Assembly (NCBI GenBank): GCA_017615835.1
Contig: JAFZZI010000005.1
Coordinates: forward strand, 45,832 to 109,831
Direction: 5' to 3'
DNA from: Bacteroidaceae bacterium
GTDB lineage: Bacteria > Bacteroidota > Bacteroidia > Bacteroidales > Bacteroidaceae
DNA length: 64,000 bases
The notes under the pieces are model-generated. The model searched no databases and was not told where the DNA came from. It worked only from the letters and a program-made list of their open reading frames with translations. This document shows, one piece after another, positions 1 to 64,000 of this stretch. The position numbers and the translations under genes were made by a program. The stretch's first letter is position 1. Each line of letters starts with the position of its first letter.

Positions 1-701
1 TGGGAATTGTTGATATTCTCAATATTTACGCTGACACGGCGCGAAAGTGCTTCATGTGACTTCAGAAGTGTGCTGTATTTCTTACTCAGGTCCTCTACGG
101 TAGCGGTGAGGGTGGTAATTTTTTTGCGGAGTTCGGCAATATCGGCAAGGAGCGGGTCATCACTCCGGGACGGGAAAGCGGTGTTCCTTTCGGTGTCGCG
201 GCCTTTGTGTTTTAGGTCGTTGGGGATGTTGGGTTCAATCAGGAAGCGGAAAGGCGATATGTCGTAGTGGTTGCAGACTGCAAAAAATACGTCAATAGGG
301 AAGCGTTTACGCAGCAAAAAACGCTCGTGAGGCTTCTGTGAAGTAACACCCATGACGGCAGCTACATCCTTCCAGTAGATTTTACCCTCGCCGTCGCCGA
401 AGGTCAGCTCTACAGCTTGCATATCCCATGTAACAGGTTTCCATCGTTCATAGGGCAGGGTGGCGCTCTCACGCTCCGGGATAATGTGATTGCTGTCTTG
501 TGACACAAAATAGTGTGCTGGCATACGCAGAGCATTGCAAATTTTAAGCAACACCTGTACCGAAGGTGTTATGTCGGCTTTTGTGTAACGGTTCAGCACC
601 TGTTGTGTCAGCCCGCATCGCCTGGCAATCTCGGCCTCTGATATCTGTAAAACCTTTGAAAGCTTGCTAAATAGCGAATTATTAAAACTCCATTTATCCA
701 T
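1..701 (-). CDS. XRE-type helix-turn-helix regulator (3' end outside window)
   Basis: The reverse strand reads open from an ATG at 701 to the window edge (about 233 codons). The N-terminus has an XRE-like helix-turn-helix (around residues 17-60: AEIARRCGLTQQVLNRY, then TPSVQVLLKICNALRMPAHYF). A middle part (residues about 88-150, with KDVAAVMGVTSQKPHERF) may be a second, degenerate helix-turn-helix. The visible C-terminal part is a predicted coiled coil (DPLLADIAELRKKITTL onward). It is transcribed away from the long early operon, with two inverted repeats between them, the usual position of a lysogeny repressor. Repressor identity is inferred; a regulator of other type is possible. Confidence 0.8.
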   Translation of the reverse strand, partial: MDKWSFNNSLFSKLSKVLQISEAEIARRCGLTQQVLNRYTKADITPSVQVLLKICNALRMPAHYFVSQDSNHIIPERESATLPYERWKPVTWDMQAVELTFGDGEGKIYWKDVAAVMGVTSQKPHERFLLRKRFPIDVFFAVCNHYDISPFRFLIEPNIPNDLKHKGRDTERNTAFPSRSDDPLLADIAELRKKITTLTATVEDLSKKYSTLLKSHEALSRRVSVNIENINNS

Positions 702-726
702 GCGATTCTGATGTTGATTTACTTTT

Positions 727-750
727 TTTAACATACGATAGATTGTTAAA
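727..750. promoter_or_regulatory. Inverted repeat, candidate operator
   Basis: TTTAACA (727-733) and TGTTAAA (744-750) form a perfect 7-bp inverted repeat with a 10-bp centre, 26 bases upstream of the leftward XRE gene. The spacing suits a dimeric helix-turn-helix protein. Binding is inferred. Confidence 0.55.
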
Positions 751-755
751 TCTAC

Positions 756-795
756 AACTATTCGTTTGATGATTCACAGAATAGTTTTACCTTCG
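756..795 (+). promoter_or_regulatory. Early promoter with overlapping inverted repeat
   Basis: TTTG (765-768), a 19-bp spacer and TACCTTCG (788-795) match the Bacteroidota primary promoter (TTTG, 19-21 bp, TAnnTTTG). A perfect 8-bp inverted repeat, AACTATTC (756-763) and GAATAGTT (779-786), brackets the -33 box, so a bound regulator would block it. It lies 28 bases before the start at 824 and probably drives the whole early operon. Confidence 0.65.
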
Positions 796-823
796 CCATA
801 AAATTACAACAATTTCGTGTAAT

Positions 824-1093
824 ATGAGCAATGACAAGAAGAAATTGACATCATGTATTGGGCACTACCTAATAGGTATATTATTGGCTCTACTTGGCAG
901 GAACCCATACCGAAAGGAGCTTGATAGAGCAAAGACCGAATTGGCAAAGGCGATGGAGAATGTGCAGTCGCTAAAGGAAGAGTATGACCAGATGCTTACG
1001 GAATTTGGCAAGTCAAAAAGATTAGTGACACGCCTGGAGCGACAGGTGGAATCATTGAAAGCTCAGCATGGCTTAAAGAGAGAACAGAAATAA
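824..1093 (+). CDS. Small coiled-coil protein with LLG-x-x-PYR motif
   Basis: An 89-residue protein with a hydrophobic stretch near residues 12-25 (IGHYLIGILLALLG), then NPYRKELDRAK, then a long charged heptad-type helix to the C-terminus. The hydrophobic-NPYR-coiled coil arrangement recurs in the gene at 1389 on the other side of the small XRE gene, so the two look like diverged paralogues. It is the first gene after the early promoter. Function is not recognised; the N-terminus could be a membrane anchor or an amphipathic helix. Confidence 0.7.
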   Translation: MSNDKKKLTSCIGHYLIGILLALLGRNPYRKELDRAKTELAKAMENVQSLKEEYDQMLTEFGKSKRLVTRLERQVESLKAQHGLKREQK

Positions 1094-1099
1094 CATGAT

Positions 1100-1387
1100 A
1101 TGGACTTAGGAAATGCAATCAAGACACTGCGGACAAAGCAGGGTATGACGCAGGCGCAACTGGCTGAGAAAATCGGCATGAGCATCAACGCCGTCAGTTC
1201 ACTTGAGACAGGTAAGGCTTATCCGCCCAAGGCAACAGTGGAAAAGTTATGCGAGGCATTTGGAATCTCTGCTGCACTTTTCCAGCTTTCGGTCATTGAT
1301 GAGGGTGATTTCCCGGAAGAGAAGCGTGTTCTCTACCGCGCCATGCTGGAGCCGTTGAAGAATGAATTGTTGGATAAGAATGGTTAA
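1100..1387 (+). CDS. Small XRE-family regulator (Cro-like position)
   Basis: A 95-residue protein whose first 60 residues are a standard XRE helix-turn-helix (IKTLRTKQGMTQAQLAEKIG, then SINAVSSLETGKAYPPKATVEKL). The remainder is a short acidic/helical tail. It lies early in the rightward operon, opposite the leftward XRE regulator, which suggests a Cro-type or secondary early regulator. The stop at 1387 is followed one base later by the next start. Confidence 0.85.
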   Translation: MDLGNAIKTLRTKQGMTQAQLAEKIGMSINAVSSLETGKAYPPKATVEKLCEAFGISAALFQLSVIDEGDFPEEKRVLYRAMLEPLKNELLDKNG

Positions 1388-1388
1388 T

Positions 1389-1796
1389 ATGAAAAGGTAT
1401 CTAAAAAACCTGATGAAAGCTTTGCTTGGTATCGACCCATATCGGTTGAAAATAAAGCAAGCAATGGCAGATTATGGACTGACAGTTAGTAGCATACAGC
1501 AGTTTATAGCTGCCGGGGTGCAGTGTAAGGAGGAACTGGCTGTAGAAAGGGAGCGTATAGTTAGCTATCAGAACCTGACAGAAAACCTACGACAACGCAT
1601 TACAGAGAAGGATATTGAGATCCACAGGCAAGCGATGAATTATCAGCAAGAGTTCGCCAAGATGCGTAACACATACGACAAGGATATCAAAGAGCGTGAC
1701 GAAAGGATTGCCGGACTTCGCAAGGACTTGGATGATACGCTGGAACTTCTGCAGAATGCAACTCATGCTCTTGCTGATACAAGTAAGGCAAAATAA
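1389..1796 (+). CDS. Coiled-coil protein, paralogue of the 824 gene
   Basis: The ATG at 1389 is preferred over an in-frame ATG at 1362 because it directly follows the upstream stop and gives the start MKRYLKNLMKALLG. The protein is 135 residues. IDPYRLKIKQAM near the N-terminus parallels NPYRKELDRAK in the 824 product, and the rest is a long charged helix with heptad character (residues about 45-125). No catalytic motif is visible. Function unknown; the pair flanks a small regulator, so a role in the early switch is possible. Confidence 0.7.
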   Translation: MKRYLKNLMKALLGIDPYRLKIKQAMADYGLTVSSIQQFIAAGVQCKEELAVERERIVSYQNLTENLRQRITEKDIEIHRQAMNYQQEFAKMRNTYDKDIKERDERIAGLRKDLDDTLELLQNATHALADTSKAK

Positions 1797-1839
1797 TGTC
1801 TGGCAAGACTATCTTACAGATACTGTAAAAGTGTAATTT

Positions 1840-4800
1840 GTGACTGATAAAAACCGAGATATACTGAATGCCATACCGCTGGTGGAGGTGATGCGGGGAT
1901 GGGGGCATACGGCGAAGCATCAGAACAGTGTTTCGGCGTGGTACCTATGCCCGTGGCATGATGACCATAACCCGTCGCTGGAGGTAAGGAAACAGCCTCT
2001 GAAGGATGCGCAGGACCTGAGTTTCAAATGTTGGGCATGCAAGCAGGAAGGCTTCGGGGCGATACAGTTGGCGGCCCGGTTGATGGGTTTAACGCCGGGC
2101 AGGGTGCCAGACGAAGACCTGCAGATGGTGCTGACGGAACTGGCGACGCGCTGCGAAGTGGAGTTGGAGCCAGAGGAAAACGACGGCAGACCTTGGAAAG
2201 GCGGCCTGCGGACCAAGATCATAGGCTGGGACGACTTCAAAGTCCAGGAGCCTCATTATGCCGGCATGGCTGATGGCGAGACAGAGTTTGAGCCAGGCGA
2301 GTGGACGGAACAAGGGCTTAAGGCACTGGGGTTGAAAGTTGAACTGGCATCAAGAAAAGCAAGGAAAGCCGATGTCGCAGAGGGTGCCGAAATCAAGATT
2401 GGCGACATCATAACGGAGTACGACGCTGATAGCGGTGAGCCGCTATACCGCTGCTCGTTGGGTGCCGGGTTCTACGGCAAACCGGAGAAAGCTGAAACGA
2501 AGACCATCGGACAGTGGGGTGAAGAACTGAATCGGATGTTCGGCGTTGAGCCTATCAGACGTTTCATCACCCGCAAGACGCCAGAACAAGGCGGTATCAT
2601 CGCTATCGTTACCAGGTCCACAAGGAACTATCCTATATTTATCTTCCGCTATCCGTGGGGTATTAAGAAGTATGAGCCGAAGGATAATACAGGCAAGAGA
2701 AAGTGGTGGTGGAGCATTGGCGAAGATGCCGATGTGGATCATCGCTGGTATGCCGACAGCGACCTGAAGGACTTTCTGGACGATGGCGTGATACCACCAC
2801 AGGACGAGCGTCACCCGATGGTGGCGACAGAGAAAGAGGATGGCGACAAGAAGACGAAAACCTACCGTTTCAAGCGCGTGGTACTGTGTTCCGGACCGAG
2901 GGATGCTATTGCCGTCTGGAGCCATTCTGACGCTCATGTGGTATGGCTGCACTCTGAACTCAGCGGGTTCAACCGCAAGGAAGGCGCTATGCGCCCCAAC
3001 CGTTGGCTGCGCTCGTTCGTCAGGAGACTTTTGGGCGTGACCGTGGAAGGTGGCTTATATATCTGCTACGACGAGGATGCGACTGGTTTGGCGGCGAGTC
3101 AGGCCATTGCGCTGAATAATCCACAGGTGCATTGGCTGCGGTTGCCAAAGGAATTGACGGAGATAAACGTCAAGGGTAAACCGCTGAAGGATGTAACCGA
3201 TTTTATCACCCATTTCCAGGAGGTAGAGGGCCGCATGCCCGCCGACCTTCAGCACGACGATCCGGTTGATTGGTTTGACAATGCCCTGTTTGACACTCCA
3301 ACTACTAAGTTCTGGCAATGGGAGAGTGCTCGTAAGGATGCTGACGGCTCGGAGCGTGCCAGATATAAGTTTGACATGAGGAATACGCCGGTGTTTCTCC
3401 GTGCCCGTGGCCTGGTAAGGCGGGTGATGAAACTGGAGGATGGCAGCGTATCGCGTTTCTTCCTGCTGGGCAGTGATAATATCTACAGCGAATGCTTTGC
3501 GGGAGAAAAGGGCACAGCGAACAGGCTGTTGCAGCAGGCGCGCGACCTGATGGCTGACTGGCTCAGGGCTCATAAGGAGTTTAACGACCCGAAGGGCGCC
3601 CTCAGTCGCGCTATATACTCGGCTAAGCTGGAGCAGAGCGCCCTGGAAAGCATCGAGACCGTGGATTTCAACGACAGGAGTTACGGCGAGGACTTTGATC
3701 ACTTTTTCTTTGAAAATACTGCCGTGCTGGTGACGAAAGACGGCTGGAAGACGGTAGGTTATGAGCAGTTGAAATGGTGGACAAATGCCGATGCCATCCT
3801 TGACGGTGTGTTCACTCCCGTTAAGCAGCAGTGGCGAGTGGAACTAAACCCTCTTTATGAGACCGAACGCCAGGCGCACGAGGCAGCCTTGATGTCTATG
3901 AAGACACAGGAGGAACAGTCGCAGGAAAACATGCGCTGGGATGCTTGGGCGTCGGTTTGGAAGTACCGCCTTGTGATAGACAAGCCGATAGATGAGATGC
4001 CGGTACATTTCCGGTTCCTATATAATACATGTCGCATCTTCTGGGAGAAGGAGGCGGCTGGCGAAGAACTGTCAAAGACAGAGCATCAGGTACAGGATAT
4101 GTATTTTATCACCATGCTCCATGCTCTTGGCTCGGCACTGGTAAGACATAGAAGTGCTAACCGCCAACAATTTCTTCATATCACTGACAACGGCACGCGC
4201 CGCGAGGATCTGGCTAGCGGCGGCACCGGCAAAAGCGCAATATTGGAACTGCTAGCCCTGATGCGCCGAGTGCTGCGCATAGACGGCAAGTCACTGGAAG
4301 GCGGAAACATCATGCTTGAACAGGAATTGGGCAAGGTGGTGCCCGGACTGCACAACATTGTGGCCATAGACGAACTGCCAGATAAGTTCTCGCCTAAAAA
4401 GATGTATAATTACCCGCTGTCGCTTACCTCGCGAGGCCTATATAAAGGCTCCGTCAAACTGGAGGGCGATGACCTGCCTAAGTTTGTGGTGGCATCGAAC
4501 GAACAATTGGACCTCTCATCTGACAGCACGAGCCGCCGCATCTACCAGATGCTTGTCAGCGACTGGTATCATCCCCGCTCAATGGACGGTTCGCGGCCTG
4601 CACATACCCCTGCCGATGACTTCCGCAAGGATACCGGCATAAAGGAGGTAGCCCGTAACTTGCCGCCTGTCCTGCTCAATGAGGCTCGTAATCTGCTGTT
4701 AGGCTGCGTGCAGTTGTTTCTGCAGTTCCCCGATGAGACCATCCGTCCACCCAAGGACAGCAGGGCACTCCTGCGTCAGGCACTCGCAGCCAGCAAGGAC

Positions 4801-5271
4801 GAGCAGTTTACCCGTTGGATAGCATCATACCTGGCCGATAAACGCCATATCGGCATACCAATTGCGCACCAGGAATTAGCCATCAGCCTGCTTGACTACT
4901 GCGGTATTACCGTGGGTGAGAAGACAATGAAAGCTGCCATGAAGCGCATCCGCGACAATATGGAAGATTACCTGCGGACATCTATCTATGTGATGAACCC
5001 GCCCGTGGTGCTGCGTACGCCGACCGACCGCGAGAAGGGTTTTCGCCGCTGCGCTACATGGATGCATCAGATGAACGCCGACGGCACCATTCAGATTGAC
5101 AAGCAGGGCAAGCGTCTGCCTAGGGTATTGGAGAAAAAGATACAACCCAAGACCTATTATTTCTACCGCAAGGGCTACGTTCCGCGACACTTCTATGAAG
5201 AAGGCCACGAAGGCGACAAAGATTATGTACAGGCAGCGCCGGAGATAGATCCGGAAGGAGTTGAGCTATGA
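1840..5271 (+). CDS. Phage primase-helicase (CHC2 zinc finger, TOPRIM, P-loop)
   Basis: An 1143-residue replication protein starting at GTG. Order: CHC2 zinc finger (C37, H40, C64, C67: CPWHDDHNPS to FKCWACKQEG); TOPRIM-like part around residues 345-460 (VVLCSGPRDAIAVW, GGLYICYDEDATGLAAS, then KDVTDF); C-terminal P-loop ATPase with Walker A (LASGGTGKSA, near residue 790) and Walker B (NIVAIDELPD, near 840). This is the layout of phage and plasmid primase-helicases that lay primers and unwind the fork. The ATPase resembles superfamily-3-type helicases, but that class is inferred. The stop overlaps the next start (ATGA). Confidence 0.9.
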   Translation: MTDKNRDILNAIPLVEVMRGWGHTAKHQNSVSAWYLCPWHDDHNPSLEVRKQPLKDAQDLSFKCWACKQEGFGAIQLAARLMGLTPGRVPDEDLQMVLTELATRCEVELEPEENDGRPWKGGLRTKIIGWDDFKVQEPHYAGMADGETEFEPGEWTEQGLKALGLKVELASRKARKADVAEGAEIKIGDIITEYDADSGEPLYRCSLGAGFYGKPEKAETKTIGQWGEELNRMFGVEPIRRFITRKTPEQGGIIAIVTRSTRNYPIFIFRYPWGIKKYEPKDNTGKRKWWWSIGEDADVDHRWYADSDLKDFLDDGVIPPQDERHPMVATEKEDGDKKTKTYRFKRVVLCSGPRDAIAVWSHSDAHVVWLHSELSGFNRKEGAMRPNRWLRSFVRRLLGVTVEGGLYICYDEDATGLAASQAIALNNPQVHWLRLPKELTEINVKGKPLKDVTDFITHFQEVEGRMPADLQHDDPVDWFDNALFDTPTTKFWQWESARKDADGSERARYKFDMRNTPVFLRARGLVRRVMKLEDGSVSRFFLLGSDNIYSECFAGEKGTANRLLQQARDLMADWLRAHKEFNDPKGALSRAIYSAKLEQSALESIETVDFNDRSYGEDFDHFFFENTAVLVTKDGWKTVGYEQLKWWTNADAILDGVFTPVKQQWRVELNPLYETERQAHEAALMSMKTQEEQSQENMRWDAWASVWKYRLVIDKPIDEMPVHFRFLYNTCRIFWEKEAAGEELSKTEHQVQDMYFITMLHALGSALVRHRSANRQQFLHITDNGTRREDLASGGTGKSAILELLALMRRVLRIDGKSLEGGNIMLEQELGKVVPGLHNIVAIDELPDKFSPKKMYNYPLSLTSRGLYKGSVKLEGDDLPKFVVASNEQLDLSSDSTSRRIYQMLVSDWYHPRSMDGSRPAHTPADDFRKDTGIKEVARNLPPVLLNEARNLLLGCVQLFLQFPDETIRPPKDSRALLRQALAASKDEQFTRWIASYLADKRHIGIPIAHQELAISLLDYCGITVGEKTMKAAMKRIRDNMEDYLRTSIYVMNPPVVLRTPTDREKGFRRCATWMHQMNADGTIQIDKQGKRLPRVLEKKIQPKTYYFYRKGYVPRHFYEEGHEGDKDYVQAAPEIDPEGVEL

Positions 5272-5702
5272 CTAAACACCGTAAACTTATAACCATCATC
5301 AAGCGGAGTTGTATCACAGATAAGGTGGTGTGGATATATCAGGGCGTGAGCTATGAGGCTGCGAGGATTGCCTATTGGAGGGCTTGTAAGAAGGAACTGG
5401 AGAAGATTAAGCACTGGACGGAACAGATGGCGGACCGCAAACGGATGGTGGGAGCTGTGATGGGCGTGCTGAGCTGCAGCAGTTCGAGCAGCGTGTTTGA
5501 TGACCATATGACTGACGAGCAGCGACAGGCAGCCCGCGAGTTGGCAAAACTCCGTAAAGAGGAGCCAGCTATGTACACCGGTTTCTATGAGCATATCATG
5601 GAGGAGCGCCGACGGCGCAGACAGGATAGCGAAATCCGGCGCAAGATGCGGGAACGCGACAAAAAACAGCCAGAGACGGCTAAGAAGAAACGAATGAAGT
5701 AA
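5268..5702 (+). CDS. Basic hypothetical protein, coupled to the primase
   Basis: A 144-residue protein starting inside the primase stop codon (ATGA), so translation is probably coupled. It has a short serine run (SCSSSSSVFDD, near residue 65) like those seen in several late proteins, and a strongly basic, helical C-terminus rich in Arg and Lys that could bind nucleic acid. No family recognised. Context suggests a replication accessory role. Confidence 0.7.
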   Translation: MTKHRKLITIIKRSCITDKVVWIYQGVSYEAARIAYWRACKKELEKIKHWTEQMADRKRMVGAVMGVLSCSSSSSVFDDHMTDEQRQAARELAKLRKEEPAMYTGFYEHIMEERRRRRQDSEIRRKMRERDKKQPETAKKKRMK

Positions 5703-5748
5703 AAATTACATAACAATGATTATGTTAAATAGCAAATAAAGCGAGGTT

Positions 5749-5904
5749 ATGATGTACTGCAAGGGACTCGAATGCAGCTGTCGCCAGAGCTGTGCCCGAC
5801 ATATAATGATATTAGCCGAACATGAGAGCGACAGATGGATTGACCACTGCATCGACGGGCAGAAATTTATAAGAGTAATTCTGGAAACGTTGGACCACGA
5901 CTGA
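5749..5904 (+). CDS. Small cysteine-rich protein
   Basis: A 51-residue open frame beginning MMYCKGLECSCRQSC. Four cysteines lie within the first 15 residues and one further on (DHCIDG). The spacing suggests a small zinc-binding or disulfide fold, and the rest is acidic-amphipathic. It fills the gap between two clear genes of the early operon on the same strand. Function unknown. Confidence 0.55.
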   Translation: MMYCKGLECSCRQSCARHIMILAEHESDRWIDHCIDGQKFIRVILETLDHD

Positions 5905-5933
5905 ACGACAGAAGTTAGATAAAAGCTACAATA

Positions 5934-6953
5934 ATGAACGATAAAATCTTTCCTCCCCTTCCCGGCTCCTGGTCGGCGCTGACATGGCGGCAACTTTGTG
6001 ACGTGTGGTCGGCAAAGATCCGCTACGGCGGCAATCCGGATGCGGCAAGTGTGGCAGCGCTGCTGACGCTGACACTTGGTTCCAAGTTTAAGGTTTCATG
6101 TTCCAAATCGGACGAGCAGACAGGCGAGCAGCAGTATCTGGTTTCAAGTACGGATGGCAGCCAGCCGGAAACCTACGTGGCAACCGCAAGGGAATTGGCA
6201 TGGATGGCCAAGCAGACCCTACCTTGGTTCTCTTATCCATATGGAGATCCGGGCAAGGAGGCGGTGAAGGATGAGAAGGGTAAGGTTGTAAAAGAAGCGA
6301 TTGAGCCGCACCGTGGTTACGTCAACGAGAATGTGGCCGACTGGTATGACGCTATGGCGCTGCCTCAAGAGACGGTGACTGTTGAGGGCATTACTTTCGC
6401 GCTCCCCGCTGTAGCCTGTGAGAACCTGACGTGGCACCAGTACCGCGTGCTGCAGGCCATCGTCCCGCAAATCTTTCAGGAGGATATCACGGAGGATGAT
6501 GCGCTTCAGCTTCAGGCTCAGTTTGTAGCCTATATTACTGTACCAGAGCCATCGGCTACGCCCGACGGTGACCTGTTTGACAAGCGTATTGACTTCAAGT
6601 ACCAGGCCGAGCGAGCCGAAGCCTCTGTGCCCTTCTGGCGGCGGGTATTGGAAAAGGATACGCTACTCTTCCATATCTGTTTTCAGGTATGGCAAACGGC
6701 TACTACCAACTACTACCCATCGGTATTTCCCCTACTCTTTAGTGAGGATTCACAGAAAAACGACCCGTTACATACAGCCCTCACTGGCGAGGTCGGCACT
6801 ATCAACGCCGTAATGAAGTATCAAGGGTATGCTAGCCCCCAGGAGATTTATGACACCAACCTTCCTATAATTCTCGGGGTTCTTAACAACATGACCAAGG
6901 AGGCAAAGGAAATCGAGGAAATGAACCAGCGGATAAACAGTAGAAGGAAATGA
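5934..6953 (+). CDS. Hypothetical protein, 339 aa
   Basis: A soluble protein with a tryptophan-rich N-terminus (PGSWSALTWRQLCDVWSAK), a helical middle (residues about 180-290) and a charged C-terminal tail (MTKEAKEIEEMNQR). The leader contains the AAAAGCTAC motif shared with the genes at 8172 and 10132. I do not recognise a family. The N-terminal WRQL pattern and helical character are loosely like tail-assembly chaperones, but its place next to replication genes argues against that. Confidence 0.75.
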   Translation: MNDKIFPPLPGSWSALTWRQLCDVWSAKIRYGGNPDAASVAALLTLTLGSKFKVSCSKSDEQTGEQQYLVSSTDGSQPETYVATARELAWMAKQTLPWFSYPYGDPGKEAVKDEKGKVVKEAIEPHRGYVNENVADWYDAMALPQETVTVEGITFALPAVACENLTWHQYRVLQAIVPQIFQEDITEDDALQLQAQFVAYITVPEPSATPDGDLFDKRIDFKYQAERAEASVPFWRRVLEKDTLLFHICFQVWQTATTNYYPSVFPLLFSEDSQKNDPLHTALTGEVGTINAVMKYQGYASPQEIYDTNLPIILGVLNNMTKEAKEIEEMNQRINSRRK

Positions 6954-6965
6954 TGCAACAGAGCT

Positions 6966-7946
6966 ATGGAATTTGATTTACTCAGCTATCATAAATATAT
7001 AATCAGCTTCTCTGGAGGCAAAGACAGCACAGCTTTGCTGCTTTTCCTTTTAGAGAATAATGTACCACGTGAGAGGATTGAACTTTGGCATCAGGAGATT
7101 GACGGACGTGGAAGAACATTATTCGATTGGGAAGTAACACCTGACTATTGCCGGAAACTTGGGCTAGCTTTTGATATACCCGTTTTTTATCAGTGGAAAG
7201 TAGGCGGTTTTGAATGTGAAATGCTTAGGGAAGATAGCCTGACAGCTCCTATATGTTTTGAGCTTCCAGATGGCAACATAAAACAGGTGGGCGGCACTAT
7301 GGGAAAGAAAACTACACGCCGGAGGTTTCCGCAGCCGTCACCAGATCTTAGAGTTAGATGGTGTAGCGCATACCTGAAAATTGACGTTTGCGCTACCGCT
7401 TTAAGAAACCAAGAGAGGTTTAAAAACATCAGAACCTTAGTGTTGTCTGGGGAACGCGGAGAAGAAAGCAAACAAAGGGCAAACTATGCCATATTAGAAC
7501 CAGATAAGGCTGATTTAAGAAATGGCAAGCATTTCTATAGATACATAGATAGATACAGGCCACTCAGAGACTGGAAGGAAAATCAGATATGGGAACTGTT
7601 GGAAAAGTACAGGATCCGGCCGCATCCTTGCTATTTTATGGGCTTTGGAAGGTGTAGCTGTAAATTCTGTGTTTTTGGTAATCAGCACCAATTCGCCAGC
7701 GCTGCTTGTATTAGTAAGATTCAGGCGGCAGAGCTTGTCAGGTTTGAAAAAGAGTTTGGTTGTACCTTAAAAAGAGATACCGATCTCGAAACGCTAATAA
7801 GAAAGGGGAGACCGTATAAAGATATAACAGGTGAACTTTCAAGATTAGCCACAAGTTATGAATTTAGCAACAGCATCATTGTTCCAGACAATGAGAACTG
7901 GGAACTTCCATCTGGAGCATTCAAAAAATGTGGAGGTCCGACATAA
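6966..7946 (+). CDS. PAPS-reductase-like PP-loop protein
   Basis: A 326-residue member of the phosphoadenosine-phosphosulfate-reductase-like / DndC-like ATP-pyrophosphatase group. The PP-loop SFSGGKDSTALL is at residues 14-25, and a cysteine cluster GRCSCKFCVFG near residue 230 could bind a metal or iron-sulfur cluster. Such enzymes activate a substrate with ATP and handle sulfur; phage copies are common but mostly uncharacterised. No other phosphorothioation (Dnd) gene is visible, so DNA thiolation is only a possibility. The gene is visibly more A+T-rich than the primase, a hint of separate acquisition. Confidence 0.8.
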   Translation: MEFDLLSYHKYIISFSGGKDSTALLLFLLENNVPRERIELWHQEIDGRGRTLFDWEVTPDYCRKLGLAFDIPVFYQWKVGGFECEMLREDSLTAPICFELPDGNIKQVGGTMGKKTTRRRFPQPSPDLRVRWCSAYLKIDVCATALRNQERFKNIRTLVLSGERGEESKQRANYAILEPDKADLRNGKHFYRYIDRYRPLRDWKENQIWELLEKYRIRPHPCYFMGFGRCSCKFCVFGNQHQFASAACISKIQAAELVRFEKEFGCTLKRDTDLETLIRKGRPYKDITGELSRLATSYEFSNSIIVPDNENWELPSGAFKKCGGPT

Positions 7947-7966
7947 TAAATTAAACATTATACAAT

Positions 7967-8128
7967 ATGAAAAAGTATTTGGTTAGACTAACCTTGGCCG
8001 GTTATGAATTTGATGAAGACGTTTACGCCAACAATAAGACAGAGGCATACGAAAAGGCCAAGAAACGCCTTGCAAAGAAACTATTTAAGGAGTCAAACTT
8101 GAAAAGGTATTCATGTGATGAATTTTGA
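7967..8128 (+). CDS. Small basic protein, 53 aa
   Basis: An open frame beginning MKKYLVRLTLAGYEFDEDVY and continuing with KTEAYEKAKKRLAKKL. The N-terminal half looks like a small beta-hairpin and the rest like a basic helix, a layout often seen in short phage proteins. It sits 20 bases after the PAPS-reductase-like gene and shares its A+T-rich composition. Function unknown. Confidence 0.55.
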   Translation: MKKYLVRLTLAGYEFDEDVYANNKTEAYEKAKKRLAKKLFKESNLKRYSCDEF

Positions 8129-8171
8129 ATAGCCGACGGCCTCATGAAAGAGAATAAAAAGCTACAACATT

Positions 8172-8678
8172 ATGGCAAAATATGGATCGACAGTAGCAAA
8201 AGCTACGAAAGAAGAATTTAATAGGGTGTGGTCTTTCTTGCGCGCAATGGAAGCGTTATTTGAGAGCCGAAGTTTCTTTAGTAATGAAGAAGATTGGCAC
8301 AACTGGGATGATAGTGATGAAGACAAGAAGATGTTGCTGAAAATCGAAAAAGAACTTATTGCGGGTGGAGATGAAGGATGGGACGGACACCCGGATAATC
8401 GCTTAATTCTCTACGAATTTATGAAACGCAAGTTCTTATGTGCCAACTATTCCGGCAGTATCGGCCGCATACTGTTAGACTGCGAGACGCTGATAAAGAA
8501 TGTTTGTGATCCTAAATTGGATTATCTGGAGTTTAAACCCAGCATCATGTATGCAGAGCGTAATGCTTTAGGGAGAGTGGAAAATATTATCAATAGTGGG
8601 CAACAAAAAGGCAGAGACCCGCAGAAGATTATTGCATCCATCAAGAGACTTATCGAGAAATCAAAGAAAGAGAATTAA
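8172..8678 (+). CDS. Hypothetical protein, 168 aa
   Basis: The N-terminal half is acidic and aromatic (EEDWHNWDDSDEDKK), resembling phage proteins built around a Trp/Asp-rich helical hairpin; the C-terminal half is helical with a basic end (SIKRLIEKSKKEN). The leader contains AAAAAGCTACAAC, shared with the genes at 5934 and 10132. No enzyme motif is visible. Confidence 0.7.
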   Translation: MAKYGSTVAKATKEEFNRVWSFLRAMEALFESRSFFSNEEDWHNWDDSDEDKKMLLKIEKELIAGGDEGWDGHPDNRLILYEFMKRKFLCANYSGSIGRILLDCETLIKNVCDPKLDYLEFKPSIMYAERNALGRVENIINSGQQKGRDPQKIIASIKRLIEKSKKEN

Positions 8679-8690
8679 CGAATAACGATT

Positions 8691-9656
8691 ATGAAACCAC
8701 AACAAACATGCACAAACGCTAAGCAATCGAAGGAATTGATTAGACTCGGGTTAAGAGAAGATACTGCGGATCTCTACATTATCAAGGGAAAAGCGTGCCA
8801 GGTCAGCAGCGAGAAGAAAAAGGACGCAGTGCCGTCATGGTCACTATCAAAGATGGTGGAGATTGTGAGCTGCTACCCGACACCACACCCTGAAATATGG
8901 ACAGACGTAGATTTTTTTACCGAGGTTTATAATGAATTGTGCAGGGCCCTTGTAAATGGCTATTGCTGGGACTACTGGAGCGATGAGAAACGCAAGCAGG
9001 AGAAAGATCCTGCTCGCAATTGTTGGAGTAAATATGCAGAGAGCATTAAAGAGAAACTGCCGGAGGTATTCCAATGCAAAACCCCAAAAGGACAGGAGTT
9101 AATCGACTTCTTCGAGACGGAGGGAGGCTTCGCAAGAAATCGCGACAACCGCCTCGGTCGCATTTACCGCCATACGGCCGAGGTGTTGAAAGAATATGCA
9201 GAATTGAAGCGCAAGCCGAAAACCATGTTGCAATGGGGTAGGAATATCAGTGGTGGTATTACCGTCTACCTTTGGGCACTCAACGACGAAGGCAAGGGAT
9301 GTTACAACTATGCCTGCGCAGCGGGCATCGCAAAGTGGTCAGCATTTTGGCATTTGTTTAAGCGTCTGCATAGCCAACGCCAGGTACATTTGCTCCGCTA
9401 TGTCAAGAAGCAGGTATATGAGGGTAATGGATTGGAGAATTACAAGAAGAAGCACTTCAAGATTAAACAGAAAGGTCCGTTTCTCTTTATTATTTGTCAG
9501 CGCCATACGTTGCTTCCCTTTATTCGCTACTACGATGACGGTTCCGCGTTACTTTGTCCGAACTATAGAACGAAGAAGGAGTATGAAGCTCGTGACCTTA
9601 TTGACAAAGCGGCTCGTGAAAAACACTTTGATTATGTTATTCATGACAGCAAGTAA
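8691..9656 (+). CDS. Hypothetical protein, 321 aa, two-part
   Basis: The first 70 residues (starting QTCTNAKQSKELIRLGL and ending PSWSLSKMVEIVS) look like a small helical module that recurs at the N-terminus of Bacteroidota phage proteins, from memory rather than a search. The remainder is rich in Tyr, Trp and Lys with basic patches (residues about 230-260). No catalytic motif is recognised. The start follows an AATAACGATTATG leader that also precedes the genes at 9714 and (shortened) 16580. Confidence 0.7.
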   Translation: MKPQQTCTNAKQSKELIRLGLREDTADLYIIKGKACQVSSEKKKDAVPSWSLSKMVEIVSCYPTPHPEIWTDVDFFTEVYNELCRALVNGYCWDYWSDEKRKQEKDPARNCWSKYAESIKEKLPEVFQCKTPKGQELIDFFETEGGFARNRDNRLGRIYRHTAEVLKEYAELKRKPKTMLQWGRNISGGITVYLWALNDEGKGCYNYACAAGIAKWSAFWHLFKRLHSQRQVHLLRYVKKQVYEGNGLENYKKKHFKIKQKGPFLFIICQRHTLLPFIRYYDDGSALLCPNYRTKKEYEARDLIDKAAREKHFDYVIHDSK

Positions 9657-9713
9657 CATATCGAATGATTAAGAAATAGTGGCGGGTAATTTAACAGAAA
9701 ACCAATAACGATT

Positions 9714-10085
9714 ATGAGAACAATCAAGTTTAGAGCACAAGATATTGCCAGCAATAAGTGGCTGTATGGCGACCTCAGATATCACTCGAAAGATGTGTGC
9801 ATCTTTGAACAGGGTGGCACCAAGGGCGAGCAGGTGAAGCCTGAAACTGTTGGACAATTTACCGGTCTGAAAGACAAGAAAGGGCGTGAGATTTATGAAG
9901 GTGACATCCTTGGTATTGGTGCATTGACAAAAGAACGTCTGGAGGTACGTTTCGTGCGCGGTGTGTTTGCTTTCCTATGGAACGGTAGTCTTGATGATGA
10001 GTTTCCAACTGGTTCACCAACTCATGAATGGGCAGAGGTTATCGGCAATATCCATGACAACCCGGAAATGATTAAACACAAGTAG
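9714..10085 (+). CDS. YopX-family protein
   Basis: A 123-residue protein beginning IKFRAQDIASNKWLYGDL and containing VGQFTGLKDKKGREIYEGDIL, then VIGNIHDNPEM. This is the typical YopX domain (beta-rich; named after a Bacillus phage SPbeta protein) found in many phages and often in plasmids. Its biochemical role is not established. It lies in the middle of the early operon. Confidence 0.85.
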   Translation: MRTIKFRAQDIASNKWLYGDLRYHSKDVCIFEQGGTKGEQVKPETVGQFTGLKDKKGREIYEGDILGIGALTKERLEVRFVRGVFAFLWNGSLDDEFPTGSPTHEWAEVIGNIHDNPEMIKHK

Positions 10086-10131
10086 TCTTTATGGTAAGAA
10101 TAAATGTTTGATAAGGATAAAAGCTACGACA

Positions 10132-10695
10132 ATGAATAAATGTGATGAGCCAAAGAAAGGCTATGAATCACTGAGTGCATCTTACCGCTACTGGGCAGAG
10201 AGAGAGCCTGGTCGCGCGCAGGAGTGGAAGAAAAAATTCGACTGGGCGTTGGAGCGTGCACAGCAGTATGCCGACCGTCTGGGTGTTGACCGAGAGAAGG
10301 TGCTGGAGGCATGGGAGAGCGACCGCGACTACTGGTACGTGAACTACTACCAAGAGTCCAACCAGCCAAGCCTGGAAGGCAAGAATGTTGTAACACTGGC
10401 TGAGTGGGAGGCAGAAGGTGAACGTCTCTATGGTAAGGAACGTCTCGAATGGAAATTCAGGTGTCCCGCCTGCGGGAATGTGCAGACCGCCAGAATGTTC
10501 AAGGATGCCGGCAAGGATCCACATCTTTGCTATATAAACTGCGCTTCAAGATACGGGCTTGGAGGCAGGAAGGACTGCAAATGGACTACTGGCGGCCTGC
10601 TGAATATAGGCGGCCGCTACGTCATCGACAAAAAGTTTGTTCCGAGACTAATCTTTGAGTTTGCTGACAAGGAAAATATGATATACGGCGTATGA
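10132..10695 (+). CDS. Zinc-finger-containing phage protein (VVA0879-like)
   Basis: A 187-residue protein. The ATG at 10132 is chosen over a TTG at 10108 because it follows the AAAAGCTACGAC leader shared with 5934 and 8172. The N-terminal half is a charged helical region with Tyr and Trp. The C-terminal half has a treble-clef-like cysteine set: FRCPACGNVQTARMF, then LCYINC, then KDCKW. It resembles small phage proteins annotated VVA0879, from memory. The stop overlaps the next start. Confidence 0.7.
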   Translation: MNKCDEPKKGYESLSASYRYWAEREPGRAQEWKKKFDWALERAQQYADRLGVDREKVLEAWESDRDYWYVNYYQESNQPSLEGKNVVTLAEWEAEGERLYGKERLEWKFRCPACGNVQTARMFKDAGKDPHLCYINCASRYGLGGRKDCKWTTGGLLNIGGRYVIDKKFVPRLIFEFADKENMIYGV

Positions 10696-11060
10696 TTAAC
10701 AAGAATATGTTTTATGGGGAACCGATATTGAAAGAATATCGAGACATGGATATTCGTGAAATAATTCGCGAGCATCTGTTGATAAAGGGTACAAAAGAGA
10801 AAACTAGAATCGAGGGTGATACGATAGTAATAGATACCAACCATTTTGTAAGTCCGAAGGATCTCGTAAGGTCAGGCTTGTTCATTTATGGGCTGAAAGA
10901 TAATGCGACCAACCGTTCAGCTATAGTGTACTACTGCGAGCGATGGGCGCGAATAAACCAGATAATGGAAGGTCCTTGCATAAAAGTTCCTGAAGACTTG
11001 TGGAAAGAGTGCGACAAGAAGAATTGTGAGTTTACACAGGGCAAAGACAGGGAAGTTTAA
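10692..11060 (+). CDS. Hypothetical protein, 122 aa
   Basis: It starts within the stop region of the previous gene (four-base overlap). The product is mixed alpha/beta, with TRIEGDTIVIDTNHF near residue 40 and a cysteine-containing C-terminus (WKECDKKNCEF). It is A+T-rich like 6966-8700. No family recognised. Confidence 0.65.
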   Translation: MINKNMFYGEPILKEYRDMDIREIIREHLLIKGTKEKTRIEGDTIVIDTNHFVSPKDLVRSGLFIYGLKDNATNRSAIVYYCERWARINQIMEGPCIKVPEDLWKECDKKNCEFTQGKDREV

Positions 11061-11071
11061 CAGGCTGAATT

Positions 11072-11203
11072 ATGGAAAAAACAGAATTGCAGACTATTTT
11101 GAAAACCTCAGAATGTGTGTCCGTGCCAACGGTGACACTTGGTTTTGTGATACCATCTACGATAAAGATAAGGAGTATTGGTTATGGCTTACGGAGTATG
11201 TAA
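11072..11203 (+). CDS. Possible short protein, 43 aa
   Basis: An open frame starting MEKTELQTILKTSEC and ending at a TAA that overlaps the start of the next gene by about 20 bases. It fills a 120-base gap on the operon strand. A second open frame (start codon at 11026) covers the same DNA, so which one is translated cannot be settled by eye. Confidence 0.35.
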   Translation: MEKTELQTILKTSECVSVPTVTLGFVIPSTIKIRSIGYGLRSM

Positions 11204-11507
11204 AGTATGCGGATGCACGGATAATGACCCGTGTCACAATCCGGAATATGGAAACTGCTGGTGGGTAGACGACACGCATGAGTTGTGCAGCCATTGCGCA
11301 GACCCGAAGATTGCGGACCATCCCGCCACACAGCACTGCATTAACAGTAAAGGATTTGACCCCTACCCTGGCATAGAGCGTAAAGACCTCGCAGCTTTAG
11401 GATGTCCATTTCCCGATGAGGATGGTAATATGTGTGCTGATTGTTCTCATAATAATAGCTCCAGTATATTTACGAAAGAGTGCGATCTAGGAATTAGAAT
11501 TGAGTAA
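11184..11507 (+). CDS. Cysteine-rich putative zinc-binding protein
   Basis: A 107-residue protein beginning MAYGVCKVCGCTDNDPC and continuing with GNCWW and ELCSHCADPKI; a second cluster near the C-terminus is LGCPFPDEDGNMCADC. At least ten cysteines in paired spacing suggest two zinc sites. The ATG at 11184 is preferred over 11178 because it puts the first knuckle right after the start. It directly precedes a radical-SAM gene. Function unknown. Confidence 0.7.
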   Translation: MAYGVCKVCGCTDNDPCHNPEYGNCWWVDDTHELCSHCADPKIADHPATQHCINSKGFDPYPGIERKDLAALGCPFPDEDGNMCADCSHNNSSSIFTKECDLGIRIE

Positions 11508-11520
11508 AGGAAGGCTAACT

Positions 11521-12291
11521 ATGGTAATCATGTTAACATCGCGCTGCCACATGGGCTGCAAGCACTGCATGCAGGATTCCACGGCTCAGGGGCGACACAT
11601 GACAAGAGAGACGTTTGACAGGGTGCTGGCGTTCGTCAGGGAGGCTGAGGCGTGGCTGGTAAGCGTCACGGGTGGCGAGCCTACGGAGCACCCTGAGTGG
11701 TATGCGTGGACGAAAGAACTGTTGCGTATAGGTAGCGTCAAGGTGCTGGTTATCGTGACTAACGGCACTTGGATCGAGGACAAGGAACAACGTATCAGAA
11801 TGGCGAGGCTGTTGCACGAGACCAAAGGCCGGGTGATAGTGCAGGTATACTCAAACCCTCTCTATTATCCCAAACATGAGTGGACAGTGGAGCATGAGCA
11901 ACAGTTCCGCTCGATAGGCATCTCGCCCAACTTTACCGACCCAATCTTCATGCAGGATCTAGGTCGCGCCCGTAGTAACTGCCGCGAGGAGACGGAGGCA
12001 AGCAGCTGTGTGCCATCGTGTATAAACAGCCACCTGCTTGCAGTGCAGGCGCACTCGATGCATCAGTTTCTCCTGATGGCGGGTCAGGCGGCGAAGTTTT
12101 GCCGACCACTGATAGATCCCGACGGGGCGATACACATGTCGGAGTCATGGCTCTGTCCTGCGGTAGCCAACATTAGCGACGGCTGCGATGAGGCGTTCCG
12201 TAAGATGCGCCAGTCAAGGCCGTGCCGTGGATGCCGGTTGTATCGGAACTTCGAGCGGCTGCATCCGGCAGAGATGAAGTTCCTGGGGTGA
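11521..12291 (+). CDS. Radical SAM protein
   Basis: With the ATG at 11521 the protein begins MVIMLTSRCHMGCKHC; the CX3CX2C set (C9, C13, C16) holds the 4Fe-4S cluster that cleaves S-adenosylmethionine. SVTGGEPTEHPEW near residue 55 is the GGEP motif. The C-terminal third has extra cysteines (SSCVPSC, RPCRGC) that could bind an auxiliary cluster, as in SPASM-type members. Substrate unknown. An in-frame TTG at 11500 would add seven residues and overlap the previous gene. Confidence 0.85.
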   Translation: MVIMLTSRCHMGCKHCMQDSTAQGRHMTRETFDRVLAFVREAEAWLVSVTGGEPTEHPEWYAWTKELLRIGSVKVLVIVTNGTWIEDKEQRIRMARLLHETKGRVIVQVYSNPLYYPKHEWTVEHEQQFRSIGISPNFTDPIFMQDLGRARSNCREETEASSCVPSCINSHLLAVQAHSMHQFLLMAGQAAKFCRPLIDPDGAIHMSESWLCPAVANISDGCDEAFRKMRQSRPCRGCRLYRNFERLHPAEMKFLG

Positions 12292-12306
12292 AAATTAACG
12301 GATAAA

Positions 12307-12675
12307 ATGATTGAGAGTATGCAGACACTACAGATTATATTAACGCTAGCCGCCATTGCAGCTTACATGGCGATGGGATTCCTAGCCGCCTTTGCTTTTG
12401 TTCGCCTGAAGCGGCAGGAAAAATGGATTCGCGACATCCATCATGATACACACCAGGCGCTGATGCTGACCTTGGGCATACATATGAGACGCAATTTTGA
12501 CGACCTGAAGGAAATGCAACGCACCTTGCAACGCTTCGTGGCAGATGAGCGATACGAGAGAGCAAAGGAATTGAAGACCATTATCGCCCGTCGCGAAGCC
12601 GAGATAGAGCACGAGATACAGAATATAAAAGAAATCTATGGCGACGCAGTGGACATAAAAAAAGTTGAAATATGA
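12307..12675 (+). CDS. Membrane-anchored coiled-coil protein
   Basis: A 122-residue protein with one hydrophobic N-terminal segment (residues about 6-30, LTLAAIAAYMAMGFLAAFAF) followed by a cytoplasmic-type charged helix. The part FVADERYERAKELKTII resembles a UVR-type helical hairpin. Predicted topology: single membrane anchor with a coiled-coil tail. The stop overlaps the following methyltransferase start (ATGA). Confidence 0.65.
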   Translation: MIESMQTLQIILTLAAIAAYMAMGFLAAFAFVRLKRQEKWIRDIHHDTHQALMLTLGIHMRRNFDDLKEMQRTLQRFVADERYERAKELKTIIARREAEIEHEIQNIKEIYGDAVDIKKVEI

Positions 12676-13625
12676 TTCAGTTCGACAAGATATACAATGA
12701 GGACTGCCTCGAAGGCATGAAGCGGATTGGTGACTGCACGATAGATTGCGTGGTCACGTCGCCGCCATATTATGCACTGCGTGACTATGGTGTAGATGGG
12801 CAGATTGGACTGGAAACATCACCCGAGGAATATATTGACCGGCTGACTGATGTGTTTGCTGAGGTGCTGCGCGTGATGAAACCGGAGGGAACATGCTGGG
12901 TGGTCATCGGAGACAGTTACGCCGGTAGCAATAAGGGCTCTGCAAACTATCCCGAGAATGCGAAGTTATGGCTACAGGGGACAAACAAGGGGACGTTGTC
13001 TAAACGCACCTCATTTAAGATGAAAACCACCGCAAAAGACCGTGACCTCATTGGCATCCCCTGGATGCTGGCCTTTGCTCTGCGGCGCATTGGATTCTAT
13101 CTGCGCCAAGATATCATTTGGCACAAACCTAACCCTATGCCTGAGAGTGTGACAAACCGTTGTACCAGATCTCATGAATATATCTTCTTGCTCACCAAGT
13201 CGGCTCGCTATTACTTTAACAAGGAGGCCCTGCGCGAACCGGCAAACACGGGACTGAGGAAGCATGAGTACAATCATCGCAAAGTGAAGTTCATTGTACC
13301 GGGTCATCGCCAGGAGCAGTTTCGTGGTGGCAACGTCAGCGATGGCTTCCGCAACAAGCGCGACGTGTGGTCTGTCTGCGTCAAGCCGGGCTACGAAGGT
13401 CATCACGCCACGTTTCCCGTCGATATTCCCTACCAGTGCATATTGCTTGGCTGTCCTGTGGGGGGGGTAGTTCTGGATCCTTTTATAGGCAGTGGAACAA
13501 CGGCCGTTGTGGCACATCGCACGCATTGTCACTACATTGGCTTTGAACTGAACCGCGAATACTTTGAGATAGCACAGAAGCGCATTAGCGAAGAACTGGC
13601 TCAACCGACATTTTTATTCAAATAA
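12672..13625 (+). CDS. DNA methyltransferase, TSPPY type
   Basis: A 317-residue amino-methyltransferase (N4-cytosine or N6-adenine). Catalytic motif IV is CVVTSPPYY (residues 26-34) and the SAM-binding motif I, VLDPFIGSGTTAV, lies near residue 270, which is the beta-class order. The target-recognition part lies between. It is one of four methyltransferases in this operon and probably protects phage DNA from restriction. TSPPY slightly favours N4-cytosine, but this cannot be decided here. Confidence 0.9.
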   Translation: MIQFDKIYNEDCLEGMKRIGDCTIDCVVTSPPYYALRDYGVDGQIGLETSPEEYIDRLTDVFAEVLRVMKPEGTCWVVIGDSYAGSNKGSANYPENAKLWLQGTNKGTLSKRTSFKMKTTAKDRDLIGIPWMLAFALRRIGFYLRQDIIWHKPNPMPESVTNRCTRSHEYIFLLTKSARYYFNKEALREPANTGLRKHEYNHRKVKFIVPGHRQEQFRGGNVSDGFRNKRDVWSVCVKPGYEGHHATFPVDIPYQCILLGCPVGGVVLDPFIGSGTTAVVAHRTHCHYIGFELNREYFEIAQKRISEELAQPTFLFK

Positions 13626-13639
13626 AAAACAAACAGAAC

Positions 13640-14350
13640 ATGAGATTGAAACATATTACATTTACTGGAATTGACGCAAGGACAGATATCAAGGCTTTGC
13701 AGGAAATTCAGCATCAATATCCGATAGCAGAGTTTGGAGTACTGACCAGTTATCATTGGTACGAAAACGGCAATCGCTACCTTGATCCTCAACTATTATA
13801 CAACCTTCAAGGATGTAAACTGAATCTCGCACTCCATGTATGCGGTTCTGCTGCTCATGATGCCGCGGTGGGACTTTGGAACAAGGTTAGAAAACACACA
13901 TTGGATTACTTGTGGCTTTTCGACCGTGTTCAGCTTAATATAGCCAATCGCACGGATAATCCGTATCGTCTGGCGAGTTCATGCAACCTTAAAACGGAGA
14001 TGATTATTCAGCAGCATCCCGATGATACAGCCATCTATGAAAACAGTAAGTGGATGAACTCTGATGGAGCCAGTGTCAGCATGTTGTTAGACGCAAGCGG
14101 CGGTCTGGGTATTGATACACCCCTAGTTCTTTATCCTTCTAAAGGTAAGATTGGTTATGCGGGCGGTATCAATGAGAATAATGTTGCTGCCAAGTTGGAA
14201 TATCTTCTGTCCAATGTTCATACTGGTAGTTTCTGGATTGACATGGAAAGTGGTGTGCGTACTGACGATTGGTTTGATATCGGTAAAGTGAAGCATGTGC
14301 TTGCTATCTGTGACGAAGTGATAAGAGACTTACACATGGAGGCTGAATGA
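13640..14350 (+). CDS. Phosphoribosylanthranilate-isomerase-like TIM barrel
   Basis: A 236-residue protein with TrpF-like barrel signatures in order: AEFGVLTSYHW (residues about 30-40), LALHVCG (about 65), a strand ending in LLDASGGLGID (about 155), IGYAGGINENNV (about 175) and WIDMESGVRT (about 205). No other tryptophan gene is near, so biosynthesis is unlikely to be the role; it may act on another phosphorylated sugar or nucleotide. Homology is read from motif order and is not proven. Confidence 0.6.
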   Translation: MRLKHITFTGIDARTDIKALQEIQHQYPIAEFGVLTSYHWYENGNRYLDPQLLYNLQGCKLNLALHVCGSAAHDAAVGLWNKVRKHTLDYLWLFDRVQLNIANRTDNPYRLASSCNLKTEMIIQQHPDDTAIYENSKWMNSDGASVSMLLDASGGLGIDTPLVLYPSKGKIGYAGGINENNVAAKLEYLLSNVHTGSFWIDMESGVRTDDWFDIGKVKHVLAICDEVIRDLHMEAE

Positions 14351-14484
14351 GTATGATCTTACACAGATTCATGTCAAACCGCGAGTATAATGCGTTGTTG
14401 GCTGGCAAGAAGCTAGTGAACACCGCCAACCATGGGGCGCGCGGAGAGCAGACGCAGAAAGAATTGCAAGTAGTATGGATATAA
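14347..14484 (+). CDS. Short ORF, possible truncated gene, 45 aa
   Basis: It begins in the stop codon of the TrpF-like gene (ATGA) and reads MSMILHRFMSNREYNALLAG, then KLVNTANHGARGEQ. This resembles the first part of longer phage proteins that start with a 'MILYRYMS..E' pattern, but it ends after 45 residues, overlapping the Dam-type gene by 10 bases. It may be a remnant or a genuine short protein. Confidence 0.45.
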   Translation: MSMILHRFMSNREYNALLAGKKLVNTANHGARGEQTQKELQVVWI

Positions 14485-14975
14485 GACAGCAGAAAAATCC
14501 TTTGGCATCGAGAGATGACTGGTACACGCCTCGTTGGGTGATAGATACACTAGGTCCGTTTGACTTGGATCCGTGCGCTGCACCTGCAGATGTCCGCCCG
14601 TTTCAGACTGCTCCTACGATGTGGACGGAAAAAGATGACGGATTGAACCGCCAGTGGAATGGTGTGGTCTGGATGAACCCTCCATACAGCAGGGTGCTGC
14701 TGCGTCAGTTCTGTGAGAAGATGGCTAGGCATAACAACGGCATTGCTCTGCTCATCAATCGTCAAGACAACGTGCTCTGGCAAGAAGTCATCTTCCCCAC
14801 CGCCATGTCAATGATTTTTATGCGTCACCGTGTGCGTTTTATTCGTCCTGACGGCACAACCGGCAATCCGTTCTTTGGTTCATGTCTCGTAGCATGGGGT
14901 TATAAATGCGACCGCCGCTTGCGACAGTCGGGTATCGAAGGAAAGTATGTAGCTCTTAATGTAGGCCAATTTTAA
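14475..14975 (+). CDS. Phage N6-adenine DNA methyltransferase (Dam family)
   Basis: A 166-residue protein with the phage Dam layout: RDDWYTPRWVIDTLGPFDLDPCAAP at residues about 12-36 (read as two segments around the GPF), then VVWMNPPYSRV near residue 68, where NPPY is catalytic motif IV, and GNPFFGSCLVAWG near the end. It methylates adenine, probably for anti-restriction. The full-length family is about 160-180 residues, so it is complete. Confidence 0.88.
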   Translation: MDIRQQKNPLASRDDWYTPRWVIDTLGPFDLDPCAAPADVRPFQTAPTMWTEKDDGLNRQWNGVVWMNPPYSRVLLRQFCEKMARHNNGIALLINRQDNVLWQEVIFPTAMSMIFMRHRVRFIRPDGTTGNPFFGSCLVAWGYKCDRRLRQSGIEGKYVALNVGQF

Positions 14976-14978
14976 GTT

Positions 14979-15614
14979 ATGATGAAACTGTTTAAGCATA
15001 TTCTCGACTTCTTCAACATACACCCTGATAAAAATCAGCGGTGGACGCTCTCTACATTGTTCATTGTCGGACTGCTCTATACCTATGTGCAGCCAGCCAT
15101 CACAAAGGCGTGGGTCACGGACCTGCCTGCCGAGTGGATTGCCTTTCAGTCGCTCGTCTATAGTGTTGTCGGCCTGTTTATCGGCATGATATGGAAGGGT
15201 GTGGTGCGCCGCTGGGCCATCCGCTGGTTTGCGGTGCTCTGCATTATCGAATCGGCGGCCGGCTTTATCGTCGGTATGTGGCTTGCGTTTGTCAGTTATA
15301 ACGTCTGGGTTCTGGCTATAGCCTGCCTACTCTACGGCACACTTGTGTCAGAGTTTATCAGTAAGTGTCTGATGACCTTCCGTCCGAAGTTATGGAATGA
15401 GAAGGAACGTGAGATTTACGACAACAATAATGACGTGGTGTGTGGCATCTACTGTATTGCCGGCTACGCTTGTTCGCTACTGTTCATGCCTTCGCTTAAG
15501 ACCGCCATGTTCGTGTGGGGGCTGACGTGTGCCTTGGATAATATCGGCTGGCTCGTGGTGTACCACAAGAATCACGACAAGTTCCGAGAGATTGAGAGTG
15601 AAATAACAAAATAG
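14979..15614 (+). CDS. Multi-pass membrane protein
   Basis: A 211-residue protein with about five or six hydrophobic segments (for example LFIVGLLYTYV, YSVVGLFIGMIW, WFAVLCIIESAAGFIVGMW, VWVLAIACLLYGTLV, AGYACSLLFM). The short N-terminus and long loop near residues 128-150 are charged. No transporter motif recognised. It sits among DNA-modification genes in the early operon. Confidence 0.75.
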   Translation: MMKLFKHILDFFNIHPDKNQRWTLSTLFIVGLLYTYVQPAITKAWVTDLPAEWIAFQSLVYSVVGLFIGMIWKGVVRRWAIRWFAVLCIIESAAGFIVGMWLAFVSYNVWVLAIACLLYGTLVSEFISKCLMTFRPKLWNEKEREIYDNNNDVVCGIYCIAGYACSLLFMPSLKTAMFVWGLTCALDNIGWLVVYHKNHDKFREIESEITK

Positions 15615-15619
15615 ACATA

Positions 15620-16054
15620 ATGAAGACGATTTACATCAGCGGTCCAATTACAGACCCGGCAACTGGCAAGCCAAGAGGTGGCTGGCAAAAAGACTTCCTT
15701 AATGCAGAAGCAAAGCTGCGCAGTATGGGTTTCCGTGTATTAAATCCTGTGGATATTGCGCAAGAGGTGGAGGATGTATTCAAGTGGCCCTTCAATCCTC
15801 CTACCCGCGTCGATTATATCATGGCCTGTCTGTGGCGTATGCATATGGCGCACGATGAAGATCGTCTGCACGGCGTTTATGTCATCGGTACCATAGATGA
15901 GTGTCTGGCATCCTGCGGCGTGCGTATGGAACTGTTGCTAGCCAACCTGTTACTTGTGCCGATTTATGCGGAAAGCCGAGGGAATTATCGAGTGGATGCT
16001 CTTCTTACTGCACAACTTGGAACTGAAAACATTGAAGAACTTCTAAAAGAATAA
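15620..16054 (+). CDS. DUF4406 protein (nucleoside deoxyribosyltransferase-like)
   Basis: A 144-residue protein starting KTIYISGPITDPATG, with FRVLNPVDIA near residue 42 and a C-terminal GMRMELLLA-type segment (here GVRMELLLANLLLV). This is the DUF4406 pattern, related to nucleoside 2-deoxyribosyltransferases that cleave the N-glycosidic bond of nucleosides. Common in Bacteroidota phages; substrate unknown. Confidence 0.8.
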   Translation: MKTIYISGPITDPATGKPRGGWQKDFLNAEAKLRSMGFRVLNPVDIAQEVEDVFKWPFNPPTRVDYIMACLWRMHMAHDEDRLHGVYVIGTIDECLASCGVRMELLLANLLLVPIYAESRGNYRVDALLTAQLGTENIEELLKE

Positions 16055-16063
16055 AGGCAACTT

Positions 16064-16534
16064 ATGTACAGTGAAGAACAATATATCGACAACGGTGAGG
16101 CCATGCGCCACAACCAATTGGTAGAACAGGCACGTCAGGCGGAGCATCTGCGCCGCAGTGCCGAGTCACCTGCCTACAAGCGGGTATATGAACGCTGTCT
16201 GAGTATGAAGACTACGATGCAGCGTGAGCAGTTGAAGGTGTTCGATGCCATGCAGCAGGCCATACAACAACAGGCGGCCAGTAATGTGATGAAGCATTGC
16301 GACCCGCAGTCCGTTCGCATCGGACCATCGGAGTCACTTCTTCCGCTACCTTCGGAGTTGAACCAGCTCACAGAGCCAGGCGGCGCTCTCGGTATCCTCG
16401 TCTTTGGTGTCCTGTTTATGACTGAAGAGCAAAGGGCTCAAATCCACGATAATGTCAAGGCTATTGAGGAGATGTGTCAGGTGAACAAAGAATACGACCG
16501 TCAGTTGATCCGTAAGAGCTGTTTTGAATGGTAG
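16064..16534 (+). CDS. Hypothetical helical protein, 156 aa
   Basis: Mostly helical and glutamine-rich (residues about 60-72, FDAMQQAIQQQAAS), with a hydrophobic stretch GALGILVFGVLFM near residue 108 that is too short and isolated to be sure of a membrane segment. No known family. Confidence 0.65.
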   Translation: MYSEEQYIDNGEAMRHNQLVEQARQAEHLRRSAESPAYKRVYERCLSMKTTMQREQLKVFDAMQQAIQQQAASNVMKHCDPQSVRIGPSESLLPLPSELNQLTEPGGALGILVFGVLFMTEEQRAQIHDNVKAIEEMCQVNKEYDRQLIRKSCFEW

Positions 16535-16579
16535 CAACAAGAATATATTTTATTTTTCACAATTAAACAAGAAACGATT

Positions 16580-16954
16580 ATGGAATTGGTAAGAGCAAAA
16601 ATCAAGAAGACCGGAGAGACCGTAGTGATGGAAAAGGTCTTAAAAAACGAAGAGACAGCGTATTTCAGTACCGGAAGAATGTTTGGAGCTGACGAGGTGG
16701 AGATTCTGGAGGATCCTCTCAAATCACAGCGTCAGCCTGACCCGTTGGAGCAACTGCCGCAGGAGATGATGCAGATGGTAACCGGGGTTGTAAATGACTT
16801 TATTGACCGCTCAGACGCAATGTACTGGCAGCGTCAGCGTGTAGAGATTACAAAGGTGCTGATAAATAAACTTGACCTGGTAACACAAGATCCGATTGCC
16901 ATCTGCAACCTTGCCGACCAGTATATTCGGATGCTAAAGAACTATAAACAATAA
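16580..16954 (+). CDS. Hypothetical protein, 124 aa
   Basis: The N-terminal 45 residues form a likely small beta domain (VRAKIKKTGETVVMEKVL). The rest is helical with an acidic linker (LEDPLKSQRQPDPLEQLPQ). The start follows AAACGATTATG, similar to the leaders at 8691 and 9714. Function unknown. Confidence 0.65.
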   Translation: MELVRAKIKKTGETVVMEKVLKNEETAYFSTGRMFGADEVEILEDPLKSQRQPDPLEQLPQEMMQMVTGVVNDFIDRSDAMYWQRQRVEITKVLINKLDLVTQDPIAICNLADQYIRMLKNYKQ

Positions 16955-16964
16955 AAGATTGTCT

Positions 16965-17087
16965 ATGGAGTCAATCGACAAGTTGGCCGAATTTCACAAA
17001 AAGGTTGCTCAGGCCGGAGCGTCGGCTGATGAACTTACGAGGGGTGTTAATAAACTCGGTGAGATTGTGAGAGATGTCAACAAATGA
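16965..17087 (+). CDS. Short helical protein, 40 aa
   Basis: The open frame MESIDKLAEFHKKVAQAG, then ELTRGVNKLGEIVRD, is amphipathic throughout. Its stop overlaps the ATG of the cytosine methyltransferase (ATGA), which supports real translation and coupling. Function unknown. Confidence 0.55.
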   Translation: MESIDKLAEFHKKVAQAGASADELTRGVNKLGEIVRDVNK

Positions 17088-18793
17088 TTATAAAAATTGA
17101 AATAAAAATGCAAGACGACATAAACCTCCTATATATTGATCTGTTCTGTGGGGCAGGCGGTACGTCATCGGGCGTGGAGTATGCCCGCGTAGAGGGTGGA
17201 AAATGCGCCGAGGTGGTGGCCTGCGTCAACCATGACAAGAACGCCATTCTCTCACACATGGCTAACCACCCGCATACGCTACACTTCACCGAGGATATCC
17301 GTACACTGGAGTTATCGCCGATGGTGGCAAGGCTACAGGAGAGAAAGGCAGAGTATCCGCAGGCAAAGGTGGTGCTATGGGCGAGTTTGGAATGCACAAA
17401 CTTCTCGAAAGCGAAAGGTGGACAGCCGCGCGATGCCGACAGCCGGACGCTGGCCGAACACCTGTTCCGATACATCGAGGCGCTGCAGCCCGACTACATC
17501 CAGATTGAGAACGTGGAGGAGTTCATGTGCTGGGGCGAACTCGACGAGCACGGTAAGCCTATCAGCAAGCGCCGCGGCACCGACTACATGCGCTGGGTGA
17601 TGAACGTATGCGACTACGGCTACGATTTCGGATGGCGCATACTGAACGCTGCCGACTTCGGGGCGTACACCAGCCGCAAGCGCTACTTCGGGCAGTTTGC
17701 GCGGACGGGACTGCCGATAGCCTTTCCCGAACAGACCTACGCCAAGAACGGTGACGAGGGCGGCATGTTCAAGATGTACAAGAAGTGGAGAGCCGTGCGC
17801 GATGTGCTCGACTTGAACGACGACGGTGAGAGCATTTTTACACGACGCAAGCCGCTGTGCGAGAAGACGCTGGAGCGTATCTATGCAGGGCTGGTGAAGT
17901 TTGTAGCTGGAGGCAAGAAGCAACACGAGGAATATTTGATACGCTACAACAGCGTCAGGGCGCAGGACACGGTGAAGTCGCTTGATGAGCCGTGCGGCGT
18001 GGTGACGACGGAAAACCGATTCGCCAAGGTGAAGTGCCAGTTCCTCTCGAAGCAGTTCAGCGGCGACCCGGCGGGCAAAAACATTGACATCAACCAGCCC
18101 GCCGGTACCATCACCTGCAAGGACCATCACGCCTTCGTAACCGCCTACTACGGCAACGGATTCAACACGAGTCTGGACGAGCCTAGCCCCACGGTCACTA
18201 CCAAGGACAGGATGTCGCTGGTGTCGCCGCAGTTTCTCGATAACCAATACGGAAATGGTAATCCCGTATCCATAGATTCACCTTCTCCTACGGTGGTCAA
18301 TAATCCCAAGCAGAGTCTTGTCACCTGTAAGCCGTGGGTAATGAGCACAAATTTCAATAATATTGGAAGTTCTAATGACGGCCCCGCGCCAGTAATTACA
18401 GCTAATCATAAATATCATTATCTGATGAACCCTCAGTTTGCCAGTAATGGCGGCAGCATCGACAAGCCCTGCTTCACGCTTATTGCCAGGATGGATAAGA
18501 TGCCTCCATATCTGATTACAACCAAGGAGGGCACCCTCGGCATCGCTATCTACGACGACGACAGCCCCTGGATGTGCCGGGTCAAGGAGTTTATGGCCGC
18601 CTACGGTATTATAGACATCTGCATGCGGATGCTCAACATCGGCGAACTGAAGCGAATCATGGGCTTTCCTACCGACTACGTGCTGGTAGGCACACAGGCT
18701 GAGCAGAAGAAGTACATAGGCAATGCTGTGGAGGTGAACATGAGCCGTGTGCTCTGTGAGGCCCTGAGTCAGAGATTAAGGAATACAGCATAA
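17084..18793 (+). CDS. DNA (cytosine-5) methyltransferase
   Basis: A 569-residue protein. Motif I is LFCGAGGTSSG; the catalytic loop is SLECTNFSKAKGG, with Glu instead of the usual Pro before the catalytic Cys; IENVEEFM follows; the C-terminal motif is KYIGNAVEVNMSRV. Between residues about 290 and 480 there are five imperfect repeats built around D-x-P-x-P-T-V-x-x-x-x-x (for example SLDEPSPTVTTKDR, SIDSPSPTVVNNPK), probably the target-recognition part. Modifies cytosine, likely for anti-restriction. ATG 17108 is an alternative start. Confidence 0.9.
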   Translation: MIIKIEIKMQDDINLLYIDLFCGAGGTSSGVEYARVEGGKCAEVVACVNHDKNAILSHMANHPHTLHFTEDIRTLELSPMVARLQERKAEYPQAKVVLWASLECTNFSKAKGGQPRDADSRTLAEHLFRYIEALQPDYIQIENVEEFMCWGELDEHGKPISKRRGTDYMRWVMNVCDYGYDFGWRILNAADFGAYTSRKRYFGQFARTGLPIAFPEQTYAKNGDEGGMFKMYKKWRAVRDVLDLNDDGESIFTRRKPLCEKTLERIYAGLVKFVAGGKKQHEEYLIRYNSVRAQDTVKSLDEPCGVVTTENRFAKVKCQFLSKQFSGDPAGKNIDINQPAGTITCKDHHAFVTAYYGNGFNTSLDEPSPTVTTKDRMSLVSPQFLDNQYGNGNPVSIDSPSPTVVNNPKQSLVTCKPWVMSTNFNNIGSSNDGPAPVITANHKYHYLMNPQFASNGGSIDKPCFTLIARMDKMPPYLITTKEGTLGIAIYDDDSPWMCRVKEFMAAYGIIDICMRMLNIGELKRIMGFPTDYVLVGTQAEQKKYIGNAVEVNMSRVLCEALSQRLRNTA

Positions 18794-18812
18794 ACAATAA
18801 TATCAAACAGTT

Positions 18813-19682
18813 ATGTCTGACGAAATAAAAATCAATGGCAAGGCCATCTATACAACCAAAGGGGCGGCCAAGGAATATGGGCGCATCGGGTGTAACTTCT
18901 ACACGGGATGCCCTCACAACTGCGCATACTGCTATCTTAAACGAGGCGCGCCCAGCAAACAACTGGGCGGTACCGAGGTAAGGCTGAAGAAATGCCTGGC
19001 AAGTGAAGAAAGAGCATTGGAGATATTCTGCGATGAGGCCCGTCGACACATCGACGCGCTGCAGCGGTACGGCATATTCTTCTCATTCACCACTGACCCG
19101 ATGATCCCGGAGACGCGCAGCCTGACATTCTCGGCCCTTAACTTTACGATGTACAACGGAATCCGCGCCAAGGTATTAACCAAGGATGCTACGTTTATTA
19201 CGTACAAACGGATGGTGCTCAACATGAAGTCTAACACTGCTAAGGAGCTTGTGGAGTTTGGTTTTACCCTTACGGGTCGTGACGATATGGAACCTAACGC
19301 ATCATGCAATCACGACCGCATCGAGGCTATGCACCAATTGCACGACAACGGCTTTAAGATCTTTGCCTCGATAGAGCCAGTTATTGACTGGCAGCATGCA
19401 CGGATGGTTATCGACTTATCGCTGGATTGTTGTGATCACTATAAGATTGGTCTTCGCAGTGGCGTCAGGAAAGACTACTACGACCTTTTATCCAGTGGCA
19501 TGAATATCCGCGAGCTTACCGAGGAGATTGTGCGTGCCGGCCGCACTGTCTATCTGAAGGAGAGCACTCGGGCCCTGCTGCGCCGCTGTTTTAAGGAAGA
19601 GGAATGCAATCGTATCCTCGGCCTCACTGTTGATATGGACGGGAACAGGATTGACAACCTTAAAAAAGAGATAAGCGCATGA
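18813..19682 (+). CDS. Phage radical SAM protein (DUF5131 / Gp37-Gp68 like)
   Basis: A 289-residue protein with GCPHNCAYCYLKRG (C33, C37, C40: CX3CX2C) after an N-terminal basic/Gly region (GKAIYTTKGAAKEYGRIG). This pattern fits phage radical-SAM proteins annotated as DUF5131 or Gp37/Gp68, distantly like spore photoproduct lyase. SFTTDPMIPE, then FASIEPVIDW and IGLRSG, are further conserved-looking segments. Substrate unknown; DNA-lesion or base chemistry is possible. Confidence 0.8.
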   Translation: MSDEIKINGKAIYTTKGAAKEYGRIGCNFYTGCPHNCAYCYLKRGAPSKQLGGTEVRLKKCLASEERALEIFCDEARRHIDALQRYGIFFSFTTDPMIPETRSLTFSALNFTMYNGIRAKVLTKDATFITYKRMVLNMKSNTAKELVEFGFTLTGRDDMEPNASCNHDRIEAMHQLHDNGFKIFASIEPVIDWQHARMVIDLSLDCCDHYKIGLRSGVRKDYYDLLSSGMNIRELTEEIVRAGRTVYLKESTRALLRRCFKEEECNRILGLTVDMDGNRIDNLKKEISA

Positions 19683-19876
19683 TACATTATGGAAAGGAAC
19701 CGTCAGGTAATCTGATTATCAGTATCAATCCGGATGAAGTAGGAGAAGTCTATGATTTGCTGCAGTCTGCCGGATTATTACAGTGCCGCACATTGGGAGA
19801 ATTGGGATGTTATATCCTGAAGGAGTATGCCGATGACATTGAAAAATATCGCCGTCGTATAAAAACAGATATATAA
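19679..19876 (+). CDS. Small protein, 65 aa
   Basis: It overlaps the end of the radical-SAM gene by four bases (ATGA). Mixed alpha/beta (NLIISINPDEVGEVYDLL). A+T-richer than the preceding gene. Function unknown. Confidence 0.6.
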   Translation: MIHYGKEPSGNLIISINPDEVGEVYDLLQSAGLLQCRTLGELGCYILKEYADDIEKYRRRIKTDI

Positions 19877-19877
19877 T

Positions 19878-20144
19878 ATGAGTGAAAAAGTAGTTATTCC
19901 AAAGACAGTAGAAGAAGCCATTGAGTTTCTTGACGGGCATCTTAAAGAAGATGATAAGGAGTTTTTGATTGAGAAAGGCGCAATAGCTGCCCATTCTACT
20001 TTGGGCCGTTGGATCAGAAACAATTGGGGGTTGTGGAAAAGTTCAGAACTTAAAGGATTGCTCATGGAAAAAGGATTTTCTGATCCGGACGAGATGTCTA
20101 ATTATATTATTGAAGAATATATTAAGCATTTAAAGAAGAATTGA
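19878..20144 (+). CDS. DUF6794-like small protein
   Basis: An 88-residue protein reading VIPKTVEEAIEFLDGHL, then LGRWIRNNWGLW and PDEMSNYIIEEYIKHLK. This matches, from memory, the short DUF6794 family of Bacteroidota and their phages. It is wholly helical. Role unknown. The start lies one base after the previous stop. Confidence 0.65.
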   Translation: MSEKVVIPKTVEEAIEFLDGHLKEDDKEFLIEKGAIAAHSTLGRWIRNNWGLWKSSELKGLLMEKGFSDPDEMSNYIIEEYIKHLKKN

Positions 20145-20159
20145 AAACCGCAGAAGATT

Positions 20160-20684
20160 ATGAACAGAATAGTTGAACAGGGAAACCGCCAATTCTGCGA
20201 TGCGCCAATAGACATGAACGTCCTGAATGAAAACCTGCGGAACAGCAAACGCACGGTAATTGACTCTGGGAATGTTGATATCATAAGAGCCATGGAACTA
20301 TCTCACATGCTGCGAGGTAATGACAAGAACGGCTTGATTAGGCCTATACCCTACAATGAGATAAAGAATGACACTCCTGATACGCTTAATACGGTGATGC
20401 AGGCTATTGGCTTGTACACCTTTCCAACACAAGAGCTGATAGATTTCCTTCGCCAGGAGATTGATGACGATCCTGCGTATGAGCCACATTCTGCCATTGA
20501 GATCTGTGCCGGCACCGGATGGATAGGCCGCGCTCTCGGCATACCTATCACAGACAGCCATATACAGGAGCGTCCGGATATACGCGACACTTACATCATT
20601 CAAGGAGCCATACCAATAATATACCCTGCCGATGTAGAAAATCTTGACGCCTTGGCCGCCGTACGCAAGTATCATCCGGAGTAA
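20160..20684 (+). CDS. Rossmann-like phage protein, possibly truncated
   Basis: A 174-residue protein; the C-terminal part has AIEICAGTGWIGRALG followed by a TDSHIQ segment and VENLDALAAVRKYHPE, a pattern like a SAM-dependent methyltransferase fold. It stops directly after this strand-helix, where a longer product would be expected. The following 220 bases are open in another frame, so a frameshift or deletion is possible. Confidence 0.6.
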   Translation: MNRIVEQGNRQFCDAPIDMNVLNENLRNSKRTVIDSGNVDIIRAMELSHMLRGNDKNGLIRPIPYNEIKNDTPDTLNTVMQAIGLYTFPTQELIDFLRQEIDDDPAYEPHSAIEICAGTGWIGRALGIPITDSHIQERPDIRDTYIIQGAIPIIYPADVENLDALAAVRKYHPE

Positions 20685-20697
20685 CCTATGGGGCTGC

Positions 20698-20910
20698 GTG
20701 CATCGGACTACTGACGCAGAGAAAGATTGCGCTTACCAGGCGAACGGACAATCATATTCCGCTAAAGCCCAATGGATAAGTGATACGGCCGTCAAGCTGA
20801 TGATGTCTATCCCCTATGAGTGGGTGACTAACGGTATGGGCAAAGCAGAACCAAGACATTTGTATGCGGCCAGGATAGCAAGTGAAATGGCTGATGCTAT
20901 ATTTGGATAG
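20698..20910 (+). CDS. Small protein or shifted 3' part of the preceding gene
   Basis: An open frame from GTG 20698 (no ATG until the MMSIPYEW segment) to a TAG at 20910. It contains AYQANGQSYSAKAQW and MGKAEPRHLYAARIASEM. The lack of a good start and the abrupt end of the 20160 gene suggest either a separate small gene or the displaced C-terminus of one protein. Function unknown. Confidence 0.4.
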   Translation: MHRTTDAEKDCAYQANGQSYSAKAQWISDTAVKLMMSIPYEWVTNGMGKAEPRHLYAARIASEMADAIFG

Positions 20911-20935
20911 CCATAATATTTAATGCAATAAGAAT

Positions 20936-21133
20936 ATGGATAATGAGAACTACGTTCAAGTGATAAGGCAGACTTGGGAGGAAAGATTCAATATGTATAT
21001 GAAACGCCCTAAGAAAGAGCTCGCATCTATGATGGCGGAGGTGGATAAATATATGCATCCGGATGCGTGCATGGAGTTTGCCAGCGAACTGGAGGTGGCC
21101 ATGAAATCAAGGAGTGAGCGATATGGCATTTAA
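20936..21133 (+). CDS. Small helical protein, 65 aa
   Basis: Begins MDNENYVQVIRQTWEERF; predicted all-helical. The stop overlaps the start of the next gene. Function unknown. Confidence 0.6.
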   Translation: MDNENYVQVIRQTWEERFNMYMKRPKKELASMMAEVDKYMHPDACMEFASELEVAMKSRSERYGI

Positions 21134-21452
21134 CCTGGAGAAACTAAAGGATAATGATGCTATCTTCTGGACCTTCCAATGGCCTAAGATACGTGAAGTT
21201 GCTGCCGCTTGCGGATGGGCCGTAGCCATACATGGCTCAGTGGTCCACGACCTTGATTTGATGGCTATGCCGTGGGTGGAAGAACATACTACGGCGGACA
21301 ATCTTGCAGAATGTATAGCATCGGTGGTTGCAAGCAAGGATTTTTACAGAGAACCTATCAAAGATGAAAAAAGCAAACCCAATAACAGGGTGGTATATAC
21401 TATCTTTGCTGCAACCTCATACATTGACCTCAATGTTATAAAAGAAAGATAA
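21123..21452 (+). CDS. Nucleotidyltransferase-like minimal protein
   Basis: A 109-residue protein (ATG 21123 preferred over GTG 21114). It contains WAVAIHGSVVHDLDLMAMPW (G-S then D-x-D) and, later, a beta strand YIDLNVI, the core of the minimal nucleotidyltransferase fold (GS...DxD...D). Similar short phage proteins have this core, but activity has not, to my knowledge, been shown. Small substrate or pseudo-enzyme role is possible. Confidence 0.55.
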   Translation: MAFNLEKLKDNDAIFWTFQWPKIREVAAACGWAVAIHGSVVHDLDLMAMPWVEEHTTADNLAECIASVVASKDFYREPIKDEKSKPNNRVVYTIFAATSYIDLNVIKER

Positions 21453-21458
21453 GAGACA

Positions 21459-21860
21459 ATGAATAAAGCGCCAACATTTAATGAGTTCTGGGATGCCTAC
21501 GGCTTAAAGCGTAACAAGCTGAAGGCGGAACCGGCATGGAACCGGCTGACGGCACAGGAAAAACGGGCGGCCATCGCCGGCATCCCGGCTTATCGCGCCG
21601 CCTGCCAGCAGCAGGGCATCGCCATGATGTACCCCCAAAACTACCTGCGCGACCACCGCTGGCAGGATGAAACGGAAGAGGCTTCAAGTACTAATGCTCA
21701 GGTTTCGGCCAGCGCAACGCAAGGGAAACATATCGCCCCCCGCGAACTGCAGTATCCTGATCTATGGCACCAGCCATCCCAAGAGAAAGAAACCGCAAAG
21801 GGGCTTGCACATGAGATAAACAATTTTCCTTCGGTCCTCGACGACATGGAGACATGGTAG
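21459..21860 (+). CDS. Replication-associated FxEFWxAY-type protein
   Basis: A 133-residue protein beginning with FNEFWDAYGLKRNKLKAEP and AWNRLTAQEKRAAI, then IPAYRAAC and YPQNYLRDHRW. This short module is frequent at the C-terminus of phage helicase-loader or DnaT-like proteins. Here it stands alone with a disordered tail (SSTNAQVSASATQ). A role in loading the replicative helicase is inferred. Confidence 0.55.
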   Translation: MNKAPTFNEFWDAYGLKRNKLKAEPAWNRLTAQEKRAAIAGIPAYRAACQQQGIAMMYPQNYLRDHRWQDETEEASSTNAQVSASATQGKHIAPRELQYPDLWHQPSQEKETAKGLAHEINNFPSVLDDMETW

Positions 21861-21901
21861 GGAGATAAAGTATAGTAATGAATACAAAAGAATAAAGAAA
21901 T

Positions 21902-22657
21902 ATGCCAAAAAGCGAAGTGTATAACATTGACTGCCTGGAGTTGATGAGGAGACTACCAGACAAGGCATTCACGCTGGCCGTGGCCGACCCGCCGTATGGT
22001 ATTGGTGCTGATAAGCCCGCAAAGAAGCCGGGCGTGGTGCGGCAGAAGAATGGAACGTTCCTACCCGTAACGCAGAAGGACTACACCCGCAAGGAATGGG
22101 ATTCTGCCATTCCGCCGCAGGATTTTTTTGACGAGTTGCGCCGTGTCAGCGAGCATCAAATTATATGGGGAGCCAACTATTTTGGCCTGCAGGGCGGCAT
22201 GATTGTATGGGATAAGATGAACGGCAACTGCGATCAGTTTGGTTGCGAGATAGCCTACCAGTCTTATGACCAGCGGACTGATATTGTGCATTATTTATGG
22301 TCCGGCATGCTACAAGGCGAGTCATGTTCTATGGATATCAGTGTCGCCAATCGCCAACGAGGCAATAAACGGCTAAATGAGCTGCGTATTCATCCCACCC
22401 ATAAGCCCGTTGCACTCTATGCCTGGCTTTTGAAGCGCTATGCTTCCGAGGAGGGCTGTATCTTTGACCCCATGATGGGTAGCCAGTCTAGTCGTATTGC
22501 TGCCTACAAATTGGGAATTGATTACGTCGGCTGCGAAATCGACAAGGAATATTTTGACAAAGGGTGCGAGCGGTTTGAGCGTGAATGTCACGGCATTGAG
22601 CGTCTGAAAGACGGCCGCACCGTCATACAGCAGACATTATTCGACAATCTACAATAA
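21902..22657 (+). CDS. DNA adenine methyltransferase, DPPYG type
   Basis: A 251-residue protein with motif IV LAVADPPYGIG (residues 25-35) and a C-terminal SAM-binding motif CIFDPMMGSQSSRIAA near residue 190, where the usual GxGxT is replaced by MGSQSS. This is the beta-class order of small phage N6-adenine methyltransferases. Fourth methyltransferase in the operon; anti-restriction is the likely role. Confidence 0.85.
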   Translation: MPKSEVYNIDCLELMRRLPDKAFTLAVADPPYGIGADKPAKKPGVVRQKNGTFLPVTQKDYTRKEWDSAIPPQDFFDELRRVSEHQIIWGANYFGLQGGMIVWDKMNGNCDQFGCEIAYQSYDQRTDIVHYLWSGMLQGESCSMDISVANRQRGNKRLNELRIHPTHKPVALYAWLLKRYASEEGCIFDPMMGSQSSRIAAYKLGIDYVGCEIDKEYFDKGCERFERECHGIERLKDGRTVIQQTLFDNLQ

Positions 22658-22678
22658 TCTCTCATAAAAACAAATAAA

Positions 22679-22867
22679 ATGAAGGCAAACCTAAAGACAT
22701 TTCTACTGCCACTGCTGTTGCTTGCTGCAGTGGCCGGTGCGCTAGTGTGGCTGCTGCCGGTAAGAGTCACGTTAATCCTCGTTATCATCATTCAAGCGCT
22801 TATGCTCGTGGTATTGGGCGACATACTTAAGGGCCAAAAAGACAACAACCATGAGACGGAAGCATAA
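22679..22867 (+). CDS. Small membrane protein, two segments
   Basis: A 62-residue protein with two hydrophobic helices (LLPLLLLAAVAGALVWLL and TLILVIIIQALMLVVLG) separated by a short basic turn and ending in a charged tail. It overlaps the next gene by 17 bases. Function unknown; a holin-like role cannot be excluded. Confidence 0.6.
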   Translation: MKANLKTFLLPLLLLAAVAGALVWLLPVRVTLILVIIIQALMLVVLGDILKGQKDNNHETEA

Positions 22868-23264
22868 AAACCTGAGCCCTTGGCTTGACTACTTCCAGAT
22901 GTTGCACCGCTACGAACGGGAGGGGTTGCTTCAGACCGAGGTTGCAAAACACGAAGCTTACATCACCCAGTCCGCTCTGCACGCCATCACACCTGGCGAG
23001 GATCCGGCCCTGCAGGTGACCTCTGGTGCCATCCTTGCTACCCTGCACCACATCCGCACCTACTGCGCCTGGATGAGTATCCAAGGGCAGGCCCTCGCCA
23101 AGCCCCTACTCCAGTACGAGCGTGAACCTTTTGCTCTTCATGTTGTCGCCGATGTAAAACCTAACGACCCTATCTATACCCTCCATATCTCTCTTCGGCG
23201 CCACTGGTGGTGGCCATTCCGGAAGCTGGAGAAGGTGGAAGCGATAAACTATAAGGAAGATTAG
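22851..23264 (+). CDS. Hypothetical protein, 137 aa
   Basis: Helical N-terminal two-thirds (YFQMLHRYEREGLLQTEVAK) and a short beta C-terminus ending WWPFRKLEKVEAINYK. No family recognised. It starts inside the preceding membrane-protein gene, suggesting coupling. Confidence 0.65.
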   Translation: MRRKHKNLSPWLDYFQMLHRYEREGLLQTEVAKHEAYITQSALHAITPGEDPALQVTSGAILATLHHIRTYCAWMSIQGQALAKPLLQYEREPFALHVVADVKPNDPIYTLHISLRRHWWWPFRKLEKVEAINYKED

Positions 23265-23266
23265 TA

Positions 23267-23677
23267 ATGAAGTACAAAGTATTGACAGTGAGGCAGCCAT
23301 ACGCCAGCCTGCTCGTGTGCGGAGTGAAGGATGTGGAGAATCGGACCCGCAGAACAAACTATCGTGGCACGGTGCTGATACACGCCGGGGCGAGGATGCA
23401 TGACGTAGTGAGTTTTCTCAGCGAACGGCAGGAGTTTACGGTTGAGGAAATAGCCATTATGATGCAGGTGAACGAAGTGGATGAGCAAAACCTCTTCGGT
23501 TGCATCGTAGGCAGCGTAGATATTGTTGATTGCGTGCGGGACAGTGCATCACCATGGGCAGAGCGCGGGCAGTGGCACTGGGTATGCCGTAACGCCAAGG
23601 TGTTCAGCAACCCCATTCGCGATATAAAAGGCCGCCTTGGCCTGTGGGACTGGGAGGGGAATTTAATTTTGGACTGA
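23267..23677 (+). CDS. ASCH-domain protein
   Basis: A 136-residue protein beginning KVLTVRQPYASLLVCGVKDV, then ENRTRRTNYRGTVLIHAG, the typical ASCH (PUA-like) start that binds RNA or modified bases; GCIVGSVDIVDCV and WHWVCRNAK follow. ASCH proteins occur in phages as RNA-binding or nuclease-like factors. Role here unknown. Confidence 0.8.
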   Translation: MKYKVLTVRQPYASLLVCGVKDVENRTRRTNYRGTVLIHAGARMHDVVSFLSERQEFTVEEIAIMMQVNEVDEQNLFGCIVGSVDIVDCVRDSASPWAERGQWHWVCRNAKVFSNPIRDIKGRLGLWDWEGNLILD

Positions 23678-24256
23678 ATGGCTATGAGCTCGACAAAATC
23701 TCTGCATTATGACCTCTGTATAGAGGGAGCCAAGTGGTTGCATCGACAGAAATGGAACTACGAGAGGTGTCGAAAAAAACCGTGCTACGGGACTGAGGCT
23801 TGTGGCGCCTGCAAGAAATACCGCTACGTGGCTGTGGAACTCTGCACATGGGGCAGTGAGAACACTGACGTATTTGGGCTTGGCACTTTCAATGAAAGCG
23901 CAGTCATCGAGGTTAAGGTATCACACTCTGACTTCATGGCCGACCACAAGAAGTGGTGCCGCTCCGACATAGCCGAACAACTCGGTCAGCAGGCTGGCCG
24001 CCTGCGGTGGTATCTCTGCCCTGAAGGCGTCATCAGCAAAGAGGAGTTGCCTGATAAGTGGGGTCTGCTCTACTGGAACGGCAAGAAGGTCTATCCCGTT
24101 GTCGCCCCCAAGCCGTTTGAGAACACTGCGTCGGCCGACATGAATATCTTGACAAGCATCCTGAGCCGCGAGCATTTCCCCGAAAAGATATTCAACTATC
24201 GCGGTGCACGATCAACTATCCAGCCTAAGACGATCAACGGCGAGGTAGTAAGATAG
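23678..24256 (+). CDS. PD-(D/E)XK nuclease-like (MmcB-like) protein
   Basis: A 192-residue protein. A cysteine-rich insert (KKPCYGTEACGACKK) is followed by VAVELCTWG, a segment with TDVFG, and AVIEVKVSHSDFMADHKKW, i.e. D...E-x-K as in PD-(D/E)XK nucleases of the MmcB/VRR group. The end has LRWYLCPEGVIS. Probable DNA repair or DNA-end-processing enzyme; catalytic assignment is by motif only. Confidence 0.6.
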   Translation: MAMSSTKSLHYDLCIEGAKWLHRQKWNYERCRKKPCYGTEACGACKKYRYVAVELCTWGSENTDVFGLGTFNESAVIEVKVSHSDFMADHKKWCRSDIAEQLGQQAGRLRWYLCPEGVISKEELPDKWGLLYWNGKKVYPVVAPKPFENTASADMNILTSILSREHFPEKIFNYRGARSTIQPKTINGEVVR

Positions 24257-24273
24257 AATCAGATTGCGAATCA

Positions 24274-24693
24274 ATGAAAAATAAGACTATTATGACTGAC
24301 CCAAACAACTCCAATATTATTACACAGGGCCTGTTTTACAGGGTCTCTGGCGACATAAGCCGGCTGCCCATCAAGGACTATCTGGACCACGGCTTTGAGA
24401 CTAAGAGTGACTTCTATCAGGCTGCGAGTGACCTTGTAGAACGTTGGCGTGGCCGTGAGGGTGAGTGTATCGAGGAGCGTGCATGGCATGGTAAAGACGG
24501 TGAGGCCATCGACCAGCGCCACAGGGCCCTGCGTCTTCGCTTCCACGACACCCCTGGCGGTTATCCCGACGAAGCATGGATACCCCTTTATCTTCTCGAA
24601 CCCATCTCCACCCCGGAATACGCTATCCATCGGGACCCCACGCCCGATGAACTCATCGACCGAGAACTCGACGAAGCCTTCGGGTTTGACTGA
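24274..24693 (+). CDS. Last gene of early operon, 139 aa, unknown
   Basis: Acidic soluble protein without recognisable motifs; mid-part RGREGECIEERAWHGKDG. It ends four bases before the stop of the leftward holin-like gene, so the early and late transcription units converge here with no visible gap. ATG 24292 is an alternative start. Confidence 0.65.
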   Translation: MKNKTIMTDPNNSNIITQGLFYRVSGDISRLPIKDYLDHGFETKSDFYQAASDLVERWRGREGECIEERAWHGKDGEAIDQRHRALRLRFHDTPGGYPDEAWIPLYLLEPISTPEYAIHRDPTPDELIDRELDEAFGFD

Positions 24694-24696
24694 AAA

Positions 24697-25185
24697 TTAT
24701 TCGTTTTCCTTTTCTTCAAGGACCTTCATCACTTCCTCCTCCGGAATCTTCAATTTGCTGGCTATCTCCCCGATGAGCGCTTTCTTCAACAACCTAAGAA
24801 AGAGAAAATTGGGGAATAGTATCAGCATACTGGCGCATGACGACCAGAACTCCACCAGGACAATTGCCGCTGCCACCAACGATGTGGCCAGTGTGGAATC
24901 TATAAACTTGTCCAGTCCTACAAACACGAATATGACACAGCCATATACAGCGAGTTTGGCTATGGTGAGCCGTCCCAGTTCGGAGCGCGTAAACCGGCCG
25001 CAATGAATGCTAACCGCGATGCCCCATGCAGCGTCAATCAATGTGACTGCCACGACAAGAAAGATGATGAAAGAATGTGCTGCAAAGTAATTGCCAAGGG
25101 CAAAACCGAGACCCAGCACCCATCCCCATGGAGTTTGTAGGATATGGATCAGTTTATCAAAGAAGTGAGTCAGCTGATGTATCAT
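24697..25185 (-). CDS. Phage holin family protein
   Basis: A 162-residue protein with three or four hydrophobic segments (ALGNYFAAHSFIIFLVVAV, LAVYGCVIFVFVGL, SLVAAAIVLVEFW, MLILFPNFLFL) and a charged C-terminus ending IPEEEVMKVLEEKE. The motif TLIDAAWGIA is typical of the Bacteroidota 'phage holin family' proteins. It makes pores at lysis. The single late promoter at 25206-25242 points to it; the endolysin was not found in this window. Confidence 0.75.
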   Translation of the reverse strand: MIHQLTHFFDKLIHILQTPWGWVLGLGFALGNYFAAHSFIIFLVVAVTLIDAAWGIAVSIHCGRFTRSELGRLTIAKLAVYGCVIFVFVGLDKFIDSTLATSLVAAAIVLVEFWSSCASMLILFPNFLFLRLLKKALIGEIASKLKIPEEEVMKVLEEKENE

Positions 25186-25205
25186 TTTGTGGTTATTATT
25201 TGATA

Positions 25206-25242
25206 TGCAATTTCATCATTACGTGAACAAAAATCAAGGGCA
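25206..25242 (-). promoter_or_regulatory. Late promoter 1 (holin)
   Basis: TGCCCTTGA (reverse strand, 25242-25234), a 19-bp spacer, GAAATTGCA (25214-25206), about 20 bases before the holin start. The -7 box differs from the consensus at its first base. Confidence 0.6.
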
Positions 25243-25254
25243 CGGAGAAAAGCG

Positions 25255-26427
25255 CTATCCTTCCAACGCCAATGTGACGGTGAAATCCACGTGTGGCATC
25301 TGCTGTTTTGTCTTATCATAGATGTTGATGTTCTTCTTTGCCGGTTCCACGATGACAGGGACATAAGATGCGGCCGCCTGGCCGGGCCCTTTGTACTTCA
25401 TCCACCAACGCTTGCGCTTGCCGCCCAGGAACTCCATCGTCCACCATTCCGCCCATTCCCTTGTGACATAACCGCTCGACATCTGCCATGACCGCCGGCC
25501 GTCGTTACCTATGGCCATCAGTGAGCGCGATGGCTGGAACGTCGGCCTCTCAACACGGGCGTAACTCTTCATATCCACGTTTATGTTCATCGCTTCCTTT
25601 GTCATTCCGCTACAGGTCTCTATGGCTCCCCTGCGGTTCAGGAATAGAAAGTCAACATAATCCTGATTATCGCGCAGCACGATAGGAGAATGGTCTCCCG
25701 TATAATCATCCTGCCCTTGTCCATTATTAAAGGTTGCCGGATAGAACACACTTTTCGTTCCGTTGCCGTTTACATCTACCCACGAGGTGATGCTGTCCCG
25801 TCCCACCTTCTCCGGTGATTCCGTAGGCTTGGTGGAAGCGTCGCCATTGCGGGTGTTGGTGTTCTCCAACGAAGAAACATCACGATTGGCATTGTCGGTT
25901 ATCAGTGACCGTTCCCATTCCGTCAGTCCGCCGATCATGCACTGACCGCCTGGTATATCTGTATTTCCGTCCGCATCCTCGCATTGTGTTTTGACATACT
26001 CATTGTCCGTGCTATCCAGGTATTCAGTGTAGATACGGAGAAAGTAACTGCGGTACATGCGCACACCGTCTATATAGGTCGGCTGGTTGGTGCCGGGTGT
26101 AAAGCTGCTGTCGGCTGCTGTAGATGCTGCCGCTTTCTTTGCCTCGTCCACCTCAGTGTTGAAGTCAAAATTGCTCCATATCGTCTTGAGTGCTGATGAG
26201 ATATCAAAGTGTGCCTCGGTCTGTCCGCCTGTGTCCTCGCAAAAATCCCCAACGACATTATTGTTATATACCACCTCTACGCGGACAATGGTAAACGGGC
26301 TGGTTACGGCCTCACCTGGCCTACTCCACTCCAGCCCGCTGATGTCTATCACCACAGGCGAGTCGGCGAAGTAGGTATGCACCTGCCCGTTTATCTCTCC
26401 GAACATTCCTGATACAGATACTGCCAT
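25255..26427 (-). CDS. Phage virion (tail-associated) protein, 390 aa
   Basis: A beta-rich, aromatic-rich protein (VSVSGMFGEINGQVHTYF at the start; SWQMSSGYVTREWAEWWTMEF near the C-terminus). It has no signal peptide or membrane segment. It is preceded by a late promoter and lies next to the large tail protein on the same strand, so a virion or tail-tip role is likely. No family recognised. Confidence 0.65.
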   Translation of the reverse strand: MAVSVSGMFGEINGQVHTYFADSPVVIDISGLEWSRPGEAVTSPFTIVRVEVVYNNNVVGDFCEDTGGQTEAHFDISSALKTIWSNFDFNTEVDEAKKAAASTAADSSFTPGTNQPTYIDGVRMYRSYFLRIYTEYLDSTDNEYVKTQCEDADGNTDIPGGQCMIGGLTEWERSLITDNANRDVSSLENTNTRNGDASTKPTESPEKVGRDSITSWVDVNGNGTKSVFYPATFNNGQGQDDYTGDHSPIVLRDNQDYVDFLFLNRRGAIETCSGMTKEAMNINVDMKSYARVERPTFQPSRSLMAIGNDGRRSWQMSSGYVTREWAEWWTMEFLGGKRKRWWMKYKGPGQAAASYVPVIVEPAKKNINIYDKTKQQMPHVDFTVTLALEG

Positions 26428-26438
26428 ATCTTTTTTGT

Positions 26439-26475
26439 GGCAAGATACGTGGCGGCAAGGCTGAAATCAAGGGCA
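26439..26475 (-). promoter_or_regulatory. Late promoter 2
   Basis: TGCCCTTGA (26475-26467), 19-bp spacer, TATCTTGCC (26447-26439) on the reverse strand, 11 bases before the start at 26427. Confidence 0.65.
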
Positions 26476-26549
26476 GTGCAGGAAACCGGCATAGTCCAAT
26501 GCAATAAATAACCATATTATTCCGTTCATATACAATAACTATAACAACA

Positions 26550-27404
26550 ATGAAAACAAGAACATCCTTCACTGTAAGCCGCCTAACATTGCTGGCACTT
26601 ACATATATGTTTACTCTTGCCTTCACCGCTTGCGTCGGTGATGATGATAGCGAGCCTACTATTGACGAGCTGCTGTCAGAAGAAACTACGCCGATCGACT
26701 TTGAGTTTGATGATTTTGAATATCTTGATAGATACTTTCTTTTCGACTATGCAGGTAACAAATACATTGGCTCCGACACCTTAACGACATCAAAGTGTAC
26801 GCTTGAACTCCGACAGGGAAAGCATCATCTAATCTGGATGAAGGGGCGATATGGCAGTGATGTTGGTTTTATCCCTCAAAACAGAACATTTTCTGGTTAC
26901 ACTTCTAATATAAATGTAACTTATACAGAAATGGACATAGAAGTTTCTCCCTATTTGATGCCGGTTAGAAAGGTTACGCTTCAGAATAAAAATCAAATCG
27001 AAGGAAATACCAGTTTAACCGTAATGGTTACAGATATAGATAAAATAGATATAAAGGCAAGTAAGGAAATAAAAGTAACAGGTTTTCCTTTTATGAATAA
27101 CATATCTTTAGATGGAAATAATTATGAGATAGAAAAGGAGATATATACTAATTGGGTGCATTTTATGTCTGGTAAAGAAGATATTGTCGGGATATATCTT
27201 TACACCCTCTGCCCGACCAACATAATTGAAGATATACAACTGAAAGTTGAAGTGCAGGATGCTAAGGGTAAGCCCATTCCAACCACTACCCTTCCAAGAA
27301 TTTCTCTTCAACGTGGTTGCATAACAGATTTACGCGGTCCACTTTTCTCTGGTAATACATCTGACTGGACGGTGACGATGGAGCCGGATGAATACGAATA
27401 CTGA
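26550..27404 (+). CDS. Surface lipoprotein, fimbrial-accessory-like cargo gene
   Basis: A 284-residue protein with a lipoprotein signal peptide (hydrophobic LTLLALTYMFTLAF, lipobox FTAC, Cys28) followed at once by acidic VGDDDSE, which resembles the Bacteroidota signal for export to the cell surface. The rest is beta-rich and resembles fimbrillin/Mfa2-type accessory proteins (LRQGKHHLIWMKG), a weak match. It faces opposite to both neighbours, is A+T-rich in its second half, and lacks the late promoter motif: features of a lysogenic-conversion (moron) gene. Confidence 0.7.
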   Translation: MKTRTSFTVSRLTLLALTYMFTLAFTACVGDDDSEPTIDELLSEETTPIDFEFDDFEYLDRYFLFDYAGNKYIGSDTLTTSKCTLELRQGKHHLIWMKGRYGSDVGFIPQNRTFSGYTSNINVTYTEMDIEVSPYLMPVRKVTLQNKNQIEGNTSLTVMVTDIDKIDIKASKEIKVTGFPFMNNISLDGNNYEIEKEIYTNWVHFMSGKEDIVGIYLYTLCPTNIIEDIQLKVEVQDAKGKPIPTTTLPRISLQRGCITDLRGPLFSGNTSDWTVTMEPDEYEY

Positions 27405-27406
27405 TT

Positions 27407-30400
27407 TTAGATATACATTATCTCCATCGTCACATCTCCTAACCCTGTCTTGTTACTGACGCGGTACTGTATCTTTTTGATAAACCCAGTGACGTCACCT
27501 ACGGTCACACGCTTTGTCTTGTCGATAGCCAGCAGTTGCGCCAGCTCCATGTGTACCGTGCGCTTGACGATACGGGCATTACATACCCAGTAGCTGTACT
27601 CCTTATAAAACTGGTCACACAGACCGCGGCCTTTTAGATTACCATCTGTTATCTCTAAGTAGCGGCGGTTGTTCTCGCCCTCCGGCTGCGAAGCGTCAAA
27701 GTACGGGTTTGGCTTCTCGGCGCGGAGCTTCAGTGAGAAACGGCCTTCACGCACATCTACTCCGCCACTTACAGTCACGGGACAGCCATTCGCGTATGCT
27801 AATTTTTGCAAGGCAATTAGCGTCTGCGCTCTTTCTTGCGAACTGTCTATCTCAATAATATATCCGCCTATCTCCTCGTCCAGTTCAAGCATACTTTCAA
27901 TGCTTTTGCCTTGCAAGTAATTAATGAAATCCACACGGGCGTCTTTCTGCATGAGCACACCTTGGTCGGCTGTGGCTCCGGCAAGAAGAAGCTTGTGCGT
28001 CTTACCGGTATCATCCTTTACTTCCGGTAATACATAACCTGTGAGATATGTAGAAGAAGACCGCTCTGTAAGGTTGAAGTGTGAGTCGCCCCATATGGCA
28101 GACATGACTTCTTTTGCTGCCGTCGGCGTTGTGCAAACGGCGTTATACCCGGTTCTTCCATCGTAGTCCCATGTGTTGCCATAGTTATCACAGGTGTCAG
28201 GATGTGCTGTTGCGCTGCTGCCCGACACGATGTCCCATGTGTCGTTATCCTCGCCATCGTTAGGATCGAAAGAGTAGTTTACATAGGCATCACTGCCGCT
28301 ACCCCGCATGATGCCCAGTGTCAATCCCCAATCCTTTTTTTCAAGCGGCGAGACCCCCTCGCTGTTAGGCTCGTAGTTATCCTGGAGGTACAGACGAATG
28401 CCCTCGTTAATATAGCCTTCGACAACGGCGTCTAATTGAAATGTATAATTATTCACATAGCGATCAGGATTTGAGTATAATATTACTCTTAACTCGCGAG
28501 TTATATTCAGCCTGACAGGCATGTCGCTGTTTATTGTAAACAGACCAAGTTTTTTCTTTTTGTCTGGTATCTTGTTTACATTATAAACAGCATCCGAGTC
28601 GTTATAAGATGCAGGTGCCACCTTATCTTCTAAGTCCGCTCTACGCGAGCGCATATCCTCGTTTACAAACAGTGCAAATTGTTGGTCGGTGCTATTATCG
28701 TTGTTACGTTCCTGTTCAAAGTTTATGTCATTCATGATAGCCGGAGCAAACCCGACGTTGATTGTCTCTATTGTCTCTGCATCGCCCGTACAGTCGCCAT
28801 CTTCAGCATCCATATAGCCAGCATACTCAAAAAGCGACGGGTGAAGTTCCTCATACGCCTTGGCGTCCTTGTCAATCTTTATTCCGTAAGCGTTACCGTT
28901 ATTAGGAGTGACATAACATGTCTTATCGAATGCCGAAATTTGTCGAATCAATGTTCCGTAGTCGGCATTGAGATTCCAATGTGAATAGTCATGTGTGTCG
29001 GAATTGTCCGCCCATAGTTCATTGGTCTTTGCCAACTTATCGGCAAAACCTTTATAATAGAATGTGGTATCACCCTTTTTGTCTCCATAGGTCATACGGA
29101 ATCCGCGAATGGGGTTCTCGACTTTTGTGTCCTTTCCCGCTACATCACAGGTTATCTCCTGAATATCGGTGTTGCGGAAGATGTTGCGCAACAATATAAT
29201 ACGTACCCGCTGATAGTTGTCGGAAAAGAGGAAGCGTACACCGAACCCATCTTCCAAAGCTTTTATCACTTCCGACACATCAGCGTTAGGAAAACACTCA
29301 TTTGTGGCATAGGCGTAATGATACCGACGATTCTTGGCTGCATAGTTGTTCATGTTGTTTAACCTGGCGCCAGCTATATCAAACTGCACCTTTACGGCAG
29401 AATACCATTTATCCGAACTTACGGGTTCGTTTTCCAACTTCCAAACCCAACTTTTTGTGTTTAATTTACTGTTTGCAATATCTGCTGTATTTTCAAACCG
29501 TTCTGCGACATAGTCATTATCCTGGTATGTAGTAAAACATCCATAACGTGCACTGCGATTGGCGCCTGTGCGGTCAAACTCTGTCGGAACCTCATATGCA
29601 CAGTTGGTATTGACAAAGAATAAACGTCTCAAATCCTCCACATTCATCATCTGATTCTCCTCTATGCTAATTCCCAAGTGTTTCATCAGGCACTTCAGCC
29701 AATACAAAACAAAGAAATTCGGAGCGCTGTTTACGCGGTTGGCAGGAGCTATCTCATATCCACGTAATGCCTGCTCATCCGCGCTATAGTCCACCACCCC
29801 ATTCACGGTAGGAAAACCGTGCTTCTGATAGCAGATAGCTATATTACAGTAGGGGTGTGCATTGTCATATGGAAAGTCGGTATTTAGTTGGTTGACACGA
29901 ACACCTCCGACAGGAGTTACTCCTCCTTGTACTCCGAACACTCCTTTAGGGAACACCATGCGCGGATAGTTCGTACTTATGCCTACATCCTTACTATGCA
30001 CATCTATGCTGAGGGGCTTAGATGAGTAAATAGTGTTTCCTTTATCTATTAGTAACGGCATCCATCTACCATTTTTAATGGTAATGGCATAATTCACATC
30101 AATGTCCATGTCAACTTCCCTTTTCTGCCACAATGCCATGCCTATTAAAATATCCTCGGTAAAAGGAACTTGATTAGCCTTAGCACCTTCTATCATATCG
30201 TCAAAGGTTTTCTGACCGCTTTCAAAAGTAACATCCACGTTGCCGTCCTCATCCACCTCCACCTCGTCGCTCAGTTTCAGATAGCCGAGATAAAGCGGCA
30301 GGCCTTCTACCCACAAGCGGACGCGACGTTTGTTAATCTGCTCATGCAGTCTCCCGCCGTGAATGTCGCCCGCCGTTCCAAATATATGAGCGTTGGCAAA

Positions 30401-30568
30401 GACGTTCAACTTGAACGCATAGCTCCACACGTCGCCGCTGGCAAAGATCTCGGACGTATCGGTAATTGTGATACTCTCGTCTTCCTGAATATTGGCGTAT
30501 TTGCTGCCCGTTGGATTAGGGTTGTCTTTTGTCTTCAGATCAAATATCTCAAGTGCTAAGTGCTCCAT
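27407..30568 (-). CDS. Large tail/baseplate protein
   Basis: About 1054 residues. The reading frame is open up to 30721, but the ATG at 30568 (MEHLALEIFDLKTKD) is chosen because a late promoter ends 19 bases upstream of it and the longer start would overlap the divergent promoter. The protein is beta-rich with few hydrophobic stretches and has an EPNSEGVSPLEKKDWG segment near the middle and a basic C-terminus. Position beside the tail fibre suggests a distal tail or baseplate component. Confidence 0.7.
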   Translation of the reverse strand: MEHLALEIFDLKTKDNPNPTGSKYANIQEDESITITDTSEIFASGDVWSYAFKLNVFANAHIFGTAGDIHGGRLHEQINKRRVRLWVEGLPLYLGYLKLSDEVEVDEDGNVDVTFESGQKTFDDMIEGAKANQVPFTEDILIGMALWQKREVDMDIDVNYAITIKNGRWMPLLIDKGNTIYSSKPLSIDVHSKDVGISTNYPRMVFPKGVFGVQGGVTPVGGVRVNQLNTDFPYDNAHPYCNIAICYQKHGFPTVNGVVDYSADEQALRGYEIAPANRVNSAPNFFVLYWLKCLMKHLGISIEENQMMNVEDLRRLFFVNTNCAYEVPTEFDRTGANRSARYGCFTTYQDNDYVAERFENTADIANSKLNTKSWVWKLENEPVSSDKWYSAVKVQFDIAGARLNNMNNYAAKNRRYHYAYATNECFPNADVSEVIKALEDGFGVRFLFSDNYQRVRIILLRNIFRNTDIQEITCDVAGKDTKVENPIRGFRMTYGDKKGDTTFYYKGFADKLAKTNELWADNSDTHDYSHWNLNADYGTLIRQISAFDKTCYVTPNNGNAYGIKIDKDAKAYEELHPSLFEYAGYMDAEDGDCTGDAETIETINVGFAPAIMNDINFEQERNNDNSTDQQFALFVNEDMRSRRADLEDKVAPASYNDSDAVYNVNKIPDKKKKLGLFTINSDMPVRLNITRELRVILYSNPDRYVNNYTFQLDAVVEGYINEGIRLYLQDNYEPNSEGVSPLEKKDWGLTLGIMRGSGSDAYVNYSFDPNDGEDNDTWDIVSGSSATAHPDTCDNYGNTWDYDGRTGYNAVCTTPTAAKEVMSAIWGDSHFNLTERSSSTYLTGYVLPEVKDDTGKTHKLLLAGATADQGVLMQKDARVDFINYLQGKSIESMLELDEEIGGYIIEIDSSQERAQTLIALQKLAYANGCPVTVSGGVDVREGRFSLKLRAEKPNPYFDASQPEGENNRRYLEITDGNLKGRGLCDQFYKEYSYWVCNARIVKRTVHMELAQLLAIDKTKRVTVGDVTGFIKKIQYRVSNKTGLGDVTMEIMYI

Positions 30569-30586
30569 TTGGAAATTATTTTTATC

Positions 30587-30623
30587 CGCAATATATGGCG
30601 CGGCAGCCCGATAATCAAGGGCG
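30587..30623 (-). promoter_or_regulatory. Late promoter 3
   Basis: CGCCCTTGA (30623-30615; first base deviates), 19-bp spacer, TATATTGCG (30595-30587) on the reverse strand. It decides the start of the large tail protein at 30568. Confidence 0.65.
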
Positions 30624-30646
30624 TTTGGGTAATCTGTGCCATATAC

Positions 30647-30683
30647 TGCCCTTGATTTCAGCCCCGCAGCTACGTATCTTGCG
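30647..30683 (+). promoter_or_regulatory. Late promoter 4
   Basis: TGCCCTTGA (30647-30655), 19-bp spacer, TATCTTGCG (30675-30683), 14 bases before the tail-fibre start. It is back to back with promoter 3, giving two divergent late promoters within 100 bases. Confidence 0.7.
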
Positions 30684-30697
30684 GAAAAAGTATATAT

Positions 30698-33600
30698 ATG
30701 GCACGCACATCCCCGGTCCACTACATAGCGCCTTCCGCTATTTCAATAACCCCCAATGCCAACAACTCCCATCGCGATCTGGCTGTCTATGTGACGGCGG
30801 GTGCAAAGATAAAAGTCCTCTGTCCGAGGGCTGGCATAGGGTATGCTGCCGACGGAACCTACCAGGAGTGGACGCTCAGCGGTCGTAACCGCCGGTTGGC
30901 GGATACTACGGGGGCAATGCCATATACCATCTATGCACGTCTAAACAAAACCGGCGGCAGGACAGGCTATCTGGTGTTCGTTAAGAAAACTCAGCACGGT
31001 AACGACTGGGTTGACGCGTATTCAAGCCTCACAAATGATACCGCCAACGGCTATAGTATACTCTATACGGATAACGGTGCCGAGGTTCGCGTAATTAGTC
31101 CTGACTACTATTACATCCGCCTTGGCGACGTATCAGTCGCAGATAATGGGCAGCGTACCGTGACGCTTGACACAGGCATCCTGGGCACTGACCAGTTTAA
31201 TGACGAATGGGCGCTAAACCCCGACCTTCTGCCGCTACGCATAGGGCTGGCCTGCGCTATCAATAACAAGGATGCAGGACCCACTCCTTATGTCTATTGG
31301 GGGCAGCAACTGGTGCTCTCCGCTACTCTCACTGAAGGATGGTCAGGCACTGATATCCAGCGCTTCGATCACTGGGAGATAACACGCAACTCGGGCGACC
31401 CCTCAGCCGATGACCTGTGGAGTCATCCCGCGGGCGCCAGCAGTTACCGGACACTGAGCAGCGATGGCCGGATTACGCTGAGTCATGCCCGTGGTGTTGG
31501 TGACGACTTCAACGGAGCCGTATCCTCTGTTTTTACGGTTATAGCGATGGGGCACGCTGAAAGTTCTGATTCTTCCAGCAGCTCTTCTTCCGGTGAGCCG
31601 GAACTTGTTACCCTCAAAGCCGCCACCATCAACATACACGCAGAGACGGTGGAGAAATATGAATTGGCGCTGTCGGCAAATATTGTAAGTTACAACCCGC
31701 AGACGCAAATCTATAACCCTGCCAACGTTACCGTCCGCATTCGCGCTATTGACCAGCGCGGCGATGTGTTCGAGTTGACTAAGGGGCAGTTTGATAATGC
31801 CGGACTTGCGGTTGAGTATGCCGCCGTCGAGGCTAGCGTAAGAATACCGCTGGTGTTCTCGGGTGCAAGCGACGACGTAGCCACAGCATCACTTGTCACC
31901 GCTACCGCCTTTGCTGCCCAGCAGAGCCTGAACATGCGCCTGGTACGCGTCACAGAAACTGACAGCAGCAGCGCAGGGGGAACTGAAGTGGTAGAATTGA
32001 TGCAGCAGACCATCGCCTTTGTCCGCGACGGCGAGGACTCCAAAGAACGTGAATGGATTTTCTATCGCAGCACCGAGGCCGTCACCTTTGGCGCAGGACA
32101 GGGACAGGTCGCACCGCCTGCTGCTATCAGCGGTGGTCAGGTGGATCCCACGGGTGCGGCTACAGGTGGTGATACCAATAAAGATCAGGACGGTTGGGTG
32201 CCGCAAGGTTGGTATGACGAAATGCAGGGTACTGATGCGGATAACCCATACGAATACGGCTCCTACCGCGACTATATTCATGAGAGCGATAGCAGTTCGT
32301 CAGACTCATCCAGCAGTGACAGCGGCGGACATTGGGGCCCGTTCTCCATGCCAAAGATATGGAGTCACTTTGCAAAGGACGGCCTCCCCGGACGCGGCAT
32401 CAAGACAAACACCGAACTCTACCAGGCCACCAACAGCAGCGCCTCACGCCAGGCGCCTACATCAGACAGTGGCTGGGATAGCGACCCGAACCTATCAAAT
32501 CTGACAAACAAGTGGACTGAGGCATACAAATATCTGTGGAACTGTGAGAAGATAATCTACACCAATGCTGACGGCACCGAGACCACCGAATACACCGTAC
32601 CTCGCGTCATTGCAATCTGGACGAAGGATGGTTTGCCGGGTAAGGGAATTGATAGTATCACCAACTACTACTGTATATCTAACGCATCCACAGGCATCAC
32701 CCGTCCTCAGACCGACGGTGCAAGCCCGTGGGATACCGACCCGATGGCGCCGACGAAGAATAAACCGTATCTGTGGAACTACGAGAAGATAGCATGGCTC
32801 AACTATGGCAGCGGACAGCAGTATACCTACACCGAACCTCACGTCATAGGGCACTTTGGAGGAGATGGCAGGGGCATATCAAGTCAGACCGAGTACTTTA
32901 AAGTTTCGTCAACACCTGACGCCCCAAGCACAAGTTCTCTAACCGAAAGTAATGGATGGTATACGATGAGTAATTCGGGGTGTCCTATACAGGGAAACAG
33001 AAACAACCCTTATTTATGGAGCTGTACCTATATTGAATACACAGACAACACCACCACTAAAGTAGTGCGACTAGTTAGTGTTTTTAACGTAGGTATCAAG
33101 CCTAACCTTCTTAGAGATACAGGATTCGTGTCAGAGGATAACATGAATGAATGGAGCTCAGGCGCAGATTATCGCGCCGGAGAGGTGATACCCGGAGCAG
33201 ACAACTCTTGGGGGTGCAAACCGCAGGAATCCAATAACGGCTATACAAATATGCTTCATCAGGTGGTGTACGATCCTTTAGGCAGGAGTTGCATAACCTC
33301 TGGTAAGTGGTATACATTATCATTCTTCAGCCGAACTCGAAGGTATGTCAACCAGACAAGCAACAAGAATACTCAAGGTTTCGGTTATGAAACCATCTAT
33401 CTCAGACCAGGTGAATATAAGTTGCAAATCAACGGCCGCGTATCATCTTCTGCTTATAATGCGGGAGTGATACTTAGGGCTAATATCTTTGGCCCACAGG
33501 TTAACGGCGAGGATACATGGACAATAAGCAAATCAATATCCTTAACCTCTAAGAAAGACGCCACAAGCGGCGAATCGGAGAAGCTGATTGTGGATTCTGC

Positions 33601-34960
33601 ACACGCGGGAGTTTATAAGATAGGATTTCAGGCGTATAAAAGTGATGGAGGTACAACTACGAATGATGTAACTATCAACTGGTGGAGATTAAGATGTCTT
33701 GATGATAATTCAAGCTTTAGCACTCATTTCTATCCATCTGTAATTGATACCGCGGTATATTATCAGGATGGCGTCAGAAAAACCGATGCTGAAACAAACG
33801 GAGATATTTTCTGGCCGTCAGATAACGATGTGTCTGATGATGATGGATGGACATTCCATTCCGTTGCATTCAAAATAAAGAGTTCTTTCTCGTCGGATAG
33901 CAAAGCTATATTATTTCGAGTACAAAAGACGTATCTCGAAATAAAATGCCCGAAGTTTGAAGAGAGCATCGTGCCGACCGAATGGATTCCCAATGAAAGC
34001 GATGTGGGTAACGAATGTGCGATTATTCCCGCTGGAACGTGGGTGTCAGGGGCGACATATTATTATTATGGTGGTGTAAGGAATGCTGTTCGCGTGAGTG
34101 GTTCTGACGGATGGTATATACTTAAGAGGAGAACGGGGAAGAGAGGGTTTACAAGCACTGTATCGCCCGCTTCTGATACACAAAACTGGCAAGCGAGCAC
34201 ATATATGAAGTTTATCGCTTGTGACGCGATGTTTGCGGAAGATGTGGTGGCAGATCGCATGAGAGTTGGCCGATTATCCTCGATCGGTAATAATGGTGTA
34301 GAGGTGAATATCGCCGATGGTATGCTCCAATTTAAAGGACTCAACTTTGTCAACATTCAACTTGGGTTGGATGATGACGGATGTGCTGTGTTGAAATTCT
34401 ACGACAAGAACGGAGTATTTCAGTATGACTTGGGGCCTAACGGAATCAATCAGAATGTCGACCAGCAGGATAACTATTTTCTCAATTATACACCTTTAGG
34501 AGCGCTGGCTGATGCAGCTTATAACAGGCAGGCTATATGGAATGTTCATCAAATCGCGCTTTCTTTTTGGTATCAGTTTGTTGAGGGTTACACCCAGACT
34601 GGTAACGTAAGGACTTATAACATCAGTGGCACTTCAACTCCGAGTTCAGTGAATGGCACCGTCTGCGACTCCAACTCCATTGCAGGTGCGGTACTCGATT
34701 GGATTGCAAGCCATCGTATGTCGCCGGGTTATTATGTTGGTCGTGAAATGCAGTTAGGAATCAATGATGGTATTTCTGGAGCGAACTACTATAGCCGAAG
34801 AGTTTATAGTGAGGTAGGCTTGGCTGCAAGTCCAGTAGCTATAGGCAACATCAGTTACATGATAGGTAATGATTCTAACTGGGCATTCTGTTATCAAGAT
34901 GGGTCACCTATGAATTTACAGGGTAAGGATTCTGTCCACGACTTCATAGAGTTGTATTAA
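30698..34960 (+). CDS. Phage tail fibre/receptor-binding protein, 1420 aa
   Basis: N-terminal 280 residues look like a virion-attachment part (GAKIKVLCPRAGIGYAADG). Two Ser/Asp-rich linkers (near residues 288-300, SSDSSSSSSSGEPE, and 528-545, SDSSSSDSSSSDSGG) separate it from three tandem repeats of about 75-80 residues (LPGRGIKTNTELYQ, LPGKGIDSITNYYC and RGISSQTEYFKV, each with a YLW-type core). The C-terminal part includes a knob-like region with GVEVNIADGMLQFKG. Likely the host-contact fibre. Beta-rich, no signal peptide. Confidence 0.7.
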   Translation: MARTSPVHYIAPSAISITPNANNSHRDLAVYVTAGAKIKVLCPRAGIGYAADGTYQEWTLSGRNRRLADTTGAMPYTIYARLNKTGGRTGYLVFVKKTQHGNDWVDAYSSLTNDTANGYSILYTDNGAEVRVISPDYYYIRLGDVSVADNGQRTVTLDTGILGTDQFNDEWALNPDLLPLRIGLACAINNKDAGPTPYVYWGQQLVLSATLTEGWSGTDIQRFDHWEITRNSGDPSADDLWSHPAGASSYRTLSSDGRITLSHARGVGDDFNGAVSSVFTVIAMGHAESSDSSSSSSSGEPELVTLKAATINIHAETVEKYELALSANIVSYNPQTQIYNPANVTVRIRAIDQRGDVFELTKGQFDNAGLAVEYAAVEASVRIPLVFSGASDDVATASLVTATAFAAQQSLNMRLVRVTETDSSSAGGTEVVELMQQTIAFVRDGEDSKEREWIFYRSTEAVTFGAGQGQVAPPAAISGGQVDPTGAATGGDTNKDQDGWVPQGWYDEMQGTDADNPYEYGSYRDYIHESDSSSSDSSSSDSGGHWGPFSMPKIWSHFAKDGLPGRGIKTNTELYQATNSSASRQAPTSDSGWDSDPNLSNLTNKWTEAYKYLWNCEKIIYTNADGTETTEYTVPRVIAIWTKDGLPGKGIDSITNYYCISNASTGITRPQTDGASPWDTDPMAPTKNKPYLWNYEKIAWLNYGSGQQYTYTEPHVIGHFGGDGRGISSQTEYFKVSSTPDAPSTSSLTESNGWYTMSNSGCPIQGNRNNPYLWSCTYIEYTDNTTTKVVRLVSVFNVGIKPNLLRDTGFVSEDNMNEWSSGADYRAGEVIPGADNSWGCKPQESNNGYTNMLHQVVYDPLGRSCITSGKWYTLSFFSRTRRYVNQTSNKNTQGFGYETIYLRPGEYKLQINGRVSSSAYNAGVILRANIFGPQVNGEDTWTISKSISLTSKKDATSGESEKLIVDSAHAGVYKIGFQAYKSDGGTTTNDVTINWWRLRCLDDNSSFSTHFYPSVIDTAVYYQDGVRKTDAETNGDIFWPSDNDVSDDDGWTFHSVAFKIKSSFSSDSKAILFRVQKTYLEIKCPKFEESIVPTEWIPNESDVGNECAIIPAGTWVSGATYYYYGGVRNAVRVSGSDGWYILKRRTGKRGFTSTVSPASDTQNWQASTYMKFIACDAMFAEDVVADRMRVGRLSSIGNNGVEVNIADGMLQFKGLNFVNIQLGLDDDGCAVLKFYDKNGVFQYDLGPNGINQNVDQQDNYFLNYTPLGALADAAYNRQAIWNVHQIALSFWYQFVEGYTQTGNVRTYNISGTSTPSSVNGTVCDSNSIAGAVLDWIASHRMSPGYYVGREMQLGINDGISGANYYSRRVYSEVGLAASPVAIGNISYMIGNDSNWAFCYQDGSPMNLQGKDSVHDFIELY

Positions 34961-35076
34961 CCTCCGCCTCTGTCTGATAGGCCGCCACCATATGCCTGAG
35001 TATTAGAGGGGATAATAACAAGGATAAGTTTATAATACAACGATTGCGACGGATGCTGCAAATTAAGGAGCATTAC

Positions 35077-35113
35077 TGCCCTTGACGATGACCCGGTCAC
35101 AATATATATTGCA
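35077..35113 (+). promoter_or_regulatory. Late promoter 5
   Basis: TGCCCTTGA (35077-35085), 19-bp spacer, TATATTGCA (35105-35113), 32 bases before the start at 35146. The rest of the gap 34961-35145 holds no gene I can support. Confidence 0.7.
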
Positions 35114-35145
35114 GCCAACGACAACAAAACAAATACTTTTTTATT

Positions 35146-35496
35146 ATGGCTATTTATAAAGGAACAGAGGTCAAATTCGGCATTGACCTGACAGCACCGG
35201 GGTTCAATATGGACACCGATGATTTTGAAATCAGCATCGTCTCTGGACACACAACCATCAAAGGTATAAAGGGCAATCCTGATGCGGCAAGTAAAATCCG
35301 TATCTTCAGTGAGTCCTCTGACTCGTCCTCGTCCGGCGAATCTGGCACGAATTGGTATGCTATTGCTGAGACGGACACACTTGATACTGGCCATCTCAAG
35401 GTGATAGCAAAGGCCCATATCCCTGATGCCAACGCTGCAGATGGAGTCCGTACCGAGGTAGCGGTTGCCGAACTCGGCATCCTCTCTAATCCATAA
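35146..35496 (+). CDS. Virion-associated protein with Ser/Asp linker
   Basis: A 116-residue beta-rich protein. Residues about 60-70 read ESSDSSSSGESG, like linkers in the tail fibre and capsid genes. It starts the rightward late operon after promoter 5. No family recognised. Confidence 0.65.
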   Translation: MAIYKGTEVKFGIDLTAPGFNMDTDDFEISIVSGHTTIKGIKGNPDAASKIRIFSESSDSSSSGESGTNWYAIAETDTLDTGHLKVIAKAHIPDANAADGVRTEVAVAELGILSNP

Positions 35497-35502
35497 TGAG
35501 CT

Positions 35503-35769
35503 ATGTCTTGTCTTGATTTACAAATAACCAAACCGCTCGGCAGCTCATTGACGCTGCAGAAATGTACGCTGCTCGGTCTCAGTCTCGGAAGGCCGAATCC
35601 TGCTGTCTTGCAGGTGGCGCAGTCCGGAGCGCTGAGGCTGACCGTTGGTGAGGTGTGCGGTGTCAGCGGTGGCACGCTTGTCGTGCTGGCTGCCCAAGAC
35701 GGTCCGCTGCGCACTAAAAACGGTGGATACCTGTTGTTGAATCCGGCGACAAATCCTCCGGAGCCCTGA
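35503..35769 (+). CDS. Hypothetical protein, 88 aa
   Basis: Beta-rich and proline-containing (LGLSLGRPNPAVLQVAQ; tail LLLNPATNPPEP). It directly follows the 35146 gene with a six-base gap, so it is probably cotranscribed with it. Function unknown. Confidence 0.55.
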   Translation: MSCLDLQITKPLGSSLTLQKCTLLGLSLGRPNPAVLQVAQSGALRLTVGEVCGVSGGTLVVLAAQDGPLRTKNGGYLLLNPATNPPEP

Positions 35770-35779
35770 TTTCTGGCGG

Positions 35780-35923
35780 GGATAGAAAAAGTCCCCGGCC
35801 TCTGCACGTAAAGCTCTCTTACCTTCTTTAACGCTACCCGCCACTGGCGAAAAGGCCGGGGACTATATGGTCTCCCGTTCTATCCAGTGACGGGTTTCTT
35901 ATTTTATGGCGTGAAGGTAAGAG
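35780..35923. other. Two mutually exclusive inverted-repeat structures
   Basis: Structure 1: outer stem GGATAGAA (35780-35787) with TTCTATCC (35878-35885), inner stem GTCCCCGGCCT (35791-35801) with AGGCCGGGGAC (35853-35863). Structure 2: CTCTTACCTTC (35816-35826) with GAAGGTAAGAG (35913-35923), and ACCCGCCACTGG (35836-35847) with CCAGTGACGGGT (35884-35895; one mismatch, or a G-U on the reverse strand). The two sets cross, so only one can form at a time. No U-run follows. Confidence 0.55.
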
Positions 35924-35958
35924 GCTGCAAAGATGCAAACTATTTTATTTCTATAACT

Positions 35959-36189
35959 ATGTTACGTGCAGATTTAATTGAATTTAACAAGGAATTATTT
36001 CAAAAGTTGAAGCAGGCGGGTATCAAACTTGAAGATTACAAATATTGCGACCTATACCGCGACTATGTAGAGATGTCGCGCGAAGAACCTAACAGAAAGG
36101 TTGTGATGTTGACGTTGGCGCAACGATACGGCATCACTGACAGGCAGGTATATAACATTATCAACCATATGAAATCGCCTGTAGGATAA
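35959..36189 (+). CDS. Small DNA-binding-type protein (helix-turn-helix)
   Basis: A 76-residue protein from ATG 35959 (MLRADLIEFNKELFQKL); the upstream open frame overlaps the paired structures and is not used. The second half, LAQRYGITDRQVYNIINHM, is a helix-turn-helix. Position at the head of a late block, after the crossing inverted repeats, suggests a regulator or small terminase-like protein. Confidence 0.6.
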   Translation: MLRADLIEFNKELFQKLKQAGIKLEDYKYCDLYRDYVEMSREEPNRKVVMLTLAQRYGITDRQVYNIINHMKSPVG

Positions 36190-36249
36190 TACGATGAAAC
36201 CCCCGCTTCATAGAAGAAGGATTGTCTTCGTGTGACATCTCCATAATCC

Positions 36250-36339
36250 TTTTGTGTTGTATCCGTGAGTAAGGATATTCGCTGTCGGATCCCAGTTTTG
36301 GTTTCCGCTACAGTTCACTCATTTATTCACAACACAAAA
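36250..36339. promoter_or_regulatory. 11-bp inverted repeat in leader of the 36350 gene
   Basis: TTTTGTGTTGT (36250-36260) and ACAACACAAAA (36329-36339) are perfect complements separated by 68 bases, just before the start at 36350. A second imperfect repeat (AAGGATT/AATCCTT) lies to the left. No late promoter motif is present here. It may be a leader-RNA structure or a binding site. Confidence 0.4.
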
Positions 36340-36349
36340 ACTAAACATT

Positions 36350-36865
36350 ATGGCATTAGAAATGAACGATCTTCTGGCCCTGAAGTCTATGGGTAAGGAG
36401 GACGGCATGTCAGCTTACGAGCAGTTTAAGGTCGGGCACATGCAGTCAAGGCGTGCCAGCGGCACCGCCATCGCAGGTCTTGCAGTGGGTATCGGTGCGG
36501 CAGTGGCTGCCATCGGTGCCGGCGCATGGGCAGGAAGCCGTGCCCAGAACGCCAAGGAAGTGGCTATCGCCAAGAACGACGGCCTGAAGGATCTTGTGAC
36601 AACCCTTGCCACCACACTGGCAGCAGAGCGTGCCGAGCGCATCAACGGCGACCAGTTCACCTTCACCCAGACACAGACCGACACACAGAGCGGTTCGCAG
36701 CAAGGCTCCATCGCCAACCAGATTGAGAACAACGCCGTAGCGCAGGCCACCCAGACCCTGCTCACCCAGGCTATGCTCGGCAATCTGAGCGAGAACGCCC
36801 ATAAGGTGCAGATATACTCTGCTCCCCAGCCCTGCGGCTGCCCCGGCTGCGGCTGCAACGGCTAA
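36350..36865 (+). CDS. Gly-rich hydrophobic protein with CGCPGCGC tail
   Basis: A 171-residue protein. Residues about 36-62 are small and hydrophobic (GTAIAGLAVGIGAAVAAIGAGAW), like a membrane or channel segment; the middle is Gln/Thr-rich; the C-terminus ends PCGCPGCGCNG. Late operon, before several other cysteine-rich proteins. Could be a membrane-active injection or lysis-related protein; unassigned. Confidence 0.7.
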   Translation: MALEMNDLLALKSMGKEDGMSAYEQFKVGHMQSRRASGTAIAGLAVGIGAAVAAIGAGAWAGSRAQNAKEVAIAKNDGLKDLVTTLATTLAAERAERINGDQFTFTQTQTDTQSGSQQGSIANQIENNAVAQATQTLLTQAMLGNLSENAHKVQIYSAPQPCGCPGCGCNG

Positions 36866-36943
36866 AGAAGGTTGTGAGGATATGTACCCGAATCCATCAA
36901 GCAGGGTACATATCTCTCGCAATTACACCTAAATCACGGCAAT

Positions 36944-37333
36944 ATGATGTGGAACAGAAAGAAAGAACAGGAAGAGATGCTGAACCAGATTCGATTGATT
37001 AACCCAAAGAGTAAGATGACGATATCGCAGCAATGTCTGCTCATCGCCAAGGGTGACATCGACGAGGCGAAGAAGCTGCGTGACTACTTCGCTGATGTGA
37101 TGACAGAACTGCCAACGGTGGATGAGCCTGACCCTACATGGTTGGACTCGACGAAGAACGCGCTGGATGGCATCCTGTCATGGGGTGACGAGCATCGGCA
37201 GGGTTTGTTGCAGGTTTATGAGATCGTGCGCGGGCTGACGGGCAACCGCCTGCCTCCGCTTCCTATCACCGGCGTGACAGCCGATGCCAGCGAGGCGTCC
37301 GCCGCCGCGCTGCCGCCCATCAATGAAGAGTAA
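36944..37333 (+). CDS. Hypothetical protein, 129 aa
   Basis: Charged N-terminus (MMWNRKKEQEEMLNQIRL), central helices and a Pro/Ala-rich tail (EASAAALPPINEE). No family recognised. Late operon. Confidence 0.65.
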   Translation: MMWNRKKEQEEMLNQIRLINPKSKMTISQQCLLIAKGDIDEAKKLRDYFADVMTELPTVDEPDPTWLDSTKNALDGILSWGDEHRQGLLQVYEIVRGLTGNRLPPLPITGVTADASEASAAALPPINEE

Positions 37334-37351
37334 CAATAAAATCACGGCAAG

Positions 37352-37558
37352 ATGAAAGTATTTCCAATCACGATAAGGATTTACGCCGAGGACGAGCAGG
37401 AGGCTGAACAAGCCCGCCATGCGCTCGGCGGTTTTGTGGACCAGATGGGGCAGCTGGGTGTCATGGTCACCGGCAGCAAGATTGCCAGCGGCATGGAGCG
37501 CTGGGATAAGAACACCTTCGTCAAATCCAGGATCATCGACCATTTCAAGAACAAATAA
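37352..37558 (+). CDS. DUF6956-like small protein
   Basis: A 68-residue alpha/beta protein: FPITIRIYAEDEQEAEQAR, then VMVTGSKIASGME and NTFVKSRIIDHFK. It resembles DUF6956 from memory. Common in Bacteroidota prophages. Role unknown. Confidence 0.55.
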   Translation: MKVFPITIRIYAEDEQEAEQARHALGGFVDQMGQLGVMVTGSKIASGMERWDKNTFVKSRIIDHFKNK

Positions 37559-37570
37559 ACAGTAACAATA

Positions 37571-37879
37571 ATGGCAGAAAAGAATCAATCCGCCGCAGGC
37601 GTGACAGCCGAGCCTGTAGGCATGAAACCGCTGTCACAACAGTCAGGACAGGCCCGTCCCTGTCCCAAGGACTGCCGCCTATGCTCGATGGCACAGCAGA
37701 TCTGCTGCTCGTCGATGTTGTCATTCCAGATGTTCGAGGTCATGAACGGCGTCATCACCCGCCTCGACCTGCAGTCACAGCGTATCTATGAGCTCGAACA
37801 ACACATCGCGGCCATCCGGAGCACCGAAACGGAGCTGTCCGCTCCAGCGCCCGTCCAGGGTGACCTGTCTGAAGAGTGA
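37571..37879 (+). CDS. Cysteine-containing coiled-coil protein
   Basis: A 102-residue protein with PCPKDCRLCSMAQQICC near residue 35 and a C-terminal helix (RLDLQSQRIYELEQHIAA). Part of the cysteine-rich late cluster. Function unknown. Confidence 0.6.
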   Translation: MAEKNQSAAGVTAEPVGMKPLSQQSGQARPCPKDCRLCSMAQQICCSSMLSFQMFEVMNGVITRLDLQSQRIYELEQHIAAIRSTETELSAPAPVQGDLSEE

Positions 37880-37945
37880 AGCACAAGGGGAGGTCGGTGC
37901 AGATAATAGGACCTCGTATAAATAAACACATAAAACAAAACAGTT

Positions 37946-38425
37946 ATGGCTTGTAACAAACAAAACGGAAAGACGTACTACAATTCGCTTACGCCTTACC
38001 CGGGAGCCACCGCCGCTTCCGCCTCGTATCTGCTGGATGCCACTCATTACACATGCGGCAACAAGCAGATGTGTATCAACTCCGCCGAGGGATTCCCTCT
38101 CGCAAGTAACTTCGACATTCAGGTGCTCGGCGCGCCCCGTTCGTTAGGTGATAACCTCTACTGCTGCGACATACGCTGCATCTGTGACCTCACTTACCAG
38201 CAGATCTATCGCTGCGGATGCGGCTGTTCCAATTCATGTCTGGAGACGGAGAAAATCATCGTCACCAAGTGTATCCCCTGTCCTTCTGCCGACGTACCTA
38301 CCGTCACCCCTGTCGGCGTGAGCGCATCACCCGTAGGTTCCACCTGCGGCTGTCCATCCACCAACATGGTTGACGTGGAGTTTGCTTTCACCGTAGAGAG
38401 CGGTGCTGCCGCAGCAGGAGAGTAA
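37946..38425 (+). CDS. Cysteine-rich protein, 15 Cys in 159 residues
   Basis: No signal peptide. Cysteines occur as CC, CxC and CGCGC (LYCCDIRCICD, YRCGCGCSNSC, TKCIPCP, STCGCPS) between residues 3 and 133, which suggests a metal cluster or a disulfide-stabilised extracellular virion protein. Beta-rich. No family recognised. Confidence 0.65.
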   Translation: MACNKQNGKTYYNSLTPYPGATAASASYLLDATHYTCGNKQMCINSAEGFPLASNFDIQVLGAPRSLGDNLYCCDIRCICDLTYQQIYRCGCGCSNSCLETEKIIVTKCIPCPSADVPTVTPVGVSASPVGSTCGCPSTNMVDVEFAFTVESGAAAAGE

Positions 38426-38428
38426 GTC

Positions 38429-38764
38429 ATGGGCTGGAGTGATATTGCAACCATTGTCTTTGTCTGCACGACAATCAACCATCTCGGGCTGGTGCCGGCC
38501 ATCGAGCGCATCGTCCGCCGTCGCCTGCCCGTCGTGAATTGCCCCAAGTGTCTCGCTTTCTGGAGTGTGCTCATTCTCGGTCTGAGCGGCGACGGCATCT
38601 CGGCCGCCAACCCCTCCGGCGTGGTTCATTGGCTTGCAATATCCCTCCTTGCTGCTTATGCAGCCGTATGGCTTGAATTATTCATGTATTCTATCGACAC
38701 CATTTACAACCGCATCTATGACACGCTCAGCAAATACAACCCCGAAGAAAACGAAAGCAACTAA
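38429..38764 (+). CDS. Membrane protein, DUF1360-like
   Basis: A 111-residue protein with three hydrophobic segments (IATIVFVCTTINHLGL, LAFWSVLILGL, LAISLLAAYAAVWLELF) and a motif VNCPKCLAFW like the Cys-x2-Cys of DUF1360 membrane proteins. It overlaps the next gene by 47 bases. A holin-like or injection role is possible. Confidence 0.65.
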   Translation: MGWSDIATIVFVCTTINHLGLVPAIERIVRRRLPVVNCPKCLAFWSVLILGLSGDGISAANPSGVVHWLAISLLAAYAAVWLELFMYSIDTIYNRIYDTLSKYNPEENESN

Positions 38765-38912
38765 GGAAGCATCGGAGCGCTCCGTTGGGTCTGCCGCTAT
38801 GCCGCAGCAGCCCAAGACGAACGTCAAGCCTCGCAAGACTGTAGCCGCCGTCCGTCGCATCCCCGTGCAGTATACTCCCCGCATCCCCGGCACCCATTGC
38901 CCCGGATGTTGA
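38718..38912 (+). CDS. Small basic protein ending CPGC
   Basis: A 64-residue protein beginning MTRSANTTPKKTKATKEAS and ending RIPGTHCPGC. It overlaps the membrane protein gene in another frame. The CPGC end parallels the CGCPGCGC tail of the 36350 product. Function unknown. Confidence 0.5.
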   Translation: MTRSANTTPKKTKATKEASERSVGSAAMPQQPKTNVKPRKTVAAVRRIPVQYTPRIPGTHCPGC

Positions 38913-38986
38913 ACCTTCGCGAATCATCACCGGCCCCGTATTCTCGCAGGGGTCATATATAACCAACAACAAAAACAGAAGACAAA

Positions 38987-39490
38987 ATGGCAACAACACA
39001 AGAACTCAAAGAGAGATACATGGACCTGTACGACTACATGGTCCAGAGTAAGGATCCGAAAAACATGAAAGCCTTCGGATGTGTCATGACGGAGATGATG
39101 GACGTCATGCTGGCCAAGTTACCCGCAGAAGCCGAGGAGATGATAGACCAGCTTGAAAGTATCAGGTGGCATCAGTATCTCACCCCGAAGGAAGCGGAGA
39201 AGATAGTGGCAGCCATGGATCCCAAGGCTCCGTGGAGCCGTGACGCATGGAAGCAGGCTATGGAATCCTTTGGGCTGCCCGTCGAAGATGCGCCGCACTA
39301 CAACCGCTGTGCACTCTGGGTGGAGATGAACAAGACCTACAGCGACTACGGAGAGGAGATCGCTGCGCTGCTCGGCAAGCCACTTCAGCCGAATGATGCC
39401 GACATCATCACCGCCTGCTACAAGATGGCCCTGAAGACGCTCCGCGACAAGGATGGCGTTTATGATATCCGCAAGTATTTCCTCTGGTGA
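38987..39490 (+). CDS. Hypothetical protein, 167 aa (Bacteroidota prophage type)
   Basis: A helical acidic protein: LKERYMDLYDYMVQSKDPK, then YLTPKEAEKIVAAMDP and NRCALWVEMNKTYSDYGE. This looks like a family I recall from Bacteroidota prophages beside lysis or tail genes, without known function. Its stop overlaps the next gene start. Confidence 0.65.
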   Translation: MATTQELKERYMDLYDYMVQSKDPKNMKAFGCVMTEMMDVMLAKLPAEAEEMIDQLESIRWHQYLTPKEAEKIVAAMDPKAPWSRDAWKQAMESFGLPVEDAPHYNRCALWVEMNKTYSDYGEEIAALLGKPLQPNDADIITACYKMALKTLRDKDGVYDIRKYFLW

Positions 39491-39765
39491 TGGATATCGG
39501 TGCCGTTGCTGAAGCTCTTATGCGCCGTAAGCTCCTGGAGGGTGTCTGTGACCGCATGACTCCCGATGAACGGAGTCTGTTTATCCAGATAGCGACGCAG
39601 CAGCGTGACACCGCTGATGTCATGCGGGCTCTCCGGCAGCAGCAGGCACAACTTGCCGACCTGCGGAAGCACCAGCAGACCTTCGGCGAAGATTTCCTTA
39701 GTAATGTGGCCGGCAACGCAGCATATGATGTGCTGCTGTATCTGGCCCGTCGGCTGTTCAAATAG
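39487..39765 (+). CDS. Small helical protein, 92 aa
   Basis: Starts in the stop of the previous gene (TGATGG). It contains AEALMRRKLLEGVCDRM and a long helical middle, and ends LYLARRLFK. Function unknown. Last gene of the rightward late operon before a terminator. Confidence 0.6.
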   Translation: MMDIGAVAEALMRRKLLEGVCDRMTPDERSLFIQIATQQRDTADVMRALRQQQAQLADLRKHQQTFGEDFLSNVAGNAAYDVLLYLARRLFK

Positions 39766-39793
39766 AGATAACCGTCATTCGCCGTGATTGGTT

Positions 39794-39835
39794 GTGGGGT
39801 GCCGGTACCGAAAGGTTCCGCATCCCACTCTTTTT
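39794..39835 (+). terminator. Rho-independent terminator
   Basis: GTGGGGTGCCGGTACC (39794-39809) pairs with GGTTCCGCATCCCAC (39814-39828) around the loop GAAA, followed by TCTTTTT. It separates the 35146-39765 operon from the next promoter. Confidence 0.65.
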
Positions 39836-39842
39836 GTCCGTC

Positions 39843-39879
39843 TGCCCTTGATTCAGGTACTCTCTAAGAGTATTTTGCA
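39843..39879 (+). promoter_or_regulatory. Late promoter 6
   Basis: TGCCCTTGA (39843-39851), 19-bp spacer, TATTTTGCA (39871-39879), 11 bases before the start at 39891. Confidence 0.7.
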
Positions 39880-39890
39880 AATAAAACAGT

Positions 39891-40397
39891 ATGAAATGTA
39901 AGGAATATCGCGACGATCTGATTGCCATTACGGCCGTTCCGGTCACTAAGATCAGCAGCATTACCTCCGTCATGCTGGAGACTGGGCCGGTAGTTAGCTA
40001 TGACTTCTCGCAACACTTCGATGCGGACACAATCGTTATAGGGATGTCGAAGGCGAGAGGCATGAATGACGGCATTACAACGGCTGTCGGGTCTCTCATC
40101 CCTATCAAACACGGTACTGGCAAGATGAAAGATAATGAAGGAGACGGTGTAGCCGGGCGGCTGCATACCGTCGGCGTGAATTGCGAGGTGGACGATCGCG
40201 ACAGCAACGTCTGGAATAACCTGCTCCAACTGGAGCGTACACCTTGCCACCTGCTGCTTATGTTCCGCGACAACAGTCAGGCTTTCGTGCGTGCCATCGA
40301 GGACTCTTATGTCTGTCAGGCGGAGCGTGACGGCGGCAAGACTTCCGTATCGTTCACTATCCAGAACCTTACAGGCATCCAGCTGCTTGCTGATTAG
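39891..40397 (+). CDS. Virion-type protein, 168 aa
   Basis: Beta-rich (TKISSITSVMLETGPVVSY) with a basic middle and FTIQNLTGIQLLAD at the end. It has its own late promoter and overlaps a leftward gene by 29 bases at its 3' end. Likely a small tail or capsid-associated component; not recognised. Confidence 0.65.
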   Translation: MKCKEYRDDLIAITAVPVTKISSITSVMLETGPVVSYDFSQHFDADTIVIGMSKARGMNDGITTAVGSLIPIKHGTGKMKDNEGDGVAGRLHTVGVNCEVDDRDSNVWNNLLQLERTPCHLLLMFRDNSQAFVRAIEDSYVCQAERDGGKTSVSFTIQNLTGIQLLAD

Positions 40398-40911
40398 ACG
40401 CGGCGACCTTACGCCATATCTTCCACAGGTCATTCACGAGCGAGGACTTGGTGGTTGCCGTGGCTATAAAATGACTCCCGTATTGCATGTTCGCAAAGTT
40501 GAGAATGGCTATGTCAGGCAGGAGGATGACGTGTTGCGTCTGCCGGCGGTTGACAATCGTCAGCCGCTCCCCGAAGGGGTTGTTTTGAAGCCATCCTGAA
40601 GATGATGGCGATTTTTCCGGCGACAAATCCGCGACAAGTGTCAGGTGGCTGATAACATCCAGCTTACCCTTTCCGTCCATCTGCGCCCATTGTTTCCGCA
40701 TCCAGTGCGTGATGGCATCGGCGGCACGGTCAGGTAGTGCCGGTGCCGCTATCAACATATCTGTCTGGCTATAACGCGTCATCAGGGCGGGCAGCAACTC
40801 CGCCATGCTCATGTCACCGAAGCATTCAAACAGCGTTGTTCCGCTCTTTCCTAATTCTTCACGCAAAGCCAGCAGATGCTTTTTTGCGCAGCAGGGCTCA
40901 ATGATTTGCAT
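40369..40911 (-). CDS. Hypothetical protein, 180 aa
   Basis: Helical N-terminal half (CCAKKHLLALREELGKS) and a beta/helical C-terminal half. It lies just after the terminator of the tail-tube-like gene on the same strand, with no own late promoter, so its expression may depend on read-through. Function unknown. Confidence 0.6.
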   Translation of the reverse strand: MQIIEPCCAKKHLLALREELGKSGTTLFECFGDMSMAELLPALMTRYSQTDMLIAAPALPDRAADAITHWMRKQWAQMDGKGKLDVISHLTLVADLSPEKSPSSSGWLQNNPFGERLTIVNRRQTQHVILLPDIAILNFANMQYGSHFIATATTKSSLVNDLWKIWRKVAASNQQAAGCL

Positions 40912-40933
40912 TGCTTTTGATTCTTATCCAATT

Positions 40934-40971
40934 GAAAAACGAGACCCAGGTTATCTGTAGCCTGAGCCTCG
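40934..40971 (-). terminator. Rho-independent terminator (reverse strand)
   Basis: On the reverse strand CGAGGCTCAGG (40971-40961) pairs with CCTGGGTCTCG (40950-40940), with two mismatches, followed by TTTTTC. It would end transcription from the 40999 gene. Confidence 0.5.
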
Positions 40972-40998
40972 CTGGCATGTAATAATCCGTGATGAGGA

Positions 40999-41559
40999 TT
41001 AGTTGCTTGAATCAGTTTCCTCTTCCTCCTCGATGGCGCCGTACCACTTCATGGTGTCGTATACCTGGTAGTTGCAAACTACCTGCGGAGTTGTTCCGTG
41101 ATCATCAGTACGCGCTGCACCGCTGTCGTTGCCGGATGAGTATTGGATATCACCGTCGGGGTTGCCGACAACCTTCCACTCCTTGCCTTCACTGGTAGTC
41201 TTACCTGTGGGGAAGAAGCAGAGATAATGACCGCCCATATTATTGAGCCTGCGTCCCAATACCGCCATGTCATCCTCGTTGTTATCGACGCGCCAGGTGC
41301 CGGTATGTGTCCAGCCTGTGCCCTCGCCGTTATGCTCGGATGAGACCTTTCCGGTGTTGCTCTTGAAATCAATCTTGAAACCCTTCAGGGCTGTACCACC
41401 GGAAGGAGTGATGTCATATCTGTTTTTTTGGTCGTTGACGGCAATGAGAGAGATGTGGTCTTCGTCCAGCGGCACCACCATCATATAGCTACTCAGACCG
41501 GCAGGGTTCTCCTGGCAGTCCTTGTTAGCTTTTACGTGTCTTAAATCGCAAAGTCCCAT
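40999..41559 (-). CDS. Tail-tube-like virion protein
   Basis: A 186-residue beta-rich protein (VPLDEDHISLIAVNDQ, then GTGWTHTGTWRVDN), with a C-terminus of acidic residues ending EEEEETDSSN. It lies between the probable capsid gene and a terminator, where the major tail protein commonly lies. Assignment is positional. Confidence 0.5.
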   Translation of the reverse strand: MGLCDLRHVKANKDCQENPAGLSSYMMVVPLDEDHISLIAVNDQKNRYDITPSGGTALKGFKIDFKSNTGKVSSEHNGEGTGWTHTGTWRVDNNEDDMAVLGRRLNNMGGHYLCFFPTGKTTSEGKEWKVVGNPDGDIQYSSGNDSGAARTDDHGTTPQVVCNYQVYDTMKWYGAIEEEEETDSSN

Positions 41560-41622
41560 AATCGTAGAAGTTTTGTGTTTGTGCTGTTGTTACTTTTGTT
41601 TTATGTGTTAGCATAATCGAGG

Positions 41623-41670
41623 TCGGAGGGCGGCCGCCTGACAACGATGGTTCAGACCACCGCCCTCCGA
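41623..41670 (-). terminator. Hairpin after capsid gene
   Basis: TCGGAGGGCGG (41623-41633) and CCGCCCTCCGA (41660-41670) are perfect complements with a 26-base loop, 8 bases after the capsid stop. No T-run, so it may be an attenuator or mRNA stabiliser that lets capsid mRNA exceed downstream mRNA. Confidence 0.4.
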
Positions 41671-41677
41671 TACCGAT

Positions 41678-42985
41678 TTAGTTGCTCGATGAGCTGTCAG
41701 ATGAAGAAGAACTTGCACCTGCGTTCTCCTCCTCGAACTTGGCGATGAGGTTGACAACGCCGCCGGGGAACTTGTAGTTGTACGGGTTGGCGGTTGCGCC
41801 GTTGCTCCAGCCTACGAACTTGTAGCCGCTCTTGGGAGTGGCGGTCACGGTGATGATGTCATCCTCCTGGTAGAGATCCTTGGCGCCGCTGGAGATGGCG
41901 GCAGTACCCTCGTTCTCGTCGTCGGTACCAACGGTGAACACGTCGGCGATGTAGTCGCCAGCGGGCACCTTCGGAGCAACGTTAACCTGCTCGTTCACGC
42001 AGAACACCTTCGGGCTGTAGTCGCGGATGCGGGTAGCCTGTGCGGTCTGGATCTGGTAGTCATACAGGTTGTGGTCGTCGCTGTTACGCTCCACGGTGAT
42101 GTTGGCCTGGCTCTCAGGACGGATGTCGCAGATATACTCCAGTGTGCCGGGCAGGCAGAATATAATCTGTGAGCCACGACCCATGGAAGCATGTGACTTC
42201 ATCACCAGATTCTTCATGGTGGTGAAGCGCCATCCGGCATTCTGGGTTGAGGGAGCCAACTGCGGGTGATGGAGCATGTAACCCTCTACTATCTTATCAA
42301 CAAGCTCTGAGCTAGCGTAGCACAGGATCTCGTCGGCGCCGAGCAGGTCGGCATCCAGAGCGTTGTAAGCCTCCTTGAACTTGTTGTAAGCCTGCTCAGG
42401 AGTGATGCCGGCAGACATCAGGTCGCCAGTGGTGATCAGGTTGCCGATGGCGGCGCTGATGGTGCCGCTGGTGATGCCCTTGGCGATGCGGGTGTAGATG
42501 CCGTCATAGAGAGACAGACCCAGCTTCACCTGATTGTCGGCGGTCTCAGGCAGGTTGGCGTTGGCCTCGTTGCCGTAGAAGAAGTTGGCGCGGACGTCCT
42601 GGGCGTGGCGCTTGGCGATCTTGTCAAGCAGGAACGCGGTCTTCTCGGCATTGTTGGTGCCGTCGGCGTTCACGTGGAAGGGCTCCTTCTCACGGTACTG
42701 CTGGACATTGTCCTGTGGGTGAGTGACTGCGAGAATCACCTTGGCGGGGTTCTCGGTGATGGTGCCAAGCTGTACCTTCTTGACAGCGCCGGCCTTGTAC
42801 TGGCGGGCCAGGAGGCCCTTGTCGTTGAAGAGCATCAGTTTGTCGATGTTCTCAACGTCGGTGGTGACGGTGATCTGCAGGTCTTCCAGCATCTTGTCGT
42901 CAAGCATGGAAGCGCGACTGACGAGGTCAACATGAAGTTGCTCGGTCACAGTCTGCACCTGAGAAAGATTGATTGCGTAAGCCAT
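41678..42985 (-). CDS. Probable major capsid protein with C-terminal Ig/B-repeat-like domain
   Basis: A 435-residue protein. The N-terminal 330 residues have a capsid-like mix (VTTDVENIDKLMLFNDKGL, FFYGNEANANLPE), without enzymatic motifs. Residues about 350-420 resemble a bacterial-repeat domain (TPKSGYKFVGWSNGATANP), and the tail ends ASSSSSDSSSSN. It follows the protease/scaffold gene, which is the usual order. It may carry a surface decoration domain. Confidence 0.7.
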   Translation of the reverse strand: MAYAINLSQVQTVTEQLHVDLVSRASMLDDKMLEDLQITVTTDVENIDKLMLFNDKGLLARQYKAGAVKKVQLGTITENPAKVILAVTHPQDNVQQYREKEPFHVNADGTNNAEKTAFLLDKIAKRHAQDVRANFFYGNEANANLPETADNQVKLGLSLYDGIYTRIAKGITSGTISAAIGNLITTGDLMSAGITPEQAYNKFKEAYNALDADLLGADEILCYASSELVDKIVEGYMLHHPQLAPSTQNAGWRFTTMKNLVMKSHASMGRGSQIIFCLPGTLEYICDIRPESQANITVERNSDDHNLYDYQIQTAQATRIRDYSPKVFCVNEQVNVAPKVPAGDYIADVFTVGTDDENEGTAAISSGAKDLYQEDDIITVTATPKSGYKFVGWSNGATANPYNYKFPGGVVNLIAKFEEENAGASSSSSDSSSSN

Positions 42986-43036
42986 AATCAGTGTTTGTAT
43001 TAAAGGGTGAATAATTGTGTTTGTGTTGACTGTTGT

Positions 43037-44947
43037 TTACTTGTGCCGGTAGGTCTTTTGTTTCTCGTCTTTCAGACGGAGACGCTCACGAATTTCATCG
43101 ACGCTCATGTCGCTGGTAATCTCGCTCTTGACGCTACCCATATCCTTCGGACCTTCACCGGTGCCGTTGTCGGCTGGGATGCCGCCTTCTGTGTCGGTCA
43201 TGGTGCCGGGTTTGCCCGCCATCTCCTTTACCTCAGCGTTCAGGTCAGTTACCTGCTTCTTAAGGTTGTCGATGAGGGTGTCCTTCTCCTCGATACTCTT
43301 GTCGCGGTCGGCGATGACGGCATCCTTCTCGGATAGTTGAGTGTTCAGATGGTCGATTTCGTCTCTCATCTTTCGCGTCTCGTCCATGGCGGCGTCGCGC
43401 TCTTCGGTGATACCTTCCATTGTGGCGACCTTTTCCTGAAGTCGGGCAATCTCTATGTCCTTCTGCTCAATCAGCTGTTGGGCGTCATCCAGAGCCTTCT
43501 GGGTATTGTCTATCTCCTCAGTGGCGGGTGCCTCCTCGGCAGGTTTCTCCTCCTCGGCAGGTTTCTCCTCCTCGGCAGGTTTCTCCTCCTCAGCGGGTTT
43601 CTCCTCCTCAGCAGGCTTCTCCTCCTCTGCGGGCTTCTCCTCCTCTGCGGGCTTTTCCTCCTCAGCGGGTTTCTCCTCCTCAGCGGGCTTTTCCTCCTCA
43701 GCGGCGGGCGCCTCCTCGGTTTTTGTTTCTGTGGTAGCCGGAGCTTCGGATGCCGGTACACCCTCTTCTCCATTAACCTTCTTCTCTTCTTCTGTCATAT
43801 GCTCTTGTTTTTTTGGTTGGGCAACTTCTACGGTATGGGGACCCAAAAGACCCTGTTCATCCTTGGTGACATGTCCGTCATCGACCATTCTTAAATCGCC
43901 GCGGCTCGTAGCGATGGCAGCCTTCTGCTGCTCAGTGAGGTTAGCCATCTCTTCGGGTTCCTTGCCCTCCGGCTTCTCTTCCGGATCTTCCTTTGGCTCG
44001 GCCGTCACCATACGTGCGGCTGTCAGTGTCTGGTTGGCAAGCTCAAATACGCACTCTATGGCGCGGTTCATGTCGCCTATCTCATCTACCAGTGCCGGAA
44101 TGAGCTCCTGTGCCTCGAACACTTTACCTGTCAGCATGTCGTCTGTGACGAGCGGACGGTTTTCGCGGACGGTCTGGTGAAACTCCGTCGTGTCCTTGTC
44201 GAGTTCAGCCTGCAGCTTCTCATATTCGCCTGCGGCGGCCTCGCGATACCAGTCGTTTTTCTCGGGGCAATCCTTGCCTACCAGCTCTACATATCTATAG
44301 CCGTCCCGATCCACGGTATCATGGGCGACAGCCCAGAAAGCAGCCATCGTGCCGATGCAGCCAAACTGGTCGCGGGGGTTCATTACCACCACCCTGTCAC
44401 AGCGACATGCGAGGTTTACGCCGCTGCTGCAGCACATGCCGTCAACGAAAGCCACGGTAGGCTTACCCTTCTCGCGGCAGTCGTTAATCATCATCTCGTA
44501 GTCGTTGCGGCATTCAGCCTGACCGCCGGGAGTATTGATGATAAACAGGTGTCCTACCACCTGCGGTATAGTATTGGCATACATCACCTGATCGCGAAAG
44601 TCCTTGGTGCCATATGAGCAGCCGTCGCCGTCACGGGTGACGGGGCCGTCCACCACTACCACGTTGATAATCTCGTCATCCTCCTGTAACTCCTCGCCGT
44701 TCCAGTAAAGATGACTCTCTATCCGGTGGATATTGCCAATGTACATCTTGTCCTCGAAGTTGGCGCCGACGGTCTTGCCGTCCTTCTGGCAGCCCTTCTT
44801 TGACAGGAGGTAGCCGTGCTTCTTCTTGACGTCGTTAGGCAGGTGTAACTCGATGGCGTTCTTCAGGGCGTCGGCATAAGTCTGTGCCATGTCGGGCCTG
44901 AAGTCCCACATCTTCGTATGCATGATGTTTAATAGTGAGATGTCCAT
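43037..44947 (-). CDS. S49-type head maturation protease fused to scaffold
   Basis: A 636-residue protein. Residues about 95-310 form a ClpP/SppA-type protease (VVVVDGPVTRDG, GHLFIINTPGG, FVDGMCCSSGVNLA with the likely nucleophile at Ser174/175). Then an acidic low-complexity region with nine KPAEEE repeats, then a coiled coil (KDIEIARLQEKVATMEG) of scaffold type. Cleaves scaffold and capsid during head assembly. Driven by late promoter 7. Confidence 0.8.
   Translation of the reverse strand: MDISLLNIMHTKMWDFRPDMAQTYADALKNAIELHLPNDVKKKHGYLLSKKGCQKDGKTVGANFEDKMYIGNIHRIESHLYWNGEELQEDDEIINVVVVDGPVTRDGDGCSYGTKDFRDQVMYANTIPQVVGHLFIINTPGGQAECRNDYEMMINDCREKGKPTVAFVDGMCCSSGVNLACRCDRVVVMNPRDQFGCIGTMAAFWAVAHDTVDRDGYRYVELVGKDCPEKNDWYREAAAGEYEKLQAELDKDTTEFHQTVRENRPLVTDDMLTGKVFEAQELIPALVDEIGDMNRAIECVFELANQTLTAARMVTAEPKEDPEEKPEGKEPEEMANLTEQQKAAIATSRGDLRMVDDGHVTKDEQGLLGPHTVEVAQPKKQEHMTEEEKKVNGEEGVPASEAPATTETKTEEAPAAEEEKPAEEEKPAEEEKPAEEEKPAEEEKPAEEEKPAEEEKPAEEEKPAEEEKPAEEAPATEEIDNTQKALDDAQQLIEQKDIEIARLQEKVATMEGITEERDAAMDETRKMRDEIDHLNTQLSEKDAVIADRDKSIEEKDTLIDNLKKQVTDLNAEVKEMAGKPGTMTDTEGGIPADNGTGEGPKDMGSVKSEITSDMSVDEIRERLRLKDEKQKTYRHK
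43539..43700. repeat. Nine 18-bp tandem repeats (KPAEEE)
   Basis: Nine imperfect copies of an 18-bp unit (GCAGGTTTCTCCTCCTCN on the plus strand) encode Lys-Pro-Ala-Glu-Glu-Glu on the minus strand inside the protease/scaffold gene. Synonymous differences between copies show it is an aged, selected repeat; copy number may vary between relatives. Confidence 0.8.
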
Positions 44948-44962
44948 ATCTTTGTCGTTTTT

Positions 44963-44999
44963 CGCAAATTACATAGTATCGGTTTCAAAATCAAGGGCA
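44963..44999 (-). promoter_or_regulatory. Late promoter 7 (head operon)
   Basis: TGCCCTTGA (44999-44991), 19-bp spacer, TAATTTGCG (44971-44963) on the reverse strand; 15 bases before the protease start. It also serves capsid and tail-tube genes downstream. Confidence 0.7.
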
Positions 45000-45009
45000 A
45001 CCTGAACTG

Positions 45010-46305
45010 TTATTTCCTTTCCGGTGTCCGATGTGTAACCGGGAAGCCTGTAAACAGCTTACGGCTGTTCTGTTCGTCCTGCTGACGGTAGCGGCGACGC
45101 CGGGCGGCTTTGGCGTTCTGCTCATCCTGCCGGGCCTGCTGTTCTGCAGCCTTCACCTTTCTATATATAGGACTGTCCACTGCAGCCTCGCCAAGCGCCT
45201 CCAGGTTATCCTCGATATAGTTGCACGTCATAGCCATCGCCTGCTGCGCGTCGGTCATGCTGTCGCGCCGTGCCAGTTTCTCCTTTACCGGGGCCAGCTC
45301 CGTCCGGCGACTCTCCACGTAGAAAGCCAACGCCGTTCTCAACAGCGACAGCAGCTCATCCAGCGTCTCGTCATGATGCCGCTCCGTCTTTCTGTCATCC
45401 TGACTGTCGCTCGAAGATGTCGAGCTGCTCTCCGACGAGCAGCTGCTTGACGAACCGTCGTGCTCTTGTTCAGCATGCTGCTGTGATGCAGCAATCCCTT
45501 CGTTGGCATATTTGATCACAGCCTTCAGCAACGTGCCACCTATCCTTGGTTTCAGGTATGTATTCTGGCAGAACCTGATATCTCTAACCAGTGCCACATA
45601 CGCCATCCGCTCCCCTTTGATGTCGAGATATTCGTTTAACACACGGGCAGTCTGGAAGAGCAGGTCCTTATGGATGTAAAAAGCATCTGCCTCCTTCCAT
45701 TTCTCGGTGAACAGTCTCTTTCCTTTGGCATCGGCTTCAAGAAACAGCAAAAGGTCGTCAATGGCGCGGCCGGCGCTCATGAAGGCATCCTTTGTCGCCC
45801 GTTCCACTTCCTTGGCGTCGGCAGGCTCGTAGCCGTCGGCGCTCACACGGTTCATGCCTCCTCCGCCGTTGAAACTGACCGTCAGCAAGCCGGCTTTGTG
45901 GCTCAACATCTTGTAGAACTCTATGCGCTGGCATATACGCAGCAGGCGGATGGTCTTCAGATCATCTTCAGGCACGTCACGCTCCGCCTGTGACACCGGT
46001 TCGTCGCTGCAAGGCGCCAACATGCCCGCCTGTATATTATCCATCCTCTCTGTGACGTCAGCGTACGTCAGTCCCGGGTCATCCTTCGCCTTACCTGTCG
46101 GCTTGATGGTTGTGGCGGTGATATCCACATAAGTCTCCCTCAGTCGCTCATACTCCGCGCAGAGGTGCTCATATAGCGGTGCGCCAAGCAACGGCTCCAG
46201 TGCGCCGCGTTCCTCCTCTTCAAGGTAGGGAAGCAGCTCCTCCGGCCTGCTCCACCGGGAAGTGGGCATAACACTCAAAATCTCGTTTTCCGTACGTATA
46301 AACAT
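45010..46305 (-). CDS. Head-tail connector-like protein (DUF6712-like)
   Basis: A 431-residue protein: MFIRTENEILSVMPTSRWSR and LEEEERGALEPLLGAPLY at the N-terminus fit the DUF6712 group of Bacteroidota phages, from memory. A Ser-rich stretch lies near residue 287 (GSSSSCSSESSSTSSSD), and the C-terminus is basic. It sits just upstream of the head protease operon, so a head-completion or portal-adjacent role is likely. Confidence 0.6.
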   Translation of the reverse strand: MFIRTENEILSVMPTSRWSRPEELLPYLEEEERGALEPLLGAPLYEHLCAEYERLRETYVDITATTIKPTGKAKDDPGLTYADVTERMDNIQAGMLAPCSDEPVSQAERDVPEDDLKTIRLLRICQRIEFYKMLSHKAGLLTVSFNGGGGMNRVSADGYEPADAKEVERATKDAFMSAGRAIDDLLLFLEADAKGKRLFTEKWKEADAFYIHKDLLFQTARVLNEYLDIKGERMAYVALVRDIRFCQNTYLKPRIGGTLLKAVIKYANEGIAASQQHAEQEHDGSSSSCSSESSSTSSSDSQDDRKTERHHDETLDELLSLLRTALAFYVESRRTELAPVKEKLARRDSMTDAQQAMAMTCNYIEDNLEALGEAAVDSPIYRKVKAAEQQARQDEQNAKAARRRRYRQQDEQNSRKLFTGFPVTHRTPERK

Positions 46306-46323
46306 AGACTATGCCGTTTTGGC

Positions 46324-46360
46324 TGCAATTTGCAATATGACGGCCTTAAAATCAAGGGCA
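46324..46360 (-). promoter_or_regulatory. Late promoter 8
   Basis: TGCCCTTGA (46360-46352), 19-bp spacer, CAAATTGCA (46332-46324; first base deviates) on the reverse strand; 18 bases before the 46305 start. Confidence 0.65.
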
Positions 46361-46368
46361 AGTAAGTC

Positions 46369-46405
46369 TGCCCTTGATTTATGGGCTGTCACAAAGTATA
46401 TTGCA
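46369..46405 (+). promoter_or_regulatory. Late promoter 9 (DGR operon)
   Basis: TGCCCTTGA (46369-46377), 19-bp spacer, TATATTGCA (46397-46405). It is divergent from promoter 8 with motif ends eight bases apart, and heads the operon that runs through the variable protein and the reverse transcriptase. Confidence 0.75.
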
Positions 46406-46434
46406 ATCGTAGATAACCAATACAAAACATTTTG

Positions 46435-46602
46435 ATGATGGAAGACAAAGTGACTATTGATCCCAGGTTTATGAAGTATGACAAGACAGAAGTGGAAGAG
46501 ATTCTTGAAAAAGCAGACTCGATGCTTGTCCTGGCAACGGAAGAGGAGGTGCGAAGTATTGTGACCAACTATGATTCATATGACAGTTCTTCGAGCGAAT
46601 AG
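46435..46602 (+). CDS. Short protein ending in SSSSE
   Basis: A 55-residue frame (MMEDKVTIDPRFMKYDKTE onward, ending NYDSYDSSSSE) starting 29 bases after late promoter 9. The Ser-rich end repeats the pattern of other late proteins. Function unknown; small virion-associated component possible. Confidence 0.6.
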   Translation: MMEDKVTIDPRFMKYDKTEVEEILEKADSMLVLATEEEVRSIVTNYDSYDSSSSE

Positions 46603-46607
46603 CGACT

Positions 46608-46892
46608 ATGCTCCAGCAAGGACCTGTGCCGCGTGGATTACTGCAGTTGTTAGTGTTGTCGTTGAGTGATATTATCCGCGCAGTCAACTCTTCACCACAT
46701 GCTCGTGCTCACGGTTTGTTCTAGCAATGCCTATCCGGTTTGCAACAGTCCATGCGGGCAATCAACAAAGCCGATGCTACAGCTCTTGCTACTGTAACGA
46801 CTATGGGTTTCGGCGGTGTCGGTAAAGCACGGCGTGCGCAGTATTACACAGATTACACCGACAGCAGGGCTCTTCGTAAAAACAACGAGTAA
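46608..46892 (+). pseudogene. ORF interrupted by in-frame TAG
   Basis: The frame from ATG 46608 reads 38 codons (MLQQGPVPRGLLQLL, then SPHARAHGLF), meets TAG at 46722-46724, and continues open in the same frame for 55 codons (QCLSGLQQSMRAINKADA, then GFGGVGKARRAQYYTDY) to a TAA. Both halves look like coherent protein. The second half also has its own ATG at 46752. A nonsense mutation, a readthrough stop, or two short genes are all possible; several other genes here end in TAG, so general recoding is unlikely. Confidence 0.5.
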
Positions 46893-46920
46893 ACATTATT
46901 CACCAATACAATAAAAGATT

Positions 46921-48378
46921 ATGGCAAAAAAAAGTTTGATCACCCGTGGGCATCTTGAAGCATTTCATGACGAGTTGCGGAAGGCAATGGCCAACGGTGA
47001 CATGGACATCCTCGCCACTACCCTGCAGTCATGGGCTGAGGATATAGGGTTGAGTGTAAAGAACACTTGGGATGAAACCATCCGCACCACTGCAGGGGAA
47101 GATCCCATTGAGACCGAACAGGGCGGTGTGCTGGAAAGCATAGTGGCCAAGACGGACTTCAAATGTACGAAGCTGCGCACTACATCTTACAACCAGCTGC
47201 GTCTGGCATCGGACGGAGGCGGCGCCATAGCTGTCGGTACCGGCCGTTACTTCCCTGTTCCGAAACTGACCCTTGGGCAGTTCGGCGACGCTTCAGAGAA
47301 CAACGGACTGTTGCTGACCGACAGCGACGGTAACAACATCGCCAACGCCACCGTCTATTTCAAGGCGCTGGCCGACGGCACCCCCACCTCAGTCACCAAC
47401 GGCACGGTATGTAGTAGTCAGACCGTCACCTATGGCGGCAAGAACTACAAGGTATATACAACACCCGGCCCCGGCTACCTTATCGTGAGCGGCGTCACCT
47501 TCTCCGACGTCTGCGCCCATATCGCATGGGAGGACTGGTATGATAAGTTTGTAAGCCCCACCGACGAGGATGATGTGGCCGACAGCATTGATGTGAGCGG
47601 ACTGTTCAGCGCAGCTCCCAACGGCACGGGTAAATTCCTAGTCTGCGGTAATGCCGCCACACGTGCGGAACGCACCGACAGCACTCACATGCTCATCACC
47701 GACCCCATCGGTCGCGTCACCTCACCTTCATGGACAAACACTATCCAGGAAGACGGTGAAACCTATCTGCACGAGCTGACCATCAGCGGTATGAAGAATG
47801 GTGGTGCTGCCTTCATAGAGGGCAGCGAGCAGGTGCTGTCTGTAAACAACACCACAGTAAGCTACAGCGACCAGAATGCCACAGCCATCAGCGGCGCGGT
47901 GCGCTATGAGAAGGCTACCGCCGCCACCGCCAACGTTACCCTCGGCAAGACAGCCTACGCCTTGAATGACTGCGGTGTGGAGTTAAAGGAAGGCGCAGAG
48001 GGTGCCGCATGGTTCGTCTGCGGCTACACACAAAATGTGCCTGATGCGTTGAGCCAGATCGCAAAGGTCAAGTTGAACTCCATGGCACAGGTCACCAGCG
48101 AGGCGCTGAACATACTATACCAGGAGAACGCAGGTCTCAAGGCCCGGATTGCTGCCATGGTGGCTGATGATGAGTATCGCAAGCCGTTGGAGAGCTCTGT
48201 CGCCGGAGCACCCAGTGCCGCCAATATACCGACCAACTGGAATGAGGAGGCGATGGGTGTATGGAACGGCTGTCCGCGTTTCACAGGTCAGGAGTATATC
48301 GACAAGGCGTCGAAGAAGCTTTACCGCTGTCTGTGTGTACCTACCAACTCAACCGACAACTGGACGGTGATGAACTAA
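46921..48378 (+). CDS. Virion/tail-fibre-type protein, 485 aa
   Basis: Beta-rich, Thr/Gly/Asn-rich (GRYFPVPKLTLGQFGDAS, then TPGPGYLIVSGVTFSDV), with a short helical N-terminus (GHLEAFHDELRKAMANGD) that could attach it to the virion. It is cotranscribed with the DGR variable protein, so it is likely a partner tail component. No DGR repeat copy was seen in it. Confidence 0.65.
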   Translation: MAKKSLITRGHLEAFHDELRKAMANGDMDILATTLQSWAEDIGLSVKNTWDETIRTTAGEDPIETEQGGVLESIVAKTDFKCTKLRTTSYNQLRLASDGGGAIAVGTGRYFPVPKLTLGQFGDASENNGLLLTDSDGNNIANATVYFKALADGTPTSVTNGTVCSSQTVTYGGKNYKVYTTPGPGYLIVSGVTFSDVCAHIAWEDWYDKFVSPTDEDDVADSIDVSGLFSAAPNGTGKFLVCGNAATRAERTDSTHMLITDPIGRVTSPSWTNTIQEDGETYLHELTISGMKNGGAAFIEGSEQVLSVNNTTVSYSDQNATAISGAVRYEKATAATANVTLGKTAYALNDCGVELKEGAEGAAWFVCGYTQNVPDALSQIAKVKLNSMAQVTSEALNILYQENAGLKARIAAMVADDEYRKPLESSVAGAPSAANIPTNWNEEAMGVWNGCPRFTGQEYIDKASKKLYRCLCVPTNSTDNWTVMN

Positions 48379-48408
48379 GTGAAAGTTAAAAGTTAAAAGT
48401 AATAAGAT

Positions 48409-49728
48409 ATGGCTATCAAGAAAGTAAATACTCTGAGTGAGTATAACGCCCAAGCCCCATCGGTGGGCGAGAGCGACGTGACCCTTATCTCACAGGAGAG
48501 GGCAGTGAAGTATGACGGCGTGAATGTGCGTACCGACATGCCGCAGATAGGTGATGCTGTGTACCACGACGGCAATGAGGTGTTGTTTATCAAAGGTAAC
48601 ACCCTAAAAAACTCGTTACTCGACTCATTGCTGCTCACCAAGGTGGGTTTTGTATGCGGACTGTTTGGTGACTATGCCCTTATCTGTGATAAGAATAGTG
48701 CCAGTAAGAAGTATCTCGATGTCTGCCAGTACAGCATCACCGCTATCAACTCGACCAGTCTGGTAATCAAGTTGCGTATGAGCCCCAACTACGACGTGGA
48801 TACCACCGTGAATGTGACGCTGACCTCTGCCGCCATTAATGCTACCAGTGCCGACGAGATTAGCGCTGCAGTGGCCGCCAAGGCTACGGAAGTGGGTGAC
48901 ACTAAGGCATGGTGGGCATACTTGGCCAACGACAACGACGAGAAGGTGACCAGCGGAGGCACGAAGATTATCATCCAGTGCGACACATGTGTGGATTACC
49001 GTTTTACCAATGTCTCGGCTACGGGCTGCACTATTGCTCACACCACATGGGGTGACCTGCCCGCCAAAAGTAATTATCTCAAGGTGAACGGAAAGACCAC
49101 GAGCTATCGCGGCCTGATGAATATCGCCCGAGGTGCTGCTTACTGGGCCACCAACAGCACCCGTGTGCTGAGCGCCAATGTAGCCGTTCACGGCGAAGCA
49201 AGTGATACCGATCCGATGAAGAAGAGCGACTTCCTCACCAGCGCCTACGCTGCCGAGTTGAAAGCCTACTACGGCACCTACGAGAAGTATCTGGCAGGTG
49301 AGTTTGGCATCCTTGCTCCACAACAGCAAGGCGCGTTCTCTCTGCTCAGCGGCAAGGAGATGACCATGAAGTACGCGCTGAAGACCGCCCCCACCAAGGC
49401 TGGCAGCACAAAGTACAAGTTCCCGCATCTGTACTACTGCTACAACCGTAGCTACGGCGTTGACGGGTTGAACTTCGGTGATTGGTTCTCGCCGGGTGTT
49501 GCTGAGGGTGTACAGATGATGGATGACAAGACGATTGCTCTTGTCAATCCCACAGCTACGAAGATGGGTATATCTACTATCAGCAACAGCACGGGCCGTT
49601 GGTTTGCTCAGAGGTACGACGCTAAGTATGCCTGGAATTTCAGCGGCGGCTACGGCTACCTCTACGACAACAACGTGTGCTACGCGCTTCTCTCGCAGGC
49701 GGTGGCGCTTTATAAGATTAAACATTAA
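48409..49728 (+). CDS. DGR variable protein (C-type-lectin-like C-terminus)
   Basis: A 439-residue protein. The N-terminal part has a repeated beta, Ser/Thr-rich, structural character (LSEYNAQAPSVGESDVTLIS). The C-terminal domain contains the variable repeat (residues about 394-435): STGRWFAQRYDAKYAWNF, then GYGYLYDNNVCYALLSQAV. Trp and Phe positions outside the adenine-derived codons are constant, as expected for a C-lectin fold whose binding surface is diversified. Likely the tail protein that meets the host receptor. Stop lies 17 bases after the VR. Confidence 0.88.
   Translation: MAIKKVNTLSEYNAQAPSVGESDVTLISQERAVKYDGVNVRTDMPQIGDAVYHDGNEVLFIKGNTLKNSLLDSLLLTKVGFVCGLFGDYALICDKNSASKKYLDVCQYSITAINSTSLVIKLRMSPNYDVDTTVNVTLTSAAINATSADEISAAVAAKATEVGDTKAWWAYLANDNDEKVTSGGTKIIIQCDTCVDYRFTNVSATGCTIAHTTWGDLPAKSNYLKVNGKTTSYRGLMNIARGAAYWATNSTRVLSANVAVHGEASDTDPMKKSDFLTSAYAAELKAYYGTYEKYLAGEFGILAPQQQGAFSLLSGKEMTMKYALKTAPTKAGSTKYKFPHLYYCYNRSYGVDGLNFGDWFSPGVAEGVQMMDDKTIALVNPTATKMGISTISNSTGRWFAQRYDAKYAWNFSGGYGYLYDNNVCYALLSQAVALYKIKH
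49589..49711 (+). repeat. DGR variable repeat (VR)
   Basis: A 123-bp segment matching the TR at 50434-50556. Differences: 18 positions where TR has A and VR has another base, and one where TR has C and VR has G (codon AAC versus AAG). Of 17 AAC/AAT codons in the TR, 14 differ here. The 3' part (CTCTCGCAGGCGGTGGCG) is identical and would be the initiation-of-homology region. Confidence 0.92.
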
Positions 49729-49732
49729 CATT

Positions 49733-49771
49733 AGCTTCCCGTTCCGTCCGCTGCAGCGGCGGACGGGAGCT
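49733..49771 (+). promoter_or_regulatory. Hairpin directly after VR (DGR target element)
   Basis: CCCGTTCCGTCCGCTG (49738-49753) pairs with CAGCGGCGGACGGG (49754-49767), leaving two bulged T residues; the centre is palindromic (CTGCAG). It begins 21 bases after the VR end, where DGRs of the Bordetella phage type have a target hairpin needed for homing. It could also serve as a terminator, but no T-run follows. Confidence 0.6.
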
Positions 49772-49809
49772 GTTAAAAGGAGCGTCAGCGCCTCGCAAAC
49801 AGAATAAGA

Positions 49810-49935
49810 ATGGATTACAGTAAATTCAGGGACTACGGCGAGTATCTCGAATACTGTTGCGAGGAAGCTGCCGATAAGGCGGAAAGGGAATATGAGCAAC
49901 AAAGCCAGAAACGACAAGGGAAGCATACTGATTGA
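49810..49935 (+). CDS. Short charged ORF, 41 aa
   Basis: MDYSKFRDYGEYLEYCCEE, then ADKAEREYEQQSQKRQG, ending 44 bases into the Avd gene in another frame. It is acidic then basic and helical. It fills the gap between the VP hairpin and Avd. May be real and translationally coupled. Confidence 0.45.
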   Translation: MDYSKFRDYGEYLEYCCEEAADKAEREYEQQSQKRQGKHTD

Positions 49936-50383
49936 TGTGGAGAACCTGCTCGACGTGTTTGAGCCGTGTTTCATGCGGATGCCGAAGATACGACGCATTC
50001 ATGGTGCTGCCGTCAGGATGGAAGACGCTGCCTACGACCTCATCAACTACTATCACATAGCCTATGAGATGACAGGTCCCGACGAGGTCTGCGAGAAGCG
50101 TCATTACATCACACAGATGATAGGCGCCTACGGCAGGATGCAGTCATGCTTCAAACGGCTGATGAAAGTGGATATCGACACCCAGAAACGGAGTAACCCG
50201 GAGAATAAAGGTGAGATGAGTCTATTCAGTGACACGGCGAAACTGGCTATAGCGCAAAGTATGGAGCGTATTGAGGAAGGTGTCAGGAAGTGGCGCAGTT
50301 CGGTGAAACTGTCCCGTATCGTGAGCACAGGACGGTCGGCTCCACAGGAGGCAAGAGGTTCTGTGTCAGAATTTCGGGAGTAA
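49892..50383 (+). CDS. avd: DGR accessory protein (Avd-like four-helix bundle)
   Basis: A 163-residue helical protein (SILIDVENLLDVFEPCFM, RRIHGAAVRMEDAAYD, HYITQMIGAYGRMQSCF) ending in a basic region (GVRKWRSSVKLSRIV), as in accessory variability determinants that bind template RNA and the reverse transcriptase. It lies between the variable protein and the TR, the usual place. Identity rests on position, length and charge. Confidence 0.75.
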   Translation: MSNKARNDKGSILIDVENLLDVFEPCFMRMPKIRRIHGAAVRMEDAAYDLINYYHIAYEMTGPDEVCEKRHYITQMIGAYGRMQSCFKRLMKVDIDTQKRSNPENKGEMSLFSDTAKLAIAQSMERIEEGVRKWRSSVKLSRIVSTGRSAPQEARGSVSEFRE

Positions 50384-50433
50384 AAGGCGGTGCGGCTATC
50401 ATTTATAGCATAACAGACGATGCACCGACTACC

Positions 50434-50556
50434 GCACGAACCGTTGGTTTGCTCAGAGGTACAACGCTAACAATGCCTGGAATTTCAACGGCAACAACGG
50501 CAACCTCAACAACAACAACGTGAACAACGCGAATCTCTCGCAGGCGGTGGCGAATT
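50434..50556 (+). repeat. DGR template repeat (TR)
   Basis: 123 bp aligned without gaps to the VR. It carries runs of AAC codons (from 50487 especially), so changing its adenines during cDNA synthesis changes residues at set positions and avoids stop codons. It sits between avd (ends 50383) and the RT start (50586). In the VR frame it is open into the RT frame with no stop from 50409 onward. Confidence 0.92.
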
Positions 50557-50585
50557 TGCTTAGCGAAACCAATATACAGACGACA

Positions 50586-51791
50586 ATGACAGAAGCGGAA
50601 ATCTTTGTCCGGCAGATGGAGCTTAACTTCAAGACGTGGCGCAACAAGCGTCGCGGAGGTGACTCGCTGGCCTACGAGCGGCATATCATATCGAATACCG
50701 TCCGTGGCGCCCGCCGTCGGATGGAACGTACGCTTCGCATCGAACACAACTTCGCCTTCCTCACGCCCATACCCCGCTGGCGGGAGATTATGGCTACGGA
50801 GTTTGAGGGCCGTAAGGCCGATCATGAGATCTGTGACCTCGTGATACCGCTGGCCGACAAGATTCTCTCTCCTTATACCTTCAACAACCGCAAGGGTATG
50901 GGTTCGCAGGCGGCCATCAACAAGTTGATAGAGCATATCAACACGGTGACGGAGAACTACACGAAGCCCGCCCGCATCATCAAGATAGACTTCAAGGGTT
51001 ACTTCCCCAACGCCCTATGGTCGTTTGCCGAGCAGTGCATCTGCCGGGTGATAGACCAGTCGGACCACGAGGATAAACCCTACCTGAAATGGCTCACGAT
51101 GATAGCCGTCCACTGCAACCCTGCCGCACATTGTGAGCTTCGAACACCCCGCCATCTCTGGCATGGGCACATCGACCCCGAGAAGTCGATACTCGCCAAA
51201 CCGGAGGGCGTAGGTGCAGCTATCGGCAGGCTCATCTGGCAGACGTCAATGGGTCTTTACATCAACGACATCATAGTATGGCTTACCGAGGAATGCGGCA
51301 TTCTTCTGGTCTGCTTTGTGGATGACATCGTGATGGTGGTACCGGAGCAATACCACGAGTATGTGCTGCGTCTGCTGCCCGAACTGCGCCGCCGCTTGGC
51401 GGAACGCAACGTCCATCTGAACGAGAGGAAGTTCTATGACCAGCCTTATGAGCATGGTGTAGAGTTTCTTGGCAGCCATATCAAACCATATCGGTTACAC
51501 CTGAACAACATCACCTACGGGCGGGCACTCAACCGCATCCATGAACTCAACGGCAAGCGCTATAAAGACATTGACGCGATGGTCAGCTCGTTCAACTCAT
51601 ACAGCGGATTGTTGAAGAGCCGTACCGACTATACCCGTCTCATCAGCCTGCGTGATGAAATGGCACCATGCTGGTGGAAGTGGCTCGCATGGGACCAACA
51701 GCGTCTCTGTATCATTTACAAGCCGCAGTACAGTATCCATTCCAGATTAAACCAAAAGTATCATTTACATTTAAAAAAATTAGCAGCATGA
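50586..51791 (+). CDS. DGR reverse transcriptase
   Basis: 401 residues from ATG 50586 (MTEAEIFVRQMELNF). Motif A IKIDFKGYFPNA (with the metal-binding Asp), the GAAIGRLIWQTSMGLY segment (in place of the usual G-x-x-S-Q), the catalytic LLVCFVDDIVMVV, and VEFLGSHIKPY near the C-terminus. It makes mutagenised cDNA from TR RNA. An in-frame GTG at 50520 overlaps the TR. Stop overlaps the next start (ATGA). Confidence 0.9.
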   Translation: MTEAEIFVRQMELNFKTWRNKRRGGDSLAYERHIISNTVRGARRRMERTLRIEHNFAFLTPIPRWREIMATEFEGRKADHEICDLVIPLADKILSPYTFNNRKGMGSQAAINKLIEHINTVTENYTKPARIIKIDFKGYFPNALWSFAEQCICRVIDQSDHEDKPYLKWLTMIAVHCNPAAHCELRTPRHLWHGHIDPEKSILAKPEGVGAAIGRLIWQTSMGLYINDIIVWLTEECGILLVCFVDDIVMVVPEQYHEYVLRLLPELRRRLAERNVHLNERKFYDQPYEHGVEFLGSHIKPYRLHLNNITYGRALNRIHELNGKRYKDIDAMVSSFNSYSGLLKSRTDYTRLISLRDEMAPCWWKWLAWDQQRLCIIYKPQYSIHSRLNQKYHLHLKKLAA

Positions 51792-52033
51792 CACAAGACA
51801 TTCAGAGTCTGCTCAACGAGCAGCACAGCATCATCCTCGACCGCGAGGCTAAACTGAAGAACTACGACTACATCGGCGTGAAGATAGCCATGGGAGTCAG
51901 TAAGAAATCGGACTATGCCGAAGAGATCGCCCAGACGGAGCAGTGGCGGCAGGACATCAATGCCGCCCAGGCGCGCATTGCCGAGCTGGAGGCCGAGGCA
52001 TCGGAGGATGCGGAACCCACCCCCGCCGAGTAG
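51788..52033 (+). CDS. Small coiled-coil protein after the RT
   Basis: From ATG 51788 (MTQDIQSLLNEQHSIIL) the product is 81 residues: helical with ARIAELEAEASEDAEPTP at the end. It overlaps the RT stop, so it is cotranslated. Could be a DGR-linked accessory or tail protein. Last gene before the convergent terminator. Confidence 0.6.
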   Translation: MTQDIQSLLNEQHSIILDREAKLKNYDYIGVKIAMGVSKKSDYAEEIAQTEQWRQDINAAQARIAELEAEASEDAEPTPAE

Positions 52034-52053
52034 CTTTTCTCGCAGGTATCTAA

Positions 52054-52098
52054 AGACATCACCCCAGGCGTCATTGATGACGGCTTGGGGTGATGTCT
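52054..52098. terminator. Strong hairpin between convergent operons
   Basis: AGACATCACCCCA (52054-52066) and TGGGGTGATGTCT (52086-52098) are perfect complements, with an inner CGTCAT/ATGACG stem. It lies between the DGR operon and the leftward tape-measure/glycan operon, suited to end transcription from both sides. Confidence 0.6.
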
Positions 52099-52138
52099 GC
52101 TGTTGTATTGTCGCGTGTCTTGATGGCTTCCGTCACGG

Positions 52139-52855
52139 TCACTTCCATAGTTCCCTGTGTTCCCTCACCCATTCCATCGGGTTCTTGTCCCTCCAGCTTC
52201 CATGTCCTAGGTGTAGGATATAGTCGCTCAGCGGCAGTTCATACACAGGCAGGCCAGCCTCTCTCACAGCCTTATGGAACCAAGCCCCTGTGTCGTAGCG
52301 GTGGTTGGGCCGTTGTGTTGTCAGGTTCCACATCCAGTCGCCGTTGAAGTAGCGGATGCCGTGTGTTTCCATCATCGGCACATTCAGGAAACAGAGGAAC
52401 GGCTGTACCTTCTGGATGTCATAACCAAAGCGCCGCCTCACATTCTCCCCCAACTCCCCTACCCATGCACATTCGGTATGCTGCCAGAACACGCTTATAT
52501 CCCGCCGGATGAGTACATCCGAGTCCATGAGCACTAACGGCTCCTCTGCGTGGTCGCACAGCCACTGCACCGAGTAGCAGTGCTTGGCGCTTCCGTAGTT
52601 GTTGCCCGGCGAAGGCTCGCGGTCCGGAAATGTCCGCAGCCATGCCTCGAAGTCTATCAGCTGCCCTCGCGTGTTATCTATGACCGTCACCATCGGAGCA
52701 AAGTCCTGTACGAAGACGGCGTTCTTCGACATGAATGTCAGACGGTCTGAGTTGTCAAATACCGTCACATGTACCCCTGGCGTATGCTTCCACAGCGAGA
52801 GGATGGCGCACCGCGTCAGCCTCGGGGTGTTATAATGAACGATAGCTGCCTTCAT
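52139..52855 (-). CDS. Glycosyltransferase (GT2-like)
   Basis: A 238-residue protein starting AAIVHYNTPRLTRCAILSL, then VTVFDNSDR, and PLVLMDSDVLIRRD, where the D-x-D is the likely metal/nucleotide-sugar site; DTGAWFH further on. This is a family-2-type fold. Transfers a sugar to an unknown acceptor. Its start overlaps the next gene upstream by four bases. Last gene of the tape-measure operon. Confidence 0.75.
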   Translation of the reverse strand: MKAAIVHYNTPRLTRCAILSLWKHTPGVHVTVFDNSDRLTFMSKNAVFVQDFAPMVTVIDNTRGQLIDFEAWLRTFPDREPSPGNNYGSAKHCYSVQWLCDHAEEPLVLMDSDVLIRRDISVFWQHTECAWVGELGENVRRRFGYDIQKVQPFLCFLNVPMMETHGIRYFNGDWMWNLTTQRPNHRYDTGAWFHKAVREAGLPVYELPLSDYILHLGHGSWRDKNPMEWVREHRELWK

Positions 52856-53733
52856 TTGTACATCCTCCCGTTCTCATAGCACCATACCGGCTTGCCTGCC
52901 AACTGGAATATCCGCTCTGCCTGGTGTGCACTGCTCTCTACAAACAGTTTGGCCCATGCCGCCTGCCGGTACAGCTGCGCCTTGTATTTGGCCGGGCTCA
53001 TCATGCTGTTGCGGACATCCCTGTCCGGCGCGTCAAACATCAGCAGCTCGTCGTAGTCTATGCCATGTCCATGCAGCCATGCCTCCGTCACGCCGCGGTA
53101 CTTCTCCAGCCTGTAGGTCACGAAAGCGCCTACATGTGTCGTGGGGATGATCATCGGCACGGCATCCGGCAGATAAGCCTCATAGGCCGGCGTATCACGG
53201 TCGTCGGGCGGATCCTTGCATACCAGCCCGTCGATATCCCACATGCTCGACTGTGTCTTCTTCTCGTAGTGATGCAGCACATTCCACTCGTACAGCCACA
53301 TCTTCTCGCCTTCGCGCCATATATCTTCCAGCCAGATATCCACCATCTGCTTGGCGTTCCTACCCTCAGCATACACACATCCGTAGATGATGTCATATTG
53401 TCCCTCCAGTGGTGACAGCCGCTCTCTCGCCTTGCGCATGGCGTTGCCGAAGAACACCGTATCATCCAGCACCAGCACCTTCCTCCTCCTAACTGTCGTG
53501 GCATCATCTAAGCCGGCTTCCCTCATCAGCCGCCGTCTGCCGCCGCACCCCATCTCACGTCCTTCGATGAACGCATCCAGATCGGCACACCGTTTGTTCA
53601 GCAACTCTGCCAGCATCAATGCCGCGATCATCCCCGACCGTGGCACACCCACGATCAGGTCCACATCCTGCGGTACTTTCCATACGTTACGACGTATGCA
53701 GTCCGATAGATCCTCATAACTTCTGTATCTCAT
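52852..53733 (-). CDS. Phosphoribosyltransferase with C-terminal HAD-like part
   Basis: A 293-residue protein. Residues 22-145 are phosphoribosyltransferase-like (VDLIVGVPRSGMIAALML; KVLVLDDTVFFGNAM, the PRPP loop). The rest begins MWDIDGLVCKDPPDD, which has the D-x-D of HAD phosphatases. Such fusions occur in capsule and glycan clusters, probably making or trimming an activated sugar or nucleotide. Overlaps the Stealth-like gene by 20 bases. Confidence 0.7.
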   Translation of the reverse strand: MRYRSYEDLSDCIRRNVWKVPQDVDLIVGVPRSGMIAALMLAELLNKRCADLDAFIEGREMGCGGRRRLMREAGLDDATTVRRRKVLVLDDTVFFGNAMRKARERLSPLEGQYDIIYGCVYAEGRNAKQMVDIWLEDIWREGEKMWLYEWNVLHHYEKKTQSSMWDIDGLVCKDPPDDRDTPAYEAYLPDAVPMIIPTTHVGAFVTYRLEKYRGVTEAWLHGHGIDYDELLMFDAPDRDVRNSMMSPAKYKAQLYRQAAWAKLFVESSAHQAERIFQLAGKPVWCYENGRMYK

Positions 53734-54688
53734 TACCGGTCTCTTTGTTCAACTTGTTCTCTATTTCCCTTTTTACTATCGCCGCCCGCTGCTGCCAGTC
53801 GCCGATATGTTCATTGTCGTTCAGACAGACTATGCCTGCCTGCGGGTCGCGGATGATGGCGCCAAGGTTCGCTGTCGGCGTGTTCTGGTCAGTATAGTGT
53901 CTTGTCGGCCTGTATGCCACATATAACCCGGCAAACTGCTGATATAACAGGTAAATCCAGTTGTTGGCCGAATGGTCGGTACGTCCCAGCGGTGACAGAT
54001 ACCTGCTGATTTCCTCTCCATGCCTTCTCCATACCTCTTCGCAGCTGCTCTTCAGAATGGCCGAAAAGATATGTCCCGTGTCAGGATATGTCTTCGTGAA
54101 GTGTTTCCCGAACGGCTTGCCTATCATATTCTGCTGCCACATACACTTCTTCTGGAAAGTGTTCGGGCTTGTCGGGTATGTCCTGTCTTTAATTATCTGA
54201 CACGGCAGAGGCGTGCCGCCCGGTCCTTCCGGACGGAAGAAGTCACTCGGCTCCAGCGGTGACAGCGGGAACATGTCGTCATTGGCGTAGATGAAACAGT
54301 CCGACAATCCAGGTATCCTGTGCAGGAACATCTCGATACATGGTGATGCAAAACAAGGCAGGTGCTCGGCGGGGATGAAATCACGATGGAAGACGATACG
54401 TATTTTCATACCGTCCTCACCCTTTCCGTCAAGAGATGATTTAAGGAGGGACTGTATATCCTTCATCCACGGCTGCACCTGTGACTCCCTTGCAAGAAGT
54501 ATATGAATTTGGCGTATCCACGGCATATACTTCATGCAGCACCTCACCAGCAACTCTTCTGTGCCCCACGAGCGGAAGCGGACATTGTTCATTGTCTGTC
54601 CGCTGCCATGATAACGCTCGTAATCCCTCTGCCACTCCGGATCTTGCGGAAACACCATCGGGACGACAAGGTCAATAGTTCTCTCCAT
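53714..54688 (-). CDS. Stealth-type sugar-phosphate transferase
   Basis: A 324-residue protein. Conserved-region-like parts: VRFRSWGTEELLVRCC, MPWIRQIHILLA, then CFIYANDDMFPLSPLEPSD (the NDD of Stealth CR2) and a His-rich GRTDHSANNWIYLL. Stealth proteins transfer hexose-1-phosphate onto surface polysaccharides. It overlaps the tape-measure stop by 17 bases, so it is expressed with tail genes. Annotated by motif only. Confidence 0.7.
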   Translation of the reverse strand: MERTIDLVVPMVFPQDPEWQRDYERYHGSGQTMNNVRFRSWGTEELLVRCCMKYMPWIRQIHILLARESQVQPWMKDIQSLLKSSLDGKGEDGMKIRIVFHRDFIPAEHLPCFASPCIEMFLHRIPGLSDCFIYANDDMFPLSPLEPSDFFRPEGPGGTPLPCQIIKDRTYPTSPNTFQKKCMWQQNMIGKPFGKHFTKTYPDTGHIFSAILKSSCEEVWRRHGEEISRYLSPLGRTDHSANNWIYLLYQQFAGLYVAYRPTRHYTDQNTPTANLGAIIRDPQAGIVCLNDNEHIGDWQQRAAIVKREIENKLNKETGNEIQKL

Positions 54689-57600
54689 ATCTCGTCACTG
54701 TTTTCTTGCCGGTATCGTAACTGTCAACCAGTCCGCCCTTCCCGTACACGCTGAACACACCCTTGATGCCGTCGGTCAGCGCACGTTCCAGCAGGTCACT
54801 CTGACGGTCGATGCTCTGCTGCAGCGAGGCGGCCATCTCCATGCTCATGCCGCCGTCCATCGTGCTGTCGGTCATCACATCGAAGTCGTCGATATTACCC
54901 TCGGCATAGGCGCGGACTCCACGGCCTCGGCGCATGCTGCGGCGCAGGGCGGGCATGCCGCCGTTGTAGAGCGTCTGGATGGAACGCCATATCTCGGGCT
55001 CGTTCATCTGTATGTTACGGGTGGTCTTGGCGTCGATGATGGCCTCACGCCCTGCCTCACCCACCAGATGAAACTCAGGACCGCTGGTGATGTGTGTCCG
55101 CGGGTTCCGGCCTGTGTACTTGGCGCGGTATGTTTTGCCGTCCGCCGCGTCCACGTTATACTGGCGGCCCGGCGTCAGCGAACCCGGTTCAGTGAACTCG
55201 TTCACGTTGCCTTCGGCGTAGGTCAGCATGCCGGTAGAGAGACGCCCGGCGCTGGCGCTGCTGGCGCCGGTAACCTGCGCCACCTCTGCCTTACCCTTGG
55301 CCAGCTTACTCGTGGCTACGCCGATAGCAGCACCCAAAAGGGCACTCAATACAGCAAAGATGGCAGTACCGGCAATTGGGTTTATATTTAAACACTGTGC
55401 CAGAATTTCGGGCAGGGATACAAGGGTTTCTGTTTCTGACTTGAACATCTTAGCCTGCATCATAGCGATGGCACTTTGTCCTGCAGCCTGCAGGGCTATC
55501 ATGCTAAACTTTTGTTCTGCCGACAGATTGTCGTTCGTCACAGCCTGATAAGCCGCGCCATAGAGGTTCGCGGCCGACATCATGGCAGCGTACATGTTCT
55601 TCGAGCTCTGCGACATCTGCTTATCCGTCTCTATGGATATTCTGCCTTCCTTCCTCTTGTTGGCGATCTTGGCATCGGTAACCTTGGTATTGGCGTCTAT
55701 CTCCTTCTGGATGGCAATATCCATCTCATCATCCACAACACTGCTTTCACTTGTGGGTAGTCCGCCTTCTTCGGCAGATGCGCCGCCCATCACGCCAGCC
55801 AGATTGTCGACGGCTCCCGTCAAGGTATTGAGAGCCGATGTATTAGCGTCGATAGCACTGTTCTGAAACATGGCGTTGAGCTGGTCTGTTATCGTGTCAT
55901 TCATCTTGGTATTGATGTCATCCCATACCTTTCTCCATGCCTCAGCGCGGGCGTTCTCCTGTTCTATCTCTAGTTGACGGTCCAGAGCCTGCCGTTCGTC
56001 AAGATACTCGTAGTGAGCCTTGGCGTCTTTGGTATCGGCGTTGTCGACGACCACGTAGGTGCCGGCGCCGGGACCTCCCTTGCCTGTCAGCTCCAGTTTG
56101 GCCAGTTCGTTGTAGTAGTCGGCCTGCCCTGCGTTGCCGGCTTCCATGATGCTCTGAACCGATGATGCCAACAGGTCACCCCACTCACGCAGTTTCTTGT
56201 AGAGTCGTGCCTGACTCTCCTCGGCTTTCTCGGCAAGAGAGTTCTGCAGTTCCATGATCTTTGTCTGCTCCTCGGCGTCACTCAGGGCGAGAGCGGTCTT
56301 GGCGTGCTTCACGTCAAGTCTCTTGATGGCAGCCTCTTCCATCTTACCTTGTTCCTCCAGCAGCTCAGCCTCCTTCTCCAGTTTGGCTATGTGGTCGGCG
56401 CCCTTTTTCTTTATCAGGTCATAGTAGGCCCGTTGCATGGCCAGCCGCACCTCCATCTGTTTGATGGCCAGCCGGTCTGCCACACGTTCTGATGCCTGTC
56501 CTGCGCCTATCAGGCTGTTGGCACGGCTCACACGTCCTTCCTCTAATCCCAGTTGACTGATGGTCTTGTCGAACACGCCCTTCATGCTCTGGCTCTGTCC
56601 GTCAGCGCCGGGGATGGTGGTATCGTTCCATACTATGTCTGCCTGCTTCTTTATCTGACTGGCCTCCTTCTTGATGGCATCCTGCACCTGGTCGTAGAAT
56701 GAATGGAGTGAGGCTATGACGGCCTGTATCTTCTGCTCGTCTATCTCTAGCGCTGCAGCCCAGTCTCCCAAGCCCTCCTCCTGCATCTTCTCCTTCAGTT
56801 GCTCCCATGATGTCGAGTAGGCGTTCTCGGCAGCGTTCAGCAGCAACAGCATACGTCCGATGCTCTGCTCGGCACGTTGACTCATGTCATCCTCCGGTTC
56901 CAGTCCCGCCTCGATAGCCTCCCGCCGGATGCGGTCGAAGTCGGCGAAAAGAATACCCATCGTGGATAGGTTGCTCTCCAGGTTCTCCGTCAGTCCATTG
57001 AAGGGCCGCTCTTGAGCGATGATGGCAGTGATAGCCTCCATCTGCTTCGATACGGCGTTCTGCTGTTTATAGAGGTCGGTGGCGATATCTTTCACAATCT
57101 TCGACATGATCTTATGGTACTCCACTTCGCTCTTGCCCTCCAGGATTTTCATCTTCTCTATCGACTTCTGGATGGTTTGCTCCACGAACTCCGCCGAGTC
57201 CTCGTCCTGCTCGGCCAGTATGTTATAGATGCGCTGGCGCTCCTCCTCGGCTATGTCGGCGCTCTTACCCTGATATATCTGCTGTAGCTCTATACGGTGT
57301 CTGCGCCACACGGTCTCGTTTTCTATCGTCAGCCGCTGCGCCTCCGCCTCGCTCAGTCCCTCCTCGGCCTGTGCCTGCTCTATGCGGGCCTTGCGTTCGG
57401 TATAGTAGGCGTCGAGTATATTCAGGTAGTTGTCAAACTCGTTCTGCAGCTGCTTCCGCCAGTTGCCGCCACTCTTCTTCGGGTCCAGCCAGTCACCCGT
57501 CGGTGTCAGGTGTTTGTTATAGAGGGCATCCTGAATCTTCAATCTCTCCGTGTTGTACCACTCGATAGCCTGCTCGGTGGTGGTGATGTTCTTACGTACG

Positions 57601-60600
57601 GCTTCGCTGATGAACTTGGCATCCTCCGAGAGCACGGCCTGCACGTCGGCACCGTTGGCCAGCGTCTTTACACGTTCCAGCATCTCCTTACGGCGGGCCA
57701 CCAGGTCGTTGCCGTTCCACTCCGAGTAGGGTGAGGTCACCTTGTCATAGTCGCCGTAGGGGTTGGTGCGGCCTGCGCCGCTGTCAGAACCCTGTTGCTT
57801 CTGTGCGGCGGTGATGATCTGCTTGCGCTGTGCTTCGCTGAGCTTTGAGTACATAAAGTTGACGGCGTTCTCCAGTGATGCCTCGTTGTCCTTGCCTATA
57901 AACTTGTCGGCATCCTTCAACTCCCCTTTGAACTTTGACAAGTTGGCTGTGATAATGTTGGCCTGCTGCGCCAGCGTGCCTATGACCTCAGACGACAACT
58001 TCTCGTTGCCTGTGAGCTCGCCAAGTGTGGCGGTGATGCGGCTGTAAGCGTCAGCATTCATCTTATCGGCATCAGCCACGCTGCTGGCATGCAGACCCTC
58101 TCTTACGCTACGGTTTTCAGACCGAATCTCCTCTATCTTCTCTTCCCTCTCGATGGTTTTCTTGGTCCAACTGTCGAACTTAGAGAAGGAATTTTCGAGG
58201 AAATTGTCAATCGTATTCTTGTAGGTCGACGTTCCATACGCGGTCGTATAGGTATACGAGCCAAGGTCTATCTCTTTGCCCTCTTTCTGCGCTTCTTCCA
58301 CCTCATTCTTGACAATGGTGGTATACATCTCTCTCAAGAACGGCCTCAGCTCCTCGTAACTGCTCTTCTTTATCTCCTTAGCGTTCAGCCCTTCTATCTG
58401 CGGAAGAACATAGACGGCATTACCCTGCTCATCAACGTCATACTTGATGCGGCCGCGTACCGTGTTCCATTGGTTGATGATGCGTCGCTGCATGTAGGCA
58501 GGCAGCACGTCAATCGCTTTTTTGCTCTTTGCTCCGGCTTTGTCGATATCCTCACCGGTCTCCTCGTCAATAGCCTCTATCTTCTTGTTCAGCCTCTTCT
58601 GTTCCAGCTCTTCCTTCAGGGCGTCCACTATCTGCTGGTGTGCCAGCGCCACCTGCTCGGCGGCAGTCTTCTCGTCGAGCATATAACCCAGATAGGTGCT
58701 GTATTTTGAGCTTATTTCCTTGATAAGCGACAGACGCTCATCATTGGCCGTATTGCTTTCGCCGGCGGCTTTCTTCAGGTCTTTCTCCGCTTGCTTCAGT
58801 TCTTCCTCCTTCTTGCTCAAACGGCCGGTAGCCTCGGCGCTCTCGTCGTTGCCGTCACGCAGCTCCTTCACCTCCTCACGCAGCTGCCTGGTCTGCGCCT
58901 CCAGTTCTTCCTGTTTCTTTCTTGCCTCGTCGGTTTTCTTGGTGGCCGCGGTGAATGAACTCATCAGGTTGTTCAGGTTACGCTCCGCCTCCGCCTCCTC
59001 GTTATCAAGTTCCGCCAACGTCTTGTCAAGTTCGCTGATCCTGGTTACGGCGTCTACGGCTCGTTTGCCCAGCACAAACACTGCGCTGACAATCGCCATG
59101 ATCCAGTTGGCCTTTGTGGCAGCATCCATACTTTTCCATGCGGTACGCCATGTGGCGGCGAGACGTAATGTCTGCATCCTCAGAGAATGGACACCGGCAA
59201 TGGCCGTCCGTAAGGGGTTAACAAGAAATTTCCATGCTGCCTCGCCAAATCCCACTTTGAATAATGCCCATGCGGTAATGACAGCGTGGATGGCTGATGA
59301 CCAACCGCCTTTACCTGTCAGCAAATCCACCACTTTACGTAGTCTGTCTATGATATCACCAAGCCACCTCTGTGTACGGTCGCTTACAAACGCTTCCTCT
59401 ACCTGATTCTTCAGTCTTTCCCACTTTGCGGCCGCGGTCTCGTTCATATTGTTATACTCGTTCATCAGGGCGGTGTTTTCCTTGTATGCCTTACCTGCTA
59501 TTCCGAGTTGCTTCTCCAGTGTGTCAACGTTCTGTGAGAGCAGTCCGAACACTATGCCGGCGCGGGCACCCTGCTGGTTGAGTTGCTTCATAACCTCTTT
59601 CATTGATGTGCTGCGACCCATCATGTTCTCCACGGCATCGGCGGCGGCCTCCATACCCTCCTCCGTGGTCATGTCGAAGCCCTTCACCGAGTCGTGCAGC
59701 GCCCGAAAGATGGCTATCATCTGTTCCATACCCGTCATCTCTTTCAGTTCCTTCTCGGTGATGCCGATGGCCTGCGCCACGGCAAAAGAATTGTTCCTGA
59801 TGGCCGGTATCATACGGCTGAGGGCTGTTGCCGACATCTCCACTCGGCCGCCTAGAGCATCCACCGTGGCTCCCAGTGCGGCTATCTGGTCGATGGAGAT
59901 GCCTGCCTGTGAACCCACGGCACCTACGCGGCTCACGAAGTCGGTGATAGGCCCGGCGGCGGCAGCCGAGTTGGCACGCAGGGCTATGATGGTCGAACCC
60001 ACGCGCTCCAGCGTGTTCTCCACGTCGCCTCCGTTCTTCTTCAGGTCGCCTGTGGCGTCGGCTATCTTCATCAGCGTTCGTGCTGCCTCCTGTCCCATCT
60101 CTGGCAGCGCCACCGTCAGTTTATTGGCTGCAATGGTGAATCCCTGTACCTGCTCCTGTGTCTTCAGACCGATAGAACCGGCGATCGAAGCCATCCCCAT
60201 CAGGTCGGTCAGAGCTGTTCTGGTGTCGAGTTTTGACAGGTTGTCGCTCAGCCGTCCCACCTCATTGGCGGTGAAGCCTGTGGTCTTACGCACCTCACCC
60301 ATCTTATCCGAGAGAGTCATCAGATCGGTAAAGCCAGCTCTTATTTTCTGCAAGGCGGCAGCCGCGCCAAAGTATAATGTTACATAGGTTTTCAGTCTAG
60401 ACCATGCCTTCTCGAATGCCGAGGCACTACCCTTGCTATCCTTCTCCAGATCCTTCAGCGCCCTGTCTGCATTTTTTGTCGAAGCGGCCATCTCTTCCAT
60501 CTGCTGCGATGTTCTCTTGATGGACTTTCGCAAACTGTCGGCCCATGCTGTTTTGCCGCTTGCCTCAGCCTCTCTCAGCAATCCCTGCATACGCTCCACG

Positions 60601-61952
60601 CGCTGTCCCATGGTATTCATCTCGGCGCGGGCGCGGCTGACGGCCTGTTTCAGTGTATCGACGCTCTTCACAGCTTTTGGGTTAGCCAGCACCTCTTGCA
60701 TGCGCTGGCTTGTAATACCGGCTCCTGACATCTCGGCCTTCACGCGAGCCAGTGCCTGCTGCAGCCTCTGATATTTGGCTGTACCCTTGTCGGTGGTAGC
60801 AAGGGATTGTTCAATAGCCTGCTGCGCCAGCCGCAGCTGCTGGGTGGTACCTGTAAATCCGCTGGTGCCTGCTGTTGATGACAACTTCAAGGCGTCGGCC
60901 AGGCTCATGGCCTCTCCGCGTGCTATCTTCTCGCGCTCGGCATACTGTTGCAGGTATGCGTCACCCTGTTTTACCAGAGCGTTATACCTGTTCCATTCTG
61001 TTGTTCCCTCATGAAAGGCGTCACGCAGTTGTGTCATCTGCTGTACAGCCTGACGTATCTGGTCAACGCCGAAGTTACCCATGTTTCCGAGCACCTGCGT
61101 CGCGCTGGCTGCTTTTGCCTTACCCAGTTGGTCGGTAAGACTCTTGACGGCCCGCTCGGTGGCCTTGAAGTGACGGGCACCCTTACCTTCGGGGTCGGCG
61201 ATGACATTCTGGTACTGACGCAGCGTCTGTATCATTCTCTCCAGTTCGCCTTGGGTCTTCGTGACGTAGGTGCCGTTAAAAACCTGCTTCATGACGTCCT
61301 GTCCGGCCATACGTTGCCCTTCCGCCGCTATCTTGTTCAGCGCACCTTCTACGACATCCAACTGTGAGGTGTATTTTCTCCAGGCATTACTACCCTGTTC
61401 CTCCAGTGCTATCATCTGCTGCAGGTCACTCTTGGCCTTGGTGAGCGTGTCCTTGCTGGCTGTGCCTCCCTGTTTGATGGTGTCCACAAGACTGTTGGTG
61501 GCGGTGTTGCAACGCATGATGTTCTGGCTCAACGCCACTATCAGCGCATCCATCTCCTTCCATGTCTTGCTGCCTTCGGCACTGCGGCTCTTCTGCAACT
61601 GGGCGGCGTTAAGTGCTGTCTTGGAGAGGGCGGCGTTCATGTCCTCCACCGAGCCTTTGCCCTTGTTGAATATCTTGATGGCTTCATCCAGAGCGCGGAC
61701 GCCCTTCATGTTGTTGTTCAGCGCTGACTGCCACTGCTTTGCCTCCTTGGTGGCTGCAGTCAGCTCCTTCTCCAGTTTTTGGATGTCGGCTATAGGCATG
61801 TTGGTGCTGCGGGCCGTCTGCAGCTGCATACGCAGGCCCTCAACTTTCAGGCGGGCTCTCTCGGCTTCGCTCTGCAGGGCTTGCAGAGCTACATTGGCTT
61901 TACCGGCGTTAGCCTGAAAGTCAATATGGATGATATCATGTCTTGTTGCCAT
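54672..61952 (-). CDS. Tail tape measure protein, 2426 aa
   Basis: Largest gene of the window. Mostly long helices with heptad character and many Ala/Gln/Lys, a short membrane-like stretch near residues 2200-2235 (INPIAGTAIFAVLSALLG), and a short beta C-terminus. Tape measures set tail length at roughly 0.15 nm per residue (established), giving about 360 nm here, so a long-tailed siphovirus is inferred. Driven by late promoter 10 with the 61977 gene. Confidence 0.88.
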   Translation of the reverse strand: MATRHDIIHIDFQANAGKANVALQALQSEAERARLKVEGLRMQLQTARSTNMPIADIQKLEKELTAATKEAKQWQSALNNNMKGVRALDEAIKIFNKGKGSVEDMNAALSKTALNAAQLQKSRSAEGSKTWKEMDALIVALSQNIMRCNTATNSLVDTIKQGGTASKDTLTKAKSDLQQMIALEEQGSNAWRKYTSQLDVVEGALNKIAAEGQRMAGQDVMKQVFNGTYVTKTQGELERMIQTLRQYQNVIADPEGKGARHFKATERAVKSLTDQLGKAKAASATQVLGNMGNFGVDQIRQAVQQMTQLRDAFHEGTTEWNRYNALVKQGDAYLQQYAEREKIARGEAMSLADALKLSSTAGTSGFTGTTQQLRLAQQAIEQSLATTDKGTAKYQRLQQALARVKAEMSGAGITSQRMQEVLANPKAVKSVDTLKQAVSRARAEMNTMGQRVERMQGLLREAEASGKTAWADSLRKSIKRTSQQMEEMAASTKNADRALKDLEKDSKGSASAFEKAWSRLKTYVTLYFGAAAALQKIRAGFTDLMTLSDKMGEVRKTTGFTANEVGRLSDNLSKLDTRTALTDLMGMASIAGSIGLKTQEQVQGFTIAANKLTVALPEMGQEAARTLMKIADATGDLKKNGGDVENTLERVGSTIIALRANSAAAAGPITDFVSRVGAVGSQAGISIDQIAALGATVDALGGRVEMSATALSRMIPAIRNNSFAVAQAIGITEKELKEMTGMEQMIAIFRALHDSVKGFDMTTEEGMEAAADAVENMMGRSTSMKEVMKQLNQQGARAGIVFGLLSQNVDTLEKQLGIAGKAYKENTALMNEYNNMNETAAAKWERLKNQVEEAFVSDRTQRWLGDIIDRLRKVVDLLTGKGGWSSAIHAVITAWALFKVGFGEAAWKFLVNPLRTAIAGVHSLRMQTLRLAATWRTAWKSMDAATKANWIMAIVSAVFVLGKRAVDAVTRISELDKTLAELDNEEAEAERNLNNLMSSFTAATKKTDEARKKQEELEAQTRQLREEVKELRDGNDESAEATGRLSKKEEELKQAEKDLKKAAGESNTANDERLSLIKEISSKYSTYLGYMLDEKTAAEQVALAHQQIVDALKEELEQKRLNKKIEAIDEETGEDIDKAGAKSKKAIDVLPAYMQRRIINQWNTVRGRIKYDVDEQGNAVYVLPQIEGLNAKEIKKSSYEELRPFLREMYTTIVKNEVEEAQKEGKEIDLGSYTYTTAYGTSTYKNTIDNFLENSFSKFDSWTKKTIEREEKIEEIRSENRSVREGLHASSVADADKMNADAYSRITATLGELTGNEKLSSEVIGTLAQQANIITANLSKFKGELKDADKFIGKDNEASLENAVNFMYSKLSEAQRKQIITAAQKQQGSDSGAGRTNPYGDYDKVTSPYSEWNGNDLVARRKEMLERVKTLANGADVQAVLSEDAKFISEAVRKNITTTEQAIEWYNTERLKIQDALYNKHLTPTGDWLDPKKSGGNWRKQLQNEFDNYLNILDAYYTERKARIEQAQAEEGLSEAEAQRLTIENETVWRRHRIELQQIYQGKSADIAEEERQRIYNILAEQDEDSAEFVEQTIQKSIEKMKILEGKSEVEYHKIMSKIVKDIATDLYKQQNAVSKQMEAITAIIAQERPFNGLTENLESNLSTMGILFADFDRIRREAIEAGLEPEDDMSQRAEQSIGRMLLLLNAAENAYSTSWEQLKEKMQEEGLGDWAAALEIDEQKIQAVIASLHSFYDQVQDAIKKEASQIKKQADIVWNDTTIPGADGQSQSMKGVFDKTISQLGLEEGRVSRANSLIGAGQASERVADRLAIKQMEVRLAMQRAYYDLIKKKGADHIAKLEKEAELLEEQGKMEEAAIKRLDVKHAKTALALSDAEEQTKIMELQNSLAEKAEESQARLYKKLREWGDLLASSVQSIMEAGNAGQADYYNELAKLELTGKGGPGAGTYVVVDNADTKDAKAHYEYLDERQALDRQLEIEQENARAEAWRKVWDDINTKMNDTITDQLNAMFQNSAIDANTSALNTLTGAVDNLAGVMGGASAEEGGLPTSESSVVDDEMDIAIQKEIDANTKVTDAKIANKRKEGRISIETDKQMSQSSKNMYAAMMSAANLYGAAYQAVTNDNLSAEQKFSMIALQAAGQSAIAMMQAKMFKSETETLVSLPEILAQCLNINPIAGTAIFAVLSALLGAAIGVATSKLAKGKAEVAQVTGASSASAGRLSTGMLTYAEGNVNEFTEPGSLTPGRQYNVDAADGKTYRAKYTGRNPRTHITSGPEFHLVGEAGREAIIDAKTTRNIQMNEPEIWRSIQTLYNGGMPALRRSMRRGRGVRAYAEGNIDDFDVMTDSTMDGGMSMEMAASLQQSIDRQSDLLERALTDGIKGVFSVYGKGGLVDSYDTGKKTVTRYGENY

Positions 61953-61976
61953 ACCTTTTATGGTGATTTTTTATTG

Positions 61977-62516
61977 TTATTGTTTGGCACGTTCCAGACG
62001 CTGCGACCAGAAGAGTGCGCGGTTGATGGCTGCTGCCGCTGAGTTGTTGCGTCCCATGGCAAATACCAGGAATACGGTACCTACAAACGAGAACTGGCCG
62101 CGGGCCATAGACTCGAAGCGTGCGGCCTGGCGTCGCATCTCGGTGACCACGAACGGGCGGCCTTTCAGCGGACGGTCGCCCACGGGGATAGGCTGCCACT
62201 GCGCGCCAGGGATGGGCGGCACGGGTGAGGTGTACTTGTATCGGCGGCCGACAGCCAGCTCGATGTACTTCTCATAGTAGAGATAACGGGCGGAGAAGAC
62301 CTGCGCATCGCCGCCGCTGGCGGCAAACGTCTTCCATGCCAGAGAGCGCTTCAGCGCGCCGGTGTTCTTAATCTTCTGCCTGTCGACGTTGGCATAGACG
62401 TTACGCTTCGATATCTTCTCGAAGTTGTTGATCCACTCCACGATGCGTTCGTCCCTCCAGTCCCACTTGAAGGAAAGCATCTTATCGCCATACATGTCTG
62501 CTCCTATTCTTGCCAT
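61977..62516 (-). CDS. Tail protein, 179 aa
   Basis: A basic protein (WRDERIVEWINNFEKIS; QWQPIPVGDRPLKGRPF), with arginine-rich C-terminus. It lies just ahead of the tape measure and after late promoter 10, in the position of a tail-completion or tail-assembly protein. No family recognised. Confidence 0.6.
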   Translation of the reverse strand: MARIGADMYGDKMLSFKWDWRDERIVEWINNFEKISKRNVYANVDRQKIKNTGALKRSLAWKTFAASGGDAQVFSARYLYYEKYIELAVGRRYKYTSPVPPIPGAQWQPIPVGDRPLKGRPFVVTEMRRQAARFESMARGQFSFVGTVFLVFAMGRNNSAAAAINRALFWSQRLERAKQ

Positions 62517-62546
62517 ATATCTCTCTGAAATAGCATCGCCAAGTTG

Positions 62547-62583
62547 TCTGCAAAATACTCTCAGAAAACACCTGAATCAAGGG
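62547..62583 (-). promoter_or_regulatory. Late promoter 10 (tape measure and glycan operon)
   Basis: TGCCCTTGA (62583-62575), 19-bp spacer, TATTTTGCA (62555-62547) on the reverse strand, 30 bases before the 62516 start. Spacer ends GAGAG as in promoter 6. Confidence 0.7.
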
Positions 62584-62662
62584 CAGAGCAAGGCGAGAGA
62601 GGAGTGTGGTCAGACAGGTTTGACTCACGAGAGAGTGGGGAAAACAACAAGAGCCGCAGGTT

Positions 62663-63172
62663 TCAGTGCTTCTCCGCTTCATCCGTTGCCTGCATCAGGC
62701 GCACGGTCACTTCCGCCAGGCAGTGCTGCCAGCGGCGTTTAAGCTCACCTCCGTAACGGTCTATGACGTCTATACGTTTGTATAGCTCCGCTTCAAGCAG
62801 GGCTAGCGAACCGGGGCCTTGGACGGGCAGGTCGGGTTTCAGCAGTTCCTGTTCGGTGAAAGACACGAACCGCATGGTACGCAGCATCGCGCTGCGGTGT
62901 GCCTCGCGGATATGCTCTGCGAGTTGGCGGTAGTAGGCGGCGTCGCGGATGTCCGGTGTCTTGTCCTTATGTTTATGTGAACTAGCATCACTTGTCGCCT
63001 GAATCTTTGAGTTTGAAGCCATAAGCTCCAGCAGAGCGGCGGCGGCCTCTTCTGCATCGTCGGGCTCCGGCGTGAGCGGTGCGGGTGCGACGCCCTCAAT
63101 GCGTAACGGCTGCGGCATGGGTTGCGAACGCTGCGCCTTACGTCTGCAGTGAAATAACTTTCTGATTCCCAT
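62663..63172 (-). CDS. Virion-associated helical protein, 169 aa
   Basis: ATG 63172 (MGIRKLFHCRRKAQRS) is preferred; ATG 63181 adds three residues. The open frame reaching 63274 overlaps the promoter. The N-terminus is basic, the middle disordered and Ala/Glu-rich (EPDDAEEAAAALLELMA), the C-terminus helical. No family recognised. Rightmost phage gene. Confidence 0.65.
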   Translation of the reverse strand: MGIRKLFHCRRKAQRSQPMPQPLRIEGVAPAPLTPEPDDAEEAAAALLELMASNSKIQATSDASSHKHKDKTPDIRDAAYYRQLAEHIREAHRSAMLRTMRFVSFTEQELLKPDLPVQGPGSLALLEAELYKRIDVIDRYGGELKRRWQHCLAEVTVRLMQATDEAEKH

Positions 63173-63196
63173 AGTTGTCATACCCTTATGTTCAAG

Positions 63197-63233
63197 GGTA
63201 TAATACTGTAACATAAGAAGAATATCAAGGGCA
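63197..63233 (-). promoter_or_regulatory. Late promoter 11
   Basis: TGCCCTTGA (63233-63225), 19-bp spacer, TATTATACC (63205-63197; TTGC end not kept) on the reverse strand. It is the rightmost copy, about 30 bases left of the dnaB promoter. Confidence 0.55.
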
Positions 63234-63263
63234 CACGGCAGACTTAGACAGATTGTGCCAATG

Positions 63264-63294
63264 TTTTTTCTCATCTAAACTTACACTATCTTTG
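63264..63294 (+). promoter_or_regulatory. dnaB promoter
   Basis: TATCTTTG (63287-63294) is a perfect Bacteroidota -7 box; TTTT (63264-63267) with a 19-bp spacer is a partial -33. It lies 19 bases before the dnaB start and looks like a host promoter. Confidence 0.55.
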
Positions 63295-63313
63295 CACCAG
63301 AATATGATTGCTC

Positions 63314-64000
63314 ATGACGGATTCCAGAAACAGACAGCGTTCGCGCAGTAATACCGATGGTATAGTCCTTAACCATTTGCAGCCGCAGGCTCTTGAACTT
63401 GAGGAGGCTGTGATCGGTGCTTTGATGATAGAGCAGGATGCATTCCCAAAGGTCAGTGACATAGTCAAGAAGGAGTCATTCTACGATCATCGTCATCAGG
63501 TGATTTATGAGGCTGTGGCAAACCTGTCGCTCAATCAGCGTCCCGTTGACATCCTTACTGTGACTGAGCAGTTAAAGAGCAATGGTACGCTCGATGAGGC
63601 AGGAGGCGCGCTTTACGTGACTCAGCTGGCTGGTAAGGTGACGTCATCGGCACACATCGAGTACCACTCGCGTATTATCGCGCAGAAGGCAATGGCTCGT
63701 GAACTGATAACCTTTACCAGTGAGATCCAGACGTCGGCTTTTGATGATACCACCGATATCTCCGAACTGCTGGGTGAGGCCGAGAACAAACTGTTCCAGA
63801 TTGCACACCGTAACGTCAAGAAGGACTTTGCGTCGATTGACGTGGTGCTTCAGGAATCAGTCAACCGTATTCGCACGGCGGCACAGCGCGCGGAGGGTAT
63901 GAGCGGACTGGCCAGCGGTTTCCATGATCTGGACAACATCACTTCAGGCTGGCAGAAATCAGACCTTATAATCCTGGCTGCACGACCTGCTATGGGTAAG
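63314..64000 (+). CDS. dnaB: Replicative DNA helicase DnaB (partial, probably host)
   Basis: A frame open from ATG 63314 to the window edge (229 codons). ALELEEAVIGALMIEQDAF, FYDHRHQVIYEAV, then DILTVTEQL and AHIEYHSRIIAQK are typical of the DnaB N-terminal domain; LARPAMGK-type Walker A (LIILAARPAMGK) begins at the very end. The sequence is like chromosomal Bacteroidota DnaB rather than a phage helicase. It marks the probable right phage/host border; a phage-encoded copy cannot be excluded. Confidence 0.8.
   Translation, partial: MTDSRNRQRSRSNTDGIVLNHLQPQALELEEAVIGALMIEQDAFPKVSDIVKKESFYDHRHQVIYEAVANLSLNQRPVDILTVTEQLKSNGTLDEAGGALYVTQLAGKVTSSAHIEYHSRIIAQKAMARELITFTSEIQTSAFDDTTDISELLGEAENKLFQIAHRNVKKDFASIDVVLQESVNRIRTAAQRAEGMSGLASGFHDLDNITSGWQKSDLIILAARPAMGK

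Follow-up and report, generated by a model that had tools for sequence, protein, structure and literature searches.

The phage contig C31 (109.8 kb) ends in the stretch of DNA analysed here, a window of 64,000 nt. A first-pass annotation had reported in it eleven copies of a putative late promoter, in which a conserved box is followed after 19 bp by TAnnTTGC. We searched both strands of the window for TGCCCTTGA-N19-TANNTTGC, allowing 3 mismatches, and obtained 12 matches, compared with a mean of 1.86 and a maximum of 5 in 100 dinucleotide shuffles. Eleven of these are the copies described before: 7 exact matches, 3 with a single mismatch and 1 with two. All eleven fit TGCCCTTGA-N19-TAnnTTGC with ≤2 mismatches. 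Their plus-strand coordinates held, and those on the minus strand were shifted by 1 to 3 bases (62547, for instance, became 62550). The sites lie on the correct strand for the genes that follow, as had been described; between the last base of TAnnTTGC and the start codon there are 12 to 33 nt, where 11 to 32 nt had been given. The sites and the genes behind them are these:

25207..25242, minus strand, predicted late promoter site, TGCCCTTGA-N19-GAAATTGC, before a holin-like gene (24697-25185)
26440..26475, minus strand, predicted late promoter site (exact match), preceding gene 25255-26427
30588..30623, minus strand, predicted late promoter site with CGCCCTTGA, before a gene with ATG at 30568
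30647..30682, plus strand, predicted late promoter site (exact match), diverging from the one at 30588 and preceding a tail protein gene (30698-34960)
35077..35112, plus strand, predicted late promoter site (exact match), preceding gene 35146-35496
39843..39878, plus strand, predicted late promoter site (exact match), preceding gene 39891-40397
44964..44999, minus strand, predicted late promoter site, exact, before the head maturation protease gene (43037-44947)
46325..46360, minus strand, predicted late promoter site with CAAATTGC, before gene 45010-46305
46369..46404, plus strand, predicted late promoter site (exact match), diverging from the one at 46325 and followed by a short plus-strand ORF
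62550..62585, minus strand, predicted late promoter site (exact match), preceding gene 61977-62516 and located upstream of the tape measure gene
63198..63233, minus strand, predicted late promoter site with TATTATAC, before a gene with ATG at 63181

Among these eleven sites, the -7 part deviates in two (GAAATTGC and CAAATTGC) and the first letter of the box in one (CGCCCTTGA). The holin-like gene has a holin Pfam match slightly below the cut-off, and gene 41678-42985, next after the head maturation protease, is from position alone probably the capsid gene. Downstream of the 46369 site, a plus-strand ATG lies at ~46435, its ORF falling below the length of the ORF lists. The twelfth match, at 35935 on the minus strand with 3 mismatches, was absent from the first-pass annotation and is probably a chance occurrence.

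Positions 1-24693 had been described as free of sites, and indeed held zero matches even at 3 mismatches. Outside the window, C31 carries three further sites, at 2525 (-), 8665 (-) and 15335 (+). All 14 sites on the contig (≤2 mismatches) fall in the ~55.8 kb classed as late, and no site at this stringency was found in the ~54 kb classed as early, the borders between the two (C31:16500 and 70500) having been drawn after the sites were seen. That the sites are late promoters, timing included, we infer from their position and from the content of the genes behind them.

Bacteroidales are a main bacterial group in the gut and rumen, and their primary sigma factor is unusual. Two papers give the Bacteroidetes primary-sigma promoter as -33 TTTG / -7 TAnnTTTG (PMC6847099, PMC2483708), and the former describes mapped Flavobacterium johnsoniae promoters in which TAnnTTTG is near-invariant and the -33 motif almost missing. 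We inferred the numbering of the phage sites by assigning -12 to the T of TA, so that the 9-bp box TGCCCTTGA spans -40 to -32, its TTG lies at -35 to -33 and TAnnTT at -12 to -7. Conservation extended leftward past the -33 TTG, as had been claimed, and the 19-bp spacer proved to be fixed: 115 pairs were separated by 19 bp, 6 by 18, 2 by 20 and ≤4 by any of the other lengths tested. Measured against this Bacteroidetes promoter, the phage sites share TA at -12/-11, TT at -8/-7 and TTG in the -33 region, although the TAnnTT core was itself part of site selection. They differ in having the 9-bp box, one spacing and a -7 end that mostly departs from the near-invariant final TTTG, which only 17/121 strict non-redundant late sites possess (TTGC in 57/121, non-TTTG in 104/121).

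These features bear on whether the sites could be plain strong host promoters, for which the primary sigma factor would suffice and TGCCC would merely add strength. The TTG of the box begins 23 bases 5' of TA, where sampled host-like sites show a weak TTG peak (7/52), and the -7 core is of the host type. We nevertheless consider such an explanation unlikely, as CCCTTG was present in the -33 area of 0/52 sampled host TAnnTTTG sites, the spacing is locked, the -7 end is altered in most sites, and the sites are confined to late-region genes. The first-pass annotation had named matches to many host promoters or early phage genes as the outcome that would speak against its proposal; the box was absent from the sampled host promoter-like sites (0/52) and, at ≤2 mismatches, from the early region.

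The genome with which C31 was binned, ~82% complete and possibly not that of the true host, contained 12 matches outside C31, each with 2 mismatches, and none at 0 or 1 mismatch. The reversed pattern, used as control, gave 5 over the whole of it. In a 400-kb host sample, 4 matches (≤2 mismatches) compared with 1 for the control, which is near chance, and a host origin of the box was rejected. Two metagenome-assembled genomes that both hold contigs of the phage family (G054 and G055) exceeded the control, with 39 versus 22 and 78 versus 15 matches to a slightly looser pattern, so that host-side matches are not wholly lacking. By eye, both core parts are preserved in ~18 of the 78, which sit on a small number of contigs that may be phages.

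A scan of relatives, which the first-pass annotation had proposed, revealed that the sites are conserved, with 160 over 17 phage contigs against 5 for the reversed pattern. With crude gene calls, an ORF start was called within 150 bp of 121/160 sites and none for the remaining 39, and only 80 of these 121 sites lay 5 to 60 nt before the called start. The downstream gene had a C31 homologue in 93/121 cases and none in 28. Wherever it had one, the site preceded a late-region gene (93/93), in agreement with the claim that only late genes are served. In relatives found by their capsid protein, several of which are mutually close, the motif was present in 9/9, with 71 matches compared with 7 for the control. 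The first two letters of the box are variable, because the G027 lineage has YTCCCTTGA throughout (6/6 sites).

Scanning IMG/VR by the pattern alone returned at least 120 loci. Among the loci listed, 26 had two or more sites, and each of these had matches to 7 or more of the proteins encoded by C31 and the capsid-found relatives; 21 of them, on 18 contigs, lay off the contigs of the capsid search. Of the single-site loci listed, 76/94 had no family protein match, a family locus being one with matches to at least 2 proteins, each above 80 bits. The final test used reference proteins from C31 and the capsid-found relatives only; an earlier one, with references partly taken from pattern-found contigs, had given 26/26 multi-site loci with homology and 74/94 single-site loci without it among the loci listed. 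The signal is present on ~30 phage contigs, and among the loci examined the repeated sites are restricted to this one family. Five large virus records among 24 (G039, G041, G048, G049 and G050) had just 1 or 2 matches each, and family proteins were sought at these loci and found to be absent; the matches were taken as chance.

Three HTH genes of the phage bear on the reader of the box, the first and the third as candidates:

35959..36189, plus strand, gene for a small HTH protein, the candidate regulator of the first-pass annotation
1100..1387, plus strand, Cro-like HTH gene (identified by eye)
C31:18283-18795, tandem lambda-repressor-like HTH protein (model pLDDT 92.2)

The first of these had been put forward as the regulator, and could act as a late activator in the manner of Mu Mor or C. 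The gene is present in 9/12 fuller contigs; it could not be found in the relative G023 (135 kb), which carries about a dozen sites. Its recognition helix differs among relatives (RQVYNI, STVKRV, RHIHNI, TKAWDV), whereas the box is constant, and in at least 4 relatives the gene itself lies downstream of a late-type site. The PHROG 836 name carries little weight, because 14/14 control genomes match it as well. We judge it unlikely that this protein is the general late activator, and very unlikely that it is one acting in the Mor or C manner.

An alternative sigma factor, phage encoded or co-opted and beyond the reach of profile searches, might instead read both elements, and an asymmetric two-part site with fixed spacing is what such a factor would be expected to target. 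However, with E values up to 1 allowed, neither C31 nor any of 6 relatives gave a Sigma70_r2 match, compared with 10 matches above the cut-off in the remainder of the binned genome. Weak Sigma70_r4 matches (E = 0.007 to 0.012) fell in the Cro-like ORF of C31, at the corresponding place in G022 and G023, where they adjoin a primase-like gene, and in a large ORF of G029. A host alternative sigma factor should moreover own at least one host site, and the ~82% complete genome outside C31 had none at 0 or 1 mismatch. We judge a sigma factor of either origin to be quite improbable; the Cro-like gene, with its weak Sigma70_r4 score, was set aside as a false lead. The original suggestion of a phage activator or sigma factor was therefore upheld in part: a phage factor is favoured because multi-site loci are confined to one phage family (26/26 among the loci listed), and a conventional sigma factor is not, given the lack of Sigma70_r2 matches on C31 and in the 6 relatives.

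The tandem-HTH protein was attractive because two HTH domains in one chain could read an asymmetric box. It was found in 18/27 records and was rejected as the regulator since it was not found in the other 9, including G022, which has normal sites; six of these records are fragments of <51 kb and three are longer (G022, G040 and G051). An HU-like protein (C31:16542) was present in 12/12 fuller relatives.

The box could also be an operator through which a phage repressor silences late genes, instead of an activator site. The phage has cI-like and Cro-like genes, as judged by eye, and there is overlap between the box and the -33 region. Yet TGCCCTTGA lacks palindromic symmetry, searches found the cI-like protein in 7/12 fuller relatives, and the box is absent from the early region, the usual place of repressor targets. 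We hold this to be very unlikely.

The explanation that we consider probable is that the sites are late promoters specific to this phage family and used by host RNA polymerase together with a phage factor, in hosts that are, with the same confidence, Prevotella-like Bacteroidales. The basal contacts, at TTG and TAnnTT, would be made by host RNA polymerase carrying the primary sigma factor of Bacteroidetes, the downstream -7 end differing from the near-invariant TTTG. During infection the phage would produce a factor of its own that reads TGCCCTTGA at -40 to -32, and the single fixed distance of the box would enable it to touch the polymerase, with the outcome that structural and lysis operons would be turned on together. 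A transcription start at the sites, the need for a phage factor and its fixed contact with the polymerase are each predicted from sequence.

Such an arrangement has parallels among phage activator-dependent late promoters of the Mor/C, MotA and Ogr kind, given that the sites precede late operons only (93/93 with a C31 homologue). The middle and late promoters of Mu that depend on Mor and C likewise form a phage-wide set, in which the host element is weakened and a box upstream of it overlaps -35. The binding sites of Mor and C are two-fold symmetric, in contrast to the asymmetric box described here, and no Mor/C-like protein common to all relatives was found. A structure of Mor with polymerase is on record (9l0y). 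The middle promoters of T4 have a MotA box near -30, used with AsiA, and resemble the present sites in that a phage box replaces or extends -35 at a fixed distance from a host-type -10; the hosts and the sequence differ. We tentatively raise the further possibility that a new phage protein, of neither sigma nor Mor/C ancestry, redirects the unusual polymerase of Bacteroidetes to a -7 element of reduced strength via TGCCCTTGA, which would create a one-signal late regulon family-wide, and that a phage-made RNA with a predicted pseudoknot, on the minus strand at 35780-35935 beside the small HTH gene, contributes to the switch.

Among the titles and abstracts listed for open-licence papers, none gave an account of a promoter signal by which Bacteroidales phages time late gene expression, nor of the present promoter. 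If our interpretation is true, a family of large Bacteroidales phages switches on its particle-building genes by one shared, precisely spaced signal that seems to be foreign to host promoters. The signal would predict late transcription units from sequence alone and mark members of the family in metagenomes, and the 36-bp site could serve as bait for isolating the regulator.

The portal-like protein matched no PLSDB plasmid and had weak matches to 3 INPHARED records, none covering 80% of the query. The protease matched 104 INPHARED records, 93 of them from Flavobacterium phages, all at <60% identity and none covering 80% of the query. Contigs of the family reach 145 kb.

Searching the window with the first-pass pattern (a 9-bp box with a CCCTTG core, 19 bp, then a -7-like TAnnTTGC) at up to three mismatches, we obtained 12 matches; the expected number was 1.86, and none of 100 shuffles exceeded 5. 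All 11 sites reported in the first-pass annotation were recovered among them and, as it had stated, lie just upstream of gene starts in the right direction, with the start codon 12 to 33 nt past the -7-like part. C31, of which the window is the final 64 kb, is a 109,831-bp contig, one of 32 in its genome, and is a phage, as its tape measure and head maturation protease genes indicate; its two ends share no exact overlap of at least 16 bases. Its structural and lysis-type genes, in window coordinates, are as follows.

54672-61952: tape measure protein
43037-44947: head maturation protease
41678-42985: probable capsid gene, by position
24697-25185: holin-like gene, Pfam score just below cut-off

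At up to two mismatches, C31 holds 14 sites, the 11 in the window and three outside it:

C31:2525, minus strand
C31:8665, minus strand
C31:15335, plus strand

All 14 fall in two stretches classed as late (∼55.8 kb) and none in the ∼54 kb classed as early, with borders drawn after the sites were seen; the first-pass annotation had seen none in 1-24693. A match with the 19-bp spacer and three mismatches in the early region, C31:45693, was judged to be chance, and C31:42997 is another weak match.

The spacer proved to be as fixed as had been claimed. When lengths of 14 to 25 and up to three mismatches were allowed on C31, 15 of 45 matches had a spacer of 19 and every other length occurred at most 5 times; all 13 matches with at most one mismatch had a spacer of 19. 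CCCTTGA was followed by TAnnTT 115 times at 19 bp, 6 times at 18 bp, twice at 20 bp and at most 4 times at other tested distances (reversed-pattern control, at most 2 at any distance). Conservation to the left of the -33 TTG was likewise evident: in 181 nonredundant sites, all of which had been selected to have CCCTTG and something close to TAnnTT, the two bases ahead of CCC were T (84%) and G (92%), and TTG was followed by A in 80%. The consensus of the -7 part, given this preselection, was TATATTGC, and an A-rich stretch starts 12 bases downstream of where TA begins. The box is YTCCCTTGA in all six sites of the comparison record G027.

A capsid-protein scan of IMG/VR returned nine relatives, several of them close to one another; all nine records carried the motif (71 matches in total; 7 with the pattern reversed), and a profile scan added two relatives. 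Scanning IMG/VR by DNA pattern alone yielded at least 120 loci. Among the 120 listed, 26 had two or more sites, and all 26 matched at least seven proteins encoded by C31 and by the relatives found through their capsid, a reference set that replaced a partly circular earlier one; 21 of these loci (on 18 contigs) lay outside the contigs of the first capsid scan. The listed single-site loci numbered 94, 18 with a family-protein match and 76 without, the latter of which should be the chance yield. A search of 26 records found 8 to 16 matches in 12 large virus records, 4 in G040 and 1 or 2 in five large records (reversed control, 0 to 2 per virus record). The capsid protein also occurred on genome contigs named Prevotella, Prevotellaceae or Bacteroidaceae, of which two came from the rumen of goat and sheep; a Rhodobacteraceae MAG gave a weak fifth match. 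Three contigs of one MAG (G055:C75, C100 and C107) carry several TGCCCTTGAC-N19-TA...TTCG variants, which possibly belong to a different group of phages whose promoter is related.

Downstream genes were compared across 17 contigs, comprising C31, six of the first relatives and ten further records (nine pattern-found and G034 via the capsid profile; G051 in part only), which held 160 sites, compared with 5 when the pattern was reversed. Under crude gene calling, an ORF start was called within 150 bp for 121 sites, 80 of which sit 5 to 60 nt ahead of it, and was absent for 39. The claimed restriction to late genes held for all 93 of the 121 sites with a C31 homologue downstream, each homologue lying in the late region; the other 28 had no such homologue. 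The commonest homologues were these.

C31:686, portal-like gene: 13 sites
Protease: 13 sites
45010-46305: 11 sites
C31:7488: 10 sites

We also checked the box against host promoter-like sites in 400 kb of the genome with which C31 was binned (120 intergenic upstream regions). CCCTTG was present in the -33 area of none of 52 TAnnTTTG elements, and TTG at the matching distance formed a weak peak (7/52); the same 400 kb had four motif matches at up to two mismatches, against one for the control. A looser pattern exceeded the control in two MAGs with family contigs (39 versus 22 and 78 versus 15), in part through those contigs and perhaps through other phage contigs too. In Flavobacterium johnsoniae, according to an excerpt of PMC6847099, the -7 element has six near-invariant positions, including the final TTTG, and the -33 motif is hardly visible. 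Compared with the promoters in that excerpt, the phage sites show the opposite: their upstream box is sharp, and the end of their -7 element is altered (TTGC in 57 and TTTG in 17 of 121 strict sites). Such a combination is expected of promoters needing help, which the phage sites may be. We conclude that the sites form a real class of promoters, specific to this phage family, probably late and built on a Bacteroidetes-type core; promoter function and lateness are what we infer from sequence.

As for a reader of the box, a phage-encoded activator or sigma factor had been proposed. A conventional sigma factor is not supported: searches of C31 and six relatives revealed no sigma region 2. The weak region 4 matches fall in a Cro-like ORF on C31 and at similar places elsewhere, which accounts for them. 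The small helix-turn-helix (HTH) gene at 35959-36189 (protein model pLDDT, 94.2), earlier named as candidate regulator, was matched in 9 of the 12 fuller contigs searched but not found in G023, G038 and G043. The latter two seem to end near its place; G023 is 135 kb long with about a dozen sites (12 are listed, one or more of which look like chance). Both the failure to find it in site-rich G023 and the variation of its helix-turn-helix between relatives, while the box stays constant, argue against this gene. In the relatives' loci L095 (3025; L232 alike), L049 (G022:99582), L182 and L265, a TGCCCTTGA site (with a weaker -7 part in L265) reads through the putative structured stretch described below into the HTH gene, which for that reason looks like a late gene there. 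Further proteins of note were the following.

C31:18283-18795: candidate reader with two repressor-like HTH domains, model pLDDT 92.2
C31:16542-16991: HU-like protein, found in all 12 fuller contigs
L047:3171-3521, minus strand: 116-aa RNA polymerase alpha C-terminal domain-like protein of G022, Pfam E 6e-4, under cut-off
L278:297-644, minus strand: 116-aa protein of the same type in G051, Pfam E 0.03, under cut-off

The tandem-HTH protein occurs in 18 of 27 records; the nine without it are six fragments and three records of >70 kb (G022, G040 and G051). Among the compared contigs, alpha C-terminal domain-like proteins were seen only in G022 and G051, both without the tandem-HTH protein. The HU-like protein is unlikely to be a sequence reader.

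The minus strand at ∼35780-35935, facing the HTH gene's leader, has a host-type -7 element and then ∼150 nt of predicted crossing stems; 13 other loci, among them L095, L049, L107 and L265, have them at the same place. Of 15 loci collected, 14 were compared, the 15th being nearly identical to one of them. All 14, some of which are close relatives and hence not independent cases, have the -7 element (TA in 12, CA in 2) and then crossing stems, whose arms vary in sequence among loci with complementarity kept; a U-run follows one arm in several. The best crossing-stem score beat all 60 dinucleotide shuffles in each locus, and greedy stem picking gave crossing in 13 of the 14. Rfam gave no match in the window, in ∼35780-35935 at E ≤1 or in eight relatives at gathering thresholds. 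The stretch probably encodes a structured noncoding RNA, which may be an undescribed pseudoknotted one.

Several genes of C31 may bear on its lifestyle.

C31:45771-46565, minus strand: cI-like gene, by eye
1100-1387, plus strand: Cro-like gene, by eye
C31:8879-9730: ParA-like partition protein (L021), in 12 of 12 fuller relatives

By eye, the first two form a divergent pair resembling a lysogeny switch. Early proteins include antirestriction (DarB-like, ArdC) and PcfJ/PcfK matches, which, with the ParA-like protein, suggest that the family may persist as phage-plasmids. A reverse transcriptase at 50520-51791 (plus strand) possibly belongs to a diversity-generating retroelement, and a second reverse transcriptase match (RVT_1) was seen among 73 scanned, mostly early, proteins.
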